A stretch of 61,176 nt of DNA from Peribacillus kribbensis DSM 17871 (GTDB lineage: Bacteria; Bacillota; Bacilli; Bacillales; DSM-1321), in the NCBI RefSeq assembly GCF_000430765.1, contig NZ_KE387238.1, positions 357,185 to 418,360 of the forward strand. Direction: 5' to 3'. Positions 1 to 61,176 of this stretch are shown here, one piece after another. The translations under genes were made by a program, and so were the position numbers. Position 1 is the first letter of the stretch. The number at the start of each line of letters is the position of its first letter. The notes under the pieces were generated by a model. That model was given only the letters and a program-made list of their open reading frames with translations, did not search any database and was not told the DNA's origin.

Positions 1-77
1 GGATAGCCGCCCATTCCTGGGTATCCTCCCATTCCATAGCCGCCCATTCTTTCATCTGGTTTTTTCTTTCTAAACAT
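1..77 (-). CDS. Gly/Tyr/Met-rich small protein, N-terminal part only
   Basis: Partial gene that runs off the left edge. The minus strand has an ATG at 77-75 preceded by a GAGGAGA ribosome binding site. The 25 visible residues begin MFRKKKPDERMGGYG and continue with repeated Gly-Gly-Tyr and Pro-Gly-Met units. The composition recalls small spore coat or Gly-rich surface proteins of Bacillus, but no family can be named from 25 residues. The start is well supported by the binding site; the function is unknown. Confidence 0.6.
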   Translation of the reverse strand, partial: MFRKKKPDERMGGYGMGGYPGMGGY

Positions 78-173
78 TTTATCTCTCCTCAAATTGGGTT
101 ACAGTCCAGATTATGCAAAAAAATAAAAATGGCATGGGCTCATGCCCAGTTATTTTGGAGAGAATAATTCCAC

Positions 174-1352
174 TTAGTTTGATAATACAGCAGGAACAGC
201 GCTATAAGCTTTTTCTAAAATCTGAAGATAATCCTGAGGAAGGATTTCTTTTACATTGCTTGAGGTTGAATTGTTATTCATTGATAACTCTACAATCCGC
301 TCAAAATCGGCCTTCTTTACTCCAGGAAGCTGCTTGAGTTTTGGAATGTTTATTTGATCCGTCAGTTCAACAATGCCCTTTATCAGCTTTTCTGCTGCTT
401 CTTCATCTGAATCTTTTTCAGCAGCGAAGCCGGCAATCCTGGCAATCCGGCCATGAATTTCTTCGTGGCCACTAATGTTATATTCCAAAACATGCGGTAA
501 GAATATTGCATTCGCTACACCATGCGGGGTGTCATAGAGTCCCCCAAGTGCTTCGGCCAGGCAGTGGACGGCTGCTACGTCAGCTGAACCAAAACAAAGT
601 CCGGCCAAAAGGCTGCCTTCCAGCATTTCTGCCCGGGCCTTCCTGTTTTCTCCATTTTGGTACGCGAGCGGAAGAGCCTTGACGATCTTTGAAATGGCAC
701 TTGCCCCAAGTGCCTGAGAGATAGGGTTGCTCACCCGGCATGTATATCCCTCTATTGCATGAACAAGCGCATCCACCCCTGTGGCGGCAGTAATGTCGGG
801 CGGAACACTGAGAGTCAGTTCAGGATCCAGCACCGCTAATTGGGGCCGGAGATTCGCATGCTTCAATGTCATTTTCCGATGAGTAGATTGTTCAGTGATG
901 ACGGCCGATCTCGTCACCTCAGAACCGGTTCCGGCTGTTGTGGGTATACAGATCAATGGTGCCGTCTGTCCATAGCTTCTTTTGCCATCTGCATATTCAG
1001 ACGGAATGCCTCCATTCGGTCCGCATAAAGCAATGGCTTTTGCGGTATCCATGGCGCTGCCTCCCCCAATGGCTGCCACTGTGTTTATACGGTTCATCCG
1101 GAACTCCTCTGCTCCAAGCATACAGTCTGTATCCCTTGGATTTGGAAACACTTTATCAAATACCGTTACCCGATAGCCGCCTGCTTCAAGAGAATCCTTA
1201 ATACCGGAAATCAATCCAGCACGGATGATTCCTGGATCACTGACTAGCATGATAGAAGCTCCTGCCCCCATTTTTCCTAATAGCTCGGGAAGAGTTTTTG
1301 ATTTTCCTTCTCCCATCTCAATCTTTGTTGGACAATGATAACTGTAGTTCAT
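174..1352 (-). CDS. Iron-containing alcohol dehydrogenase
   Basis: A 392-residue NAD(P)-dependent, metal-dependent alcohol dehydrogenase of the group III (Fe-ADH) family, expected in the cytosol. The nucleotide-binding GGGSAMDTAK motif lies in the N-terminal half. Candidate iron ligands are the Asp and His of TGVDALVHAIEGY, the His of AAVHCLAEALG and the His of YDTPHGVANA. The reading frame is open up to 1535, but a CTTGGAGGT site lies the right distance from the ATG at 1352 and too close to the ATG at 1358, and the resulting length matches the family. It follows a YdcZ-type gene with a terminator between them, so it is probably transcribed alone. Substrate cannot be told from sequence. Confidence 0.9.
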   Translation of the reverse strand: MNYSYHCPTKIEMGEGKSKTLPELLGKMGAGASIMLVSDPGIIRAGLISGIKDSLEAGGYRVTVFDKVFPNPRDTDCMLGAEEFRMNRINTVAAIGGGSAMDTAKAIALCGPNGGIPSEYADGKRSYGQTAPLICIPTTAGTGSEVTRSAVITEQSTHRKMTLKHANLRPQLAVLDPELTLSVPPDITAATGVDALVHAIEGYTCRVSNPISQALGASAISKIVKALPLAYQNGENRKARAEMLEGSLLAGLCFGSADVAAVHCLAEALGGLYDTPHGVANAIFLPHVLEYNISGHEEIHGRIARIAGFAAEKDSDEEAAEKLIKGIVELTDQINIPKLKQLPGVKKADFERIVELSMNNNSTSSNVKEILPQDYLQILEKAYSAVPAVLSN

Positions 1353-1481
1353 CAACATACCTCCAAGTTTTAATGGCCTCATTAGTATTATTGGGCACAC
1401 AAACTGCAAATCCCTTCTTTTCGAGTGACTTTTCTGTAAAATCCAAATGGACGGTCTGATTATTTTCATGCTATCAAAAAA

Positions 1482-1503
1482 GAAGCAGGCAAACGCCTGC
1501 TTC
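1482..1503 (-). terminator. Rho-independent terminator after the YdcZ-type gene
   Basis: A perfect 9-bp stem (1482-1490 with 1495-1503, loop AAAC) is followed on the minus strand by a run of six U. It starts immediately after the TGA of the gene at 1504. Confidence 0.85.
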
Positions 1504-1938
1504 TCATTTTTTATTAAATAGATATAAGGACACAAAGAGCAGGAGAATCGCTGCTATTTTTTTGCCGTCGATTGGTACTCTTACCCCGCCCAGCAATCCA
1601 AAGTGGTCAATGATTGAGCCGATGATGATTTGTCCTGCAATAACAGAAATAAGCGTGGTTGCCACTCCGATTTTCGGGACTGTCAGGACCATAATAAAAA
1701 CATAAAATGCTCCCAAGAGGCCGCCGATTAACTGCCACTTCGGCACAGAGCCTGCCGCAATGACGCTTCCTTTACCAAAGAAGATGGTAACAAAAAATAA
1801 AGCGGCTGTCCCGATTAAAAACGAGATAAAGGCTGCTTCAATTGAGCCAGCCTTTTTTCCAAGGCCTCCATTAATCTGTGCCTGGAATGCAATGGCCACT
1901 CCCCCAATCAAAGCAAGAATTGGATAAATGAATTTCAT
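1504..1938 (-). CDS. YdcZ/DUF606-family DMT transporter, 144 aa
   Basis: A small hydrophobic protein with four predicted membrane segments, of the DUF606 (YdcZ) branch of the drug/metabolite transporter superfamily. Visible family marks are the N-terminal AFQAQINGGLG segment and the IIIGSIIDHFGLLGG segment. Such proteins are thought to work as dimers in export of small molecules; the substrate is unknown. Two further paralogues lie in tandem at 50409 and 50870. An AAGGAG site lies 9 bases before the ATG. The promoter contains a palindrome resembling those at the arsR locus near 51.3-51.7 kb, so the three paralogues may be co-regulated (inference). Confidence 0.85.
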   Translation of the reverse strand: MKFIYPILALIGGVAIAFQAQINGGLGKKAGSIEAAFISFLIGTAALFFVTIFFGKGSVIAAGSVPKWQLIGGLLGAFYVFIMVLTVPKIGVATTLISVIAGQIIIGSIIDHFGLLGGVRVPIDGKKIAAILLLFVSLYLFNKK

Positions 1939-1973
1939 GATTTATAACTCCTTACGTTTCTTTACTATGGGAA

Positions 1974-2003
1974 AGTATACAGGTAGATATCGCTTTTTGT
2001 CCA
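1974..2003 (-). promoter_or_regulatory. Sigma-A promoter of the YdcZ-type gene
   Basis: Minus-strand -35 TGGACA (2003-1998) and -10 TATACT (1979-1974), spacer 18. The -35 overlaps a short palindrome (GTCCA-N5-TGGAC, 1999-2013) and a 20-bp ArsR-like operator candidate at 1987-2006. Confidence 0.6.
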
Positions 2004-2006
2004 TAT
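1987..2006. promoter_or_regulatory. Candidate operator, ATATG-N10-GATAT type
   Basis: On the minus strand a 20-bp element has ATATGG at one end and CGATAT at the other. It differs by one base in the outer five-base arms from the perfect ATATC-N10-GATAT elements at 51330-51349 and 51707-51726. It sits between the -35 and -10 of the gene at 1504, where repressor binding would block transcription. Its role is inferred. Confidence 0.5.
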
Positions 2007-2035
2007 TTTGGACTTATTGACAAGAATCCAGAAAA

Positions 2036-2056
2036 AAGACCCGGATCCCGGGTCTT
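2036..2056 (-). terminator. Terminator of the MetE-like gene
   Basis: A perfect 9-bp GC-rich stem (2036-2044 with 2048-2056) is followed on the minus strand by a T-rich tract. Confidence 0.85.
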
Positions 2057-2068
2057 CCATATTTTTAA

Positions 2069-3166
2069 TTATCCCCAAATATCACGGGCAATATTGATCA
2101 CATGCCTTATTTTTGCCCACTGCTGCTCTTCGGACAAAATATTCCCATCCTCTGTGGATGCAAAACCGCACTGAGGGCTTAGGCACAGCTGGCTGATATC
2201 AACATACTGACTCGCTTCTTTAATTCGTGCTTTAATTCTTTCGGGGTTTTCTAATTCACCATTTTTAGACGTAATCAAGCCAAGGACAATTCTTAGATCC
2301 TCACGATTTACATGCTTGAGCGATTCGAATCCTCCAGACCTTTCATCATCGAATTCAAGGAACAGCCCATCAACATTCAGCCTGCCAAAAATGATTTCAG
2401 AAACACTGTCGTATCCTCCGCTTGACATATAGGTGGATTTATAATTCCCTCTGCAAATATGCATGGTGATCGTCATATCCTCTGGCTTGCCTGCAATGGA
2501 TTCGTTGACAGCCCTAGCGAAGGTCAGAGCCAGCTTATCAGGATCTTCCCCTTCTTTTCTTAATTTCTCTCTTCCTTCCTCAGAAAAGAACGCTGCCCAT
2601 GAAGTATCGTCGAGCTGTAAATACCGGCATCCTGCTTCATAAAATTCTTTGATTGCTTTTTGATAAGCTGTTACCAGATCGCTTAGTAATGCTTCACGGT
2701 TTTCATAGGATTCAATGACCGCTCTAAGAAGCAGCATATTTGGGCTCGGAATGGTAAACTTGACAGTCGTATCGCCTGCAGCCTCGTGCAGGAACTTATA
2801 ATGCTCCAGCATAGGGTGGCCGGTAAAGCCTACTTTTCCTGTTACCTTGATTCCATGAGGCTTGGTTTCCACTCCTTTAAACTTCAAGCCTGTTTCCGCT
2901 TCAAACAGCTCTACGCCATCAAGGCCTGCCAAGAAATCATAATGCCACCAGGCTCTTCTGAATTCCCCATCTGTCACAGCACTGAGTCCCGCTTCCTTCT
3001 GCTTTGCAATCAGCCTGATGATTTCTTCATCTTCAATGCCGCGAAGCTCTTCTGCTGTAATTTCCCCATTCTGCTTCTTCTTCCTTGCATCCTTTAATCT
3101 TTTGGGCCTTAAAAAGCTTCCCACATGATCCGCGCGGAATGGTATCTGCGTTAACGTTTTTGTCAT
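2069..3166 (-). CDS. MetE C-terminal-like cobalamin-independent methionine synthase family protein (YxjG/YxjH type)
   Basis: A 365-residue protein matching the catalytic C-terminal half of MetE, like the YxjG/YxjH proteins of B. subtilis. It probably transfers a methyl group to homocysteine or a related thiol in sulfur amino acid metabolism. Zinc-binding residues typical of the family are visible: the His and Cys of MHICRGN and the Cys residues around LCLSPQCGFAS. The N-terminal folate-binding half of full MetE is absent, as is normal here. AAGGAGGAAATTGAA precedes the ATG. Expression is governed by the SAM-I riboswitch at 3315-3479, fitting methionine supply. The methyl donor is uncertain. 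Confidence 0.88.
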   Translation of the reverse strand: MTKTLTQIPFRADHVGSFLRPKRLKDARKKKQNGEITAEELRGIEDEEIIRLIAKQKEAGLSAVTDGEFRRAWWHYDFLAGLDGVELFEAETGLKFKGVETKPHGIKVTGKVGFTGHPMLEHYKFLHEAAGDTTVKFTIPSPNMLLLRAVIESYENREALLSDLVTAYQKAIKEFYEAGCRYLQLDDTSWAAFFSEEGREKLRKEGEDPDKLALTFARAVNESIAGKPEDMTITMHICRGNYKSTYMSSGGYDSVSEIIFGRLNVDGLFLEFDDERSGGFESLKHVNREDLRIVLGLITSKNGELENPERIKARIKEASQYVDISQLCLSPQCGFASTEDGNILSEEQQWAKIRHVINIARDIWG

Positions 3167-3314
3167 TTCAATTTCCTCCTTGAAGATGCTGATTTCTAAA
3201 AAAGTGGTCGATTTTCAAACGTGTATAGCGGCTGAAAACTAAATTTGAAACAACCTCTATGTCACTTGCCATACACCTTACCAAAAACAGACTTTTAAAA
3301 AGCCGCAAGGACGT

Positions 3315-3479
3315 AAAAAACGCTCCTCCTTATAAAAGGAAGAGCGTTATCGCACAATACGGCCAATGATCCCTTCCTTATCTTCCAGAGTAAATTCTGC
3401 AGGATTTAGCACCAGCTGTTATAAATAACAGGGGTTGCCGGGTTTCATAGGGCCAGTCCCTCCACCGCTCATGATAAGG
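3315..3479 (-). promoter_or_regulatory. SAM-I (S-box) riboswitch with terminator
   Basis: Minus-strand aptamer of about 104 nt (3479-3376). It starts CCTTATCATGAG, carries GGTGGAGGGA, ACTGGCCC, GAAACCCGGCAACC and the GGTGCTAAATCC core, and closes P1 with GATAAGG. It is followed by a long hairpin (3319-3348, AACGCTC with GAGCGTT arms) and six U (3320-3315). High S-adenosylmethionine should stop transcription before the MetE-like gene at 2069. A TATAAT lies at 3485-3490 just upstream. Confidence 0.95.
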
Positions 3480-3570
3480 TTTTTATTATAGTAAGAATAT
3501 TCATAAATCATATAACATTATGACGGAAAAGTAAATAGTCTATTTTAAATGAATGAAGTAATAAAACAAT

Positions 3571-3684
3571 AAAAAGGCACCTGACGTATCAGGTGCCCGC
3601 GTATTGAGGCGAATGACAACACTCCACATTGCGCTTGCCATTTAAGGCATGTCATTCGGCTTACACAATTCAGCTCATCGCTTT
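3571..3684 (-). ncRNA. Candidate small structured RNA between ohr and the SAM-I leader
   Basis: On the minus strand, right after the ohr stop, there is a promoter (-35 TTGTAT, 17-base spacer, -10 TATATT, about 3716-3688). A segment of about 110 nt without an open frame follows. It has long-range arms GCCGAATGACA and TGTCATTCGCC (3610-3660), an inner GCC/GGC stem, and ends in a perfect 9-bp terminator (3576-3597) with five U. The segment is separate from both neighbouring genes. I do not recognise the family; the sRNA call is an inference from promoter, fold and terminator together. Confidence 0.5.
3576..3597 (-). terminator. Terminator of ohr or of the candidate sRNA
   Basis: Stem GGCACCTGA/TCAGGTGCC with loop CGTA, followed on the minus strand by TTTTTATTG. 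Confidence 0.85.
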
Positions 3685-3719
3685 ATTAATATAACATGAT
3701 AAAAAGAATTATACAAGCT

Positions 3720-4145
3720 TTATTTTTCGGCGTTCACTTGAAGTTCCACATCAATATTTCCTCTTGTAGCCTTGGAGTACGGACACATTTGATGCGCCTT
3801 TTCAGCAAGGCTCTGTGCTTCCTCCTTAGAAACTCCATCAATATCCACATTTAATACTACTGCCAGTTTAAAGCCATTATCACTTTCATCTTTAAGCAGG
3901 CTGACATCAGCGGTAACAACCGGATCGACGTTCAGCTTTTCCTTCTTTGCGATAAGGGCCAATGCAGAATTATAGCACGCTGAATACCCTGCAGCGAAAA
4001 GTGCCTCGGGATTTGTCCCATTCCCGCCTTCCCCATTCAAAGCTTTGGGATTGGCAAGCTGGAAATCAATGACCCCGTCATCCGAACGGACAGTACCAGC
4101 TCGTCCTCCTCTTGATGTAGCAGATGCAGTAAACAATACTCCCAT
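3720..4145 (-). CDS. ohr: Organic hydroperoxide resistance protein (Ohr/OsmC family)
   Basis: A 141-residue thiol peroxidase that reduces organic hydroperoxides in the cytosol. The two catalytic cysteines stand in GYSACYNSAL and MCPYSKATRGN, and the conserved Arg in the N-terminal RGGRAGTV segment is present. Length fits Ohr proteins (about 140). GGGAGG lies 8 bases before the ATG. No OhrR repressor gene is adjacent, so regulation is unclear. Confidence 0.92.
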   Translation of the reverse strand: MGVLFTASATSRGGRAGTVRSDDGVIDFQLANPKALNGEGGNGTNPEALFAAGYSACYNSALALIAKKEKLNVDPVVTADVSLLKDESDNGFKLAVVLNVDIDGVSKEEAQSLAEKAHQMCPYSKATRGNIDVELQVNAEK

Positions 4146-4253
4146 TAGTAAAACCTCCCTTGGATTGAATACTCTTGTATTTTTCCCGAGTATACACGCT
4201 TCAAACCTATTAAGAACACTGCACTTAAAGTTTACATAATATATTTATTGTCT

Positions 4254-4290
4254 AAAAAAAGAAGCTGTCTCCATGCAGTGAGACAGCTTC
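4254..4290 (-). terminator. Terminator of the host ppiB remnant
   Basis: A perfect 10-bp stem GAAGCTGTCT/AGACAGCTTC followed on the minus strand by seven U. Confidence 0.85.
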
Positions 4291-4301
4291 CCTAGTAATG
4301 A

Positions 4302-4571
4302 TTATTCTTCTACGATTTTTACTTCCTTCATTTTGTCACCCTGCTGGATGTCATCCACATACTCCATTCCTTCAACTACCTTACCGAATACAGTATGCAC
4401 ACCGTTTAGATGCGGCTGCGGCTCATAAACGATGAAGAATTGGGATCCGCCAGTATCTTTTCCTGCATGAGCCATGGGAAGTGAGCAGCGTTCATACTTA
4501 TGGGGATTTCCTGCTGTTTCACATTTGATCGTATATCCAGGGCCGCCAGTGCCTGTTGGAACGGGAGTCAT
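4302..4571 (-). pseudogene. ppiB: Truncated host ppiB (3' part of peptidyl-prolyl isomerase B)
   Basis: Encodes only the last 85 or so residues of a cyclophilin, from about [10 protein letters not shown] onward, including [17 protein letters not shown]. The first 55-60 residues, with the HRVIPGF catalytic Arg region, are missing. Base composition is like the chromosome. The break falls exactly where a serine recombinase remnant ends, so the gene was probably cut by insertion of a mobile element. The ATG at 4571 comes from the junction and is unlikely to give a folded enzyme. A complete but compositionally foreign copy lies at 5035. Residues at ERCSLP also differ from the usual HEAGSLS, suggesting decay. 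Confidence 0.85.
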
Positions 4572-4580
4572 TTACCCTCC
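4562..4580. other. Probable attachment-site junction in ppiB
   Basis: The change from AT-rich recombinase tail to host ppiB happens at the overlapping TGA/ATG near 4571-4577; host homology resumes with the codons for Pro-Thr-Gly-Thr-Gly. This marks the likely crossover of the former element. The opposite half of the host gene is not seen in the window. Confidence 0.5.
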
Positions 4581-4960
4581 CCTAAATTATTTACATCCTC
4601 AACAGTACCAATCTCATTCAATAAAGCATTTTGAATTGCTATCTTAAATTTAAGTACAATCCTTTTTTTAGTAACAGCTACTTCTCTAGCACCTGTCCTA
4701 GCATAGCTTTCTTTTCATCTAAGCTAACAGAGTTTTTAAAAGTATCTACCCATTTATCTAGCTGTACCTTTAACTTTTCTAAATCATCTGACTCTACCTG
4801 AGTCTTTTCAATCTCATCTTTTAATGAATTAAGTTGAGAAGAAAGCTCTTCTTTTTTAGCCTTATACTCATCTATTTTACTTTGTACAAAGTCTAAGCCA
4901 TTTAGTGACCTCTCCCTTGTCCAATTGTCACTACTCCCATTAGATAATTATTTTCAAGTG
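4575..4960 (-). pseudogene. C-terminal remnant of a large serine recombinase (phage-type integrase)
   Basis: On the minus strand two frames together give the tail of a large serine integrase. A coiled-coil-rich stretch (NWTRERSLNGLDFVQ, later KAMLGQVLEK then a stop) is followed one frame over by the usual C-terminal beta segment (REVAVTKKRIVLKFK) and a TGA at 4577-4575. The catalytic N-terminal domain is gone and a frameshift lies near 4690-4700. The stop codon abuts the ppiB junction, as expected when the integrase gene ends next to the attachment site. Very AT-rich. Family assignment rests on coiled-coil pattern and position. Confidence 0.6.
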
Positions 4961-4984
4961 TGACAGACTGAGCCAAAAAGACAT

Positions 4985-5013
4985 AAAAAAAGAGCAGGTG
5001 CTTTTGCACCTAC
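4985..5013 (-). terminator. Terminator of the second ppiB
   Basis: Stem GTAGGTGC/GCACCTGC with an AAAA loop (minus strand), followed by seven U. Confidence 0.8.
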
Positions 5014-5034
5014 CCTAGTTAATTCCTACTATAA

Positions 5035-5475
5035 TTACTCTGCATCAAATACTTTTACTTCTTGCATCTTATCCCCATTTTTCATGTTAAGAGCTGTCTC
5101 TAGACCAGATGTAACTTTACCAAAGACTGTATGTACTCCATTAAGGTGAGGCTGTGGCTCATGTACAATAAAGAATTGACTTCCACCTGTATCTTTTCCT
5201 GCATGAGCCATAGACAAGCTGCCTGCCTCATGTTTATGAGGATTTCCAACTGTCTCACATTTAATTGTGTACCCTGGACCACCTGCTCCTGTTCCTGTGG
5301 GATCTCCACCCTGACTTACAAATCCAGGAATTACTCTATGGAATGTAACTCCATCATAAAAGCCCTCATTAGCTAATTTTTCAAAGTTAGCTACTGTTTT
5401 AGGAGCTTCATTAGGGTAAAATTCAAGCTCCATTTTTTCTCCATTTTCCATTACTATATATCCTTTTTTAGCCAT
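5035..5475 (-). CDS. ppiB: Peptidyl-prolyl cis-trans isomerase B (cyclophilin), foreign-looking copy
   Basis: A complete 146-residue cytosolic cyclophilin that catalyses isomerisation of Xaa-Pro bonds. [17 protein letters not shown] and [17 protein letters not shown] carry the active-site Arg, Phe and Gln residues. AAGGAGATG lies 7 bases before the ATG. Codon use is markedly more A/T-rich than the surrounding genes along its whole length, not just in one half. It therefore seems to have arrived with the mobile element and now stands in for the interrupted host gene at 4302. Flanking sequence is phage-like debris. Confidence 0.93.
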
Positions 5476-5556
5476 GATAACATCTCCTTTAGTAAGTAAA
5501 AATCAATTATAATAATAACATTATATGATACCAAAAGGAAATACAGAGCTTATGCC

Positions 5557-5726
5557 CTACCTGATCTTATCTACTATCTGCTTTAATAGCTTTAATACCT
5601 CAGCATCATTACTTTCTATCTTGCCTATCTTATTGCCAATTTCCCCTCTAAACTCTGACATATCTTTATGTAGCTTCTGTATTGCCTCTAGGATGTCCTG
5701 TACCTTTTTCCAATGTCTTTCTCCAT
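5557..5726 (-). pseudogene. Phage-like small coiled-coil protein, frameshifted
   Basis: After an ATG at 5726 with AGGAGGTTAGATAAC upstream, the frame breaks after about 12 codons. A second frame continues (KKVQDILEAIQKLHKDMSEF, ending KQIVDKIR and TAG at 5559-5557). A 2-base insertion near the start would explain it. The helical, heptad-like pattern resembles small phage membrane or lysis accessory proteins, but no family is claimed. It is AT-rich like its neighbours and belongs to the element remnant. Confidence 0.4.
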
Positions 5727-5770
5727 GTTATCTAACCTCCTGACCTGCTCCTGATGCTTTTAATTATAAC

Positions 5771-5796
5771 AAAAAAAGCAGAACCTAAGCCCTGCT
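5771..5796 (-). terminator. Terminator in the element remnant
   Basis: Minus strand stem AGCAGGG/TTCTGCT (with G-U pairs) followed by seven U. The flanking stretch from 5797 to the acetyltransferase stop at 5889 is AT-rich and holds no convincing gene; a short open stretch starting MDSGKRIIIEEF may be debris. Confidence 0.6.
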
Positions 5797-5888
5797 TAAC
5801 TCTATTAGCTTTTTCAGAAGATGACTGACTTTTATTTCTTAGTGATTCATCAATTAAAATAAACTCTTCAATTATGATTCTTTTTCCA

Positions 5889-6434
5889 CTATCCATCTAA
5901 ATCCTTTGCAAGAAGTGCATACAGATAGTGATCCTTCCATTCACCATTGATAAGCAGATTCTCTCTCATCAATCCTTCCCTTCTAAAGCCGTTTTTCTCA
6001 AGTACCCGCATAGAGCGGGGGTTCTCTGGTGAAACACCTGCTTCCATCCTTCTCAATTTCAAGGTCTGAAAGGCAAAGGTAATCATTAAATCGAGCGCCT
6101 CACTTGCAAAGCCTTTGCCTGTAAGGTCTGTATCAATGGAATAACCTGTTGATGCCGATTGGAAGAATCCCATTTTCACATCGTAAAGACTTATATCACC
6201 GATCAGGCCGCCATTGTCATTTAGGAAAATTCCAAAATTATAAGCTCGCCCTTTTTTAAATAATTCCTTGTCTTCACGGATGGCCTTTCTCTGGTTTTCA
6301 ATCGTATAATACTCCTTGCTCCTTGAAGGTTCAAAAGCCTGCCAGACATGGCGGTTCCGTATCAATAAATCTGTATATGCGGCTGCATCCGATTCTTCCA
6401 TTTGTTTTAAAACAATTCGATTTCCTGTAAGCAT
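5889..6434 (-). CDS. GNAT family N-acetyltransferase, RimJ/RimL-like
   Basis: A 181-residue acetyl-CoA-dependent N-acetyltransferase resembling the RimJ/RimL/YdaF group. The acetyl-CoA binding region is around DLTGKGFASEAL, and the C-terminal NPRSMRVLEKNGFRREG is typical of protein-N-terminal or amino-sugar acetyltransferases. Of two ATGs, the one at 6434 is chosen because AGGAGA lies 7 bases upstream; the one at 6440 is too close. The stop codon is the last host sequence before the AT-rich mobile remnant. The acceptor substrate is unknown. Confidence 0.85.
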   Translation of the reverse strand: MLTGNRIVLKQMEESDAAAYTDLLIRNRHVWQAFEPSRSKEYYTIENQRKAIREDKELFKKGRAYNFGIFLNDNGGLIGDISLYDVKMGFFQSASTGYSIDTDLTGKGFASEALDLMITFAFQTLKLRRMEAGVSPENPRSMRVLEKNGFRREGLMRENLLINGEWKDHYLYALLAKDLDG

Positions 6435-6456
6435 GGTCATTCTCCTGTAAGGTTAT

Positions 6457-7239
6457 TTAAGCGTGATCAATTAAGCTGGTCAAGAGCTCCTTTTTAAGAT
6501 CCAGGATAAACTGCAGGCTTTGTTTACAGCTGTCGACAGGGCTTTGTTCAAACTGCTCCTGTTCAATGATATACCAATCGATTTCCTGCTCCATTCCAGC
6601 CGTAATCAGGCTTTTAATATCGATCGTGCCTGTCCCAAGTTCTGTGCTTCTCTTCTCTCCGTCCCCGATTTTCATATCTTTTAGATGCAGGGAGATGAAC
6701 CGACCGGGATGTTCCCTCATCAACGCAATCGGATCCACACCAGCATAAACAGCCCAGTAACTATCAAGCTCGAATTTCACGTTTTCAGGAGAAGTATGCT
6801 TCAAGAGAATATCAAGCCCTGTTCCTTCCCCGTATCGCTGAAACTCAAAATCATGGTTATGGTAAGCGAACATAAACCCATTTTCCCTGCATTTCTGTCC
6901 TATCTCATTAAGTAGCGAAGCAGTTTCCTTATAAGCCACTGCGGTCTTCCTTTTTTGTTCAGGAAGCCAGGGAAGGACGATCAACTTATTTCCTATCCCC
7001 CTATTATAATCAAGAACTTCCTCCAGCTTTTGTATCAGTTCCTCAAGCGGGGTGTGGCTTCCGGCAGGTTTAAGACCTGTTTCCTGCAGCAGTTCTTTTA
7101 AACACAGAGAAGAGGCCTGGTAAAACCCAGCAAATTCAACTCCCGGATACCCCATTTGAGCCAGCTTCCTTAATGTCCCTTCAAAATCCTTTTCTGTCTC
7201 TTCTTTTACTGTCCACAGCTGGAGCCCAATATTGAACAT
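6457..7239 (-). CDS. Sugar phosphate isomerase/epimerase (xylose isomerase-like TIM barrel)
   Basis: A 260-residue protein of the AP-endonuclease-2/IolE-IolI TIM-barrel family that usually isomerises or epimerises sugars and inositol derivatives with a divalent metal. Candidate metal ligands are the Glu of VKFELDSYW, the His of SLHLKDMKIG, the Glu of IIEQEQF and the His of AYHNHDFEF. The strong site GAGGAGGAAGAGAG precedes the ATG. It is followed after 22 bases by the acetyltransferase, so the two may be one transcript. No inositol genes are nearby; the substrate is unknown. Confidence 0.82.
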   Translation of the reverse strand: MFNIGLQLWTVKEETEKDFEGTLRKLAQMGYPGVEFAGFYQASSLCLKELLQETGLKPAGSHTPLEELIQKLEEVLDYNRGIGNKLIVLPWLPEQKRKTAVAYKETASLLNEIGQKCRENGFMFAYHNHDFEFQRYGEGTGLDILLKHTSPENVKFELDSYWAVYAGVDPIALMREHPGRFISLHLKDMKIGDGEKRSTELGTGTIDIKSLITAGMEQEIDWYIIEQEQFEQSPVDSCKQSLQFILDLKKELLTSLIDHA

Positions 7240-7576
7240 CTCTCTTCCTCCTCTGAGATTTTCTGATATGAAATAAATTGGCTATTCATCGTAAAAATCC
7301 CTTTAAAAACGGAAAAAAGAAGCAAGGAGGTGTCCAATAAGTCCCTGAAATAAGCAGGAGGAGAAAACAAAAAGTTTTCTCCTCCTGCTTTTGTTTTGTT
7401 CGACTGATTTCATCATCTGCGGATTTATCAGCCCGGGATCAGCACATACAAGGGAGCTGGCACTGTTTACCCCATCTGACACTTCTGCCTGTCAAGAAGA
7501 TCACTTGCATGTATAAGAAGGGTGTCCAGCACGTCGGTTTACCCCACTTTCCGGACAGCCCCTTCAAAGGAGAACC
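7240..7576. other. Intergenic stretch with an orphan hairpin
   Basis: 337 bases without a gene. It holds a perfect 17-bp inverted repeat (7352-7368 with 7374-7390) followed on the plus strand by TTGTTTTGTT, and two look-alike segments (GGTGTCCAATAAGTCC near 7329 and GGGTGTCCAGCACGTC near 7524). No plus-strand gene precedes the hairpin, so it may be left over from a lost gene or element. Confidence 0.5.
7352..7390 (+). terminator. Terminator-like 17-bp hairpin without an obvious gene
   Basis: Arms AAGCAGGAGGAGAAAAC and GTTTTCTCCTCCTGCTT around AAAAA. The T-rich tail is on the plus strand only, yet both adjacent genes are on the minus strand. Confidence 0.6.
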
Positions 7577-9058
7577 TTATTTAACGGTGAGTTTTTCAAA
7601 AACCGGAGCCTTCCGGACAGGCGCCGCCTGTTCATAGGAATACGAGATTTCGATCAGCTGCTGCTCGCTATACGCGGTTCCTGTAAAGGTAATCCCAACA
7701 GGCTCCCCTTCCTCCGTATAGCCCGCCGGCACCGTGATGGAAGGATAGCCGGCTTTAGCCGGGATGCCTGCTCCGATGTTATTAGGAAAAACAATGGCAT
7801 CAAGCCCATGCTGTTCAAGCGCAGCATCAATTCCCTTTTCGGTGGATAAGAAGTAATCCTTTTCAAGAGCATCTAAATAATCGGCTTCTGTAAGGCTCCC
7901 GCTTGTTTTTTCTGCTTCAATCAGCAGCGTCTGGCCGTATTTCAGCCTATTTTCCGGGTCTGTCTCGTTGAACGCGATCACATCTGCCAGTGATTGAACA
8001 CTGCCTGTGAGCCTGCTTAGGTAGGCATTCAAATCCGCCTTAAATTCGTAGGTGAGTACATCATAGCTCCAGTCCTCTTTGCTCGAGGGAATCTCCACTT
8101 GATCTATGATCACTGCTCCCTGCTGTTTAAGCACCTCTATAGCAGAGTCAAGGATGTGCTGTTTTTCTTCACTGAGATAATCAAAATAAACCTCTCTCGC
8201 AATCCCGATTCTTTTCCCTTGAAGTCCATCTTTCTTTAAGGAGGCCGTAAAATCGACAGATGCTAAACGATTGGCACCTGTCGCAGGGTCAGCAGGGTCC
8301 TGCCCCCTGAGAGCATTTAGAAGAATCACAGCATCTCCTACCGTTCTGGCCATGGGACCTGCCGTATCCTGGGTATGTGCGATAGGTATGATGCCGGTCC
8401 TGCCGATGAGGCCGACGGTTGGCTTGATTCCCACCAGAGAATTCTGGCTGGCCGGACTCAAAATCGAGCCGGATGTTTCTGTTCCCACAGAAGCAGCCGC
8501 CAGGCTTGCAGCAATAGAAGCTCCGGAGCCTGAACTGGAACCGCCCACATCAAATTTTCCGGGACCATAAGGATTCAGTACCTGTCCCCCCCTTGAGCTA
8601 TAGCCGCTCGGCATATTGTCTGTCATAAAATTGGCCCATTCCGTCATATTCGTTTTACCCAGGATGATCGCCCCTGCTTCCCGAAGACTGGCAGCCACAA
8701 AAGAATCAGATGGAGCAAACGAATTTGCAAGCGCAAGCGATCCAGCGCTTGTATGCAGCTTGTCTCCTGTATCTATATTATCTTTAATCAATAAGGGAAT
8801 TCCGTGCAGCGGCCCCCTCGCACCCTTTGTTTTTCTTTCGGCGTCAAGGGCATCCGCGATCTGCAGGGCATCTGGGTTGATTTCAAGGACAGAATTAATG
8901 CTTGGCCCCTTTTTATCCAGTTCACTTATTCTCTTTAAATAAAGAAGTGTAAGCTCTCTTGCTGACAGCTCTCCTTGATCCATTTTAAACTGCATGTCTT
9001 CAATTGATGCATCCTGCAGCCACTCTTTATATAGCACTGCTAGTTTTTCATTATTCAT
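7577..9058 (-). CDS. Amidase (amidase signature family)
   Basis: A 493-residue amidase that hydrolyses C-N amide bonds through a Ser-cisSer-Lys triad. The Lys is in LLIKDNIDTG, the cis-Ser in GGSSSGSGAS and the nucleophilic Ser in GTETSGSI. It resembles GatA, but no gatC or gatB is adjacent and it is closer to stand-alone amidases. The ATG at 9058 has AAGGAG 8 bases upstream. No signal peptide was seen, so it is likely cytosolic. Substrate unknown. Confidence 0.9.
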   Translation of the reverse strand: MNNEKLAVLYKEWLQDASIEDMQFKMDQGELSARELTLLYLKRISELDKKGPSINSVLEINPDALQIADALDAERKTKGARGPLHGIPLLIKDNIDTGDKLHTSAGSLALANSFAPSDSFVAASLREAGAIILGKTNMTEWANFMTDNMPSGYSSRGGQVLNPYGPGKFDVGGSSSGSGASIAASLAAASVGTETSGSILSPASQNSLVGIKPTVGLIGRTGIIPIAHTQDTAGPMARTVGDAVILLNALRGQDPADPATGANRLASVDFTASLKKDGLQGKRIGIAREVYFDYLSEEKQHILDSAIEVLKQQGAVIIDQVEIPSSKEDWSYDVLTYEFKADLNAYLSRLTGSVQSLADVIAFNETDPENRLKYGQTLLIEAEKTSGSLTEADYLDALEKDYFLSTEKGIDAALEQHGLDAIVFPNNIGAGIPAKAGYPSITVPAGYTEEGEPVGITFTGTAYSEQQLIEISYSYEQAAPVRKAPVFEKLTVK

Positions 9059-9156
9059 GGTTATGGCTCCTTAATACTTTGTTGAATTTTCAGTTTATTC
9101 TTAACTGATTATACCTTAAATCTCGCTTTATGTAAGCAGGAGGAATTCATTATGGG

Positions 9157-9189
9157 AAAAAGCGGCAGATGCCTGGACACCTGCCGCTT
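9157..9189 (-). terminator. Terminator of the alpha/beta hydrolase gene
   Basis: Stem AAGCGGCAG/CTGCCGCTT (9160-9168 with 9181-9189) followed on the minus strand by five U. Confidence 0.8.
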
Positions 9190-9195
9190 TCCTGA

Positions 9196-9963
9196 TTACT
9201 GCAGCTCTTTGTTAAACCACTGAAGAGACGCCTGCATAAGCTCTCTAAAGTGCTTTTCCGTAGAGTACGTATGGCATGCCCCCTTTACAATATGAAGACT
9301 GCAGTTCTTGTTTTTCTTATTAAATTCGATACTATATGAACAAGGGATTTCCTTATCCTCAGAACCATGAATCAAAAGTGCGCTTCCATTATAATCATTT
9401 AATGCATGTCCTGTCAGGTAGCCTTTCAAGGAATCAATGTACTTTCTCGTAAATTCAAATCCTGCGTAATCAACAGCCTGTCCAGCCTGAAGCCTTGAGA
9501 CCCTTTCACTGCCGAGTATCTCTGTTATGTCTTGATATGGATTTCCGACAGCAGACCAAAGAAGCAGTTTCCTGATTCTTTCATCCCTTGAAGCGTTTAT
9601 GGCTGCCGCCGCTCCCCCCAGACTGTGGCCAAGGAGGAATATATTCTCGGAATCAGCAAAATCCAATGAACATGCATAATCTACAACTGTTCTTGTTTGA
9701 CTGAGGATCTCCTCAAAGCGGGTATGCCCGTACTCCCCTTCACTCTCGCCGCATCCTGTATAATCAAACCTTAATACGGCAGCCCCAGCCTTATTGAATT
9801 CCTCCGCTGCTTTAACAAACAGACGGTTCACCCCGGTCTTGCTGCCGATAAAGCCATGGCAGATGATGATCAGCGGAAGCTTTGACCATGCCCCTTCAGG
9901 CACATCCAATGATGCTGAAAGATTTCTGCGGTCCCAGGGAATGAAAAAATGCTGTCTGCCCAT
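9196..9963 (-). CDS. Alpha/beta hydrolase
   Basis: A 255-residue serine hydrolase of the alpha/beta fold, related to acyl-peptidase or lysophospholipase-like hydrolases. The nucleophile elbow is GHSLGG, the acid Asp lies in HGSEDKEIPC and the base His in KGACHTYS; FDYTGCGES is the usual strand motif. No signal peptide. A purine-rich AGAGGGGGG lies upstream of the ATG at 9963. It is probably monocistronic, with a terminator right after it. Substrate unknown. Confidence 0.88.
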   Translation of the reverse strand: MGRQHFFIPWDRRNLSASLDVPEGAWSKLPLIIICHGFIGSKTGVNRLFVKAAEEFNKAGAAVLRFDYTGCGESEGEYGHTRFEEILSQTRTVVDYACSLDFADSENIFLLGHSLGGAAAAINASRDERIRKLLLWSAVGNPYQDITEILGSERVSRLQAGQAVDYAGFEFTRKYIDSLKGYLTGHALNDYNGSALLIHGSEDKEIPCSYSIEFNKKNKNCSLHIVKGACHTYSTEKHFRELMQASLQWFNKELQ

Positions 9964-10097
9964 CTAATGACGCCCCCCTCTTTCTTACTCTTTATAAAAT
10001 TCCGTCATCTATTTCAAAACATTTTATTCCTATGAGTTTTATAGGATTTAATATAACGGAAGTGGAGGATCCATGTCAATTTCTTTTTTTATTTTTC

Positions 10098-10148
10098 AAA
10101 AAAACTGTCTCATGCTGAAGAGTGCAGACCTTCATGAGACAGTTTTTT
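10098..10148. terminator. Bidirectional terminator after the molybdopterin oxidoreductase gene
   Basis: Stem with arms AACTGTCTCATG and CATGAGACAGTT, flanked by A-runs on the left and T-runs on the right, so it can act on either strand; the relevant upstream gene is the minus-strand oxidoreductase. Confidence 0.8.
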
Positions 10149-10151
10149 GTG

Positions 10152-12578
10152 TTACATCTTCTGCCGGTATGGCATATAAGGCGGAATGGGTGTATTAATG
10201 ACAGACAAAGGAATTTCAAGAGTTTCCCCTGTTTGGATTTGATAAGGATTTGTGAGCTTATTCGCGGCCTTAAGATCCTCCACTCGTAATCCGTATTGGC
10301 CGGCAATGAATTCCAGGGATTCTCCTGTCTCCGGTCTATGTTCTTTCCTGATTTTTTCAATCTTGCAGGCAGACTGCTTGAAAGTCGGCTGCTTGGATAA
10401 AGGGTCCACAAAATCAGCTGTAAGCTCATTGGCGGATTCTTTTTTCTCCCAGCTTCCAAAATGGAACGGAACGAACACCAATCCTTTCTGCACTGCCTCC
10501 CCTATCCTTGCCGGTACGCTGATCCATCCCCGCGGTGAAGAGATCCGCACGACTTCTCCCTGAATGATACCCAGCTTTTTGGCATCTTCTTCATGAATTT
10601 CCACATACGCATGCTGTGCGGCCATATGGAGATTTGGAGCACGTCCTGTTTTTGTCCGGGTATGCCAATGCCAGACAAGCCTCCCTGTGGTAAGCCAAAA
10701 TGGATAGTCATCATTGGGCTGTTCTGCAGGCGGGACAAACCTTGTCGGGTGAATGATAGCACGGCCATCTGCGTTTAAATCCGTAAATTCTTTTTTTGTC
10801 AAGGCACGGCCTGTCACCTGGTCCTTTGCAAAGCTTTGGGCATAATCCGGATTTGTATGGAATTGAAAGTCTGCGTACAGCCGGGGAGTACCTGTTGATT
10901 CTTCGTCCTTTACCGGCCATCTTAGCCCGTTATATTTCTCAAGCCTCTCATATGTGATTCCCATCATATCGCAGGGACGGCCCTTCGAAACAAGCTTGAA
11001 TTCCTCAAAGCATTCTTCCGGGCTATGATAGGAAATCAGCGGGTCTCCATCTTTGTCCGTAAAATCCATACGTCTGGCAAAATCGAGCAGAATGTCAAAA
11101 TCTGATTTCACTCCATGGGGAGGATCTACTGCCTTGCGCAATAGATTAATCGTCCTGTCCGCATTCTCCATTGTTCCCTCTTTTTCTCCCCAAAGAGCAG
11201 CCGGGAGAACAACGTCCGCGACTGAGGTTGTCTCAGTTAAAAAAGGATCCTGTACGACAACAAATGTCTTTTCGAGTGCTTTTCGAGCTCTCTGCCGGTT
11301 CGGGAGCGACACTAAGGAATTTGTCCCGATATTCCAGAAAAGCCCTATTTCATCTCTTTCCATCATGGCAATCTGTTCTTCAATCCCTTTTTCAGGACCA
11401 ACCGGAAGGACCATCTTATCCACATTCCAAAGAGCAGCTATCTCTTCGATATGATCGGGATTCATAGGATTCCTGTGGGCTGGATACGTCCCTACCCCGC
11501 CCGCGGTCCGGTTCGCCGAAGAACTAGGCTGCCCTGCCATATGAAGAGGGCCCGAGCCAGGCTTCCCGATCAGCCCGCGCATCAAATGAAGATTATTTAT
11601 CGCCACACAGGCCGTGGTTGCATCTGCACTCTGGAAAGTACCCTGGAGAGTGGTTGTGACAAGCGAAGATGTGGTCCCAAGCCTGTGAATGGCTGTTTGT
11701 AAAAGATCCTGGCTTATACCTGTAAAACTGGCCGTCTCTTCTAGTGACCATTCAGAAACAGATTTTTTCATTCCATCCATTCCTATGGTGTGATTCTGGA
11801 TAAAATCATGATCAAGATTTCCCTGCTGGATCATGCCGTTAATGAGCCCGTTCAGCAATGCCACGTTGGAGCCGGGATACAGCTGAAGATGGAGATCGGC
11901 CTCCATGGCAGAAAGTGTCTTCCTCGGATCGACGACGATGAGATACGGTTTTCCCGTCCGTTTTTTTCTCTCCATAATACGTTCAAATAGTACCGTGCCT
12001 GTTTCGGCTGGATTATGGCCAAATAACATAAGAGTTTCTGTTTCATCAATGTCATCAAAGGAAGCGGGCGTCCCATCTGCCCCAAACGACTGCAAAAGGC
12101 AGAATTCGGTCGTTGCAGTACACAGGCGGGTATTCGCATCCAGCAGATGCGTTTGAAGCCCAGCCCTGCCGATCTTGGCAATTGTATAGTAATCTTCCAG
12201 GAACCCCTGGCCCGTTGAATAAATCGCAATGCTGTTCGGCCCCTTTTCCCTTAGAGACTTTTTCGCCTGCTCCGTGATCCGGTTCATGGCTTCATCCCAG
12301 GTTGCCGGGATTAAATTTCCTGATTCATCACGGACGAGGGGAGTGGTAAGCCTGTCACTGGCATTATTGGCATACCACTGGTTTTCCCCTTTTGGCCCAA
12401 GCCTGCCCCGGTTAATGGGATGCTTCCCGTTGCCCTTGATTCCCACTATTTTTCCATCCTTTACAGCCGCATAGCAGCCACAGCCTACCGAGCAGATATT
12501 ACAGGTGCTGTACACCCATTTATCCACCTCTCCCTGCGAATACACATGACTGTCAATCCGTTCCTTTTCCCATGCCAT
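10152..12578 (-). CDS. Molybdopterin oxidoreductase (NasC/FdhF/NapA superfamily) with C-terminal LysM domain
   Basis: An 808-residue molybdenum enzyme of the bis-MGD (DMSO reductase) superfamily, cytosolic since no Tat signal is seen. The N-terminal iron-sulfur motif has Cys26, Cys29 and Cys33, but the fourth position, exactly 27 residues on, is Gly61 (GRLGPKG) instead of Cys; an extra Cys35 is present. Cys153 in ANTRLCTATT is the likely Mo ligand. The molydopterin dinucleotide-binding domain covers about residues 620-735. The last 60 residues match a LysM module (TGESLEFIAGQYG, ending TGETLEIP), which is unexpected in a soluble redox enzyme. It follows a 144-residue gene by 5 bases. Substrate (formate, nitrate or other) cannot be fixed; no partner redox subunit is adjacent. 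Confidence 0.85.
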   Translation of the reverse strand: MAWEKERIDSHVYSQGEVDKWVYSTCNICSVGCGCYAAVKDGKIVGIKGNGKHPINRGRLGPKGENQWYANNASDRLTTPLVRDESGNLIPATWDEAMNRITEQAKKSLREKGPNSIAIYSTGQGFLEDYYTIAKIGRAGLQTHLLDANTRLCTATTEFCLLQSFGADGTPASFDDIDETETLMLFGHNPAETGTVLFERIMERKKRTGKPYLIVVDPRKTLSAMEADLHLQLYPGSNVALLNGLINGMIQQGNLDHDFIQNHTIGMDGMKKSVSEWSLEETASFTGISQDLLQTAIHRLGTTSSLVTTTLQGTFQSADATTACVAINNLHLMRGLIGKPGSGPLHMAGQPSSSANRTAGGVGTYPAHRNPMNPDHIEEIAALWNVDKMVLPVGPEKGIEEQIAMMERDEIGLFWNIGTNSLVSLPNRQRARKALEKTFVVVQDPFLTETTSVADVVLPAALWGEKEGTMENADRTINLLRKAVDPPHGVKSDFDILLDFARRMDFTDKDGDPLISYHSPEECFEEFKLVSKGRPCDMMGITYERLEKYNGLRWPVKDEESTGTPRLYADFQFHTNPDYAQSFAKDQVTGRALTKKEFTDLNADGRAIIHPTRFVPPAEQPNDDYPFWLTTGRLVWHWHTRTKTGRAPNLHMAAQHAYVEIHEEDAKKLGIIQGEVVRISSPRGWISVPARIGEAVQKGLVFVPFHFGSWEKKESANELTADFVDPLSKQPTFKQSACKIEKIRKEHRPETGESLEFIAGQYGLRVEDLKAANKLTNPYQIQTGETLEIPLSVINTPIPPYMPYRQKM

Positions 12579-12583
12579 TATTC

Positions 12584-13018
12584 TCAGGCCTCCTTTTGAA
12601 CAGAAGGAATATAAAAGGAAGGGACCACATATTTTATATTCTCTGCTCCATAGATATTTTTCAGTTCTTCTGCTGCTGCCTCCAGATTTCTCTTCATCTC
12701 AGGAAAAGCGGGCTCCAGCCTTTCCGCTGCGGATTGTGAGGACAGATTCATCCACTCACCCGCCCTCTTCCATGATTGAAACATAGGATAAGAAATTTCA
12801 TGGTTATGGTAAACGATGCTTATGTATTCCTTAACGGTGTCCAGTTTCACTTCCTCTTCCTTCTCCAGTTCAGGAAGCAGCTTTTCCAATACTTCCTTTT
12901 GCTCCTGAAGCGAAACCGTCAAGATTGTAACCAGCGGGTGGTCAAAAGAAATAATTTCCTTCAGGACCTCTTCCGTGCTGCTGTGCACTGTGGAAAAAAG
13001 ATTTTGCAGATGCTTCAC
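12584..13018 (-). CDS. Unknown 144-residue helical protein, paired with the molybdopterin oxidoreductase
   Basis: Not recognised. Starts at GTG (13018) with AAGGGG 6 bases upstream and ends 5 bases before the oxidoreductase start, so the two are almost surely co-translated. The protein is acidic, predicted mostly helical and soluble, without signal peptide or membrane segment; the stretch KLLPELEKEEEVKLD is charged. It contains a few His residues (VYHNHEIS). A role as dedicated chaperone or small partner of the Mo enzyme is possible from context only. Confidence 0.75.
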   Translation of the reverse strand: MKHLQNLFSTVHSSTEEVLKEIISFDHPLVTILTVSLQEQKEVLEKLLPELEKEEEVKLDTVKEYISIVYHNHEISYPMFQSWKRAGEWMNLSSQSAAERLEPAFPEMKRNLEAAAEELKNIYGAENIKYVVPSFYIPSVQKEA

Positions 13019-13163
13019 ACTTTTCCCCTTCTTTCAGAGTATTTATATCTATATTTGAATTTTTCCTTATTTCTCCGGTTGTAAACCAGGGCAGAAGATT
13101 CTCTGACAATTCTATGACCATTTACCCTACAACAGGCTGCCTGTATCTCTGAAATAGAAAATG

Positions 13164-13196
13164 AAAAAACACCGGGCACAGAGACTGCCCAGTGTT
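13164..13196 (-). terminator. Terminator of the mgl operon
   Basis: Stem AACACTGGGCA/TGCCCGGTGTT (one G-U) followed on the minus strand by six T. Confidence 0.85.
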
Positions 13197-13209
13197 TCTA
13201 CTTTGTTTA

Positions 13210-14217
13210 TTATTTTTTCTTCGTATGTTTTCTCATGTCAAACGCAACAGCAACGATGATGATCGCGCCTTTTACGATGAACTGGATGTACGGGCTTACT
13301 CCAAGGAAGGCGAGTCCGTAGTTGATCACTTGGAAAATCAGCACGCCTGTGATAACGCCAGGCACGGTTCCGATACCGCCTGTAAGGGAGACGCCCCCGA
13401 CCACGCAGGCTGCGATGGCGTCAAGCTCATACATGTTACCTGTATTGTTTGTGGCACTTCCTACACGTCCTGCTTCTAGTGTTCCTGTAAGGCCGTATAG
13501 AAGACCGGCAATTGTGTAGATAATAATCAGGTTTTTCGCTACGTTAACTCCTGATACTTTGGCAGCTTCGGGATTTCCCCCGATTGCATACATATTCTTA
13601 CCAAGCTGGGTTTTATTCCAGACAACCCAGATGATGGCCGACACGATTATGGCATACAAAATGAGATAAGGAATTTCCGTACCGCCAATATTGATGCCGC
13701 GCTGGGCGAATGTTGTGAACTTTTGGCTGAGCCCGCCGATTGGCTGTGCTCCGTATGGCGGCCTGTCGAAATAGATGGAGGTGAGGCCGTATACACCAAT
13801 CATCATGCCGAGTGTGGCAATGAACGGCGGTACATTCAATTTGGATACAATCACACCGTTCAAGGCGGCGATCAGGCCGGTTGCAGCCATTGCGATTAAT
13901 ATAGGCACAAACAGCGGCAGGTCAGGAAGGTTCGGATACATTTTATAGGCATAGTCGCCTGCCTGGAGCATGGATGCAGAAATGACAGCCGCAAGACCGA
14001 CCATCCGGCCAGCGGACAAGTCGGTGCCGGCCGTAATCAGGATACCGGCAACCCCCAGGGCGATAATGATACGGGAAGACGATTGACTTAAAATGTTGAT
14101 TAAGTTGGTAACTGTAAAGAAATCTGGAGAAACCGCTATGATTACAAGCACTAATAAAAGTAAAACTGCATAAATGACATTATCAAACAGCCATTTTCTT
14201 ACAACATTCAGGTTCAT
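13210..14217 (-). CDS. mglC: Galactose/methyl-galactoside ABC transporter permease MglC
   Basis: A 335-residue integral membrane protein of the RbsC/MglC family with about eight to ten membrane helices; it forms the channel of the sugar importer with MglA and MglB. ITAGTDLSAGRMVGL and the conserved GGNPEAAKVSGVNV loop, which docks with the ATPase, are present. GGAGG lies 9 bases before the ATG and the gap after mglA is 13 bases, so it is the third gene of mglBAC. Confidence 0.93.
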   Translation of the reverse strand: MNLNVVRKWLFDNVIYAVLLLLVLVIIAVSPDFFTVTNLINILSQSSSRIIIALGVAGILITAGTDLSAGRMVGLAAVISASMLQAGDYAYKMYPNLPDLPLFVPILIAMAATGLIAALNGVIVSKLNVPPFIATLGMMIGVYGLTSIYFDRPPYGAQPIGGLSQKFTTFAQRGINIGGTEIPYLILYAIIVSAIIWVVWNKTQLGKNMYAIGGNPEAAKVSGVNVAKNLIIIYTIAGLLYGLTGTLEAGRVGSATNNTGNMYELDAIAACVVGGVSLTGGIGTVPGVITGVLIFQVINYGLAFLGVSPYIQFIVKGAIIIVAVAFDMRKHTKKK

Positions 14218-14230
14218 TCTTCATTTCCTC

Positions 14231-15733
14231 CTAATACAAAGCTGCCAATCTCATAATTTCTTCTTGTGAAGTCTCTTTTGTATTTACGATACCAGCGGCT
14301 CGTCCATTACTCATGACTAAAATTCTGTCCGTTACACCCAGCAGTTCAGGCATTTCGGAGGAAATCATGATGATTCCCTTTCCTTCAGCCGCTAAGAGAT
14401 TAATAAGCTGATAGATTTCGAACTTTGCCCCGACATCGATTCCCCGTGTTGGTTCATCCAGCAGCAGGACATCCGGTTTTGTCAGCAGCCAGCGGCCGAT
14501 AATTACCTTTTGCTGGTTTCCTCCTGAAAGGGAGCCAATCGACGTCTTTTGTGAGGGTGTTTTTACCTTCATGGAATCAATGACCCATTTCGTGTCATCA
14601 TGCACTTTGCTGTCGGATAGAAAAATTCCTTTTCTGTATTGAGGCAGATTCGAGATGATGGAATTAAAGCTGATGCTTAATTCCGGGAAAATGCCTGTCG
14701 AACGCCTCTCCTCCGTCACAAGGGCAAATCCATTTTTGATCGCATGCTGAGGTGAATGGTTATCGACCTGTTTGCCATGAAGCTCAATGGTTCCTGACTG
14801 CAGAGCCCTCATTCCGAATACCGCCTCAAGGACCTCGGTTCTTTTTGACCCAACCAGCCCGGCAATTCCAAGAATTTCACCTTTTCTAAGGTCAAAATTC
14901 ACTTCCTTAAAGGAAGGCTGTGTTTCTGCCGTAAGATTGGATACTTTTAATATCACGTTCTCCGGATGATTCACTTTCTCAGGAAAACGGTGGGAAAGAT
15001 CCCGGCCCACCATCAATTTAATAATTTCATCTGTGGTGAGATCTTCGGCATATTTGGTTGCAATATGCTGGCCGTCCCTCATGATGGTGACTTCATCTGA
15101 TATTTTTAAGATTTCTTCCATTTTGTGTGAAATGTAAATGATGGCCACGTGATCATCCTGCAGCTTTTTTATAATCCTGAATAGATGATTTACTTCCTTC
15201 TCTGTTAACGAAGAGGTCGGCTCGTCCATTACGATAATCTTAGATCCATAAGAAACGGCCTTCGCAATCTCCAGCATCTGCATTTCGGATACCGAAAGGC
15301 TTGTAACCTTCTGGCGGGGGTCGATATTAATATCAAGACTTTTGAAGATTGCTTTCGTATCTTCATACATTTTCTTTTCATCGATAAAAATGCCTTTTCT
15401 CGGATACCGCCCGAGCCAGATGTTGTCCATTACATTTCTCTGCCGCACCTGATTTAATTCCTGGTGTACCATGGAAACTCCGCTTTCAAGCGCCTGCTTT
15501 GAATTTGCGAACGAAACCTCTTGTCCTTCGAAGAAGATTTTCCCCTCATCCATTGAATAGATGCCAAACAAGCATTTCATCAAGGTGGACTTTCCTGCTC
15601 CGTTTTCTCCCATTAATGCATGTACGGTGCCTGCCCTCACTATTAGTGAGACATCATCCAGGGCGGTAACACCCGGGAATCTTTTCGTAATATGCTGCAT
15701 TTCCAGTAAAATTTTGCTGCCCGCTTCAGACAT
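14231..15733 (-). CDS. mglA: Galactose/methyl-galactoside ABC transporter ATP-binding protein MglA
   Basis: A 500-residue tandem ATPase of the sugar importer, at the inner face of the membrane. The first cassette has Walker [10 protein letters not shown] and an intact Asp-Glu Walker B ([11 protein letters not shown]). The second begins with the degenerate GLVGSKRTE typical of the family, followed by signature LSGGNQQK and [26 protein letters not shown] precedes the ATG. It is separated from mglB by two stable hairpins. Confidence 0.94.
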
Positions 15734-15816
15734 CCGCTATCCTCCTCTGCAATTGAACTTAAGTGTTATGTCTTAAGGCTTCTGCATATCCTGTTCTAAC
15801 TTTTTAAGAGATGCCC

Positions 15817-15903
15817 CGAACGAAGGAAAAGCAAAAATCTTTTCCTTTGTTCGAGGAGCGCCCTGCCGGGTGTTTTCAGTCCGCCCGGCACAGGCGCTGC
15901 TCC
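15817..15903 (-). promoter_or_regulatory. Two intercistronic hairpins between mglB and mglA
   Basis: Hairpin A (15817-15853) has 15-bp arms with one mismatch; hairpin B (15855-15903) is GC-rich with CGCC and CCGGC blocks. Neither has a proper U-tract on the minus strand. Such structures after a binding-protein gene usually protect its mRNA 3' end or partly stop transcription, giving more MglB than MglA/C. Role inferred. Confidence 0.6.
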
Positions 15904-15913
15904 AGAAAGCAGA

Positions 15914-16972
15914 TTATTTATACGCGTCTTTACCAACCTGAATATTGTCTTTTGTAATTTCTACATATGGAACACGGACCGCTTTTTTATCATCAAGCTT
16001 CCAATCCGTTCCATCCAGCACATCTTTCCCTTTTGCAGCATTAGCGGCTAGATCAACCGTTGCTTTACCCTGGTTTTTCGCATCGTTCAGTACGGTTCCA
16101 ATCATTTTGCCTTTTTCAATCATTTCAAGCGCTTCCGGAATTGCATCTACACCCACAACCGGCATGAACTTGTCGCCTTTAAAATAGCCCGCTTTTTCAA
16201 GCGCTGAGATGGCTCCAAGGGCCATTCCGTCATTGTTTGCGATTACCAATTCAATCTTGTCATTGTATTTGGAAATCCAGGCATCCATTTTCTCTGTTGC
16301 CTTAGTGGCATCCCACATCGCTGTGTCCATAGCCAGCTGCTCTACATCTATTCCTTTTTGCTTAACAGTATCCACTGCATACTTTGTACGGGCTTCAGCA
16401 TCTGGATGTCCAGGCTCCCCCTTCAGCAGTACGTATTGGATCTTCCCGTCGCCATTTTTGTCCCATTTAGCTTTATTGGCTTCCCAGGCTTTAGCAATCA
16501 GCCCGCCCTGGATCACACCGGATTCGGAAGATGTTGTACCTACGTAATAGGCCTTGTCATAGCTCTTCATTGCGGTTTCGTCCGGCTCCTTATTGAAGAA
16601 GATAACCGGCAGATTCTTCGCCTTCGCTTTGTCAATGATAGTCGGTGCCGCTTTAGGATCGACAAGGTTTACAGCCAGTGACTTTGCACCCTTGGCAATC
16701 AGAGTATCCACCTGCTCAGTCTGCTTTGCCTGGTCATTTTGGGAATCGTTGAGCATCAGGTTTACTTTTCCTTTTGCTTCTGTTTCCATCGCACGGCGAA
16801 CATAAGACATGAAGTTGTCATCGAACTTATAGATGGTTGCTCCTACTGCCGCTTCACCTTTTTTACCGCCAGAGCCGCCTGACCCTCCGGATGAACTGCT
16901 GCTGCAGCCTGCTGCAAGCAGAAGGCTCGTAGCTACTGCTGCTGATAAAAATAATCGTTGCTTTTTCTTCAT
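15914..16972 (-). CDS. mglB: Galactose/glucose-binding lipoprotein MglB
   Basis: About 352 residues. Sugar-binding lipoprotein anchored outside the membrane. The signal peptide ends in the lipobox LLAAGC, followed by a Ser/Gly-rich linker. The Ca2+-binding EF-hand-like loop of the galactose/glucose-binding proteins is visible as DKNGDGKIQ, which supports MglB over RbsB. Three ATGs are stacked (16978, 16975, 16972); the third has the best distance from AAGGAG. First gene of mglBAC, with its own promoter and a cre site upstream. Confidence 0.93.
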
Positions 16973-17025
16973 CATCATTCTCCTTTTAAAATACTAAATT
17001 AGAATTGTGAGCTGCCTACACGGTG

Positions 17026-17063
17026 TGTAAGCCCTTACATAAATACTAGCATGGAGATGTCAA
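17026..17063 (-). promoter_or_regulatory. mglB promoter with CcpA cre site
   Basis: Minus strand -35 TTGACA (17063-17058) and -10 TATGTA (17041-17036), spacer 16. The 14-bp TGTAAGCCCTTACA at 17026-17039 matches the cre consensus TGWAANCGNTNWCA in 13 of 14 positions and overlaps the -10, so glucose-dependent repression by CcpA is expected. Confidence 0.72.
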
Positions 17064-17161
17064 TACGCACAGACTGAATCAATAGCACTAATTTGCGTTT
17101 TCCTAGATTATTTTGCAATCCCTGAAACATTCCTGTAATCTTCTTGAAAAATATCCCTGCT

Positions 17162-17208
17162 AACAAAGGAGCCCGCCTCCCCATTTTTCGTATGGGGGGA
17201 CAGACTCC
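17162..17208 (-). terminator. Terminator of the sugar-sensing operon
   Basis: Imperfect GC-rich hairpin with outer arms GGAG/CTCC and inner CCCCAT/ATGGGG blocks (17168-17208), followed on the minus strand by TTTGTTA. Located after the response regulator gene in the direction of mglB. Confidence 0.55.
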
Positions 17209-17217
17209 TATCAGACA

Positions 17218-18792
17218 TTATGATAAATTCACTTCAGACGCCGTATTGGCCGGCAAAACTGATTTGCGGAATTCAGAAGGGGAGTGGCCGGTCATTTTCT
17301 TAAATACCCTGCTGAAATAGTTCGGATCCTTGTAGCCGACGGAGAAGCAAATTTCCTTCATGCTTTTCCCTGGATCGGTCATTTCCTTTTTCGCTTTATT
17401 AATTCGTATATCAGTCACATAATCGATAAACGTCATTCCAAAACGTTCCTTAAATAACTTGCTAAAATAAAAGGGGCTTAATTCCACATATTCGGCAACC
17501 TGTTCAAGGGTAATAGATTCAGAGAAATGCTTTTCAATAAATTCTTTTGCTTTATAAAGAATGCCTCCTGCATGATTCATTCTAAACGTCTGTACCTGCT
17601 GTACAGCTGTGAGCAGATATAATTTGCTTTTTTCAATGATCTTAATTGGGGTTTCTGATTCAACGAAGGCTGGCGGCGTTTGGGAGGTAATACCAAAATC
17701 GTGCAGCATCCTGGATATCAGAACAAACAGTTCCTCAAACGACTTCTTGAATCCAATGCCTTCTTCCTCATTATGAAGATTCTCCACATATACTCCGAGA
17801 TCAGCCATTACCTGGACAGTATCACCCTGCTGTATAGATTCCAATAATTTTTTTTCGGCATCAAGCGGATTTGCCCTGGCCGCTTTTTGGCTGGATGCTA
17901 TACTGCCGTTCTCCATGGCTGAAACTGCTTCATGGTAAGAGAGGTGCAATTCGCGCGCTTCATTATAGGGAGAACCGATTCCGATATGAAGCCTTGCGTT
18001 AGGAAATTGTGCCTTAAATAAGCCAGGAAGTGTAATATGGATATTTTGTGCACTTGTTTTGATCTGACTTCGTTTTAATTGGGCTTTGCAGAGGAATAAC
18101 ACAGGCATCTTCAAATCATTTAGAGAGCCCGCCATAATCTCTTCATTCCTGGCAGCTGTTTTAAGAGCATCCCTCAGCCACATATACCACTTTTGCACTT
18201 CATTTTCCGAAGGATTTTTTCCATTTAACGGCTGAATAGCGAACACTCCTATATAACCATGTGCAACCTCCAGACCCAAGAGCTGCCCCCACTCGTCAAA
18301 ACTGATATCCTGTACCTGATTGACCAGCAGTGAGGTGATCCACTCTTTCTGAACCAATGATACAGCGTGAGTCAGGTTTTCCTTTAAATGGCGGTGTTCC
18401 TCCTCTATTCTTCGTTCTTCAAGAATTTCCCCTGCTGCGCGTTTTAAGCTGTCTAAAATATCCTGCCTGCTGCTTGGCTTCAGGATATACTCCTTCACTC
18501 CCAGCCGCATCACTTCTTTTGCATATTCAAAGGTATTAAAGGCAGATACCATGATGAATCTGATAGAAGAGCTAAACTTCTTAATTTCCTTTACTGCCTG
18601 GACCCCGTCAATTCCCGGCATCTTAATATCCATAAATATGATGTCTGGAGAATGATTTTTCGCCAGTTCGATGGCTTTCCTCCCATTCGGTGCCTCGCCG
18701 ATCACCTCTACTTCTTCATCAGAACTGCTGATGAATTTGGTCAAAGCCTTTCTTTCCAGGACCTCGTCATCCACTATAAGCACTTTCAGCAA
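17218..18792 (-). CDS. YesN-like two-component response regulator with AraC DNA-binding domain
   Basis: About 524 residues. Receiver domain at the N terminus (VDDE, phospho-acceptor Asp in [10 protein letters not shown], Lys in EYILKPSS), a long middle region, and a C-terminal AraC/XylS pair of helix-turn-helices ([30 protein letters not shown]). The frame is open from a GTG at 18801, but AGGGGAG is correctly placed for the TTG at 18792, giving the usual family start LKVLIVDDE. It overlaps the kinase gene by 26 bases. It probably activates mglBAC next door when its kinase senses sugar (context inference). Confidence 0.9.
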
Positions 18793-20248
18793 GCTCTTCA
18801 CTCCCCTCTATCTCATCTGGAATGATAAGAATAAAAGCCGTCCCTTTGTGAAGTTCTGATTCGATCTCCACTACATCATTCCTCTGATAAAAAAGCTGAA
18901 GCCTTCTTATGACATTTTTTACACCAATCCCTGTTGAATGGCTGTTCACTTTATCAGGCTCCATGTGCTCTTCCCCGTTCTTTCCATCAAGAAGCTTTAG
19001 CAAACGGTTCTTGGTCGGCTTGTCCATTCCGCGCCCATTATCTCGTATTTCAATCTGTACGGTATGATTTCGTTTAAAAATATGGAGCCGGATTTCTGCA
19101 TTATCCTCATAGGATTCCACACCATGAATGAATGCGTTTTCGACAATAGGCTGCAGAATCATAGAAGGGATTCCCATATCAAGGCATCGATCATCAATAT
19201 CTGTGATATATTGGATTCTTTCTCCGAATCTAGTGCGCTGTATGAAAAAATATTCCTTTACAATCCTTACTTCATCTCTTAAAGTAGACGCCTTATTTAC
19301 ATCCCCTAAGTTGTAGCGCAGCAAGGCGGCAACAGCTTCAATAAGTCTGGATGTTTGTTCAGCTTCTTCAAGATAAGCCATCTTTGAGACAGTATTCAGC
19401 GTATTAAATAAAAAATGGGGGTTGATTTGATTTTGGAGGCTCCTTAGCTCCAGCTCCTTCAAAAGCTTATCCAATTCTGATTTTTGTTTGATTTCTTTTA
19501 CCAGCTGCCTCAGGTTTGCCCTCATCTGGTTAAATGTTTCAGTCAAAGGCATCAATTCGTCTTTAGTCGTAACTTTAATATCTTCTCCTTGCAGATCGCC
19601 TCTGGATATTTCCCTGGCAGCTCTTGACAGGGAGCTTATAGGCTTCGTGATTCCACCGGAAATCCAGAACGCCAGCAGGGCGCTTAAAATGGCTGCCGCT
19701 GAAAACAAAGAGAGAGACATCAATTTATAATAATGGTTCTGCTCCTCCATCTGACTGTAAAATTTCTGGTATTCTGTCAATTTATTATTTAACAGGGCCA
19801 GCGTGCTTTCCTGGAGATAGCCGTTGATTTTTATTACTTCATTAAAATGGCTGGAATAGGAATTGATCTCATCCTTTTTCAAGGCGCCAAGAGTCGCATC
19901 TCCTTCATCCAGAAAACTGTCAATCATATTTTTATAGTTTACTAAGCTCGTATTGCTGCTTGTGAATTCGGTATACAATTTATTTTGGTCCCTGATGAGC
20001 TTCAGTTTTTCTTTCCTATATTCCTTAAGATATGCCGGCTGTTTATCCAATATGTAGGCGTGCAGCTTTTCCGTCATTAAATTGGTCCGCTGCGAGATGT
20101 CATTTAAAAAGAGGAAACGCTTGAATCCTCCATCATACTCATTCATCAGCTTTTCGCTGCTATTATAGAAAAAAAAGCCTACCGATGTCAGCAATACAAC
20201 CAGCACAATGAAGTATAAGAGAAGCTTTGATCGTATGCGGATCATCAT
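18767..20248 (-). CDS. YesM/LytS-like sensor histidine kinase
   Basis: A 493-residue membrane kinase. A membrane helix near residues 8-27, an extracellular helical region, a second helix near 175-195, then HAMP. The phospho-accepting His lies in [13 protein letters not shown], typical of the His_kinase family, and the ATPase has RDNGRGM. GGAGGAG precedes the ATG. It starts 3 bases after the sugar-binding protein gene and overlaps the regulator gene, forming one transcription unit. Partner of the regulator at 17218; its input is probably the membrane-anchored binding protein at 20252. Confidence 0.92.
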
Positions 20249-20251
20249 GGG

Positions 20252-21247
20252 TTATTCTCCTCCACTATCATAATCACCTGAACGGATGTCTTTTTTTCTT
20301 AGTATGCGTGTTTCTGTATGGACGATCGGAGGCACTTTTTTTCCTTTGATAATGTCAATCATCATCTTTACAGCTCCATATCCCATCTCGTAGGGCTGCT
20401 GCACGACCGTCGCCTTGATAATTCCCTGGCGCATCAGCTGTATCGTTTCTGGCAGCGTATCAAAACCAAGAATGTAAATATCATTCTGCTTTCTGTACTT
20501 TTTCACAACATGAGCGATCTCCGGCCCATCCAGTGCACTTGTCCCAAAGAAGGCATTTACCTCAGGATGTTCCTGGATGATCTGATTCGCCTTTTCTGCA
20601 GCCTTCACCCTGCTGATATCTGATTCCTCCACCGCCACTATATGGATGTTTTTCTCCTTTTTCAATGCGTCCTTAAATCCCTGGACACGCTGCACTTGAT
20701 GATTTCTATGGAAGCTTCCTGTTATGATTGCGACATTGACCTCTCCCTTTGTATCCGCAAGCAGAGCCTTTCCAGCAAGGAATCCAGAGTAATAATTATC
20801 TGTTCCTATGTAAGCCAGGCGCCTGCTGCCGGCGGCATCCGTGTCGACGGTTATGACAGGGATCCCTTTTCCAACAATGTGCTCAATCAAAGGAGGAAAC
20901 TGTTCATCGCTTAACCCTTGGGTCATGATTCCATCGACCTTGGCTGCTGCAGACATTTCAATGGTTTTCAGATGGTCATCTATATTTGCCTGCTTTGGAC
21001 CCGCATATTCAAGCATCACTCCATATTTTCTGGCTGCTTCCTTAGCCCCTTTTTCCACCAGCCTCCAATATTCATTATCTAGTTCCTCAGGAACAAGAAC
21101 AAAATGATAGTTATATTCGGTTGTCTTCTTTTTTTCTCTGGGAAGCTGATGGGATACGACCTTCGAGCCGTAATAGACTGCAAATGAGCAGCTGACTAGA
21201 AAAAGTAAAGCGCCAAGAGTATAAGCTGCGGTGGATAATCTGCTCAA
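20252..21247 (-). CDS. Membrane-anchored sugar-binding protein, likely sensor for the kinase
   Basis: A periplasmic-binding-protein fold of the ribose/galactose type (Peripla_BP_4) with about 331 residues. It is held by one N-terminal membrane helix (YTLGALLFLVSCSFAVYYG) instead of a normal cleaved signal; a Cys is within the helix but not in a good lipobox. Motifs include VDGIMTQGLS, IGTDNYYSG and ILGFDTLPET. The open frame begins at 21283, but GAGGGAG fits the TTG at 21247. It resembles the XylFII-type sensor of the XylFII-LytS-YesN systems of Clostridia. First gene of the sensing operon. Confidence 0.82.
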   Translation of the reverse strand: MSRLSTAAYTLGALLFLVSCSFAVYYGSKVVSHQLPREKKKTTEYNYHFVLVPEELDNEYWRLVEKGAKEAARKYGVMLEYAGPKQANIDDHLKTIEMSAAAKVDGIMTQGLSDEQFPPLIEHIVGKGIPVITVDTDAAGSRRLAYIGTDNYYSGFLAGKALLADTKGEVNVAIITGSFHRNHQVQRVQGFKDALKKEKNIHIVAVEESDISRVKAAEKANQIIQEHPEVNAFFGTSALDGPEIAHVVKKYRKQNDIYILGFDTLPETIQLMRQGIIKATVVQQPYEMGYGAVKMMIDIIKGKKVPPIVHTETRILRKKDIRSGDYDSGGE

Positions 21248-21292
21248 ATCGATCTCCCTCATTCGGTGTTTGGTATCTAGCATCTTATGTCT

Positions 21293-21321
21293 AATTTATG
21301 TAGTATCAGGGGCAAAGTCAA
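21293..21321 (-). promoter_or_regulatory. Promoter of the sugar-sensing operon
   Basis: Minus strand -35 TTGACT (21321-21316), spacer 17, -10 TAAATT (21298-21293), upstream of the binding-protein gene. Confidence 0.65.
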
Positions 21322-21349
21322 TACTTTTTCGAAAGGGCTTTCATCCCAT

Positions 21350-21390
21350 ATGCAGGAAAAGGCCGTCTTAGCAGAGGCCTTTTCCTGCAT
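21350..21390 (-). terminator. Terminator of the ABC exporter gene
   Basis: Perfect 15-bp arms ATGCAGGAAAAGGCC / GGCCTTTTCCTGCAT. A GGCC core with a TTTT run forms a terminator 30 bases after the stop at 21421; no long U-tract beyond the stem. Confidence 0.6.
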
Positions 21391-21420
21391 TCTATCAATT
21401 ATATGAGCACCTGAAATGAT

Positions 21421-23136
21421 TCACTGCTGAAACTGGACCCGATGCAGGTTTGCAAAGATCCCATCCTGCTGAAGCAGTTCATCATGGCTGCCTTGTTCTG
21501 CAATTCCTTCCTCGGTGACAACGATGATTCTGTCTGAATTTTTGATCGTCGCCAGCCTATGAGCGATGATCAGTGTGGTGCGGTTTTTGGCCAGCTCGGC
21601 GAGGGCATTCTGAATGATCCTTTCCGTTTCTGTATCAAGAGCAGAGGTTGCTTCGTCCAAAATTAAGATAGGAGGATTCTTCAGGAACATCCTGGCGATT
21701 GCGATTCGCTGCTTTTGACCGCCCGAAAGCTTCAGTCCCCTCTCTCCGATTTGAGTTTCATAGCCGTCAGGCAGGGACGATATAAAGCTTTCAAGGTGTG
21801 CCATCTTGGCCGCTTCAATAATCTCTTTATCGGAAGCCCCTAATTTTCCATAGGCAATATTCTCCTTCAATGTGCCAGTAAACAGAAATACATCCTGCTG
21901 GACAATCCCTATCTGCGACCTTAAAGATTTTTTGGTCACTTCCCTGATGTCCAGTCCATCAATGGTAATGGTCCCAGCATCTGTATCATAGAAACGGGGG
22001 ATTAGTGAGCAGATGGTCGTCTTGCCTGCACCGCTTGGGCCTACAAAGGCTACCGTTTCCCCTGATTGGATCTTTAGATTAATATCTTTTAGAACCGGCT
22101 TTTTCTGATCATAGCTGAAGGAAACATCCTTAAAGGCAATATCGCCTGTAAGAAGACCTGCGTCCTCTGCCCCCTCCCGGTCCTTCACGTCAGGCTCCTT
22201 GTCAATCATTTCAATAAATCTCGAAAATCCGGCCATCCCTTTCGGATAAAGCTCCATCAGGGCACTGATTTTATCGACAGGTTTGAAAAGTACATTTACA
22301 TATAGAAGAAACGCAACCAGCTTTCCATATGACAGCTGATCATGAAAGCTGAACCACGCACCAACTACAAGAACGGCCAAAGTAATGAGCCTTGTAAGCA
22401 TGTATATTCCCGAGGAGCTGAAGCCCATAACCTTGTATCCCGACAACTTCGCCTTCCGAAAGCGCTGATTATTGAGATTGAACCTTTTATTTTCATACGC
22501 TTCGTTTGTAAAAGACTGTACCACGCGTGCACCGGAGACGCTGTCTTCCACCCGGGCATTGACATCCGCAATTTCACTGTACATGGAATCCCATGCTTTA
22601 TTCATCCGGACATTGCTGTATACGATCAGCCACACCAGAAACGGCAGGATGATCAAAACGATAAGTGCCAGCTTCATATTGATCGTGAACATGATCCAAA
22701 AAGCACCGGCAAATGTCATGACCGCGATGAATAAATCCTCCGGTCCATGATGGGCAAGCTCTCCAATATCAAAAAGATCATTTGTGATCCTGCTCATGAT
22801 ATGACCTGTCTTTGTACCATCAAAAAAAGAAAATGACTGCTTCTGGACATGCTGAAACAGCTGCCGGCGCATATCGGTTTCAATATTGATTCCAAGCATA
22901 TGCCCCCAGTAATTCACAATGTATTGCAAAAAGGTACTGATTATATAAAAGACCAGGAGGCCAATGCTTACAGAAACGATGGCCGGCCAGTCCTCGCCAG
23001 GCAGCAGGGTATCAATAAACCACTGAACGGCAAGCGGAAACGCAAGCTCAAGCAGAGCCACTATGATGGAACTTGAAAAATCGATGATAAATAGTTTTTT
23101 ATGGGGCTTATAGTATTGAAAGAAACGCCTGATCAT
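21421..23136 (-). CDS. Multidrug-type ABC exporter, fused permease and ATPase
   Basis: About 571 residues, half-size exporter that works as a dimer. Six membrane helices in the first 310 residues, then one nucleotide-binding domain with Walker A GPSGAGKTT, signature LSGGQKQRIA and Walker B ILILDEATSALD. The frame is open to 23169; the ATG at 23136 (MIRRFFQYYKPHKK) fits the family start and has AAAGGAG upstream. Closest in type to the YfiB/YfiC/BmrA-like exporters; substrate unknown. It is alone, so a homodimer is likely. Confidence 0.9.
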   Translation of the reverse strand: MIRRFFQYYKPHKKLFIIDFSSSIIVALLELAFPLAVQWFIDTLLPGEDWPAIVSVSIGLLVFYIISTFLQYIVNYWGHMLGINIETDMRRQLFQHVQKQSFSFFDGTKTGHIMSRITNDLFDIGELAHHGPEDLFIAVMTFAGAFWIMFTINMKLALIVLIILPFLVWLIVYSNVRMNKAWDSMYSEIADVNARVEDSVSGARVVQSFTNEAYENKRFNLNNQRFRKAKLSGYKVMGFSSSGIYMLTRLITLAVLVVGAWFSFHDQLSYGKLVAFLLYVNVLFKPVDKISALMELYPKGMAGFSRFIEMIDKEPDVKDREGAEDAGLLTGDIAFKDVSFSYDQKKPVLKDINLKIQSGETVAFVGPSGAGKTTICSLIPRFYDTDAGTITIDGLDIREVTKKSLRSQIGIVQQDVFLFTGTLKENIAYGKLGASDKEIIEAAKMAHLESFISSLPDGYETQIGERGLKLSGGQKQRIAIARMFLKNPPILILDEATSALDTETERIIQNALAELAKNRTTLIIAHRLATIKNSDRIIVVTEEGIAEQGSHDELLQQDGIFANLHRVQFQQ

Positions 23137-23292
23137 TAAACTTTCTGCTCCTTTTCTTATGTACTTCATAAATCATACCACGTATATTTACAAAATTATG
23201 AAAAATAAATTCATACACGCAATTGGCCATTGCTCTTTACCTGCAAGGGTATCCACTTACTTGAATCACTGCATCCATCCAAACATAGTTAA

Positions 23293-23320
23293 AGGCTGGC
23301 AGCTTATCTGCTGCCAGCCT
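23293..23320. terminator. Terminator after the VOC gene
   Basis: Perfect 11-bp stem AGGCTGGCAGC/GCTGCCAGCCT. T-rich tails on both strands (ATTTTTAGG plus, TTTAACTATG minus), so it can serve the minus-strand VOC gene. Confidence 0.7.
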
Positions 23321-23324
23321 ATTT

Positions 23325-23747
23325 TTAGGAAGAGAGTTCTCCATGCTTCTCAATGAAGTCCCTGCTCAATTCACTCCATACATCAAATTTGTTTCCATCA
23401 GGATCGTAAAAAACAAAATTCTTTCCTGTATGTCCCCTGTCCTCAATTTGTCCAATCTGCACTTCCAGGGACTCCAATTCATGATGGAGAGAAGTAAGTT
23501 CCTTGACTCCATTTACTTCAAATGTCATGGAAAAGAGCTCTTCCCCCCGATAATCAATGAAATTCAGCCGCTGGTTTGGAGCCGCTTTTACAAGGAAGAA
23601 GCTTTGATTCGCCATATTGATAATCGCTTTTTCTTCATCCTGATAGCTAAGCTGCGCGCCGAGCTTTTTTACATACCAATGTGCTGAGAATGTGACGTCA
23701 CTTACAGGCAGATATGCTGTGCCGACCCTTCTTAATTGCGTTTTCAA
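23325..23747 (-). CDS. VOC family (glyoxalase/bleomycin resistance fold) protein
   Basis: A 140-residue vicinal-oxygen-chelate protein with two beta-alpha-beta-beta-beta repeats. FYDPDGNKFDVWSEL is the typical metal-ligand C-terminal strand. Start is TTG (23747) with AAGGAGGGG 8 bases upstream. It lies 91 bases after trpA with no clear terminator between them, so the trp transcript may run into it; a functional link to tryptophan is not implied. Substrate unknown. Confidence 0.8.
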   Translation of the reverse strand: MKTQLRRVGTAYLPVSDVTFSAHWYVKKLGAQLSYQDEEKAIINMANQSFFLVKAAPNQRLNFIDYRGEELFSMTFEVNGVKELTSLHHELESLEVQIGQIEDRGHTGKNFVFYDPDGNKFDVWSELSRDFIEKHGELSS

Positions 23748-23838
23748 GGAATACCCCTCCTTATTATGAAGCTATAAGATAGATATTCTCCCTTTTTCTA
23801 CATTTTCCTACTTTCACTTTTGAATTAATGTGACTCTT

Positions 23839-24636
23839 TCACCCGCTGATTAGAGATAGGCCCTTAATGCTTGAAATGAATTCCCTTATCTCTTCCTTCC
23901 GTCCCTCATGAAATGCCTGGACGATTTTGCTGCCTACGATGACGCCTTCGCAGGATGGCAGCAGGGACTGCGCAGCATCAGCGGAGGAGATGCCGAATCC
24001 TGCTAGAACAGGAGTATTTGTAAAGCTCTTGATTTTATCGATTTTATTCTTGATTTCAGCAGCATTTAGTTCTGCTCGTTCACCAGTGACTCCATTTACA
24101 GTGACCGCATAGATAAAGCCTTCGCTGTCACTTGTCAGGGTTTTCAGCCTTTCTGCTCCGCTGGTAAGGGCGGCGAGTCTTATGATCGCAATATCAGCTG
24201 CTGCCAGGTGCTCTTTAACGAGCGCTTCCTCTTCATATGGGAGGTCAGGGAAGATGCAGCCTGCAATTCCTCCCTGTCTGCTGGCATCAGCAAATTGTTC
24301 AAGTCCATATTGCAGGACTGGATTGATATAGGTCATTAAGATTATGGGAACAGTGATTTTTTCTTTTATCTCTGTCAGCTTATTCAGGATCATTTCCAGG
24401 GATACTCCGTTCTTTAATGCCCGAAGTCCAGCTTCCTGGATGACAGGTCCGTCTGCAACCGGATCTGAAAAGGGCACCCCTACCTCGATGAGATCCGCTC
24501 CGCTTTCCTGAAGGAATAAGAGGTCTTTTTCAAGCCTGTCTATACCCCCGTCTCCTCCCATGATATAGGCTGTGAATGCCTTTTTATCTTCTTTTATTAA
24601 AGTCTGAAAGAGTGCTTCCAGTTTCCGTTTACTCAT
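23839..24636 (-). CDS. trpA: Tryptophan synthase alpha subunit
   Basis: A 265-residue TIM-barrel enzyme that splits indole-3-glycerol phosphate into indole and glyceraldehyde 3-phosphate, passing indole to TrpB through a tunnel. The catalytic Glu is in [16 protein letters not shown] and the Asp in IFPDLPYEE. Phosphate-binding GFGISS is present. The ATG lies inside the end of trpB (8-base overlap) with AAGGGAG upstream. Last gene of the operon. Confidence 0.97.
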
Positions 24637-25840
24637 GTTCAGATCTCCCTTCCATTTTTCTTATGGTATCTACGTCTTTATCTCCGCGGCCTGATAAACA
24701 AATGACCATACTTGAATTCTGATCAAGTCTTGGCGCCAATTTGACCGCATGAGCAATCGCATGTGAGCTTTCAAGGGCTGGTATGATGCCTTCTGTTCTG
24801 GTCAGGAGATGGAAGGCGGACAAAGCTTCCTCATCAGTGACCGAAGTATATGTGACCCGCCCTTCTTCCATTAAATAAGAATGCTCTGGACCTACACCGG
24901 GATAATCGAGTCCGGCTGAGATGGAATGCGCCTCCTGGATCTGCCCGTCCCCGCTCTGCAAAAGGTACATATGCGCTCCATGAAGGATTCCCTTTTTTCC
25001 TTTTGTCAGGGATGCCGCATGAAAAGGGGTTTCAAGACCTTTTCCTGCTGCCTCCACTCCTATTAAGCTTACTTCTTGATCTTCAATGAACGGATAAAAC
25101 ATCCCCATGGCATTGCTGCCTCCTCCGATGCAGGCCACAACATAATCAGGAAGCCTATTTTCTGCAGCCTGAAATTGGGCCTTTGTTTCACTTCCGATAA
25201 CACTTTGAAAATCCCGTACGATCTGGGGAAAAGGATGCGGACCGAGGACAGACCCCATGATATAGTGGGTATCATCAATATTGCTGACCCAATAACGAAG
25301 GGCCTCATTGACGGCATCCTTCAGAGTCCTGCTTCCCTGGGTCACCGATACAACCTTGGCTCCGAGCAGCTCCATTCTGTACACATTCAGTTTTTGACGC
25401 TGGATATCTTCTTCTCCCATGAAAATAACGGCTTCCATATCCAGAAGGGCGCAGACCGTTGCGGTGGCTACCCCATGCTGGCCGGCTCCAGTTTCAGCAA
25501 CCACTTTGTTCTTTCCCATTCTTTTTGCCAGGAGGGCCTGGCCAAGAGTATTATTGATTTTGTGTGCCCCTGTATGGTTTAGATCTTCCCGCTTCAGATA
25601 AATTTTGGCTCCGCCCAATTTCTCAGATAGCCTTTTGGCAAAATATAAAGGAGTGGAACGGCCGACATAATTTTTAAGCAGGTCCTGGAACTCTTCCCTA
25701 AATTCTTCTGAACGCCCGATGGTCTGGTATGCTTCTTCAAGCTCGGTTATAGCAGCCATTAAAGTTTCAGGCACAAATTTTCCGCCGAATACCCCGTATT
25801 TACCGTTTTGGTCAGGCATTGAATATGATGGTTTAGACAT
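24629..25840 (-). CDS. trpB: Tryptophan synthase beta subunit
   Basis: A 403-residue pyridoxal-phosphate enzyme joining indole and serine. The PLP Lys is in [10 protein letters not shown], the phosphate-binding loop is GGGSNAMG and the Glu of AETGAGQHG is the catalytic acid. Overlaps trpF by 8 bases and trpA by 8, suggesting translational coupling. Confidence 0.98.
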
Positions 25841-26450
25841 TTTCCTTCACTCCCGTTTTTGCATTTTCTATAAATCTTTTAATCTTCCCGAGATCTTTTC
25901 TTCCGTCTGTTTCGACTCCGCTGCTCACATCTACCATATAAGGTTCAACGATGGAAACAGCTTCCGCTACATTTTCCGGGGTCAAGCCGCCGGCTAGAAT
26001 GAGATTCTTTGTATGGCTTCCAAGCCCCCGTATTGCCTCCCAGTCAAAGGCTTCCCCATTGCCTCCATGGTATTTTCCTCTCGGAGCATCAAGAAGGATA
26101 AATTCACTTCCGAACTGCTGGATCACGCTTTTACTTCCTGGCTGAAAGGAAATACCTTTTATGACGGGCATTCCAAGCGTTCGAATAAAATCAGCACCTT
26201 CATCTCCATGCAGCTGGATGAGGGTAAGACCGGTATATTCCGCAATCTCTCTGATTTCTTCGGCCGTTTCATCCACAAACACGCCTACCTTTTCAATATG
26301 AGCCGGAAGCGTGCTGATAATTTCCCTTGCGGTTTCTTTCTCGATTTTCCGCTTGCTTTCAGCAAAGACAAAGCCCAGGGCATCCGCTCCATATCCCGCA
26401 GCAGCTTCTGCTGTCTGAATATCCATGATTCCGCAAATCTTCACTTTCAT
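25833..26450 (-). CDS. trpF: Phosphoribosylanthranilate isomerase
   Basis: A 205-residue TIM barrel carrying out the Amadori rearrangement of phosphoribosylanthranilate. The catalytic Cys is in KICGIMD and the Asp in [12 protein letters not shown]; the phosphate site is [10 protein letters not shown] and DVSSGVE. ATGA overlap of 4 bases with trpC. Confidence 0.97.
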
Positions 26451-27223
26451 CGGCTTTCCACCTTAAGGTTTTTCATATCAGCTAAAAACTGCCTTGGATT
26501 GTCCTGCCTCATGAATGCTTCCCCCACAAGTATGCCGTCAGCTCCGGCCTTCACTACCCTTCTGCAGTCATCGAGAGAGGTAATGCCGCTTTCACTGATG
26601 ACGTAGGCATTGTTCTTTTTCGCCTTTGCTGCGAGTTCTTCGGTTACAGACAAATCGATTTGAAAGGTTGATAGATTGCGATTGTTAATTCCTATAATAT
26701 CTGCCCCTATCTCCAGTGCCCGGTCCAGTTCCCGCTCATTGTGGACCTCAGTCAAAACATCCAGCCCGAGGGATACTGCGTACTGATAAAGTTCCTTTAA
26801 CTTCCGGTCATCCAATGCTCTTACGATTAATAGGATGATATTTGCACCAAAGTGGAATGCTTCGTCAATCTGTGATGTCTCCAGCATAAAATCCTTGCAA
26901 AGGATAGGGAGCTTTATGGTATTTCTTGCGAGGTCCAGATCCTTCATACTTCCCTTGAAAAAAGTTTCTTCGGTAAGAACACTCATGGCATCTGCTCCTG
27001 CTTCCTCATACATCCTGGCAGTTTGGACAGGATCTGCTTGAAGATTAATGGCTCCCTTGGAAGGAGAAGCCCTTTTAAATTCGGCTATGACGGTGAAGCC
27101 CCGTTCCAAAGCTTTCTTTAAGCTGTAGTCCGCCTGTCTTTCATTTTTATTTATATAGGGAAGACTCCGCTGGGAAAGACTTTTCCTTTTCTCCTGTAAA
27201 ATCGGCTCTAAATAATCTTTCAT
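26447..27223 (-). CDS. trpC: Indole-3-glycerol phosphate synthase
   Basis: A 258-residue TIM barrel closing the indole ring. FTVIAEFKRASPSKG holds the first catalytic Lys, ILCKDFM the second and LTEVHNERE a catalytic Glu; GINNRNL is conserved. Stand-alone TrpC, not fused to TrpF. Overlaps trpD by 4 bases. Confidence 0.97.
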   Translation of the reverse strand: MKDYLEPILQEKRKSLSQRSLPYINKNERQADYSLKKALERGFTVIAEFKRASPSKGAINLQADPVQTARMYEEAGADAMSVLTEETFFKGSMKDLDLARNTIKLPILCKDFMLETSQIDEAFHFGANIILLIVRALDDRKLKELYQYAVSLGLDVLTEVHNERELDRALEIGADIIGINNRNLSTFQIDLSVTEELAAKAKKNNAYVISESGITSLDDCRRVVKAGADGILVGEAFMRQDNPRQFLADMKNLKVESR

Positions 27224-28251
27224 ATGATTGCCTCCTCCTTGCTGACCGCTTTTGATATTTCCAATATCTTTTTAAAATGAGAGTAGGTCCTGCCTGACTG
27301 CAGGAGTGAATCTGCCAGCTCTATTCCTTCCTTGATCGTACCTGCCTTTTCTGAAGCAAAGAATCCGATGCCCGCATTCAATAAAACCGTATCTGTAAAC
27401 GGCCCTCTATCTCCTTCCAATACAGACAGTAAGATATCCGCGTTCCTCTCAGGAGACCCGCCCCTGATTTCCAGATTGCTGACCTCTTTCAATCCCAGCT
27501 CGGCCGGCCTTACCGTCTCGGCTCTGCTGCTGCCGTTTTCAATAATCCTAAGCTGGTTCTCTCCCTGGAGGGAAGCTTCATCCATGCCGCCTGCCCCGTG
27601 GATGACAACCGCCTTTTTTCTGCCTAATTTAAGAAAGACTTCTGCATAAGGATCCAGCAGTTTAGGTGAATATACCCCCGTTACCTGATAGGTTAAGGAA
27701 ACTGGATTTGTTAGCGGGCCTAGACTGTTAAAAACGGTCGGGATCCCTAAATCCTTCCGTACCTTCACAATCTTTTTCAGCTGCGGATGCACATGCTGGG
27801 CAAAGAGAAAAGCAATGTTGGTTTGCTCTATCATCTTTTTCGCTTCCTCCGCATTCTGGGATAGTGATATCCCCAGGCTTTCCAGTACATCCATGCTCCC
27901 TGAGCGGCTGGTAATGCCCCGGTTCCCATGCTTAATTACTTTCACTCCGCCGGACGCAAGAACAAATGCTGTGGTAGTACTGATATTAAAGCTGTTGGAG
28001 CCATCTCCGCCGGTTCCGCAGATATCCATGGCCGCTTCTCCAGCTGTGAATTTATGGGTAGATGCTGCACGGATCGCCTGGGACAATGCTGCCATCTCGT
28101 CTGGTACAGCCCCCTTAACATTAATGCCCATCAGAAAAGCCGCAATTTCGCTTTCAGATGTTTGGGGATGAAGAAGGCAGGCCGCCGCTTCTTCCATTTC
28201 TGTGTAGGATAATTCTATTCCGTTTACAAGTTTAGTTAGGTACTTTTTCAC
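27220..28251 (-). CDS. trpD: Anthranilate phosphoribosyltransferase
   Basis: A 343-residue transferase linking anthranilate with PRPP. The PRPP loop CGTGGDGSNSFNIST, the KHGNRGITSRSGS segment and Glu/Asp metal ligands around GAGGMDE are present. Not fused to TrpG. Starts within the end of trpG (20-base overlap). Confidence 0.97.
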   Translation of the reverse strand: MKKYLTKLVNGIELSYTEMEEAAACLLHPQTSESEIAAFLMGINVKGAVPDEMAALSQAIRAASTHKFTAGEAAMDICGTGGDGSNSFNISTTTAFVLASGGVKVIKHGNRGITSRSGSMDVLESLGISLSQNAEEAKKMIEQTNIAFLFAQHVHPQLKKIVKVRKDLGIPTVFNSLGPLTNPVSLTYQVTGVYSPKLLDPYAEVFLKLGRKKAVVIHGAGGMDEASLQGENQLRIIENGSSRAETVRPAELGLKEVSNLEIRGGSPERNADILLSVLEGDRGPFTDTVLLNAGIGFFASEKAGTIKEGIELADSLLQSGRTYSHFKKILEISKAVSKEEAII

Positions 28252-28834
28252 GAATATCCCTCCTGTTTACCATTTCTACAAAGTTTTGAACCATTTCTTT
28301 TCCGTATTCTGTAGCAATTGATTCTGGGTGGAATTGGAGCCCGATCACTTGATGGTCTTTATGGCGGACAGCCATAACCGCACCATCATCGGCTGCTTCT
28401 GCTGTTATTTCAAGACATTCCGGTAAATTTGTACGGTCCACCAGCAGGGAGTGATATCTCATCACTGTAATTCCGTTTTTGACATTTTGGAAAATACCCT
28501 CTCCAAGATGTGTGATCACCGATGTTTTGCCATGCTTGACGGCCCTGGCCTTTTTGACAATGCCTCCATATGCTTCGCCTATTACTTGATGGCCCAGGCA
28601 GATTCCAAGAATCGGGATTCTGGATGAAAACTCCTTAACAAGCTGCAGGCAGATTCCTGCGGTGTGCGGGTTTCCAGGACCGGGAGATAAAATGATTCCT
28701 TTTGGATTCAGCCTGTTTATATCTTGAATGGTCAGCTCATCATTTCTTTTGACCAGAATTTCCTGTCCTTCTTCCTTTAACATTTGATACAAGTTATACG
28801 TAAAGGAATCGTAATTATCAATTAGTAAAATCAT
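28232..28834 (-). CDS. trpG: Anthranilate synthase component II (glutamine amidotransferase)
   Basis: A 200-residue class I glutamine amidotransferase supplying ammonia to TrpE. The nucleophile Cys is in GICLGHQ and the His/Glu pair in LQFHPESI. In B. subtilis this gene (shared with folate synthesis) lies outside the trp operon; here it sits between trpE and trpD and overlaps trpE by 4 bases. It may still serve PabB if no other copy exists. Confidence 0.96.
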   Translation of the reverse strand: MILLIDNYDSFTYNLYQMLKEEGQEILVKRNDELTIQDINRLNPKGIILSPGPGNPHTAGICLQLVKEFSSRIPILGICLGHQVIGEAYGGIVKKARAVKHGKTSVITHLGEGIFQNVKNGITVMRYHSLLVDRTNLPECLEITAEAADDGAVMAVRHKDHQVIGLQFHPESIATEYGKEMVQNFVEMVNRRDIREKVPN

Positions 28835-30207
28835 CTTACCGCCTCCATTAGTCCGCTTGCCTTATGAAGCGTTTCTTCCCATTCCTTCTCAGGTATGGAA
28901 TCGTGTACAATGCCTGCTCCTGCCTGCAGATAAGCGTGGCCGCCTGAGAAAACGAGCGTGCGGATGGTCAGTGCCAGGTCGAGCGTCCCATCAAAGGTAA
29001 AATAGCCGATGCCCCCTGCATATGCCCCTCTTCTGGTTGTCTCCAAATCATTGATCAGCTGCATGGCCCTTATCTTTGGTGCGCCTGAAACAGTACCGGC
29101 GGGCAGACAGGAAGGAACGGCATCCAGGAAGTGGACCTGTTTATCCAGGGTTCCCTCTACATCGGAGACCAGGTGCATCACATTTACATACTTTTCAATC
29201 TCCATCAGTCTTGTTACTTTCACAGATGAAGTCTCACTAATCTTTCCAAGGTCATTTCTTGCTAAGTCAACGAGCATATAATGCTCAGCCCTTTCCTTTT
29301 CGTCCTCTAGAAGCTCCCTGGCAAGGTCATCATCCAGAACAGGACTTTTGCCTCTTGGCCTTGTACCTGCAATCGGATTGGATAAAATCTTGTTTTCCTT
29401 CACGGTAACAAGCCGTTCGGGTGAACTTCCCGCAATCTGATAAGCTCCAAAGTCCATATAGAAACGGTAGGCTGACTGATTATACGTGCACAGCTTAATA
29501 AAATAGTCGAAAGGATCTCCCTGATAACCACTCTTGAGCCGGTGTGAAAGGACAGCCTGGAAGATATCGCCCTCCAAAATGTGATGCTTCAGGGTTTCGA
29601 CCGACTTAATAAAGTCTGCTTTTCCCGTATCGGATACAAAACCGAAAAATTGGAAATCTTCTGCATTTTCTTTTTGCGGCAAAGCCTCAATCTCTTCGAT
29701 TCTTTGGTTCAGCAGACTGTCTGCCTCTGCTTGTGAAAGAGCATGATCATAATCCAAAAGGTAGTAAGCAGCTTCCTTGTTTTCGTTTATAATCAAGAAT
29801 TCAGAGTGGAAAAGGAAATACGTATCATAGACTCCCAGGTCATCAGCCTTTTCCTGGCCTATGCTTTCCAGGCTGCGGATCATATCATAGCTGAAATACC
29901 CGATCGCTTTCGCTATTCCGCCTGGCTCACTTCTGTACCTGTCTGTCATCTCTTTTAGGATCTGAATGGGATCGCCCGCAAGGACCTCAGTCCTTCCTTT
30001 TTGTATCCTTTCTGTCCGCCCCTCCCTAGAGCGGATTTGGATGGCAGGATTAAATCCAATCATCGTCTGTGTTCCACCTTTATCCCCCGGAAACATCAGA
30101 TATGCTTTGCAGCTGCCAGCGAGGCCTGCGTATACAGATTGTGCATCAACCGGGGAACTTAATGTCCTTTTGTATACCTTCAATGAATTCGTACAATTAA
30201 CAGCCAA
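28831..30207 (-). CDS. trpE: Anthranilate synthase component I
   Basis: A 458-residue chorismate-using enzyme, first step of tryptophan synthesis. The catalytic domain is well kept: GSSPERLV, NPIAGTRPRG, HYMLVDLARND and SCLPAGTVSGAPK. It is shorter than many TrpE proteins (about 500). The usual Trp feedback-binding marks are not seen: the LLES segment is replaced by AYLMFPGDKGG and the PSPYM segment by QSAYRF. Start is TTG at 30207 with AAGAGGG upstream. Operon context and partner trpG support TrpE over PabB. Confidence 0.9.
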   Translation of the reverse strand: MAVNCTNSLKVYKRTLSSPVDAQSVYAGLAGSCKAYLMFPGDKGGTQTMIGFNPAIQIRSREGRTERIQKGRTEVLAGDPIQILKEMTDRYRSEPGGIAKAIGYFSYDMIRSLESIGQEKADDLGVYDTYFLFHSEFLIINENKEAAYYLLDYDHALSQAEADSLLNQRIEEIEALPQKENAEDFQFFGFVSDTGKADFIKSVETLKHHILEGDIFQAVLSHRLKSGYQGDPFDYFIKLCTYNQSAYRFYMDFGAYQIAGSSPERLVTVKENKILSNPIAGTRPRGKSPVLDDDLARELLEDEKERAEHYMLVDLARNDLGKISETSSVKVTRLMEIEKYVNVMHLVSDVEGTLDKQVHFLDAVPSCLPAGTVSGAPKIRAMQLINDLETTRRGAYAGGIGYFTFDGTLDLALTIRTLVFSGGHAYLQAGAGIVHDSIPEKEWEETLHKASGLMEAVR

Positions 30208-30245
30208 TTAAATCCCTCTTTCCTGATTCTTTGTCAGTGTGTGTA

Positions 30246-30545
30246 AAATAAAAAAAGCCCTCCATAAGCCGAAGCTTATGGAGGGCGAATATTCCGCGGT
30301 GCCACCTCCGTTGGGAAATCAAAAACCTTTCCCATCTCTTCGGATACAGAAGGCTGCCCTTCGATATCCTATCCCTTTAACGGAGGAGTCCGTGTCCCTC
30401 TACTTCTCTTTCAAGGGACCTCTCGGAAGCCCATTCGCTTAAACTCCTGTACCGGTTCACACCTGCCACCGGCTCTCTGGAACATTTGTTTAAGGTACTC
30501 TTCTTCCTCAGTGATTTTGATTATACAGGGACTATCCCCGTTTTT
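30246..30545 (-). promoter_or_regulatory. T-box leader 2 (proximal), Trp-specific
   Basis: Minus-strand T-box riboswitch. It has AGAGAGCCGGTGGCAGGTG (stem I distal part), a specifier loop GAATGGGCTTC with UGG at 30433-30431, the T-box GGAGGTGGCACCGCGG (30309-30294), and a terminator of 13-bp arms (30257-30269 with 30274-30286) with a U-tract. Uncharged tRNA-Trp should let transcription enter trpE. Confidence 0.93.
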
Positions 30546-30552
30546 TGAACGC

Positions 30553-30834
30553 AAAAAGGGCCTCCCATCCTTAAAAAAAGGACGGGAAGCCCGCGGTACC
30601 ACCTTTAATTGATTGCATTGCAATCCACTCGACAGCATCAAGGCGAAATCCTGATGCCTGACTCCTTAACGCGGAGCAAACGTTAAAGCCTACTGCCTGG
30701 ATACAGGGTTCGGTTTAAAGGCTCTGAAGTCCATTCACTTAGGAAATTCACCGGTTTTCACCTGCCACCGGCTCTCTGGATCATTTCGTTTAAGCTACTA
30801 CTCTTCGTCAACGCCGTTCGATTCAGTTGATTTA
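30553..30834 (-). promoter_or_regulatory. T-box leader 1 (distal), Trp-specific
   Basis: Second T-box riboswitch upstream of and in series with leader 2. Specifier loop GAATGGACTTC with UGG at 30733-30731, the same AGAGAGCCGGTGGCAGGTG block, T-box AAAGGTGGTACCGCGG (30606-30591) and a terminator with arms at 30558-30572 and 30578-30592 followed by five U. The two specifiers are exactly 300 nt apart. Confidence 0.93.
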
Positions 30835-30840
30835 ATAAAG

Positions 30841-30869
30841 ACTATAAAACTTTATTCTGTGATTGTCAA
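30841..30869 (-). promoter_or_regulatory. trp operon promoter
   Basis: Minus strand -35 TTGACA (30869-30864), spacer 17, -10 TATAGT (30846-30841). The -35 lies only about 20 bases after the stop of the oxidoreductase gene, with no terminator between, so readthrough from that gene would also be filtered by the T-boxes. Confidence 0.8.
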
Positions 30870-30888
30870 TTATTTTATTCAAAAAGAA

Positions 30889-31824
30889 TTATTTTATTCC
30901 CGCAGAGTGCTCCACGTTTCTTTTTTCAAATTTCTGGACTGCCTGCTCACACAGCCAATGGGTCATAAGAGCATCTTCTGGTGTTATGTATATCTCTGCT
31001 TTTCCCGTCAGGAAGTCGATAAAGTTCTGAATCATGGTCCGGAACCCCCTCTTCGACAGAGTTTCTTCCCAATCATTTCCGCCTAGCTTCGTTTCATTCT
31101 TTTCCTGTATTAGGACATTTTCATTCACATTTAAAGCAATCCTTTTTCCTTCAGACCCAAATGCCTCCAGACGTTCCTCAGTGGTGCCGCTGTCACGGTT
31201 CATGATGCCGATGGCAGTTCCTTCGTCTGATACAAGCTGCATCGTCACATGAAATAATTTATTCGAAATCATTTTCCCTGTAATAATCGTTTCATTAAAA
31301 TCATAAGGATATAAATGTCTGATTGTATCCACGACATGGATAAAATCATCAAAGATAAATCTTCTCGGTGAATCCGGCAGACTGCTCCGGTTTTTTTGCA
31401 TTAATACCATATTTAGTTCAGGGGTCTCTCTTACAAATTGATAAGGAGGAGCGAATCGCCTATTAAACCCAACAGTCAGCATGAGATTTTTCTCTCTTGC
31501 CAGCTCTACCAATTTTTTGGAAGATTCATAGTCTGCCGTAATGGGCTTATCCACAAATACATGGATCCCTTTATGTAAGAGGCGTGTAACGATTTCTTTA
31601 TGTGAATCAGTGGAAGTATGCACGAATGCACCTTTGATTCCTGCTTCAAGCAGAGAATCCAGGCTTTCATGAAGATGGGACCAGCGGTATTGATTTCCTA
31701 GATTTTTCAACTTTTCCTGATTTCTTGTATAAAGATGGAACTCTGCATCCTCTATGCGGCTAAAAATGGGCAGATATGCTTTTTGGGCAATATCACCTAA
31801 GCCAATTATACCTATTTTTAACAT
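30889..31824 (-). CDS. Gfo/Idh/MocA family oxidoreductase
   Basis: About 311 residues. NAD(P)-dependent dehydrogenase: N-terminal Rossmann fold with GIIGLGDIAQKAYLP, the conserved Lys-Pro pair in VDKPIT, then a C-terminal alpha/beta domain. Related to MviM/YceM-like members rather than inositol dehydrogenases. The frame is open to 31974, but the ATG at 31824 follows GAGAGAGGG and gives the normal family start MLKIGIIG. Substrate unknown. Confidence 0.87.
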   Translation of the reverse strand: MLKIGIIGLGDIAQKAYLPIFSRIEDAEFHLYTRNQEKLKNLGNQYRWSHLHESLDSLLEAGIKGAFVHTSTDSHKEIVTRLLHKGIHVFVDKPITADYESSKKLVELAREKNLMLTVGFNRRFAPPYQFVRETPELNMVLMQKNRSSLPDSPRRFIFDDFIHVVDTIRHLYPYDFNETIITGKMISNKLFHVTMQLVSDEGTAIGIMNRDSGTTEERLEAFGSEGKRIALNVNENVLIQEKNETKLGGNDWEETLSKRGFRTMIQNFIDFLTGKAEIYITPEDALMTHWLCEQAVQKFEKRNVEHSAGIK

Positions 31825-31894
31825 GTTTTCAGCCCTCTCTCTATTAAATGGCCATTCATATGATACAATCGATAAAAGGAGTTGTGATAAAACA

Positions 31895-32098
31895 ATGTAT
31901 AACGGTAAAAAATGGGAAGAACCTCTGCCGAAAGAACAGATCGCAGTATGGGAATGCCTTTCACAGGAATGCAATGGCTGGATGAGAAAGGAATATTCAT
32001 TCCAGGAGCTTCCAGACTGCCCGCTCTGCGGCGAAAAAATGGAAGCCGGAGAACGCCTCCTGGTAAAAATCCCGCCAAATATCCAGAAAAATTCATAA
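31895..32098 (+). CDS. ydjO: Small CxxC protein, YdjO-like
   Basis: A 67-residue cytosolic protein with two cysteine pairs: WECLSQECNGWMRKEYSF and LPDCPLCGEKM. Order and spacing match the cold-inducible YdjO family of Bacillus, likely a small zinc-binding protein of unknown function. AAAGGAG lies 13 bases before the ATG, a longer gap than usual. It diverges from the oxidoreductase gene at 30889 and converges on the HicB-like gene. Confidence 0.75.
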   Translation: MYNGKKWEEPLPKEQIAVWECLSQECNGWMRKEYSFQELPDCPLCGEKMEAGERLLVKIPPNIQKNS

Positions 32099-32160
32099 CT
32101 TCATACATCTTCTCGGATTTATTATGACATACTTACTTCCTCCAGCAAAAAGATTCGAAT

Positions 32161-32216
32161 AAAAAATGAAGCAGCCTCATCCGGATTAAAGCCGGATTAT
32201 GGCTGCTTCATTTTTT
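32161..32216. terminator. Bidirectional terminator between ydjO-like and hicB-like genes
   Basis: 16-bp arms AATGAAGCAGCC/GGCTGCTTCATT extended by A and T runs on both sides. Confidence 0.85.
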
Positions 32217-32230
32217 TGTCCTTCAAAGCC

Positions 32231-32503
32231 TCATGATATTTCCCTGAATAAATCCGTATGAATATGGACGAGTACGAGCTGCTCATTGTTCTTTAAATCA
32301 AGATCCCCGGTCTGTGCTGGCCGGGGAATCTCCTTTTTTTCATCTTCGCAGAATGCAAGATAAACCCCCAGTGATTCTTCCGCAAGATTTATTGCTTCAG
32401 AAAGTGTCCTTCCTTCAGCAAAACAGCTTTCCACATCGGGAAATTTCACGAAATAACTGGTATCATTCTGCTCCACAACTCCCAAAAATTGATATTCCGC
32501 CAT
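32231..32503 (-). CDS. HicB-like protein without HicA
   Basis: A 90-residue protein with the HicB partial RNase-H-like fold: YFVKFPDVESCFAEGRTLSEAINLAEESLGVYL is the hallmark pattern, seen as FPDVESCFAEGRT. In toxin-antitoxin systems HicB neutralises the HicA mRNA interferase, but no HicA-sized gene is next to it and no DNA-binding C-terminal domain is seen. The ATG at 32503 is chosen for its GAGGAGG site. It lies 39 bases after the alpha-galactosidase stop and may be co-transcribed. Confidence 0.8.
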   Translation of the reverse strand: MAEYQFLGVVEQNDTSYFVKFPDVESCFAEGRTLSEAINLAEESLGVYLAFCEDEKKEIPRPAQTGDLDLKNNEQLVLVHIHTDLFREIS

Positions 32504-32542
32504 GATATCCGCCTCCTCTTCTGCCATTGATGCCATCAGCTG

Positions 32543-34690
32543 TTAAAAAATGGAGTTCCGCTTGTTTTGCTTTTTATAAAGCTCTCCAGCCTTTGGATAC
32601 ACCTCGAAAATCCTGCTGGTGTACCCTCCCGGAAGATAAAGCTGAAGACCTGCATTCATCAAGTAATCTCCTGATTTTATGGCAATAATTTTTTCACCAT
32701 ACGAAATGCAGTATCGTTTTTCTGCGGCCAATCCGGCTAACTTAACTCGATGCCTGGTATCAGTACTTTTTCCCTTTTTAAAAACAAATACTACACTCTT
32801 TTCTTTTTTTATATATTGAACCGAGTGAATCTGCCCTATATCATTGGATGCGCTGATCCTCAGAAGATCCCCATGCTGGATTACATCCCTGATCTTCTTG
32901 TAATAGGAAATCTTATCCCTGAGCAGTTTCAGATCATCCTCCTTGAGTTTAGATAAATTGCAGCCAATTCCCATCACTCCCGTCATCGATACATCACAGC
33001 GGAACGAGAGTGGCAGCTTCCTTTTGGTGTGTCCATTAGGGGAATCTGTCACCCATGAAGCCATCACTTTGGCAGGATACGCGAAACTGAATGCATGCTG
33101 GATGCCGATCCGGTCAAGAGCATCTGTATTATCGCTCGGCCATAATTGATCAAAGTATTGGATGGCTTCAAAATTGACCCGTCCGCCTCCTGATGCACAT
33201 CCTTCCCACATGACGGAGGGATGCTTTTCCCGAAGTCTGGAAAGCAGACGGAACACGGTCCGATTATGCTCCACCCAGATTTCCTGCCTCCTGTCTGCCG
33301 GGAGGTTTAAGGCACCCGGCTCGGAAAACGGCCGGTTCATATCCCACTTGATAAAGGAGATCTTATACCGTTCCAGCAAAGTGTCCATAATAAAAAATAA
33401 ATAATTGAATACCTCTGGCTTTGTCAGGTTTAAAACAAGCTGTGATCTGGACATGGTTGCTTCCCTGTTTTCAAAACCATAGACCCAGTCTGGGTGCATA
33501 CGGTATAAGTGGCTGTCTTTACTGACCATTTCAGGCTCAATCCATAAACCAAACTTCATTCCCAGTTCATTCACCTTTTGAATCAATGGCGCCAAACCAT
33601 CGGGGAATTTTATCTCATCCGGATACCAGTCACCCAGTCCTGAACGGGAATGATTCCGATTCTTGAACCACCCATCATCCACGACAAAAAGCTCTGTTCC
33701 CAGGGATGCGGCCTTTTCAGCCAAATCCTCCTGACTTTTAAGGTCCACATTAAACTTTACAGCTTCCCATGAATTATAAAGAACCGGACGGACTTCCCTT
33801 CTCTGATTATCCGGCAGAAGCCGATCCAGAGAGAATGTGTGCAAGGCATGTGAGGCAGCATTAAACCCATGGGCTGTATGCCCAAAGAATACCTCTGGCG
33901 TCTCAAAGCTTTTCCCTGTTTGAAGGGAAAGAAGCGAATCAAAATCATTGATTCCAAGAAGGACCCTTGTATCCCCAAATGGCCTTTGTTCTGCCACAAG
34001 CTTAAAATTCCCGCTATAGGCAAGGCATCCGAAAAAGACATCCCCAGAAAATTCCGAAGCTTCCTGATCCACCATAAAGCAGGGATTGTAGTTGTGACCG
34101 GTAATACCCTTCCTGCTTTCGAATATGGTTTTCCCGCCGGCTAGTTTCCTCCGGAATAAGTTCCCCTCATTTGCCCAGGTACCTTCTACATTGGTCAAAT
34201 AGAGCTGATCGTGCGGAAAGTTCCATTCCCCGCTATAGAATAAAGCCAGCTCAATATCCTGATCCTCTTTATTTTCGATCACCAGTTTTCTTTTAATCAT
34301 TCCATGTTCAGAATAGACCTCATAATTCACGTGAATATGTACTTTATAGAATAAATCCGAAAAATGGAGTTGCAGCTTTTCATTTTCCAGTGAAAATCCA
34401 TCAAAGATTAAACATAGATCCCTGGTTCCATCCTGGAAATGAATTTTCAGGGAGGGCTCCTTATATCTCAGCTGACCCCAGGCAGTCATTTCTTCAGGCA
34501 GAATCTCCTCCCTTCGTTCAAAGGTGGAATAATTTTTATAAACCGGGAGATCCAGATCCTCAAGATTGCTGAGCCTTTTCCCCCAATAAACATGAACTAC
34601 CTCCCCTTCCTGTGTCACATGAAAAATATAGCTGCTATCCAAAGCATCCAGCGAAATAACTCTTTGGTCACGGCTGATCCTGATTCCCAT
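32543..34690 (-). CDS. Alpha-galactosidase, glycoside hydrolase family 36
   Basis: About 715 residues, cytosolic enzyme removing alpha-1,6-galactose from melibiose or raffinose-type sugars. The nucleophile Asp is in IKWDMNRP and the acid/base Asp in LWPSDNTDALDR; WEGCASGGGR and YPDEIKFPDGL are typical of GH36. The frame is open from 34738, but the ATG at 34690 with AGGTGGG gives the usual start. It could feed galactose into the same metabolism as the mgl importer, though no gal genes are adjacent. Confidence 0.92.
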   Translation of the reverse strand: MGIRISRDQRVISLDALDSSYIFHVTQEGEVVHVYWGKRLSNLEDLDLPVYKNYSTFERREEILPEEMTAWGQLRYKEPSLKIHFQDGTRDLCLIFDGFSLENEKLQLHFSDLFYKVHIHVNYEVYSEHGMIKRKLVIENKEDQDIELALFYSGEWNFPHDQLYLTNVEGTWANEGNLFRRKLAGGKTIFESRKGITGHNYNPCFMVDQEASEFSGDVFFGCLAYSGNFKLVAEQRPFGDTRVLLGINDFDSLLSLQTGKSFETPEVFFGHTAHGFNAASHALHTFSLDRLLPDNQRREVRPVLYNSWEAVKFNVDLKSQEDLAEKAASLGTELFVVDDGWFKNRNHSRSGLGDWYPDEIKFPDGLAPLIQKVNELGMKFGLWIEPEMVSKDSHLYRMHPDWVYGFENREATMSRSQLVLNLTKPEVFNYLFFIMDTLLERYKISFIKWDMNRPFSEPGALNLPADRRQEIWVEHNRTVFRLLSRLREKHPSVMWEGCASGGGRVNFEAIQYFDQLWPSDNTDALDRIGIQHAFSFAYPAKVMASWVTDSPNGHTKRKLPLSFRCDVSMTGVMGIGCNLSKLKEDDLKLLRDKISYYKKIRDVIQHGDLLRISASNDIGQIHSVQYIKKEKSVVFVFKKGKSTDTRHRVKLAGLAAEKRYCISYGEKIIAIKSGDYLMNAGLQLYLPGGYTSRIFEVYPKAGELYKKQNKRNSIF

Positions 34691-34770
34691 TAGCCCACCT
34701 GCCCTGTTTAACTTTGTTGAACTGCCCTTTCTCCTCATTACCTGTACATTTTAATGTCCTACTTAAAGAA

Positions 34771-34790
34771 TATGCCTGTTCCCCGGCATA
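34771..34790. promoter_or_regulatory. Inverted repeat upstream of the alpha-galactosidase gene
   Basis: TATGCC-N8-GGCATA lies about 80 bases before the alpha-galactosidase start and next to a minus-strand TATTCT that could be its -10. A sugar-responsive operator is possible but unproven. Confidence 0.35.
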
Positions 34791-34817
34791 AAATCACTTA
34801 CCGTTTATGTATTTCAT

Positions 34818-34844
34818 GTTTAATTTCCTTTGCTTTGAGGAAAA
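34818..34844 (+). promoter_or_regulatory. Possible sigma-B-like promoter of dps
   Basis: GTTTAA (34818-34823), 15-base spacer, GGAAAA (34839-34844). The -35 is perfect for sigma-B; the -10 is weak against GGGTAT. Dps genes of Bacillus are often sigma-B controlled. A palindromic AGAATAATTCT at about 34864-34874 downstream is another possible regulatory site. Confidence 0.35.
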
Positions 34845-34925
34845 CATATGGAGAATAAGCAGAGAATAATTCTTGCTGCTTAAGAAAAAATAACCATTGA
34901 ACATATTTTTTGGGAGGAATAAGTC

Positions 34926-35363
34926 ATGCCGGAATTGCACAATATACTGAATCAGCAAGTAGCGAATTGGACGCTTCTCTATACAAAGCTCCATAATTAC
35001 CACTGGTATGTTAAAGGAGAGAATTTTTTCACACTGCATGTGAAATTTGAGGAGCTGTACAACGAAGCGAATCAATATGTCGATGAATTGGCGGAGAGAC
35101 TCTTGGCAATCAAAGGACGTCCTGCCGCAACCTTAAAAGAAGTATTAGAAATAGCGACCATCAAGGAGGCTGCAGGCAATGAAACCACAAATGAGATGGT
35201 TGAAAGCCTAAGCAGCGACTTTAAACAGCTGATTGATGAACTCAAACAGGGAATGGAAACAGCCCAGCAGGCGGGAGACGAAGGCACGAGCGACCTCTTT
35301 CTTGGAATTTCCGTTTCACTCGAAAAACACTTATGGATGTTCAGCACATTTTTAAACAGCTGA
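34926..35363 (+). CDS. dps: Dps-family ferritin-like DNA-protecting protein
   Basis: A 145-residue mini-ferritin forming dodecamers that store iron and shield DNA from peroxide. The ferroxidase ligands of the Dps type are visible: His in LHNYHWYVKG, and Asp/Glu in FEELYNEANQYVDELAERLLAI. GGGAGGAATAAGTC precedes the ATG. Single gene with its own terminator. Confidence 0.93.
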   Translation: MPELHNILNQQVANWTLLYTKLHNYHWYVKGENFFTLHVKFEELYNEANQYVDELAERLLAIKGRPAATLKEVLEIATIKEAAGNETTNEMVESLSSDFKQLIDELKQGMETAQQAGDEGTSDLFLGISVSLEKHLWMFSTFLNS

Positions 35364-35373
35364 TACTAGGAAG

Positions 35374-35405
35374 GCGCATGAAAAACACATCATGCGCTTT
35401 TTTTT
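35374..35405 (+). terminator. Terminator of dps
   Basis: Stem GCGCATGA/TCATGCGC followed by eight T. Confidence 0.85.
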
Positions 35406-35835
35406 AGGCAGAAAGGCAGGCTCGACATGGTTCACAGTTAGGAATATAAGAATGATTTGTTCTAGGCTCGGTTCTTATAGAGGTGAGCCTTGGATCATTC
35501 TGAGCTTGGATCATCACAAGGCTCCAGCCCTGCCTGATGGATCAGAATACAGATTTTTATTTTCTTAAGTATCCGCTGACACCAGTATTTCACCAATTTA
35601 CTATCCGCAAACCCACTCCACCATGACTTCAAACCTATTTTTTACATTTACCACTATTTACCGCCAATAATTTAGAAATAATACTTTAATAATATATTCA
35701 AATTTTCTATAATCTAGTTATATTTATATTAGATTGATAGCTACTCTATTTCAAAGTCACTCCTGTTTTTAGGCAACATTCTACCTGCCTGTAAAATGAA
35801 GGTGCGCAGGCCACCATTAAAAAGGAGATGAGTTT
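35406..35835. other. 430-base intergenic region before the FtsH-like gene
   Basis: No gene seen. From about 35485 to 35530 there is an inverted repeat (GAGCCTTG with CAAGGCTC) enclosing two direct TTGGATCAT units; the second half is AT-rich with a TATAAT near 35709. It may hold the promoter and a long leader of the FtsH-like gene. Confidence 0.4.
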
Positions 35836-37569
35836 TTGAATACACGTCCAAAACTTATGACAAAATTTGTTCTGCCTCTGGCAGTTTTACTGATAGCAGC
35901 TGTTTCCGTTTTTTGGATAATTAAAAGTTCTTCAAAAGAAGTTTCCATTCCCTTTTCGTCTCTGTCCCAGACCATCCAATCCCAGAAGGGTGAACCTGTT
36001 TCATTGAAAGAACAGCAGGATGGGAAGCTCATCTTAACGACCCCCCATGGCACATTCGTAAGCTATGTCCCGCCTAACAGCCAGATGGTAGACAAGCTGG
36101 TTGAAAAATATAATGTACAATACTCATACTCGAACAACAGCCAATATGGCGGATGGATCATCGGCGGCTTGCTGATTATTCTGGCATGTGCGGCCATTTT
36201 TTATCAAAAGAAGTACAAAGAAGGAGCAGGTACCGCTGCCAAGAGCAAGAGCAGCATCTCGAAATCCAAACCACTCCCTTCCATTACACTTAAAGAGGTA
36301 GGCGGCCTACCTGATGAGATGAAGGAAGAAATCGCACAAACTCTATCCATTTTCAAAGAACCGGAAAGAGCATCCAAGATCGGCATTAAACCGCCAAAAG
36401 GAATTTTGCTTTACGGACCTCCCGGAACCGGGAAAACCCTTCTTGCCCAGGCTATGGCCCATGAAATTGGTGCAAGCTTCTTCTCGGCAAGCGGCGCTTC
36501 CTTCAATGAAATGTTTGTGGGAGTCGGTGCTTCAAGGGTAAGAAGCCTGTTCCAAACAGCTAGAAAGCAGTCTCCTGCCGTTATTTTCATCGATGAGGTA
36601 GACGCACTTGCTGCAAAGAGGAAGCAGCACGGTGGTGAAGAATCCGAGAAAACCCTGACTGAGCTTCTAGTACAGCTGGATGGCGGAATGTCCAATGACG
36701 GCATCTTATTCATAGCCGCTACCAATAGAAAAGACATGCTGGATGAAGCCTTCCTTCGTCCAGGACGGATCGACTTTTCTTTTGAGGTTCCGCTCCCTGA
36801 CACAAAAGGACGCCGCGATATCATTGATATTCATGCTAAAGGAAAAAAACTGGCTGATAATGTAGCAGCCTCTCTTGATATACTGGCTGAGAGTACATCC
36901 GGATTTTCAGGAGCTGAGCTGAGCTCTTTATTCGAAACAGCCAGCAGAAGAGCTGTCAGAAATGGCATGGAGAGGATCCAGCAGGCAGATCTTGATTTTG
37001 CACTTGACCGTACGATTTTAGGAAGCACGTCGAGGACCTTGAAAGATAACGAAACAAAACAGCGTGTCGCGATCCATGAGGCCGGCCACGCTCTGATCTC
37101 TGCATTGACCAAGCCAGGATCTGTCAGAAAGGCCACCATCATTCCACGCGGACAGGCGCTGGGATATGTAGCTCCAATCCAAAAGGAAATGCATCTATCC
37201 ACTGCATCCGATTTGATGGACCAGGTGAAGATGATCCTAGCCGGCGGTGTCTCTGAGCGCCTCTTCCTGGGCGAACACAGCATCGGAGTCGGAGGCGATG
37301 TACAGCAGGCCAGAAGAATCATTGAACAAATGGTCGACCTTGGCGTCCTTCAGGATGGCTTCACCCTTTCTTTCTCCAAGGAAGAAAAAGAGCAGAAAAT
37401 GAAGGAATTATTCCACGAAGCACTCGAGCAAACAGAAATGCTCATCGAGACTCACCGTCTTCAATATGATGCATTGGTCACAGCCCTTCTCAAGAAAGAA
37501 ACATTAGAAGGCTGGGAGGTTGACCAAATCGTAAATGAAACAGACCTTATCGATCTGGCAACCGTTTAA
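35836..37569 (+). CDS. FtsH-like membrane AAA+ zinc protease, second-copy type
   Basis: A 577-residue membrane protease. Two membrane helices (about 10-28 and 107-122) flank a short external domain. Then AAA+ with Walker A GPPGTGKT (194-201), Walker B VIFIDEVDAL and the arginine-finger region FLRPGRID, and a peptidase domain with HEAGH (414-418); the third zinc ligand is likely the Asp of VGGDVQQA. Start is TTG with AAGGAG 8 bases upstream. It is shorter and more divergent than housekeeping FtsH (about 630-670) and lies outside the tilS-hpt-ftsH context, so it is probably a paralogue. Confidence 0.88.
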   Translation: MNTRPKLMTKFVLPLAVLLIAAVSVFWIIKSSSKEVSIPFSSLSQTIQSQKGEPVSLKEQQDGKLILTTPHGTFVSYVPPNSQMVDKLVEKYNVQYSYSNNSQYGGWIIGGLLIILACAAIFYQKKYKEGAGTAAKSKSSISKSKPLPSITLKEVGGLPDEMKEEIAQTLSIFKEPERASKIGIKPPKGILLYGPPGTGKTLLAQAMAHEIGASFFSASGASFNEMFVGVGASRVRSLFQTARKQSPAVIFIDEVDALAAKRKQHGGEESEKTLTELLVQLDGGMSNDGILFIAATNRKDMLDEAFLRPGRIDFSFEVPLPDTKGRRDIIDIHAKGKKLADNVAASLDILAESTSGFSGAELSSLFETASRRAVRNGMERIQQADLDFALDRTILGSTSRTLKDNETKQRVAIHEAGHALISALTKPGSVRKATIIPRGQALGYVAPIQKEMHLSTASDLMDQVKMILAGGVSERLFLGEHSIGVGGDVQQARRIIEQMVDLGVLQDGFTLSFSKEEKEQKMKELFHEALEQTEMLIETHRLQYDALVTALLKKETLEGWEVDQIVNETDLIDLATV

Positions 37570-37571
37570 AC

Positions 37572-37616
37572 AAAGAGGGTGTCCCAAAAGGTATAAACTT
37601 TTGGGACACCCTCTTT
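37572..37616 (+). terminator. Terminator of the FtsH-like gene
   Basis: Perfect 19-bp arms AAAGAGGGTGTCCCAAAAG / CTTTTGGGACACCCTCTTT, ending in a T-run. Confidence 0.9.
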
Positions 37617-37718
37617 TTATTTGGGTCTTTTCTAAAAGATTGGACCCGATAAGGAAAAAAAAGGATATCTTTGAATCGAGTGGAATATAAAAAATACAGG
37701 GATCGGAGGGACTATAAC

Positions 37719-37895
37719 ATGAACATGACAAAACCGATGTTCTATTTTTGGATTACAGGGATTGCCATTCTTGCGATTTTCACAGGGGAAATTGCTACGG
37801 TCATGATGCTGTATTTGATATTGCTAGTATTAATGGGGATACACTCTACGATTAAGAATTTTTATGAAGATTGGAAAAGCAGATATTTCAATTAG
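37719..37895 (+). CDS. Small membrane protein, 58 aa
   Basis: Not recognised. Begins MNMTKPMFYFWITG with GGAGG upstream of the ATG at 37719; two hydrophobic stretches (about residues 6-24 and 25-42) and a charged tail (FYEDWKSRYFN). A short hairpin with a seven-T run follows. The clear ribosome binding site and terminator support a real gene. Confidence 0.7.
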   Translation: MNMTKPMFYFWITGIAILAIFTGEIATVMMLYLILLVLMGIHSTIKNFYEDWKSRYFN

Positions 37896-37903
37896 ATGAG
37901 ATA

Positions 37904-37924
37904 CCGTGCTAAGCAGGTTTTTTT
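37904..37924 (+). terminator. Terminator of the small membrane protein gene
   Basis: Short stem CC(G)TGC/GCAGG with loop TAA and a seven-T tail. Confidence 0.6.
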
Positions 37925-38004
37925 AAATTTTACGTCCAAATCGATATAATATATCTAACAAGGCTGCAATCGATCCTTGTATAAATGCATTTGGAGGCAG
38001 TTAC

Positions 38005-38463
38005 ATGAATCAATCAGAAACATTTCTTCAATCCTTTTTAAGCCACCGCCAGGTTACCAATGAGTTAATCCAATTCATTACACCAGAGAATTATGGGTTT
38101 AAGCCTTCGGAGACATCCATGGAAGCGGCCAAACTGGCCAGGCATATTATGGAGTCTTCCTACAAATTTGCCTCTGTGGTGAAAACAGGGAGCCTTGCGC
38201 CGTTTCAGGAAAAGACTGCAGAAGAGCCTGACTTACATAAATTCGCTGAAGTGTATACCAATAAAACAAAGGAAATCCTTGCATCATTATCTGACCAGGA
38301 TTTCGAGAAAGATGTAGATGTCTCAGCTATATTCGGCAGCTCTATGACAGGACTGCAATTGCTGCGTTCAGCGCTCGAGCACGAGATTCACCATAAAGGA
38401 GCTCTTTTTGTCTATGTGAGAGGAATGGGCCATACGGAACTTCCATTTTTCGTTAAGAGGTAA
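38005..38463 (+). CDS. DinB-family protein
   Basis: A 152-residue four-helix-bundle protein of the DinB/DUF664 family, which binds a metal by three His: here ARHIMESS near residue 48 and EHEIHHKGAL near 127-131. Related proteins include bacillithiol transferases, but the substrate here is unknown. GGAGGCAG precedes the ATG. It has its own terminator. Confidence 0.85.
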   Translation: MNQSETFLQSFLSHRQVTNELIQFITPENYGFKPSETSMEAAKLARHIMESSYKFASVVKTGSLAPFQEKTAEEPDLHKFAEVYTNKTKEILASLSDQDFEKDVDVSAIFGSSMTGLQLLRSALEHEIHHKGALFVYVRGMGHTELPFFVKR

Positions 38464-38477
38464 ATATGAAAAGCAAA

Positions 38478-38503
38478 GAGGCTGTCCCGGGACAGCCTCG
38501 TTC
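38478..38503 (+). terminator. Terminator of the DinB-family gene
   Basis: Perfect 11-bp stem GAGGCTGTCCC/GGGACAGCCTC without a real loop, then GTTCTTT. Followed by GGGTCTTTTCTAA, a 13-base string also found after the previous gene's terminator. Confidence 0.7.
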
Positions 38504-38651
38504 TTTAAGGGTCTTTTCTAATAGATGCGGCTTCAAAGAAAATTCCTTTATAAAAACGGGTTGATTGGAGCGGATATGCGAGTCTCCTCGATCCTGCTCT
38601 TTGTTCCAGTGCCACAATGTATGCGAAAAGAGCCTTCTTTAAAGAAGTACA

Positions 38652-39836
38652 TCATTTACCTGAACGGTAAGCAGCATAATGCTTTCTTAAATAGTCCACA
38701 TAAATATCATCCCTTACCAGCCAGGCATAATGATTACGTTTTATATGCCTTTCCGCTTCTTCAAAGGATGGATACATGCCTTCTTTTTCCGTGTTGATTT
38801 CAATCTGCCACTCTTCTCCGGAACGGCTGAGTATAATGGTATCCTGCTTATGATTGCTGAACATACAGAAGGTGCTGGTATCCTTCGTATTAAATTTATT
38901 GTGGAAGGCATCGGCTTTTAAGGGCTCCAATTGAAATGTATGTTCAACGAATGTACGGAATCCCTCTTGGGTCAGATTGCAGCCGGAGGCCTTCTGATGG
39001 CCGCCTCCCTGATAGCGCCCAGCTATTTTAGAGACATCAATATCATCATGGCTTGTCCTGAGGGAGATCCTTTTTCCTCCAACCATGACAATGGCTATAT
39101 AATCCAGATGATTAAATTCCTTCATCAATTCATTGCCAAGTTCGGAATGGTAGGATTCTGCATGAACGATACCGGCACAATCTCCTTCAATAAACGTTTG
39201 ATATACTTCTCTTTTCTTTCTTCGGATGTATCTCTCAATTTTGTTTTCTTCAATATCCAGGAGCTTGGTTTCCAGCTCATCAAACCCGAACTGTTCATTT
39301 TCAAGCAGACGGCGGGTCATTTTTTCTTCGAATTCTTCAAAGGACAGCATAAAAAACAAATCATTCAGCCGTTTTGCATCCTGATTGGCAAGCCGTTCCC
39401 ATTCCCATGTATCATACTGCCTTACAAGTTCCACAAATTCGTCGATTGCCCGTGACCCTGTTAGAAACTCATGGGTCATTAAGTATTGATAAAACAAAGA
39501 GGTTGCAGATGCCGGCCTTCCTTCTTCATCCTCCACTGCAACAAATCCCCATTCGTACTGGTTTAAATGAATGGCTGTGACATGGTGGTCTATGAGGGTC
39601 ACCTGTCCCCCGTTTCGAAAAAACTCCTCCACCGCTTCTTCATTCTTTTCACTGACTGAAAGATCCGTAATGAGGAGTGTCTGGGATACGTCCTTTTTTT
39701 CTAAAAATTGCTCGACCTGCCTGTTAAGGCTTGCTATGGAGTTATATCTCACATCAATCTGGTCTCCGAAGGCAAGCTTTCCCAAAATCCCGCAGCCTAC
39801 CCCGTCTAAATCATTATGAGTCAAAAGCGTATACAT
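38652..39836 (-). CDS. nrnB: NanoRNase NrnB, DHH-family phosphoesterase
   Basis: A 394-residue cytosolic enzyme degrading short RNA oligonucleotides. DHH-type motifs: THNDLDGVGCG, TDLSVSE, LIDHHVTA and the DHHA1 motif GGGHQKASGC. The start at the ATG of 39836 follows TTGGAGGT. Length and motif order match B. subtilis NrnB (YngD). Confidence 0.9.
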   Translation of the reverse strand: MYTLLTHNDLDGVGCGILGKLAFGDQIDVRYNSIASLNRQVEQFLEKKDVSQTLLITDLSVSEKNEEAVEEFFRNGGQVTLIDHHVTAIHLNQYEWGFVAVEDEEGRPASATSLFYQYLMTHEFLTGSRAIDEFVELVRQYDTWEWERLANQDAKRLNDLFFMLSFEEFEEKMTRRLLENEQFGFDELETKLLDIEENKIERYIRRKKREVYQTFIEGDCAGIVHAESYHSELGNELMKEFNHLDYIAIVMVGGKRISLRTSHDDIDVSKIAGRYQGGGHQKASGCNLTQEGFRTFVEHTFQLEPLKADAFHNKFNTKDTSTFCMFSNHKQDTIILSRSGEEWQIEINTEKEGMYPSFEEAERHIKRNHYAWLVRDDIYVDYLRKHYAAYRSGK

Positions 39837-40056
39837 ATGTACCTCCAAGTTGTAAAAGGAAACTCCTCTTATGTTTTGAAAACAGGAAGTAAACTATTCC
39901 TGCTTAAGCATATTTGTCCTTCTTTATTTTAACTGCATCGAGGCTTTCTAAACACTCCGGGTTGTAAGATTAATTAAACAGGCAAATGTGGAAAGACTCT
40001 ATGGACAAGTTCTCTTTTAAACCTAAATCTAACAGCATGCCTTTTCAGCTTTCAAA

Positions 40057-40089
40057 ATAAAAATTCCCGGAGAAAGGCTCTCCAGGAAT
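40057..40089 (-). terminator. Terminator of the chemotaxis receptor gene
   Basis: Stem ATTCCTGGAGA/TCTCCGGGAAT (one wobble) with a following TTTTTATTTTG on the minus strand. Confidence 0.75.
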
Positions 40090-40094
40090 GGTGT

Positions 40095-41792
40095 TTATAA
40101 TTTAAAATGTGAAATCGATGTCTGAAGGTCCTCAGCCATCTTGGATAAAGCTTCTGCAGAAGAGGTGACCTCTTCCATCGTAGCCAGCTGCTGTTCTGTT
40201 GCTGCTGAGCTTTCGAGGGCTGCTGCCGTACTGGTTTCGTTTATTTCTTTTACCTCCATGACTGCTTCTTCGATCTGTACGCCTGCTTCGGATAGATCAA
40301 TGACTGATTCGGATACTTCCTTTACCTTGACAGCAACAGAACCAATGGATTCAGAGATCATCACAAACGCAGCGTTTGCTTCGCTTGTATCCGCAAGTCC
40401 CTGGTTGATTAGCTCGTTTCCTTCATCCATTGCCTTAACCGTCTCTTTAATTTCTTCCTGGACCAGTGCAATCAGGCTCGTTATTTGGTCAGCTGATTTT
40501 TTGGATTCTACGGCAAGCTTTCTCACTTCGTCTGCAACCACAGCAAATCCTCGGCCCTGTTCGCCTGCCCTTGCAGCTTCAATGGCTGCATTTAAGGCAA
40601 GCAGGTTAGTCTGATCGGCAATTCCCGTTATCAGTCCCACTATATTGCTGATTTCTTCAGAACGGACATTAAGGGATTGAACCGTTCCGGCTGCCTGACT
40701 GACGGTAGTATTTATGGATACCATCCGCTCCACAACACCTTCAATCGAGTTTGTCCCTTTTTCCGTCACTTCACTGGCTTTTTCAGCTGCGGAAAGCATT
40801 TCACTGCTATTGTGTGAGATTTGCTTCAGCCCTGCTATCATTTCATTTACAGAACTGGAAACCGTTTCAAACTGCTGAGATTGAACTTCCATTCCATGTG
40901 AAGCGCGGTGTGTATTTTGGGCAATTTGTTCCGCGGCGGCAGTACTCTCCTCAGAACTTGCTGCCAGTTCTTCACTGCTAGCTGCCAGCTGGCTTGCAGA
41001 CATGTTGACTCCATCAACAATGGATTTAAGATTTTGGATCATATCATTCAGTGCAGTGGCCATTATACCTATTTCATCACGGCTCTTCACCTTAAGCGGA
41101 TTTACCGTAAGGTCTCCTTCCGCGACTTTTTTCAACTTAAAGGATGCTGCCACAATCGGCTTGGTAATTTTAGAATTGATAATGGCTGATAATAATAATG
41201 CAAACAAGATACTGATCAGCAGTGCTGCTCCTTCTATTACCTGGACCTGCCTTGTCAGGCTGGAAGCTTTTTTACTGACTTCTTCCACTTTATTAATTTG
41301 AAAGGAAACCAATTCATCTGCTGCCTCCGTAAAATTTTGGGTGACTGCTGCAGCGCTTGTTTTAACAAGCGTTAAGTAAACTGTTACATTTCCCTCTTTC
41401 TTGGCTTTAATTTCTTTTTCTGCCACCAGCTGGTAGTCCCTGGATATGACCTGAAGGTTTTTTACCTTCTTTTTCAGCTCTGGATCATTGGTTTGGGATT
41501 GTAACAGGATGATTCCTTTTTCAAGATTGTTAGAAGAATTTTGATAATCTGTAAGATGGGACTCGTCACCAGTCAATAAATACCCACGGATATCCCCCGA
41601 TTGCTTATAAAGGGCAGATTTCAGGTCCCTGATTAGATCCATGTTTCTGACTTCATTCTTTAACAATGATGAATAGGCATCGTTGATTTTTTTCATTTCA
41701 TAAATCCCTAAACCTGCCGCACACCCCATTAACAGCAGAACAATGAAAAAACCTCCCCTGATCTTCATTCCAACTTTAAGCTTCATACTCAT
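40095..41792 (-). CDS. Methyl-accepting chemotaxis protein
   Basis: About 565 residues, membrane chemoreceptor. First helix near residues 10-30, a four-helix-bundle sensor domain outside, second helix near 190-210, HAMP, and the cytoplasmic signalling domain with the hairpin tip [18 protein letters not shown] that binds CheW and CheA. The ATG at 41792 is chosen because the frame's earlier start at 41822 would fall inside the promoter. Transcribed from a sigma-D promoter. Ligand unknown. Confidence 0.93.
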
Positions 41793-41827
41793 ACCAACCT
41801 TCTCCAAAGATATGTAACTCATTTTTT

Positions 41828-41854
41828 ATATCGGCTGATTTCGTAAGAATTTTA
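41828..41854 (-). promoter_or_regulatory. Sigma-D promoter of the chemotaxis receptor
   Basis: Minus strand TAAA (41854-41851), exactly 15 bases, GCCGATAT (41835-41828): a full match to the sigma-D consensus of flagellar and chemotaxis genes. Confidence 0.88.
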
Positions 41855-42012
41855 AGACATTTTAAAAAAATAGTCTTTTAGAGGGTCGCATAAAAAGGAA
41901 GTAGGCTTATTGTACTATATGTTTTTACAAAAATTACAATAATTGAAATAATAATACAGGTTCATTTGATATAGTAATAGTACGATTGATTTATATTATC
42001 CGGGAGGTGCCT

Positions 42013-43677
42013 ATGAACTTAGAACAAAGGGTGGAAGAGCTTGAAGAAAGAGTAAGGCTGTTAGAAGGGGAACTCAGGGAAAAGAAAAATCCAACCATGT
42101 CCGTTACTCCAGTAAAAGCTGAGAAACGTCCCGAGAAAGCATTAACCTCTATCCAAAATCCTGTTGCACAAAGAATACTTTCTAAGCCGCTTGAAAAAGA
42201 AAATGGAGACTATGAAAAAATGATTACACAGGTATGGCTGCCGCGTATCTTTATCCTTGTTCTCCTTGCGGGAGTCATCTGGGGATTTAAGGCTGCTTCT
42301 AATTATGGAATTATCAACCCGAAGATTAAATCCGTACTGGGCTATATCATCTCTGCTGTGTTAATTTGGCTCGGATACAGACAATTCCCTAATAAAAGAG
42401 AAGTGCTTGGACAGGTTCTGCTTGGAGGCTCTATTGCCCTCCTGATGCTTACTACTTTTGCCATGACCAATCTTTATATGCTGATTTCCTCCAATACCGC
42501 ATTCTTTATAAACATACTGTGGATTGCGGCAGGTATTTACTTTACGATTCATTTCAAATCCCAGGCACTTGGTCTGCTTAGTGTGATAGGCGGCTTTTTG
42601 GTTCCGTTCCTGATCGGGAGCAAAACGGGGAATGCCTTTGTTTTTACTGGTTATGAAACCATCCTGTATCTTGCTTTTCTTTATATCGCCATGAAATACC
42701 GATATATCGTTTTATATTTTGCTTCTGCGATCCTGCTTAACATGGTTCTATTGATTTATGCAGTGATCGGGTCAGGAGATTTGGAAACAGGCAGGCTGCT
42801 CGCTTCGGCTGTGATTATCCAGCATATCTTCTTGCTCGCGGCTCTTCTGCTGCGAAACAGATTTATGCTCCAGCAGGCAGGGGCTGTACTTGCAAGCTTC
42901 GCGGTTACCTACGCATGGGTCCGTGGAGAATTTCAGCATACAGGTATTTCTGTTTTTCTGCTGGCTTCTCTCCTGTTATACGTAATCATCGGATATACCT
43001 CCTATAAGAGAAAGCAGGAAACAATCGGTTCTACAGCCATTACCACAGCGCTGGCTGCCATGCTGTTTTACATCGTTTATGCGGTTGACCAGGATGCGAA
43101 CGGCCTCTTTCTCCTAATGGAGGGGACTCTTGCCATCTATTTAAGCAGCCGGCTGCGTTCAAAACTTCAGCTGATCACAGGTTTCCTGGTGTTCTTGATA
43201 GGATGCTGCCTGACTTTTACCGCTGATATTCAGAACATACTGTCCATAGAGACACTATCCTGGCTTATCTTTTTTGCTGCAGCGTTCTTTATATGGCATT
43301 ACTACGTACAGAAAAGAACGTTTAAAACGGATGATAAAACGATTCTTTCCATTCTTGCAGGTGGAGCTGTATCCCTTCTTGGGCTCTACTTTCTCACCCA
43401 AGAAACAAGTATTGCGGCCGAGGACCTTTCCATCAACGGGCAGCATATGATTCTTTCTCTGATTTGGAGTTTATACGCAGCATCGCTGATCCTTGCCGGC
43501 TTGCTAAGAAAAATAAAAATGGCCAGATATTTGGGAATAGGATACCTATTGCTTACTTTATTAAAATTAATATTCCTTGATATCCCGAGTGTATCGATAA
43601 TGATCAGAGCGATATTATTTATCGGCCTGGGTACTTTGGGACTTATCATTTCCCGTCTCTTTTATCAGAAGTCATAA
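42013..43677 (+). CDS. DUF2339 polytopic membrane protein
   Basis: A 554-residue protein with an N-terminal coiled coil (LEQRVEELEERVRLLEGEL, residues 2-20), a linker, and about 14 membrane helices, the architecture of the DUF2339 family. IWGFKAASNYG and GGFLVPFLIGSKTG are typical. Function is unknown. The ATG at 42013 has GGGAGGTG upstream; the open frame begins earlier at 41986. Diverges from the chemoreceptor gene. Confidence 0.85.
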   Translation: MNLEQRVEELEERVRLLEGELREKKNPTMSVTPVKAEKRPEKALTSIQNPVAQRILSKPLEKENGDYEKMITQVWLPRIFILVLLAGVIWGFKAASNYGIINPKIKSVLGYIISAVLIWLGYRQFPNKREVLGQVLLGGSIALLMLTTFAMTNLYMLISSNTAFFINILWIAAGIYFTIHFKSQALGLLSVIGGFLVPFLIGSKTGNAFVFTGYETILYLAFLYIAMKYRYIVLYFASAILLNMVLLIYAVIGSGDLETGRLLASAVIIQHIFLLAALLLRNRFMLQQAGAVLASFAVTYAWVRGEFQHTGISVFLLASLLLYVIIGYTSYKRKQETIGSTAITTALAAMLFYIVYAVDQDANGLFLLMEGTLAIYLSSRLRSKLQLITGFLVFLIGCCLTFTADIQNILSIETLSWLIFFAAAFFIWHYYVQKRTFKTDDKTILSILAGGAVSLLGLYFLTQETSIAAEDLSINGQHMILSLIWSLYAASLILAGLLRKIKMARYLGIGYLLLTLLKLIFLDIPSVSIMIRAILFIGLGTLGLIISRLFYQKS

Positions 43678-43682
43678 AGAAA

Positions 43683-43700
43683 GCACGGCTGACGCCGTGC
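43683..43700. terminator. Terminator between the DUF2339 and DUF2680 genes
   Basis: 7-bp GC-rich stem GCACGGC/GCCGTGC with loop TGAC; flanked by CTTCTTCG and CTTTCTT tails on the two strands. Confidence 0.6.
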
Positions 43701-43708
43701 CTTCTTCG

Positions 43709-44050
43709 TTATTCTCCCGGTTTTTCATGGTGTCTTCTTCCATGTCTTTCATGGAAGAAATGAGGAGCATATCCATTCTTCTCAAGCCATTTGCTGTGTT
43801 CCTCGAATCTAGCCAGGATCCGGTCTCCCTTTTCTTTGCTGATGATTCCATATTCCACATACTTTTTAATAAGCTGTTTTTTCTGCTGCAGGATGCTTTT
43901 TTGGATTCCCGCCAGCTCATCCTTCTGCGCTTGCGACAGCTCAGGCTTTGCAGCCTCTGTCCCCTGGCTTTCCGCCATGGTCATGGACCCGGCAGAAAAT
44001 GAAAGAAGAATCACACCCGTTATGGAAAGTAAAAATTTTCTTAGATTCAT
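43709..44050 (-). CDS. DUF2680-family secreted small protein (YckD-like)
   Basis: About 113 residues with a signal peptide (MNLRKFLLSITGVILLSFSAG) and a charged, helical mature part: ELSQAQKDELAGIQKSIL, LIKKYVEYGIISKEKGDRIL. The C terminus is His-rich (HERHGRRHHEKPGE), suggesting metal binding (inference). GGAGGGAAAGAG precedes the ATG. The family is common in Bacillus, function unknown. Confidence 0.8.
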   Translation of the reverse strand: MNLRKFLLSITGVILLSFSAGSMTMAESQGTEAAKPELSQAQKDELAGIQKSILQQKKQLIKKYVEYGIISKEKGDRILARFEEHSKWLEKNGYAPHFFHERHGRRHHEKPGE

Positions 44051-44196
44051 CTCTTTCCCTCCTTTTTTATAGCTTACCTTTTCTGCCAATTTTTATCCGA
44101 TTTTCCTTTCATTCGTCTTTTTGTGTTTAATAAAGGATTCCTCCTTTAAATGTAGAAGATTACCTTTAAGCACAATCTGTATGAGAGGTGGTTAGT

Positions 44197-45138
44197 ATGA
44201 CGAATGTAATTTCAAAATCCGTACATTTTGATCTCGAAGAATTAGAGAATGGGATATTTGCAGCTATATCAAAGCCTGAGGGAAACGGTTAATCCAATGC
44301 AGGCATTATTGACTTAGGAGGAAAGACGCTGATCTTCGATACGTTAAACTCCCAAAGCGCCGCCAGCGACCTTGCGGAAGCAGCCCTAAAAACAACGGGA
44401 AGACCGGCATCTTATGTGATCAACAGCCATTGGCACGGAGATCATATCAGAGGAAACCAATGCTTTAAAGGTGCAGTGATCTTTTCTTCCCTTGCGACAA
44501 GAAATAAAATGCTGGAAATCCATCCGGAAAGAATTTCTGACCAGCAGGCTAGTATTCCCCAGCTTAGAAAGCATATAAAAAAACTGGAGACGGATCTAGC
44601 AAGAGAATCTAATCCCGAAAAAAAGAAAAAAGTGAACATACAATTAAACTTTCTGAAGGAAATTGAGAAGTCCCTTCCAGGTCTCGAATTTACACTTCCA
44701 GACTTGACTTTTGAACATAAAATGGTGTTTACCGGAAATAGCAGACAGGCGGTTTTGCAAACCATGGGAGGAGGCCATACTCTTTGTGACTCATTTCTGT
44801 ATCTTCCGGAGGAGGAAATTTTATTTGCAGGGGATTTGCTCTTTTCAGGGACACATCCCAATATAAAGGATGGAAATCCAATAAACTGGCTAGGAATTCT
44901 TCAGAATATAAAACAGCTATCAGCCAAGGTCCTGGTACCCGGTCATGGTCCAGTCAGCGATGAATCAGCTATTACCGGAATGGAGTGTTATTTAACTTCT
45001 CTTTTGGAAATGGCTGACGCCCTCCATAATGTGGAGGAGACTCAAATCCCTTTGCGCTTCGAAGCATGGGAAGCACCTGAGCTATTCAGCCAAAACCTGT
45101 TGTTTCTTTCCCAGCAGACCTTTCCAAAAAACCTGTAA
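44197..45138 (+). pseudogene. Metallo-beta-lactamase-fold hydrolase interrupted by one stop codon
   Basis: An otherwise intact 313-codon gene. ATG at 44197 with AGAGGTGG upstream. Codon 32 is TAA (44290-44292), in the spot where relatives have an ordinary residue between GNG and SNAGIIDLGG. After it the frame runs to 45138 with the zinc motif SHWHGDH, further ligands in GGGHTLCD and FAGDLLFSG, and the C-terminal VPGHGPV. A downstream start at 44416 would lack the first strands. Recent inactivation, readthrough or a sequencing error are all possible. Confidence 0.8.
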
Positions 45139-45144
45139 ACAAAT

Positions 45145-45179
45145 AGGAGTCTATCATTCAATTTAGATGATAGACTCCT
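45145..45179. terminator. Bidirectional terminator between the MBL gene and the acyl-CoA ligase gene
   Basis: 13-bp arms AGGAGTCTATCAT / ATGATAGACTCCT, T-rich on either side. Confidence 0.75.
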
Positions 45180-45187
45180 TATTACGA

Positions 45188-46744
45188 TCAGCGGTTGACT
45201 GGATTAGTTTCTTTTCTAAGCTGGTACTTCAAGATCTTCCCGCTTGCATTCCTCGGAAGGGCATCCATAAATATATACCTTCTAGGCCTCTTGTAGTTCG
45301 CTAATTTATTGCTTTCCCTGCAGAACACATCTAAGTCCTCTTCCGTCAACCCTGGATCTTTTTTTACTATGATGGCGGTTACCGATTCTCCCCAGCGGTC
45401 ATTCGGTTCCCCGATTACTGCGGCCTCCAGAACGCCTTCATGCTCATATAAAAGATCCTCTACTTCCCTGGGATAAATATTTTCCCCGCCGCTGATAATC
45501 ATGTCATCCACCCGGTCCTTGACGTAAAGGTATCCTTCATCATCTAAATATCCTATATCCCCGGAATGATACCATCCTTTATATAAGGCTTTTTCCGTAA
45601 GGGATTCTTTTCTGTAATATCCCTTCATGATACAAGGGCCTTTAACGATGATTTCTCCTGGCTCAAAGGCACTCAGAATCTCATCTGGATCTGATGGGCT
45701 GTCTTCCCTTCCCCTTACAATTCGTATTTCGTGATTAAGGGCCGCCTGGCCGGCAGATCCTGCTTTTGTCAGCTGGTCTTCATTCCCAAGAAAGGTGATT
45801 GCCGGTCCCATTTCCGTCATTCCATAGGCCTGGACAAGCTCAGCCCCAATTTTTTCCCGGCAGGAGCGCACAAGGGCAGGAGGCATCGGAGCTGCACCAT
45901 ACAGGCTGATCCTAAGTGAGGAAACATCATATGTGTTCAAATCCTCCTGCAGGATCATATTCCACATAGCCGGGGCCGCAAAAAAAGTGGTGATCTTTTC
46001 CCTCTCGATTAATTCGAGCACCTGCCCTGGATGGAACTGATGAAGGACCACATTACTGGCCCCTGCATGGACCCTTGGCAGAAAGGCGCAATGCAGCTCT
46101 GCACAGTGGAACATCGGTGCCGTAATCAGCCCCTTATCTTTTTCGTCCAGCTTTGTTGCAGCTATGCACAAGAGGCTTTGTTCAGCCATGTCACGATGGG
46201 TGTGCATGACACCTTTTGGACGTCCGGTTGTTCCGCTGGTATACATGATGGAATATAAATCATTTTCATCCACATCAACCTGAATCGGTTCTGGATGATA
46301 GACTTTTATTCTAGTTGAATAGCTTTCTGCAAAAGCAGAGGGATCTTCGTCAATATAAATAAAGGCAGTATGGGGAAATCGGTGCCTGATATCCTTTATG
46401 GCAGCGCTGGTTTCTTTTTCAAAAAATACTAGCTTTGGCTCTGCATCATGAATAATATACGCAATTTCTTCAGCAGTCAGGCGGAAGTTCATTGGATTGA
46501 ATACGGCACCAACTTTTGCGGAAGCAAAATACACGGAAGCCAGCTCGCCCCTATTCATTAAAAAGGTGGAAATACGATCGCCTTTCTGGATTCCAGAGGC
46601 AAGAAAGGAATGGGCCAGAGAGTTTACTTCTTCCGCCCACCCTCCGTAAGTCTGCCTCTTCCCTGTTTTCACATCATAAAGAGCTTCTTTATTTGGGTAT
46701 TTCCTTACAGTCAAATCAAAGATCTGTCCTATGGTTAATCCCAT
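45188..46744 (-). CDS. Acyl-CoA synthetase (AMP-forming fatty acid-CoA ligase)
   Basis: A 518-residue ANL-superfamily enzyme activating a carboxylic acid as acyl-AMP and then acyl-CoA. The P-loop-like YTSGTTGRPKG, the core QAYGMTEMGP, YHSGDIGY and the Lys of ASGKILKY are all intact. GAGGAGGAAAAACC precedes the ATG. Last gene of the fatty acid degradation unit beginning at 49939. Chain length is not predictable from sequence; the fold is of the medium/long-chain FadD-like type. Confidence 0.92.
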   Translation of the reverse strand: MGLTIGQIFDLTVRKYPNKEALYDVKTGKRQTYGGWAEEVNSLAHSFLASGIQKGDRISTFLMNRGELASVYFASAKVGAVFNPMNFRLTAEEIAYIIHDAEPKLVFFEKETSAAIKDIRHRFPHTAFIYIDEDPSAFAESYSTRIKVYHPEPIQVDVDENDLYSIMYTSGTTGRPKGVMHTHRDMAEQSLLCIAATKLDEKDKGLITAPMFHCAELHCAFLPRVHAGASNVVLHQFHPGQVLELIEREKITTFFAAPAMWNMILQEDLNTYDVSSLRISLYGAAPMPPALVRSCREKIGAELVQAYGMTEMGPAITFLGNEDQLTKAGSAGQAALNHEIRIVRGREDSPSDPDEILSAFEPGEIIVKGPCIMKGYYRKESLTEKALYKGWYHSGDIGYLDDEGYLYVKDRVDDMIISGGENIYPREVEDLLYEHEGVLEAAVIGEPNDRWGESVTAIIVKKDPGLTEEDLDVFCRESNKLANYKRPRRYIFMDALPRNASGKILKYQLRKETNPVNR

Positions 46745-46818
46745 GGTTTTTCCTCCTCAATAATCAAATTTTGAAGCTTCATTATGGTGACACTCTAGAC
46801 GGCTTTGCTTAAAAGGAC

Positions 46819-47970
46819 CTAGTCTAACCGTTCCAGGATGGTAGCATTCGCCATGCCATGGCCTTCACACATGGTCTGGAGTCCATATCTTGACTTTGTT
46901 CTTTCTAATTCATGAACAAGGGAAACCATTATTCTTGCTCCGCTTGCTCCCAGAGGATGACCGAGGGCGATGGCCCCGCCGTTTGGATTCAGCCTGCGTG
47001 GATCGGCATCTAATTCCTCCAGCCAGGCAAGCGGGACAGACGCGAAAGCCTCATTTACTTCATAAATATCAATGTCCCTAAGAGTTAGACCGGACTTTTC
47101 CAGTGCTTTTTGGGTCGCTGCGATCGGCCCTGTAAGCATCAGCTCCGGATCTGAACCGACAACCACCCTTGTATGAATTTTACATTTAGGCTTTAACCCA
47201 AGCTGTTTGGCCCTTTCAGCAGACATGATCAGGAGGCAGGCGGCACCGTCACTTATTTGAGAGGAATTGCCGGCTGTTATCACCCCATCCTCTGTAAAAA
47301 CAGGCTTTAAATTTGCCAGGCCTTCAAGGGAGCTGTCCTTCCGCGGGCCGGAGTCTTCTTTGATCAGGACAGGCTGTCCCTCTTCCGTTTCAGCCTCAAC
47401 CGCAAAAGTTTCCCTGTTAAAATAACCGTTTTCCCAGGCATGCAGTGCCTTTTCATGGCTGTGGAGAGAATAAATATCAAGCTCTTCGCGGGAGAAGGTA
47501 TATTTATCAGCGATTCTTTCAGCAGAGATTCCCTGATGGACGACATCGTATTTTTCACGATATAAGCTGGAAGGCTTCACGCCTTTATAGTTCGATCCTA
47601 TCGGGATCCTGGACATACTCTCTACTCCTCCGGCAATGACCACATCCATATCACCGCTGATAATGGCCTGGGCTGCAAAATGGACAGCCTGCTGACTGGA
47701 ACCGCACTGCCTGTCTATCGTTGTTCCCGGGACTTCAATCGGCAGACCAGCAATCAGGGCAGCCACCCGTGCAATATCTCCTGCCTGCTCGCCTATCTGA
47801 GAGACACAGCCCACTATCACATCCTCAATTTGGGAAGCCTCGATTTCTGTTCTCTTGACCAGCTCCTTGATGGTCATAGCCAGCAATTCGTCCGCCCTGA
47901 TATTTTTCAGATCACCATTCTTTTTTCCTACAGGCGTTCTTACTCCTTCAATGATGACAGCTTCCCTCAT
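46819..47970 (-). CDS. Acetyl-CoA acyltransferase (thiolase)
   Basis: A 383-residue thiolase that cleaves 3-ketoacyl-CoA with CoA. The nucleophilic Cys is in DRQCGSSQQA, the His in GGAIALGHPLGASG, and the second Cys in MCEGHGMANA; NEAFA is conserved. The ATG at 47970 has GGAGGGG 6 bases away; the open frame starts slightly earlier. Same operon as the dehydrogenase upstream (15 bases apart). Confidence 0.93.
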   Translation of the reverse strand: MREAVIIEGVRTPVGKKNGDLKNIRADELLAMTIKELVKRTEIEASQIEDVIVGCVSQIGEQAGDIARVAALIAGLPIEVPGTTIDRQCGSSQQAVHFAAQAIISGDMDVVIAGGVESMSRIPIGSNYKGVKPSSLYREKYDVVHQGISAERIADKYTFSREELDIYSLHSHEKALHAWENGYFNRETFAVEAETEEGQPVLIKEDSGPRKDSSLEGLANLKPVFTEDGVITAGNSSQISDGAACLLIMSAERAKQLGLKPKCKIHTRVVVGSDPELMLTGPIAATQKALEKSGLTLRDIDIYEVNEAFASVPLAWLEELDADPRRLNPNGGAIALGHPLGASGARIMVSLVHELERTKSRYGLQTMCEGHGMANATILERLD

Positions 47971-47985
47971 TGGTTTCCCCTCCAT

Positions 47986-49131
47986 TTAGAGATTCATTTT
48001 TTTAGCTATGATCAGTTTCATGATTTCATTCGTCCCGGCATAAATGCTTGCCACCGGGATATCCCTGTAGCGCCTGGCAATCTCATATTCCTCCATATAA
48101 CCATAGCCTCCATGAAGCTGCATGCACTGAGCAGCAATCTGCTTAGCCATTTCTGTGATTTTCCATTTGGCCATGGAAACCCTTGCCGTAATGTCTTTTC
48201 CTTCCATATGTTCGAAGATAACCGCATCAAGAAAAGCTCTTCCCATTTCGATGTCAGTTGCCATTTCTGCCAGCTTAAACTGTGTGTTTTGAAAAGAGCT
48301 GATGGATCTGCCGAATGCCTTCCGGGATTTAACATAATCCAGGGTAATCCTCAGCATTTCCTCAGATGCCGTCTGGGCAGATATTGCTACGATCAGCCTT
48401 TCCTGCTGAAGCTTTTGCATTAAATAGTGAAATCCTCTGCCTTCCCGTCCTATTAAATTTCCCTCAGGAACTAAACAATCTTCAAATATCAATTCCGCCG
48501 TATCCTGACAGTGCATCCCGAGCTTCTGGAGCTTTCTGCCCCTGCTAAAGCCCGGCGTCCCCCGTTCCACTGCTATTAAGCTGATCCCTTCATGCCCCTT
48601 TTCACCGGCTGGACCTGTCCTGCAGGCGACAATCACCAGATCGGCATGGATGCCGTTTGTAATAAACGTTTTCTGCCCATTCAAGACATAATGTCCATCC
48701 TGCTTTTTCGCATAAGTCTTTATCCCGGCAAGATCAGAGCCGGTTCCTGGTTCTGTCATCGCTATGGCCGTGATCCTACTCCCTTCAATACATCCCGGAA
48801 GCCATCTTCTTTTCTGCTCCTCCGTGCCAAATGCTGTTATATAAGGAACGGCTATGTCATTATGAAGGCCGATGCCGACCAGACCGGAGCCCACCCTCTC
48901 CAGTTCTTCATTTAATACGACAGAATATCCCCAGTCAGCTCCTGACCCTCCATATTCTTCAGATACATCTGGACATAAAAAACCTTCCCTGCCAAGCTTT
49001 TCCCAAAATTCTCTCGGGATGATTCCGTCTTCTTCCCATTTTTCATAATGGGGATACGCCTCTTTTTCTAAGAACCGCCGGAAGGCCTTCCTAAAGATTT
49101 GGTGATCTTCTCCTAAATAATGTCTGGCCAT
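47986..49131 (-). CDS. Acyl-CoA dehydrogenase
   Basis: A 381-residue FAD flavoenzyme making the trans-2,3 double bond in acyl-CoA. FAD/substrate motifs ITAIAMTEPGTGSDLAG and GQKTFITNG are present. The usual C-terminal catalytic Glu position reads YAGTNEIM, as in long-chain types, which carry the base elsewhere (ASEEMLR region). The ATG at 49131 follows GGAGGG. Third-order neighbours form a beta-oxidation set; no enoyl-CoA hydratase is in the unit. Confidence 0.92.
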   Translation of the reverse strand: MARHYLGEDHQIFRKAFRRFLEKEAYPHYEKWEEDGIIPREFWEKLGREGFLCPDVSEEYGGSGADWGYSVVLNEELERVGSGLVGIGLHNDIAVPYITAFGTEEQKRRWLPGCIEGSRITAIAMTEPGTGSDLAGIKTYAKKQDGHYVLNGQKTFITNGIHADLVIVACRTGPAGEKGHEGISLIAVERGTPGFSRGRKLQKLGMHCQDTAELIFEDCLVPEGNLIGREGRGFHYLMQKLQQERLIVAISAQTASEEMLRITLDYVKSRKAFGRSISSFQNTQFKLAEMATDIEMGRAFLDAVIFEHMEGKDITARVSMAKWKITEMAKQIAAQCMQLHGGYGYMEEYEIARRYRDIPVASIYAGTNEIMKLIIAKKMNL

Positions 49132-49171
49132 GTCACCCTCCAGTTTTTTAAACATTCTGATAATTAAACTC

Positions 49172-49939
49172 CTATTTCGGCTGCATCCGAACCGCCCCAT
49201 CCAGCCTGATGGTTTCTCCGTTCAGCATGTGATTTTCCGCAATCATCTCAACCAGACCTGCAAATTCCTCCGGCCTTCCCATTCTTTTCGGAAAAGGCAC
49301 TGCTTTTCCAAGAGCGTCTCTTGCTGGCTCAGGAAGCGCCTCAAACATTGGGGTCTCAAATAAACCGGGTGCAATCGCCATAACCCTGATTCCCACTGAA
49401 GCCAGCTCCCTGGCTAGTGGTAGGGTCATAGATACAATGCCGCCCTTTGAAGCACTGTATGCTGCCTGGCCGATTTGGCCTTCAAATGCGGCGATGGAAG
49501 CAGTATTGACGAACAGCCCTCTCTCTCCTTCAGCATCAGGGGTATTTCGGGCCATTCCCTCAGCCGCCAGACGGACCACATTGAAGGTCCCAATTAAATT
49601 AATTTCAATCACTTTTGAGAACGTCTCTAGGTCATGGATGCCATTTTTACCAAGCACCTTTTTCCCCGCTGCGATACCGGCACAATTTACGGCAAGATTC
49701 AATCGGCCCCATTTATCCATCATAGCTCCGATGGCAGCCCTTACTTGCCTTTCATCCCTTACATCCGCCTGTATATAAAGAGCTCCGTCTCCCAGCTCCT
49801 CCTTCAAAGCCTCGCCTTTCCCCCGGGCAGCATCCAGAATGGCTGCCCTTCCTCCTTTGTCCACAATCCTTCTTACCACAGCTTCCCCGAGACCCGATGC
49901 CCCACCTGTTACAAGGGCAATAGTTTCTGCAAATTTCAC
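49172..49939 (-). CDS. SDR-family dehydrogenase, 3-hydroxyacyl-CoA type
   Basis: A 255-residue short-chain dehydrogenase resembling HSD17B10-type 3-hydroxyacyl-CoA dehydrogenases. Cofactor motif TGGASGLGE and Asp of VALD-like LDAARG point to NAD; the Ser-Tyr-Lys triad is NTASIAA / YSASKGG. The chosen GTG at 49939 follows GGAGGGGGG and gives the exact family length. First gene of the operon; supplies 3-ketoacyl-CoA to the thiolase. Confidence 0.88.
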   Translation of the reverse strand: MKFAETIALVTGGASGLGEAVVRRIVDKGGRAAILDAARGKGEALKEELGDGALYIQADVRDERQVRAAIGAMMDKWGRLNLAVNCAGIAAGKKVLGKNGIHDLETFSKVIEINLIGTFNVVRLAAEGMARNTPDAEGERGLFVNTASIAAFEGQIGQAAYSASKGGIVSMTLPLARELASVGIRVMAIAPGLFETPMFEALPEPARDALGKAVPFPKRMGRPEEFAGLVEMIAENHMLNGETIRLDGAVRMQPK

Positions 49940-50007
49940 GCGATCCCCCCTCCAAATTTTTCTATTTTTCCCCTCCATCTATGAAGCAATAAAATATGTA
50001 ATTCAAT

Positions 50008-50036
50008 ATTATCAAAATAAGTGTTCTTTAAGTCAA
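50008..50036 (-). promoter_or_regulatory. Promoter of the fatty acid degradation operon
   Basis: Minus strand -35 TTGACT (50036-50031), spacer 17, -10 GATAAT (50013-50008). No obvious FadR-type palindrome was seen next to it. Confidence 0.6.
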
Positions 50037-50039
50037 TAA

Positions 50040-50374
50040 AAAAGTAAGCGCATTCAAAATTAACTGCTGGGAATAAAGTGGGGACCACTTTCATACATTA
50101 ACTTACATTTATATATCTTACTTGTAGTAATTCTTTTAGAATTCCTCATATCCCTTTAAACGGAATAATTTTTTTCACAAAGCTAGACAGGGGCTGATGA
50201 ATCATGTCAGATTCATCAAAATGATTTTGCTGTCTAGGAACAGACAAGGGTCGTTCCGGAATACAGGGAGCGTCCAGACAGCCTTTTACTGGACCGGAGG
50301 CTTGTCTCCATAGGGGGTAAAGATCTCAATTAAAACCGAAATATGGATTCCTATTTCAAAAAAGCAATAAATCT
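50040..50374. other. Folded intergenic region with nested inverted repeats
   Basis: About 330 bases without a gene. Two neighbouring structures: outer stem CTAGACAG/CTGTCTAG (50183-50190 with 50230-50237) around inner stem TGATGAATC/GATTCATCA, and outer stem AGACAAG-GGTC with GACC-CTTGTCT (50242-50252 with 50292-50307). The string AGACA recurs in both. No T-tract follows, so these are not simple terminators. A repeat element or structured RNA is possible. Confidence 0.45.
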
Positions 50375-50406
50375 AAACCGCTGCCCCAAATAAGGTGCAG
50401 CGGTTT
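50375..50406 (-). terminator. Terminator of the tandem YdcZ genes
   Basis: 10-bp stem AAACCGCTGC/GCAGCGGTTT, two bases after the stop of the second gene. Confidence 0.75.
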
Positions 50407-50408
50407 TA

Positions 50409-50858
50409 TCAGTTTGCCCGTTTATTTCCTTTATAAATAAAATAAAGAGCAAGAATCATAAATACGAGTGCAATGGCTCGTTTCGTATCAAAGGGAATTT
50501 CTAAGCTGCCGAACCAGCCGAAATGGTCAATAATCATCCCAATGACAAGCTGGCCGATGATACCTGAAATAGTGGTGGCAATGACACCAATACGCGGAAC
50601 GGCCACAACTGTAAACAGTAAATAGATGGTTCCCAAAAATGCAGCGCTTAATTGCCATTTCGGCGCTTTAAATATGTCAAGGATATCTCCGTGGCCAAAA
50701 AATAAGATTGAGATTGTAAGAAACAGCAGTCCAGTGACAAAGGTTAAAAGCGTCGTTTCAATCGTCCCTGCCCTTCGGCTGAACGAACCATTGATTGAGG
50801 ATTGCGCGCTTAAGGTGATCCCGCCTAAAAAGGTAAATAAAATCATGATGACACTCAT
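50409..50858 (-). CDS. YdcZ/DUF606-family DMT transporter, second of a pair
   Basis: A 149-residue protein with four predicted membrane helices. GGITLSAQSSINGSFSRR and QLVIGMIIDHFGWFGSLEIP match the family. It begins 11 bases after the first YdcZ gene stops, so the pair is co-transcribed and may form a heterodimer, as small DMT pairs often do. Paralogue of the proteins at 1504 and 50870. Substrate unknown. Confidence 0.85.
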   Translation of the reverse strand: MSVIMILFTFLGGITLSAQSSINGSFSRRAGTIETTLLTFVTGLLFLTISILFFGHGDILDIFKAPKWQLSAAFLGTIYLLFTVVAVPRIGVIATTISGIIGQLVIGMIIDHFGWFGSLEIPFDTKRAIALVFMILALYFIYKGNKRAN

Positions 50859-50869
50859 GCTTTTTCCTC

Positions 50870-51298
50870 CTAACTAATGAAAATCAGTGCAATAATCATG
50901 GAAATAACCGCTAAAATATTTTCTTTATTCACTTTTGTTTTCTTACTGCCCAGCCAGCCATAATGTTCTATAACCATGCTCATGACCAGCTGGCCAATAA
51001 TAACGGCAACCATCGTTATGCCAACCCCAACAAATGGCACACTTATGACGATGGAAGTTAAATATACAACTCCTAAGACCCCGCCAAGCAGTGACCATTT
51101 GGGCGCTTCCAGTGTATAGGACAGTTTTCCTTTCCCAAAGAACAGCCATAATAAAATCATAATGATTGAACCCATAAAGAAGTTATAGAAGCTGGTTTCA
51201 AGCTGTCCTATTGTTTTTCCCAGCTCCCCATAGATCGCTCCTTCAAAGCTAAGGGCTGAACCTGCCAATAACGCCAATAGATAAGCAAGATATCGCAA
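50870..51298 (-). CDS. YdcZ/DUF606-family DMT transporter, first of a pair
   Basis: A 142-residue protein with four predicted membrane helices; ALSFEGAIYGELGKTIGQ and QLVMSMVIEHYGWLGSK are the family marks. Start is TTG with AAGGAG 8 bases upstream. A perfect ATATC-N10-GATAT palindrome lies 32 bases before it, the same as in the promoter of the ArsR gene immediately upstream, suggesting control by that regulator. Confidence 0.85.
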   Translation of the reverse strand: MRYLAYLLALLAGSALSFEGAIYGELGKTIGQLETSFYNFFMGSIIMILLWLFFGKGKLSYTLEAPKWSLLGGVLGVVYLTSIVISVPFVGVGITMVAVIIGQLVMSMVIEHYGWLGSKKTKVNKENILAVISMIIALIFIS

Positions 51299-51329
51299 AG
51301 AAATCTCTCCTTCATATATTTATAATTAG

Positions 51330-51349
51330 ATATCTAGAAAAGTAGATAT
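51330..51349. promoter_or_regulatory. Candidate ArsR operator before the YdcZ pair
   Basis: ATATCTACTTTTCTAGATAT on the minus strand: 7-bp arms ATATCTA/TAGATAT. Fits ATATC-N10-GATAT, shared with the arsR promoter. Confidence 0.6.
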
Positions 51350-51356
51350 TTTATCA

Positions 51357-51393
51357 AACAAAAAAACAGAAATCATGCGTTTAGATTTCTGTT
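51357..51393 (-). terminator. Terminator of arsR, overlapping its 3' end
   Basis: 10-bp stem AACAGAAATC/GATTTCTGTT followed on the minus strand by seven T. The stop codon lies within the loop, so the 5' arm is coding. Confidence 0.8.
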
Positions 51394-51695
51394 TTAAAAT
51401 AATCCGCTATCTGCTGAATAGCTTCTTCATTCCTCCTGTAATAAGTCCATTGACCATAACGGACAGATTCAAGAAGGCCTGCGCTCTGCATCATGCTCAA
51501 GTAGTGAGAGACCGTGGATTGGGAAGCCTTTGCTTTTTCCTGGATATCTCCTACACAGACTCCGCCTTTGATGCTTACCTCCTTCGGAAGGTGTGCGCCT
51601 TGTTTAGGAAAGTGCTTCTCTGGCTCCTTCAGCCACTGTAAAATATTCAGTCTGGTTTCGTTTGATAACGCCTTGAATATATCGATTGGTTTCAT
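51381..51695 (-). CDS. ArsR-family transcriptional regulator
   Basis: A 104-residue winged helix-turn-helix repressor: FKALSNETRLNILQWL at the start, recognition helix KASQSTVSHYLSMMQSAGLL, then the wing. One Cys (GGVCVGD) is present, but the paired Cys metal site of ArsR or CadC is absent, so the signal is unknown. The ATG at 51695 has no good ribosome binding site and sits at the expected transcription start, so the message may be leaderless. Probably controls itself and the YdcZ pair downstream. Confidence 0.85.
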   Translation of the reverse strand: MKPIDIFKALSNETRLNILQWLKEPEKHFPKQGAHLPKEVSIKGGVCVGDIQEKAKASQSTVSHYLSMMQSAGLLESVRYGQWTYYRRNEEAIQQIADYFKTEI

Positions 51696-51701
51696 GGCCC
51701 T

Positions 51702-51731
51702 ATTATATATCGGTTTTTTTCGATATGTCAA
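51702..51731 (-). promoter_or_regulatory. arsR promoter with built-in palindromic operator
   Basis: Minus strand -35 TTGACA (51731-51726), spacer 18, -10 TATAAT (51707-51702). The spacer holds ATATCG-N8-CGATAT (51707-51726), a typical autorepression layout. Confidence 0.75.
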
Positions 51732-51793
51732 TCCAACAGCTAAAAAAGCTGGTTTAATTGCCTGCCAGAGGCCCTTTAAATCTGCTCCTATCT

Positions 51794-52693
51794 TTACTTA
51801 TTCTTCTCTTTATCCGCAATTTTTTCCCAGGTCATTCCCCTATCTTTGCTCAAGAAAATCTCATTGTTATACGAAGCGGCTGCCATTCTGCTTCCATCAT
51901 CCGGGTCGACCGCCATATACAGGATTGGATTTTCTGAAAACACGCTTGGAATGCCTGCCAGCTCGGTCGTCCTTTTTGTTTTCAAATCCAAAACATACAT
52001 GTGAATTTCGCTTTCTTTCTGAAGGCTGTACACCATGGAATCCGACCCGAACGCCATGGAAGTTACAGCTCCATCAGTCGGAAACAAGTGAAAGGAATTT
52101 CCGTTATCATTAGAAAGGTATATTCCGTTTTTAGCATAAATGGCCAAGCTTCCCGCTTCAGTTGGGTGGGCTGCCATTCCTCCCAGCTCTGCAGTCGGCA
52201 GTCCCTTCAAATGGCTTTTCGTCCAGGTTTCACCCTCGTCCTTGGAATAAAAGATTCCGCCCTTTTTCGGGCTTAGGATATATAAGGTATGTGTTTTGGC
52301 TCCTACTGCGAATTCCTGAAAACCCTCACGGTCAAGGGATTTTATTCTCTCAAACTTTTTACCTTCATTCACGGTCCGCACTAAACCAAGCGCAGTCTTA
52401 TTTTTTCTGTCCGTGTACCCGCTCGTGTATAAATACTTGTCCGCCGTTTGGAGGAAGGTTAAATTATAGGCATTCTTACTGGGTGAATACCAGCTGGAAT
52501 TTTTGTACTTATGTATGCCATCCCCTGATGCCGCGTAAAGGAAATTCGAATCAGAATCAAAGCCGATCCCCCTCACATTGAAAATTGTATTTTTTTTCTG
52601 TTTCTTATAATAGCTTTTTTCTTTGTTATCACAGCCCGTCATAATAACTGCCAGGCAGAGAGTAATCAGAAGAAAAGCTGCTGTTTTTCTCAC
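51794..52693 (-). CDS. Beta-propeller lipoprotein with BNR/Asp-box repeats
   Basis: A 299-residue exported lipoprotein; signal peptide with lipobox VIMTGC. The mature part has sialidase-like Asp-box repeats (YSKDEGETW, LSNDNGNSF, LSKDRGMTW), a sortilin/photosystem-stability-factor type propeller also found in F510_1955-like families. It is probably not a glycosidase; a binding role is more likely. Start is GTG (52693) with AAGGGGG 7 bases upstream. No terminator is evident after it. Confidence 0.8.
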   Translation of the reverse strand: MRKTAAFLLITLCLAVIMTGCDNKEKSYYKKQKKNTIFNVRGIGFDSDSNFLYAASGDGIHKYKNSSWYSPSKNAYNLTFLQTADKYLYTSGYTDRKNKTALGLVRTVNEGKKFERIKSLDREGFQEFAVGAKTHTLYILSPKKGGIFYSKDEGETWTKSHLKGLPTAELGGMAAHPTEAGSLAIYAKNGIYLSNDNGNSFHLFPTDGAVTSMAFGSDSMVYSLQKESEIHMYVLDLKTKRTTELAGIPSVFSENPILYMAVDPDDGSRMAAASYNNEIFLSKDRGMTWEKIADKEKNK

Positions 52694-52764
52694 ATGTCAT
52701 CCCCCTTTTACATTCCTTCCCCATCATACTATAAAAAAAGGATGTAATCCTATTTTCTGGTGCA

Positions 52765-52792
52765 TAAAAAAACCTCCTGTCCAATCAGGAGG
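52765..52792 (-). terminator. Terminator of arcA
   Basis: 7-bp stem CCTCCTG/CAGGAGG followed on the minus strand by a seven-T run. Confidence 0.8.
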
Positions 52793-52805
52793 CACAATCT
52801 ATTCA

Positions 52806-54122
52806 TTAATGACGGGGCAGGATATCTTCCCTGTACAGCGGCATACTCATACAGCGCGGGCCTCCCCTTCCCCGGGCAAGCTCCGAGCTGAGAATCTCGA
52901 TAACCTCAATTCCGTTCGAACGGAGCGTTTCATTTGAGATATAATTCCGGTCATAGGTAACCACCACGCCTGGGGCAATGGCTAAAGTATTGGAGCCATC
53001 ATTCCACTGTTCTCTCGCAGCTGCAATCGGATCTCCGCCGCCGCATGGGATCAGCACTAAATCTTTAAGATGGAGGACATCCTTCAAAACGCCAAAAAGA
53101 TCGTCCCTGTGGGTTATCCTTATATCCCCTTCTTCCTCGGGTTCAATAATATAGATATCCATTTTGCCGTCCGGCTTTTGGATGCCGGGATGAATGGTAA
53201 ACTTATCATGATCCACCATCGTGAAGACTGTATCCAGATGCATAAATGCCCTGGTCTTAGGAATCTCTATAGCGACAACCTTCTGGACGTGCCCTTGTCG
53301 GGAAAATAAGCTGCGTGCAATTTCCTCGATAGCCTTTCGGGAAGTTCTGTCACTTATCCCAATTGCAACTACATCCTTGTTGAGAACAAGAATATCTCCT
53401 CCCTCAAGGGAATGCTCCCTGTCACGATTAAACCAAACGGGGATGTCGTGGGAAGTAAAGCGAGGATGATGGTTAATAATATAATCCATAAAGAGGGTCT
53501 CTCTTTGTCTCGCTGTACGGTCCATGCGGTTGATCGATATTCCATTCCCGATAACCGCAGCAGGGTCACGTGTAAAATATAAATTTGGCATAGGATCCAG
53601 ACAGAACGGATATTCCGCATGTAAATCCAATGCTTTTGCCGAAGGATTCACCTCTGCTTTCAGCATTCCCTTCATAACCTGGTGAATCAGTTCGCGGGGT
53701 GATAAGCTCATGAGGTATTCCTTAATGGATTGCTGAATGTAATCAGATTCAGTACAGCTTTCCTTTATGATATCTTCAATGAATCGCATGCGTACTTCTC
53801 TTGAATGAATGGCTTCCATAGCCAAGTTTTCTAAGTAAACGACTTCCACTCCCCTTTTCCGGAGGGAATCAGCAAAAAAGTCATGCTCTTTTTGAATAGC
53901 TGGAAGATAAGGTATATCATCAAACAGAAGCCGCTCCAGGTAATCCGGAATGAGGTGTTCAATTTCTCCTCCCGGCCGTTTTAACATCACCGTTTTCAGT
54001 GCTCCTATCTCTGAATGTACATGTAAAGGACTTTTTCTTTTATCCTTTGTTACTGAAAAAGAAAAGCTTTTATTTTTCTGGTCTTGACCAGAATCCGTTG
54101 TGGCATTTACCGATAAGGTCAT
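52806..54122 (-). CDS. arcA: Arginine deiminase
   Basis: A 438-residue cytosolic enzyme turning arginine into citrulline and ammonia. Active-site segments are intact: [31 protein letters not shown] and the catalytic Cys in [10 protein letters not shown]. The ATG at 54122 follows GAGGG by 8 bases. None of arcB, arcC or arcD is adjacent, so the rest of the pathway lies elsewhere or the enzyme acts alone. N-terminal 25 residues are Ser/Lys-rich and extra compared with the family core. Confidence 0.93.
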
Positions 54123-54285
54123 ATAGTATTCCCTCACTTCTAATTATTGCGTCCACCTATTACATACCCTTTCTAATTACGGGCTAACCAAATAACACTT
54201 CGTATATTTTTCCAGTATAAATTTTGAAATTTCAATCGTACATAAAACGCCGCTTTTGCTGCAGACTAGGATTGAGGTGATTGTA

Positions 54286-54504
54286 GTGGAACCAAATGAA
54301 CCAGGAAGTAAAGATCTGCCTGATTTTAACGAATTAAATGACCGGATCATCGCTGAACGAAGGACTTCCGGCCCGTCGCTTGTGATTAAAACCAACCTGG
54401 ACCCCGGCAATTCTACGGAAGATAATCCTTATTATAAAAATGAAGAAGAGACGGACACAGGAGAATTCAGGAAATACTTTGAAGATGACAGATATGATGT
54501 ATAG
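54286..54504 (+). CDS. Small acidic protein of unknown function, 72 aa
   Basis: Not recognised. Start GTG (54286) with GAGGTG 6 bases upstream. Acidic and Asn/Glu-rich, e.g. SKDLPDFNELNDRI and NPYYKNEEETDTGEF; no membrane helix or Cys. It diverges from arcA and converges on the antiporter gene with a terminator directly after its stop, which supports a real gene. Confidence 0.65.
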   Translation: MEPNEPGSKDLPDFNELNDRIIAERRTSGPSLVIKTNLDPGNSTEDNPYYKNEEETDTGEFRKYFEDDRYDV

Positions 54505-54505
54505 G

Positions 54506-54533
54506 AAAAGCTGGCCCAATTGAGCCAGCTTTT
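54506..54533. terminator. Bidirectional terminator between the small acidic gene and the antiporter gene
   Basis: 10-bp stem AAAAGCTGGC/GCCAGCTTTT. Confidence 0.8.
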
Positions 54534-54534
54534 G

Positions 54535-55689
54535 TTATGCAGAATAAGTTGAACCGCTTGGAGTACGTTCTGTAAAAAACCATTTAATAAGCGGAGGAGT
54601 CACAATGGTAGTAATGAGGACCACAATGACCATAACCGAGAAGGTTTCCTTGCTCATCAAATCGGCTTCCACTCCAATGGAGGCGATAATTAATGCCACT
54701 TCCCCCCTCGAAATCATCGCTGACCCTATGCCCAGCGAGCTTTTCCAATTGAAAGCGGAGAATCGGGCAGCCAGTGTGCCACCAATTAATTTTGTCAGGA
54801 TAGCAATAATACTGAATATCACAATCAAAAGCAGATTATCCTTCATTCCGCTGAAATCCACGGCTAATCCGATGCTGGTAAAAAAGATAGGAACAAAGAA
54901 GGAATAGGCAATCGTTTCAGCTTTTTCAAACACTCTTTCCCGGAAGTCCGTAACAGAAATGGACAGACCGGCAATATAGGCGCCGATAATTGCTGCGACC
55001 CCTGTATACTCGGCAAAGAAAGCAAAGACGAAGCAGAGAATCAGTGCTCCAGTAATCACCGATTGCGAAACCTGTAAAGCCGCAAACCTTTTAAGGAGCC
55101 ACGGTACAAGCTTCCATGCAGCCAGGATCGCGATTACAAAGAAGACCACTTTCTTTCCGATAACAAACCCAAGATTCATGTCTCCTGCAGAAAAGCTCAT
55201 TACAAATGCAAGAGCCACGATAACTAAAATGTCATCAATAACTGCTGCCCCGAGGATAGTAGCTCCCTCTTTAGACTGAAGCTTTCCCAATTCTTTCAGG
55301 GACTGAACGGAGATACTGACTGATGTGGCTGATAAAAGCAGCCCTAGAAAAACGGAGGCAGTGACAGAGAATCCAAACACGATTCCCGCCAAAAAACCAA
55401 ATCCGAGCGGGAACACAACTCCAAGGATCCCCACTGCTGCCGAGCTCTTACCCGAACGCTTAAACTCATCCAAATCCGTTTCAAGGCCCGCAATAAACAT
55501 CAACAATATCACACCGATTTCACTCAACTCAGTAATCATTTCAGATTCCTCAATAATCCCAAATACTGCAGGACCCACCAGGATCCCAACAATCAGCTTT
55601 CCCAATACAGAAGGCTGCCCCAGCCTCACACTGATATCTCCGGCCACCTTCGAAGCCAGAAGAATAATAGCCAACGTTAATATAAACAT
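54535..55689 (-). CDS. Cation/proton antiporter, CPA2 family
   Basis: A 384-residue membrane protein with about 11-13 helices, of the Na+ or K+/H+ exchanger CPA2 group (NapA/GerN/KefB-like core). GQPSVLGKLIVGILVGP and the ion-binding ATILGAAVIDDILVIVAL with the Asp-Asp pair are intact; no C-terminal TrkA domains. AGGAGGTAGATC precedes the ATG. Its leader carries two terminator-like hairpins, so it is probably regulated by attenuation. Confidence 0.9.
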   Translation of the reverse strand: MFILTLAIILLASKVAGDISVRLGQPSVLGKLIVGILVGPAVFGIIEESEMITELSEIGVILLMFIAGLETDLDEFKRSGKSSAAVGILGVVFPLGFGFLAGIVFGFSVTASVFLGLLLSATSVSISVQSLKELGKLQSKEGATILGAAVIDDILVIVALAFVMSFSAGDMNLGFVIGKKVVFFVIAILAAWKLVPWLLKRFAALQVSQSVITGALILCFVFAFFAEYTGVAAIIGAYIAGLSISVTDFRERVFEKAETIAYSFFVPIFFTSIGLAVDFSGMKDNLLLIVIFSIIAILTKLIGGTLAARFSAFNWKSSLGIGSAMISRGEVALIIASIGVEADLMSKETFSVMVIVVLITTIVTPPLIKWFFTERTPSGSTYSA

Positions 55690-55700
55690 GATCTACCTCC

Positions 55701-55779
55701 TAAAAAAATAAAAAAGAGCCTGAAACTCAGGCTCTAGGATTTTAAAAAAGACAGAAAGGAGCCTGAGTGACAGGCTCCT
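55701..55779 (-). promoter_or_regulatory. Tandem terminator-like hairpins in the antiporter leader
   Basis: Hairpin 1 (55757-55765 with 55771-55779, AGGAGCCTG/CAGGCTCCT) and hairpin 2 (55715-55723 with 55727-55735, AGAGCCTGA/TCAGGCTCT), each followed by a U-rich run on the minus strand. The arms are near-identical, so the 5' arm of hairpin 1 could pair with the 3' arm of hairpin 2 and vice versa. Hairpin 2 ends just before the AGGAGG of the gene. Confidence 0.6.
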
Positions 55780-55810
55780 CCAAAAAAACAATTTTTATTT
55801 AATTAGTAAT

Positions 55811-55839
55811 ATCTTATCATAGTTGATTGGGAAACTCAA
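55811..55839 (-). promoter_or_regulatory. Antiporter gene promoter
   Basis: Minus strand -35 TTGAGT (55839-55834), spacer 17, -10 TAAGAT (55816-55811), giving a leader of roughly 115 nt. Confidence 0.6.
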
Positions 55840-55904
55840 ATTGGTTTGGGATGGGGGTGGTCGTTACTCTTTATGATCCTTCAGAATAAATGTGATCTGT
55901 ACTT

Positions 55905-56800
55905 AGCCTGGAACTGTTTCGAGCATGAATTTGGGATTTTCGAGCATGGATCCGGGATTTTCAATTATGATTTATCAATATCGATCCGGTACCACGGAAA
56001 TTCGAGCAGCCCCTTTATAGTTGTTGAGGCTGCATGCCCTGGACCACCCTGAACTGTCCTCCCGCCTGTTTCGAGTATGGATCCAAGATTTTCGATCATG
56101 CTCCTGAGTTTTTCGAGCATGAATTTTCAATTTCGAGCCGTCCCCTTTGACTATCGAGCAGGCCCCCCGGAATTTCGAGCAGCTCCTATGTATTAGTTGA
56201 GGCTGCATGCCCGGGACTACCCTGAACTGTCCTCCCGCCTGTTTCGTGCATGGATCCAAGATTTTCGATCAGGATCCTGAGTTTTTCGAGCAAGAATTTT
56301 CAATTTCGAGCCGACCCCTTTGACTATCGAGCAGGCCCCCCGGAATTTCGAGCAGCTCCTATGTATTAGTTGAGGCTGCGTCCCCGGGACCACCCTGAAC
56401 TGTCCTCCCGCCTGTTTCGAGTATGGATCCAAGATTTTCAATAAGGATCCTGAGTTTTTGGAGCATGAATTTTCTATTTCGAGCCGACCCCTTTGACTAT
56501 CGAGCAGGCCCCCCGGAATTTCGAGCAGCTCCTATGTATTAGTTGAGGCTGCATGCCCTGGACCACCCTGAACTGTCCTCCCGCCTGTTTCGTGCATGGA
56601 TCCAAGATTTTCGATCAGGATCCTGAGTATTTCGAGCATGAATTTTCAAATTCGAGCCGACCCCTTTGTCTATCGAGCAGGGCTTCCAGAATTCCGAGCA
56701 GCTCCTATGTATCCCATTACGAACCATGCCCTAGACCCTTGCTTGCTGCTTTGAGCAGGATCATTCCAAATCCGAACAAGGTTCCTGGATTTTTGAGCAA
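55905..56800. repeat. Tandem array of a 173-bp unit with CGAGCA sub-repeats
   Basis: Four units begin with TTGAGGCTGC at 56024, 56197, 56370 and 56543, each exactly 173 bp apart and nearly identical. Within each unit, TTCGAGC-type motifs recur about every 20 bases. Flanks (55905-56023, 56716-56800) contain decayed copies of the same motif. Since 173 is not a multiple of 3 and every frame shifts between units, the short open frames in it are not believed to be genes. Confidence 0.9.
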
Positions 56801-56891
56801 TTCCATATCTCTTTAATGTTGCTGAATTTTATCCGAATTTTAACTAAAATTCCATTTCTATATGATACAATCACCTAAAAGGAGTGATAGT

Positions 56892-57842
56892 TTGATAGTT
56901 AAGGATAGAAAAGTTCCTGTCAGGATTCTTCAATTAGAGGCGCTGCTCAGACGGCTGTCTGTGCATCATAAAAAAAGGGGAGAAATTGAATCAGATTTAG
57001 CTAAGCGATGGGCTGGATATAGGGGAGAACTATCTGTGGATTTTCATCTTAACCATTTGGATGATAATTATCTTATCTTTCTAGATGTGAATCTGTACTA
57101 TAAGAATATTCATTTCCAAATTGACTCATTAATTCTGACTGAAGCTTTTGCTTTAATATTGGAAATTAAGAATATCGCCGGTACTTTGTTTTTTGACAGC
57201 AGTTTCCATCAGTTAATTCGAAAAATCCATGAGAAAGAGGAAGGCTTCAGCGATCCGATTCTTCAAGCACAAAGGCACCAATATTTATTAAGCAATTGGC
57301 TTCATCAAAATAATTACTCAAACTTACCTATTAGACATTTAGTGGTTATATCTAATCCCTCAACAATTATTACTGCAGAAAAAGGAGATAAGCATGTTCA
57401 CAAAGTAGTCTGTCATGCTTCTCATCTGATGAACAAGCTGCAGCAAATCAAGATCGATATACCTACCCCTTTGCTATCCTCAGAACATTTTCAATTGCTA
57501 TCGGAAATCATTCTCCGTGAACAGAAAGCCCCTTCCACCAATATTCTGGATAGTTATAAAATTTCTACCACCGACATTGAAATGGGAGTTATCTGCCCGG
57601 AATGCAGTATGAAACCTATGAAAAGAACTCACGGGCGATGGGTTTGTCCTGAGTGTAATCATCAATCAAAATGCGCGCATGAAAAAACGATAGAAGACTA
57701 TTTTTTACTCATTGACAACGAAATAAATAACCAGAGTTTTAGAAAGTTTACTAAGATCTCTTCCCGGCATACTGCATCTCGATTATTGAAGAAAATGTAC
57801 AATCCTCTATCTCGTCCGGACTTATTCAATAAAAAAACCTGA
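56892..57842 (+). CDS. NERD-domain nuclease-related protein
   Basis: About 316 residues. NERD domain with the nuclease-like Asp and Glu-x-Lys residues in HFQIDSLIL and ILEIKNIAG. A C-terminal zinc finger (VICPECSMKPM and WVCPECNHQS) follows a helical region. The domain set is common in Bacillus; DNA-processing or RNA role is suspected but unknown. Start is TTG (56892) with AAGGAG 7 bases upstream. It borders the tandem repeat array. Confidence 0.85.
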   Translation: MIVKDRKVPVRILQLEALLRRLSVHHKKRGEIESDLAKRWAGYRGELSVDFHLNHLDDNYLIFLDVNLYYKNIHFQIDSLILTEAFALILEIKNIAGTLFFDSSFHQLIRKIHEKEEGFSDPILQAQRHQYLLSNWLHQNNYSNLPIRHLVVISNPSTIITAEKGDKHVHKVVCHASHLMNKLQQIKIDIPTPLLSSEHFQLLSEIILREQKAPSTNILDSYKISTTDIEMGVICPECSMKPMKRTHGRWVCPECNHQSKCAHEKTIEDYFLLIDNEINNQSFRKFTKISSRHTASRLLKKMYNPLSRPDLFNKKT

Positions 57843-57866
57843 CCCCGGCACCATACCGAGTTCAGG
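57831..57866 (-). terminator. Terminator of nadE
   Basis: Stem CCTGA...TCAGG with inner CCGG pairing, followed on the minus strand by seven T; the A-run overlaps the end of the NERD gene. Confidence 0.7.
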
Positions 57867-57885
57867 CACTAAAACATTATTTCGT

Positions 57886-58713
57886 TTATTCTTTCCACCA
57901 AGTATCAAACACCGTAATGGCTTCATGGCGTTTGTGCTGGGAACGAAGGTAGTGGCCTTCGATTTTTTCGGTTTTTTCCTGGGATAGCTCTTTGCCTTCG
58001 AGATAGTCGTCGATATCTTCGTAGGTTACGCCCAGTGCGGTTTCGTCCGGTAGCTGCGGCTTGTCTTCCTCAAGGTCAGCCGTTGGTGCCTTTGTATAGA
58101 GATGCTCGGGACAGTTCAGTTCCTTCAGGAGCTGCCTGCCCTGGCGCTTGTTGAGCCTGTAGATTGGGAGCAGGTCGCAGGCTCCATCGCCGTATTTTGT
58201 ATAAAAGCCGGTGATCGCTTCTGCAGCATGGTCCGTTCCGAGGACCACACCGCTGTTTGCAGCGGCAATGCTGTATTGTGCTTTCATTCTTTCCCTTGCT
58301 TTTTCGTTGCCTTTTTGGAAGTCTGTCAATTCGACTCCTGCTTCTTTAAGAGATGCTGTGCTTGCCTCTACAGCAGGCTTAATGTTGACTGTACACAGCT
58401 TTGTAGGCTTGATGAAATTAATGGCATCCTGTGCATCCTGTTCATCCATCTGCTTTCCATAAGGCAGCCGGACTGCTATAAATGAATATTTTTCCTCTCC
58501 GGCTTCTTCGTTTAATTCATCAATCGCGATTTGGGCCAGCTTGCCTGTGAGAGTAGAGTCCTGGCCTCCCGAAATGCCCAGCACCATTGATTTCAAAAAG
58601 GAATATTTGCTCATGTATGATTTTAAGAAATCAACACTTCTGCGGATTTCCTCCTGGGGGTTAATGCTTGGCTGAACCTTTAATTCTTCAATAATCCGTT
58701 TTTGCAGACTCAT
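57886..58713 (-). CDS. nadE: Ammonia-dependent NAD+ synthetase
   Basis: A 275-residue enzyme that amidates deamido-NAD with ammonia and ATP. The ATP PPi-loop is [35 protein letters not shown] and KAPTADLE are conserved. No glutaminase domain, so it uses free ammonia. The ATG at 58713 has AGGAGAGG upstream. Confidence 0.96.
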
Positions 58714-58897
58714 GTAATCCTCTCCTAACAACTATCAAAAGTTTTGCTTATAGTAGTATACCTTTTCCCTAACAATAATAAAAAAGATCTGTTAGTTTTT
58801 TCCCTCAGTGCTTCTATTGTAAACCCCGGGGACGGCCATGGTCATATTTTACTTGGTTTTTGGGCATACTGCTATAAAAACGCATTGGAGGGATAAT

Positions 58898-59029
58898 ATG
58901 TATTTTTGTCTAGCCTGCGGGCGTGTGCTCTTGGAGGAAGAAGCTTTTTCACGGGAAGATCAGTCAAAGCTATGCCTGCACTGTTATATGGAGCATGAAG
59001 AAGAGCCGTTCCCGCACTTTTACGATTAA
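58898..59029 (+). CDS. Small zinc-ribbon-like protein, 43 aa
   Basis: Begins MYFCLACGRVLLEEEAF with GGAGG upstream of the ATG. Two CxxC pairs (CLAC and CLHC) about 24 residues apart make a likely zinc ribbon; acidic C terminus. Function unknown. Followed by a hairpin shared with the converging gene. Confidence 0.7.
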   Translation: MYFCLACGRVLLEEEAFSREDQSKLCLHCYMEHEEEPFPHFYD

Positions 59030-59037
59030 AACATGTT

Positions 59038-59080
59038 AAGAGGATGGCAGTAAGCACATCCAGGCTTAAGTCATCCTCTT
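59038..59080. terminator. Hairpin terminator between the zinc-ribbon gene and the coat-like gene
   Basis: 9-bp arms AAGAGGATG/CATCCTCTT with an inner TAAGC/GCTTA stem. Confidence 0.6.
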
Positions 59081-59691
59081 TGGTTAGGATCATACATTTT
59101 TATGGATGATGGTTTTGCTTTTATCCGGTGTGTCGGTCCTGCATCATCCTTTTTCTTTTTCTCCTTTTTGTTCTTTGTCAGCCCATCCAATTTTCTTACA
59201 GCGGTGTTAAATTGTTTTTCTGTCATTTGTTTGGTTGCTAACATGGAACAAAGTAAGGCATACGCAATAGCAGTCGTATCTATTTCTACGTTTAAATTTA
59301 CATCCACATCGGAATTTCCGCTATGGTTTACCTGTGCTTGAGATTGATTTTGAATGTCCTGGGAAAACTCTGCCTGCTGGCTGTTCTGGCTGTCATTTTT
59401 TTCATTATTCTTCTCAGTAACATTGGAGCTGCTCACAAGTTCAGAATGACTCTGCCCCTGGATGTTCCCAGGATTGGTGCCATGATTGTCGAAAAGCTGC
59501 GGTTGGCCCGCTTTTTCATGAATGCCATTTGGGTCCGCTGCAAGCATTGGTTCGATTTCTGTCTGCTGATCGGTTTCCACTGAACCTGCTGTCTCTTCAA
59601 ATGGCTGGAATCTGCGGCCATTGAATCCAGGCCTTGGCTCTAAAGGCCTTCGGAATCCAAAGAAAAAACTCCGGCGGTCATTGTCCTCCAT
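59071..59691 (-). CDS. Low-complexity Gln/Asn/Ser-rich protein, spore-surface-like
   Basis: 206 residues. N terminus basic and Phe-rich (RRSFFFGFRRPLEP), a long Gln/Asn/Ser linker, then a defined block HSGNSDVDVNLNVEIDTTA and a helical Lys-rich tail (KQMTEKQFNTAVRKLDG, KNKKEKKKKDD). The HSGN-VD-ID block recurs in the next gene upstream, so the two are related. It looks like coat or exosporium proteins of Bacillus, but no named family was recognised. The ATG at 59691 is best placed for TAGGAGAG. Confidence 0.7.
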   Translation of the reverse strand: MEDNDRRSFFFGFRRPLEPRPGFNGRRFQPFEETAGSVETDQQTEIEPMLAADPNGIHEKAGQPQLFDNHGTNPGNIQGQSHSELVSSSNVTEKNNEKNDSQNSQQAEFSQDIQNQSQAQVNHSGNSDVDVNLNVEIDTTAIAYALLCSMLATKQMTEKQFNTAVRKLDGLTKNKKEKKKKDDAGPTHRIKAKPSSIKMYDPNQRG

Positions 59692-59761
59692 AGCCATCTC
59701 TCCTATATAGAGTATTAGGCGGAAAAGGATATGCCTCTCCCGCCTGGTCCTTTTAAACATT

Positions 59762-60187
59762 CTAATCCTGGTTTTGATCTTGATCCTGATCCTGGTCAGA
59801 TTCTGAATCAGCTTCTGTACGAGAACGAACGCGAGTCGTTGATTCGGAATCCACATTAATATCAATGCAGAAATCCACTCTGGCGTTACCGCTGTTATGA
59901 ATAATTGAATCGGCGTGTGAATTGCTCTTATTGTTATTAACTAGATCATTCTCGTTATCATTGTCGTTATGACTGTCATTTCTTGAATGCACATCTGTAT
60001 CTACATGAGTATCTGCTTCAGAAAAGCTCTTGAGATCATTATCAATATCAAAGTCTACATCTGAATTCGACTTAGACCGGCTATCGGAGTTAGAATTTCT
60101 TTGAGAATGTCTTCCAGATTTTTTAGAATTCCTTCTGCGTTCACTGCTGCCAAGTGCGCTTCGTCCATTATTGTACCAAACTGCCAT
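59762..60187 (-). CDS. Asp/Asn/Ser-rich low-complexity protein, paired with the gene at 59071
   Basis: 141 residues. Arg/Ser-rich start (RRRNSKKSGRHSQ), then an Asp/Asn/Ser tract (NDSHNDNDNENDLVNNN), the block HNSGNARVDFCIDINVDSES shared in outline with the next gene, and an Asp-Gln repeat tail (ESDQDQDQDQNQD). AAGGGGGGG lies 5 bases before the ATG. Highly charged and probably disordered, resembling acidic spore-surface or stress proteins. Function unknown. Confidence 0.7.
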   Translation of the reverse strand: MAVWYNNGRSALGSSERRRNSKKSGRHSQRNSNSDSRSKSNSDVDFDIDNDLKSFSEADTHVDTDVHSRNDSHNDNDNENDLVNNNKSNSHADSIIHNSGNARVDFCIDINVDSESTTRVRSRTEADSESDQDQDQDQNQD

Positions 60188-60247
60188 ATTGACCCCCCCT
60201 TCACACTATCTACGATTAATTTATTCAGGAGTACAAAAAATGAATGG

Positions 60248-60284
60248 ACAAAAACACTAAAAAAGCGTTTTTTAGTGTTTTTGT
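60248..60284. terminator. 17-bp AT-rich palindrome
   Basis: Perfect 17-bp arms with a GCG loop, A and T runs on both sides. Could end transcription on either strand or be the footprint of a small element. Confidence 0.5.
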
Positions 60285-60451
60285 ATTGTATTTCTTGGCC
60301 AGCAGGTTGATTTCCGTTTCAGGATATTCAGCTTTCTGAAGAGCGGGTGGTCTCTAATGTCTGCCCCTCGGATTCCGCCCAGCAAATCGGACAACCGTTT
60401 TATTTAAACACATCTTTTTCAAAGCAGGAATGCGAAGGATTCGCAAAAATT

Positions 60452-60476
60452 GTTTTAATAAAGAAGGATAGGGTAA
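60452..60476 (+). promoter_or_regulatory. Sigma-B-like promoter
   Basis: GTTTTA (60452-60457), 13 bases, GGGTAA (60471-60476), close to the sigma-B consensus GTTTAA-N12-15-GGGTAT. Placed about 30 bases before the start of the 37-residue gene. Confidence 0.6.
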
Positions 60477-60508
60477 AAATTCAATGTACAGGAAAAGGAG
60501 GGTTTATT

Positions 60509-60622
60509 ATGGATAAGTCAACAGCTGAAAATGATTCTTTAGAGCAGGAAAAGAAAAAGGAAAATCATCAGGATATTGATCCACAGCGTGATCCTGATAA
60601 ACCACAGAAGCAGACAAAATAA
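60509..60622 (+). CDS. Small charged protein, 37 aa
   Basis: MDKSTAENDSLEQEKKKEN onward, Asp/Glu/Lys/Gln-rich, without Cys or membrane helix. AAAGGAGGG lies 6 bases before the ATG. Behind the sigma-B-like promoter, so it may be a general stress protein. Not recognised otherwise. Confidence 0.6.
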   Translation: MDKSTAENDSLEQEKKKENHQDIDPQRDPDKPQKQTK

Positions 60623-60638
60623 AAGAAAGCCTGGACAG

Positions 60639-61176
60639 TGAACTGTGCCCCAGTTTACGGACAGTTTAAAAAAGCACCTAAGCTGCTAGTAAATGGCCCC
60701 GGTATTGTACCGGGGTCATTTTATTTAACCCCCACTGATAACGGGAATGATTATACTCCTCGATTACACGGTCTACTTCATTCTTTACATCTTCTAAGCA
60801 ATTCAATGATTTATACTCTGCCCAATCCTTAAAATGGCCAAAGAAACTTTCCATGGATGCATTGTCCCAGCAGTTACCCCTTCGTGACATTGATTGAGTC
60901 AGCCCAAGCTTTCTCACCTTGTTTTGGAAGAGGGGATGAGTATAATGGACCCCTTGGTCAGAATGTAAGATAGCTTCTGGATGAAAAGGATGGCCGACAG
61001 CCTGTTTTAACTTTTTTAACGTTTTATACACAATGTCCATTTCTAAGGAAGTAGACAGATGATACGCCACAATTTCCCTCGTAGCTCCATCCTTTACGCA
61101 AGATAAATATGCCTTTTGGCCCTTTCCGTAATAAAGATAGGTGATGTCTGTAAGCAGGACTTTTCCCGGTACTTCC
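60639..61176 (-). mobile_element. IS3-family insertion sequence, partial, cut by the window end
   Basis: The element's end is probably the TGAACTGTGCCCC at 60639-60651, 39 bases after the transposase stop codon. It continues past the right edge. The other end and any target duplication are not in view. Confidence 0.7.
60678..61176 (-). CDS. IS3-family transposase OrfB (integrase core), partial
   Basis: The visible C-terminal part holds the DDE catalytic core: first Asp in VLLTDITYLYYG, second in LHSDQGVHY, Glu in NASMESFFGH. The C terminus ends YRGHLLAA. Typical of the IS150/IS3 group. The N-terminal part and OrfA lie beyond 61176. The reading frame is intact over the visible 166 codons. Confidence 0.92.
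   Translation of the reverse strand, partial: EVPGKVLLTDITYLYYGKGQKAYLSCVKDGATREIVAYHLSTSLEMDIVYKTLKKLKQAVGHPFHPEAILHSDQGVHYTHPLFQNKVRKLGLTQSMSRRGNCWDNASMESFFGHFKDWAEYKSLNCLEDVKNEVDRVIEEYNHSRYQWGLNKMTPVQYRGHLLAA

What the first reader, a model, noticed from the sequence alone, without database searches (positions are those of the whole stretch)
1987..51726. Shared 20-bp palindrome links an ArsR regulator to three YdcZ-family genes at two distant loci
ATATC-N10-GATAT occurs perfectly in the arsR promoter (51707-51726) and before the adjacent YdcZ pair (51330-51349), and with one mismatch in the promoter of the YdcZ paralogue at 1504 (1987-2006). The three genes are the only YdcZ-type genes in the window. 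This suggests an undescribed small regulon where an ArsR-type repressor without the usual metal Cys pairs controls small membrane exporters.
Basis: partly seen in the sequence, partly recalled or inferred. Interest (0 to 1): 0.72.

Follow-up and report, generated by a model that had tools for sequence, protein, structure and literature searches.

The report
Self-repressing regulator of paired membrane exporters
A small DNA-binding regulator, common in Bacillus-like bacteria, appears to control itself and a neighbouring pair of membrane exporters through two matching DNA switches; the claimed third switch, far away in front of a related exporter gene, is not conserved and remains unproven.

Summary
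The two local palindromes are real and look functional; the distant one is doubtful. Among 115 distinct relatives of the regulator, a palindrome with at most one mismatch lies upstream of arsR in 91 and just after arsR in 109; shuffles give 0.8% and 1.4%. The first fills the 18-bp spacer of a TTGACA/TATAAT promoter; the second lies between an arsR terminator-like hairpin and a ydcZ pair. 96 of 115 loci have ydcZ next; 14 have an MFS transporter instead, both palindromes kept, so the palindrome belongs to the regulator, not to YdcZ genes. The distal site (1987-2006) has one mismatch and a weak matrix score (12.0); sites of its class are at chance level in the genome (59 against 59 control); none of nine other genomes with the regulator and an unlinked single ydcZ gene has it. 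But it overlaps the likely -35 box of its gene, and such a score in that one gap is improbable (about 5e-4), so species-specific recruitment stays possible. Verdict: a conserved local repressor-exporter cassette, not a three-gene dispersed regulon.

The parts
51381..51695 (-). arsR: ArsR-type repressor, 104 aa, single Cys (C47) in a G-G-V-C-V-G-D motif
   Evidence: translation; PF01022 37.6 bits over cut-off 22; NCBIfam HTH_metalloreg 72.2 over 55
51726..51731 (-). -35 hexamer TTGACA of the arsR promoter
   Evidence: 12 of 12 consensus matches with an 18-nt spacer (shuffles give 1.4 promoter-like hits of 9 or more of 12 per region)
51702..51707 (-). -10 hexamer TATAAT of the arsR promoter
51707..51726 (.). 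operator A, ATATCGGTTTTTTTCGATAT, filling the spacer of the arsR promoter
   Evidence: counterpart with at most 1 mismatch in 91 of 115 distinct arsR loci
51363..51395 (-). terminator-like hairpin AAAACAGAAATC-N9-GATTTCTGTTTT followed by T, with the arsR stop codon in its loop
   Evidence: read by eye; the scanner does not list it (loop limit 8); a hairpin plus T-run near the arsR stop in 98 of 115 loci by a simple rule without a shuffle control
51330..51349 (.). operator B, ATATCTAGAAAAGTAGATAT, between arsR and the ydcZ pair
   Evidence: counterpart with at most 1 mismatch within 150 bp of the arsR stop in 109 of 115 loci
50870..51298 (-). ydcZ1 (TTG start), YdcZ-type exporter subunit, charge bias +7 (N-in favoured)
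   Evidence: PF04657 120.4 bits; bias
50409..50858 (-). ydcZ2, YdcZ-type exporter subunit, charge bias -2 (N-out favoured)
   Evidence: PF04657 107.3 bits; bias
1504..1938 (-). distant single YdcZ paralogue, small charge bias (+1); membership of the regulon not supported
   Evidence: PF04657 129.4 bits; bias
1987..2006 (.). imperfect palindrome proposed as third operator; overlaps the -35-like hexamer TGGACA (2003-1998) of the promoter-like site of the 1504 gene
   Evidence: 1 mismatch; score 12.0; promoter-like site, 10 of 12; shuffles give 0.5 per region; not conserved

Best explanation
arsR-ydcZ1-ydcZ2 is a self-contained repressor-exporter cassette. SHOWN in sequence: two copies of one palindrome (consensus about ATATCGA-N6-TCGATAT) are conserved, one inside the arsR promoter spacer and one between the arsR terminator-like hairpin and ydcZ1; the ydcZ pair has opposite charge biases. 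INFERRED: a dimer of the ArsR-type protein binds both palindromes, blocking RNA polymerase at its own promoter and transcription of the exporter pair. A small organic ligand or reactive compound (unknown; perhaps sensed at the one invariant Cys) releases it. YdcZ1 and YdcZ2 then insert in opposite orientations as an antiparallel heterodimer and export the inducer. The gene at 1504 is most likely outside this circuit.
For: Both palindromes in 6 of 6 same-family loci with a close ArsR (78% identity or more; 11 of 12 copies exact, one with one mismatch). Site A with at most 1 mismatch in 91 of 115, starting 30-32 bp before the start codon in 79 of those 91; site B in 109 of 115; local shuffles 0.8% and 1.4%. 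86 of 91 A sites overlap a TTGA[CT]A box and 80 of 91 have a TATAAT-like box after them; own promoter 12 of 12. ydcZ on the same strand in 96 of 115. In 22 regulator-bearing genomes the strict motif occurs 64 times against 18 control, and 39 of the 64 are at this locus (my count from the list). Charge bias ydcZ1 +7.1 (sd 0.9, n=91), ydcZ2 -3.3 (sd 1.3, n=91), single P0004 type +1.6 (sd 0.9, n=31). Partner swap to MFS in 14 of 115 loci, all 14 with both palindromes at one mismatch or fewer.
Against: No binding, expression or transport data exist here. Site B has no evident -35 box for a separate ydcZ promoter (consensus; no promoter-like hit there), so how B acts is unclear; it could be a roadblock to read-through. 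24 of 115 loci lack a site A within one mismatch, among them 9 ydcZ-bearing loci with 3-4 mismatches. Export and ligand are assumed from the family name; the substrate of YdcZ proteins is not known from these calls.
Confidence: 0.77

Rival explanations
1. One reading: the regulator also represses the distant YdcZ gene through 1987-2006, so all three exporter genes form one dispersed regulon, gained recently in this species.
For: The site overlaps the only promoter-like hit of that gene (TGGACA-18-TATACT). In the window it ranks fourth by matrix score, after the two local operators and the site that overlaps one of them. Of 73 YdcZ upstreams scored, its own included, it is the only one at 12 or more; the next is 3.9. 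A score this high in that gap has P about 5e-4 in an intergenic model.
Against: Score below the 1st percentile of the operators used, although above their minimum of 11.3. About 10.6 such scores are expected per genome by chance, and 59 one-mismatch sites equal the control. No site with at most one mismatch in the promoters of the unlinked single ydcZ genes of 9 of 9 other regulator-bearing genomes examined (G005, G006, G027, G040, G203, G321, G331, G332, G407). The one mismatch falls in the -35-like box.
Confidence: 0.22
2. The 1987-2006 site is used by the paralogous ArsR-type regulator of the same genome (G000 contig C17), which may recognise a closely similar palindrome.
For: The paralogue (53% identity) has the one-mismatch site ATATCGCAAATTATCAATAT (L254:2327) about 93 bp before its first start codon (L254:2420); the distal site shares ATATCGC with it. 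13 of 24 paralogues scored carry a site of 12 or more within 110 bp upstream.
Against: The same lack of conservation at unlinked ydcZ promoters. The own paralogue's site lies outside the 110-bp range scored (best score there -14.7). It heads a luciferase-like monooxygenase gene, not an exporter, in this genome.
Confidence: 0.08
3. The palindromes are chance features of AT-rich promoter DNA.
For: One-mismatch sites are common: 59 in the genome, equal to control; the exact core occurs 18 times against 8 control.
Against: Position and conservation of A and B across 115 loci against 0.8% and 1.4% in shuffles. This rival fits only the third site.
Confidence: 0.03
4. The regulator is a classical metal sensor and the exporters handle metal or metalloid.
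For: NCBIfam HTH_metalloreg is over its cut-off; sequence matches in the PDB are Lmo1102, CzrA and HlyU entries; nearest fold matches include ArsR As(III) sensors, SmtB and CzrA.
Against: Exactly one Cys in 107 of 107 rows, C-x-G in place of C-x-C, and no His in the last 30 residues of 59 of 107 rows. The fold matches also include NolR, HlyU and SqrR, which are not metal sensors (recalled). The exporters are DMT or MFS types, not ArsB, CDF or P-type pumps.
Confidence: 0.06

Closest known systems
ArsR/SmtB family autorepressors with a downstream efflux gene (ArsR, CzrA, CadC, SmtB; operon facts recalled)
   Same: Winged-helix fold (model mean pLDDT 83.8; best PDB match ArsR 6j05), palindrome overlapping its own promoter, exporter genes next to it
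   Different: No metal-site residues; two separate palindromes, one for arsR and one before the exporter genes; exporter is a YdcZ pair or an MFS protein
Non-metal ArsR-family regulators (NolR, HlyU, SqrR, BigR; roles recalled)
   Same: Fold neighbours NolR 4omy, HlyU 4ooi and SqrR 6o8k; no metal site
   Different: One invariant Cys rather than a Cys pair (pair recalled for SqrR/BigR); BigR model score 24.9 against cut-off 155
SdpR family autorepressors (NF033789)
   Same: Second-best NCBIfam match; small autorepressor (from the model's name)
   Different: 51.1 bits against a cut-off of 100, so not a member by that model
DUF606/YdcZ paired genes (Lolkema et al. 2008, seen only as cited in PMC3962082, passages)
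   Same: Adjacent homologous genes with opposite charge bias; the passages describe homodimers, heterodimers and fusions in this family
   Different: No regulator is mentioned in the passages that I read

Membership tests
ArsR/SmtB winged-helix family | profile match over curated cut-off | tested here: met
   PF01022 37.6 over 22; NF033788 72.2 over 55
ArsR/SmtB winged-helix family | winged-helix fold | tested here: met
   AlphaFold2 model, pLDDT 83.8, pTM 0.76; 22 PDB matches at E<=0.001, led by ArsR, NolR, an E. coli regulator, SmtB and HlyU; TM-scores moderate, 0.43-0.61 by query length among these
ArsR/SmtB winged-helix family | dimer that binds an operator in its own promoter | tested here: inconclusive
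   Palindrome conserved in the promoter spacer; binding not testable here
Metal-sensing ArsR/SmtB regulators | alpha3 Cys-x-Cys or alpha5 Asp/His metal ligands (motifs recalled) | tested here: not met
   One Cys only, C-x-G, 107 of 107; no His in the last 30 residues of 59 of 107
SdpR family (NF033789) | score over model cut-off | tested here: not met
   51.1 against 100
DMT_YdcZ (PF04657) | profile match over cut-off | tested here: met
   120.4, 107.3 and 129.4 bits against 24
Antiparallel YdcZ heterodimers | adjacent genes with opposite K+R bias | tested here: met
   +7.1 and -3.3 mean bias, n=91 each; loop limits set by eye on the own sequences
Antiparallel YdcZ heterodimers | export of a substrate by the pair | not testable with these tools
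   No transport data

The most novel reading that the evidence does not exclude
A clade of one-cysteine ArsR-type repressors that share the ATATC-N10-GATAT operator acts as an exchangeable control unit in Bacillales: the regulator and its two operators stay, while the controlled detoxification gene is swapped (paired YdcZ exporters, MFS exporters, flavin-dependent luciferase-like monooxygenases). The invariant Cys senses a reactive organic compound, and in this species the unit has begun to recruit a distant third exporter gene.
Probability: 0.2. Interest if true: 0.6.

Novelty: new member of a known kind. Interest (0 to 1): 0.42.

Why it matters
It gives a testable operator and an exchange of partners for a widespread ArsR subgroup, and a handle on what YdcZ (DUF606) exporter pairs do: the inducer of the regulator should be their substrate. 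Nine literature searches listed no paper that by title, abstract start or the passages I read describes this regulator-YdcZ pairing; the library holds open-licence papers only, and one search listed 10 of 3,718.

Tried and rejected
Genome-wide regulon by the loose core (18 exact sites): the surroundings of the 16 other sites were not analysed, since the stricter form leaves only one besides the two local sites. Metal-sensor reading: rejected on residues. ATATCGA in ArsR papers: in the passages of PMC12093948 that I saw the string occurs only in primers; PMC5480029, PMC6016940 and PMC3534079 were seen as passages and say nothing there on this pairing. The regions L276-L279 were fetched but not analysed. 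The regulator tree has few columns and weak forks; I use it only for the count of partner changes (MFS label: 4 changes, shuffled mean 10.6).

Limits of the counts: the 133 loci are 6 family loci, 80 genome-contig loci (the best 80 of 227 found, so biased to close relatives), 27 loci from the order search and 20 regions fetched; of the 53 regulator-bearing genomes, three (G286, G330, G356) were not fetched. 18 loci with identical arsR DNA were dropped before counting. One site B (L024, exact) lies beyond the 150-bp limit and counts as a miss. The shuffles keep base composition only. The 73 upstreams include downstream members of gene pairs, the own gene, and one gene twice (G027: L067 and L190), and mix genomes with and without the regulator. 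The paralogue table has 26 rows for 24 genes (two genes listed twice). One search used 22 of the 56 genomes given. Operator scores were not left-one-out. Alignment rows were limited by length.
Full report
OBSERVATION. With one mismatch allowed the window has four sites against 2.85 expected, so the count alone says little. In the whole genome the exact core occurs 18 times against 8 for the reversed pattern, and the tighter form with one mismatch 59 times against 59. The three YdcZ genes are the only PF04657 matches of the genome.

LOCAL CASSETTE. A regulator of 78-87% identity occurs in five other genomes of the 43 searched in the family (own included in the 43). In all six, own included, arsR is followed on the same strand by two ydcZ genes, and both palindromes are present (11 of 12 exact, the other with one mismatch). 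In genome contigs the best 80 of 227 relatives come from many Bacillales genera. Of 133 loci taken together, 115 have distinct arsR DNA. Site A, in the 80 bp before arsR, has at most one mismatch in 91 (76 exact); site B, within 150 bp after the arsR stop, in 109 (88 exact). Shuffling the same stretches gives 0.8% and 1.4%. Consensus A is ATATCGAAAAAACTCGATAT and B ATATCGATTTTTCTAGATAT. Against this: 24 of 115 lack site A within one mismatch, 9 of them with 3-4 mismatches, all 9 with ydcZ.

ANATOMY. The own arsR promoter matches TTGACA-18-TATAAT in 12 of 12 positions, and site A fills the spacer, sharing one base with each hexamer. 86 of 91 A sites overlap a TTGA[CT]A box, and 80 of 91 have a TATAAT-like box after them. 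A hairpin with a T-run at the arsR stop is found in 98 of 115 loci by a simple rule without control; in the window its loop holds the stop codon (read). Site B comes after it and before ydcZ1. No promoter-like hit covers B, so whether ydcZ has its own promoter there, or B blocks read-through, is open.

THE EXPORTERS. Lysine plus arginine bias between odd and even loops is +7.1 for ydcZ1 and -3.3 for ydcZ2 (91 rows each) and +1.6 for the single type to which the 1504 gene belongs (31 rows, 90% slightly positive) (loop limits set by eye). This fits an antiparallel heterodimer for the pair and, less clearly, a dual-topology protein for the single gene; homodimers, heterodimers and fusions in the DUF606 family are described in passages of PMC3962082. 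The single gene thus looks like a different subtype, which weakens the case for co-regulation by kinship.

PARTNER EXCHANGE. 19 of the 115 loci lack an adjacent ydcZ; they keep site A (at most one mismatch) in 18 and site B in 17. In 14 the next gene is an MFS transporter, and all 14 have both sites at one mismatch or fewer (one search list). The two examined match PF07690 and resemble Cmx/AraJ types below the model cut-offs. The MFS label needs four changes on a weakly resolved tree, shuffled mean 10.6. So the palindrome follows the regulator, not YdcZ. Of 24 paralogous regulators scored (48-62% identity), 13 have a site of 12 or more within 110 bp upstream. Those read head MFS-like, luciferase-like monooxygenase, oxidoreductase or aldo-keto reductase-like genes (named by eye; Pfam for one monooxygenase, PF00296). 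In G027 a paralogue is followed by a monooxygenase-like gene, a SnoaL-like gene and a ydcZ pair, though that paralogue has no palindrome within 110 bp. This hints at detoxification of small organic compounds; it is inference.

THE DISTAL SITE. It scores 12.0 on the matrix, against 25.8 and 23.6 for the local sites; the operators used have a 1st percentile of 15.2 and a minimum of 11.3. About 10.6 such scores are expected per genome. Among 73 upstreams of YdcZ open frames, own included, it is the only one at 12 or more; the next is 3.9. In nine other genomes that have the regulator and an unlinked single ydcZ gene, none has a site with at most one mismatch in that promoter (four of them also). 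I give it about one chance in five.

REGULON SIZE. In 22 regulator-bearing genomes the strict form ATATCK-N8-MGATAT occurs 64 times against 18 control; 39 of the 64 are at the arsR locus and one (G006 C45) is before a paralogue (assignment by my reading of its list). The remaining 24 are close to the control number, so no second widespread target is apparent, though their genes were not examined.

THE REGULATOR. ArsR fold; one Cys, C47, in 107 of 107 rows, followed by V-G where metal sensors have x-Cys (motif of metal sensors recalled). It passes the general ArsR models, not SdpR or BigR. The own regulator is 92-93% identical to Domibacillus and B. inaquosorum records but 83-87% to its own genus, which suggests transfer between genera; the tree places it with B. 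inaquosorum with weak support.

VERDICT. A conserved repressor-exporter cassette, ordinary in kind and not described in the papers that my searches listed; the dispersed three-gene regulon is not supported.

Noticed in passing
L061-L071 and L078, about 95 bp before the ydcZ gene: Single-ydcZ promoters of 12 genomes of the neighbouring genus, 11 of them without this regulator (only G027 has it), share ATATCASTAAAGGACAATAT or a close variant, a low-scoring relative of the palindrome (matrix score at most 1.4); perhaps the site of another regulator.
   Followed up: partly
L240-L253: A second kind of YdcZ pair whose members lie about 0.7 kb apart, with room for a gene between; of these 14 regions only L244 has a one-mismatch palindrome (score 3.9, 186 bp upstream of one member).
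   Followed up: no
L187-L189: Open frames of 317-345 aa that hold two YdcZ domains, i.e. fused pairs, in three genomes (G055, G419, G261) whose regulator has an MFS or other neighbour.
   Followed up: no
L254 (own genome, contig C17): Paralogous arsR followed by a luciferase-like monooxygenase gene and two more such genes by eye, with a one-mismatch palindrome upstream.
   Followed up: partly
51314-51333 and, e.g., L083, L084, L086, L088, L092, L095 16 bp after site B: A one-mismatch palindrome overlapping site B at a 16-bp offset recurs in several loci; possibly a side effect of the GATATC overlap.
   Followed up: no
L093: A record labelled Chryseobacterium (Bacteroidota) carries the Bacillales cassette near a contig start; probably a mislabelled or mixed assembly.
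   Followed up: no
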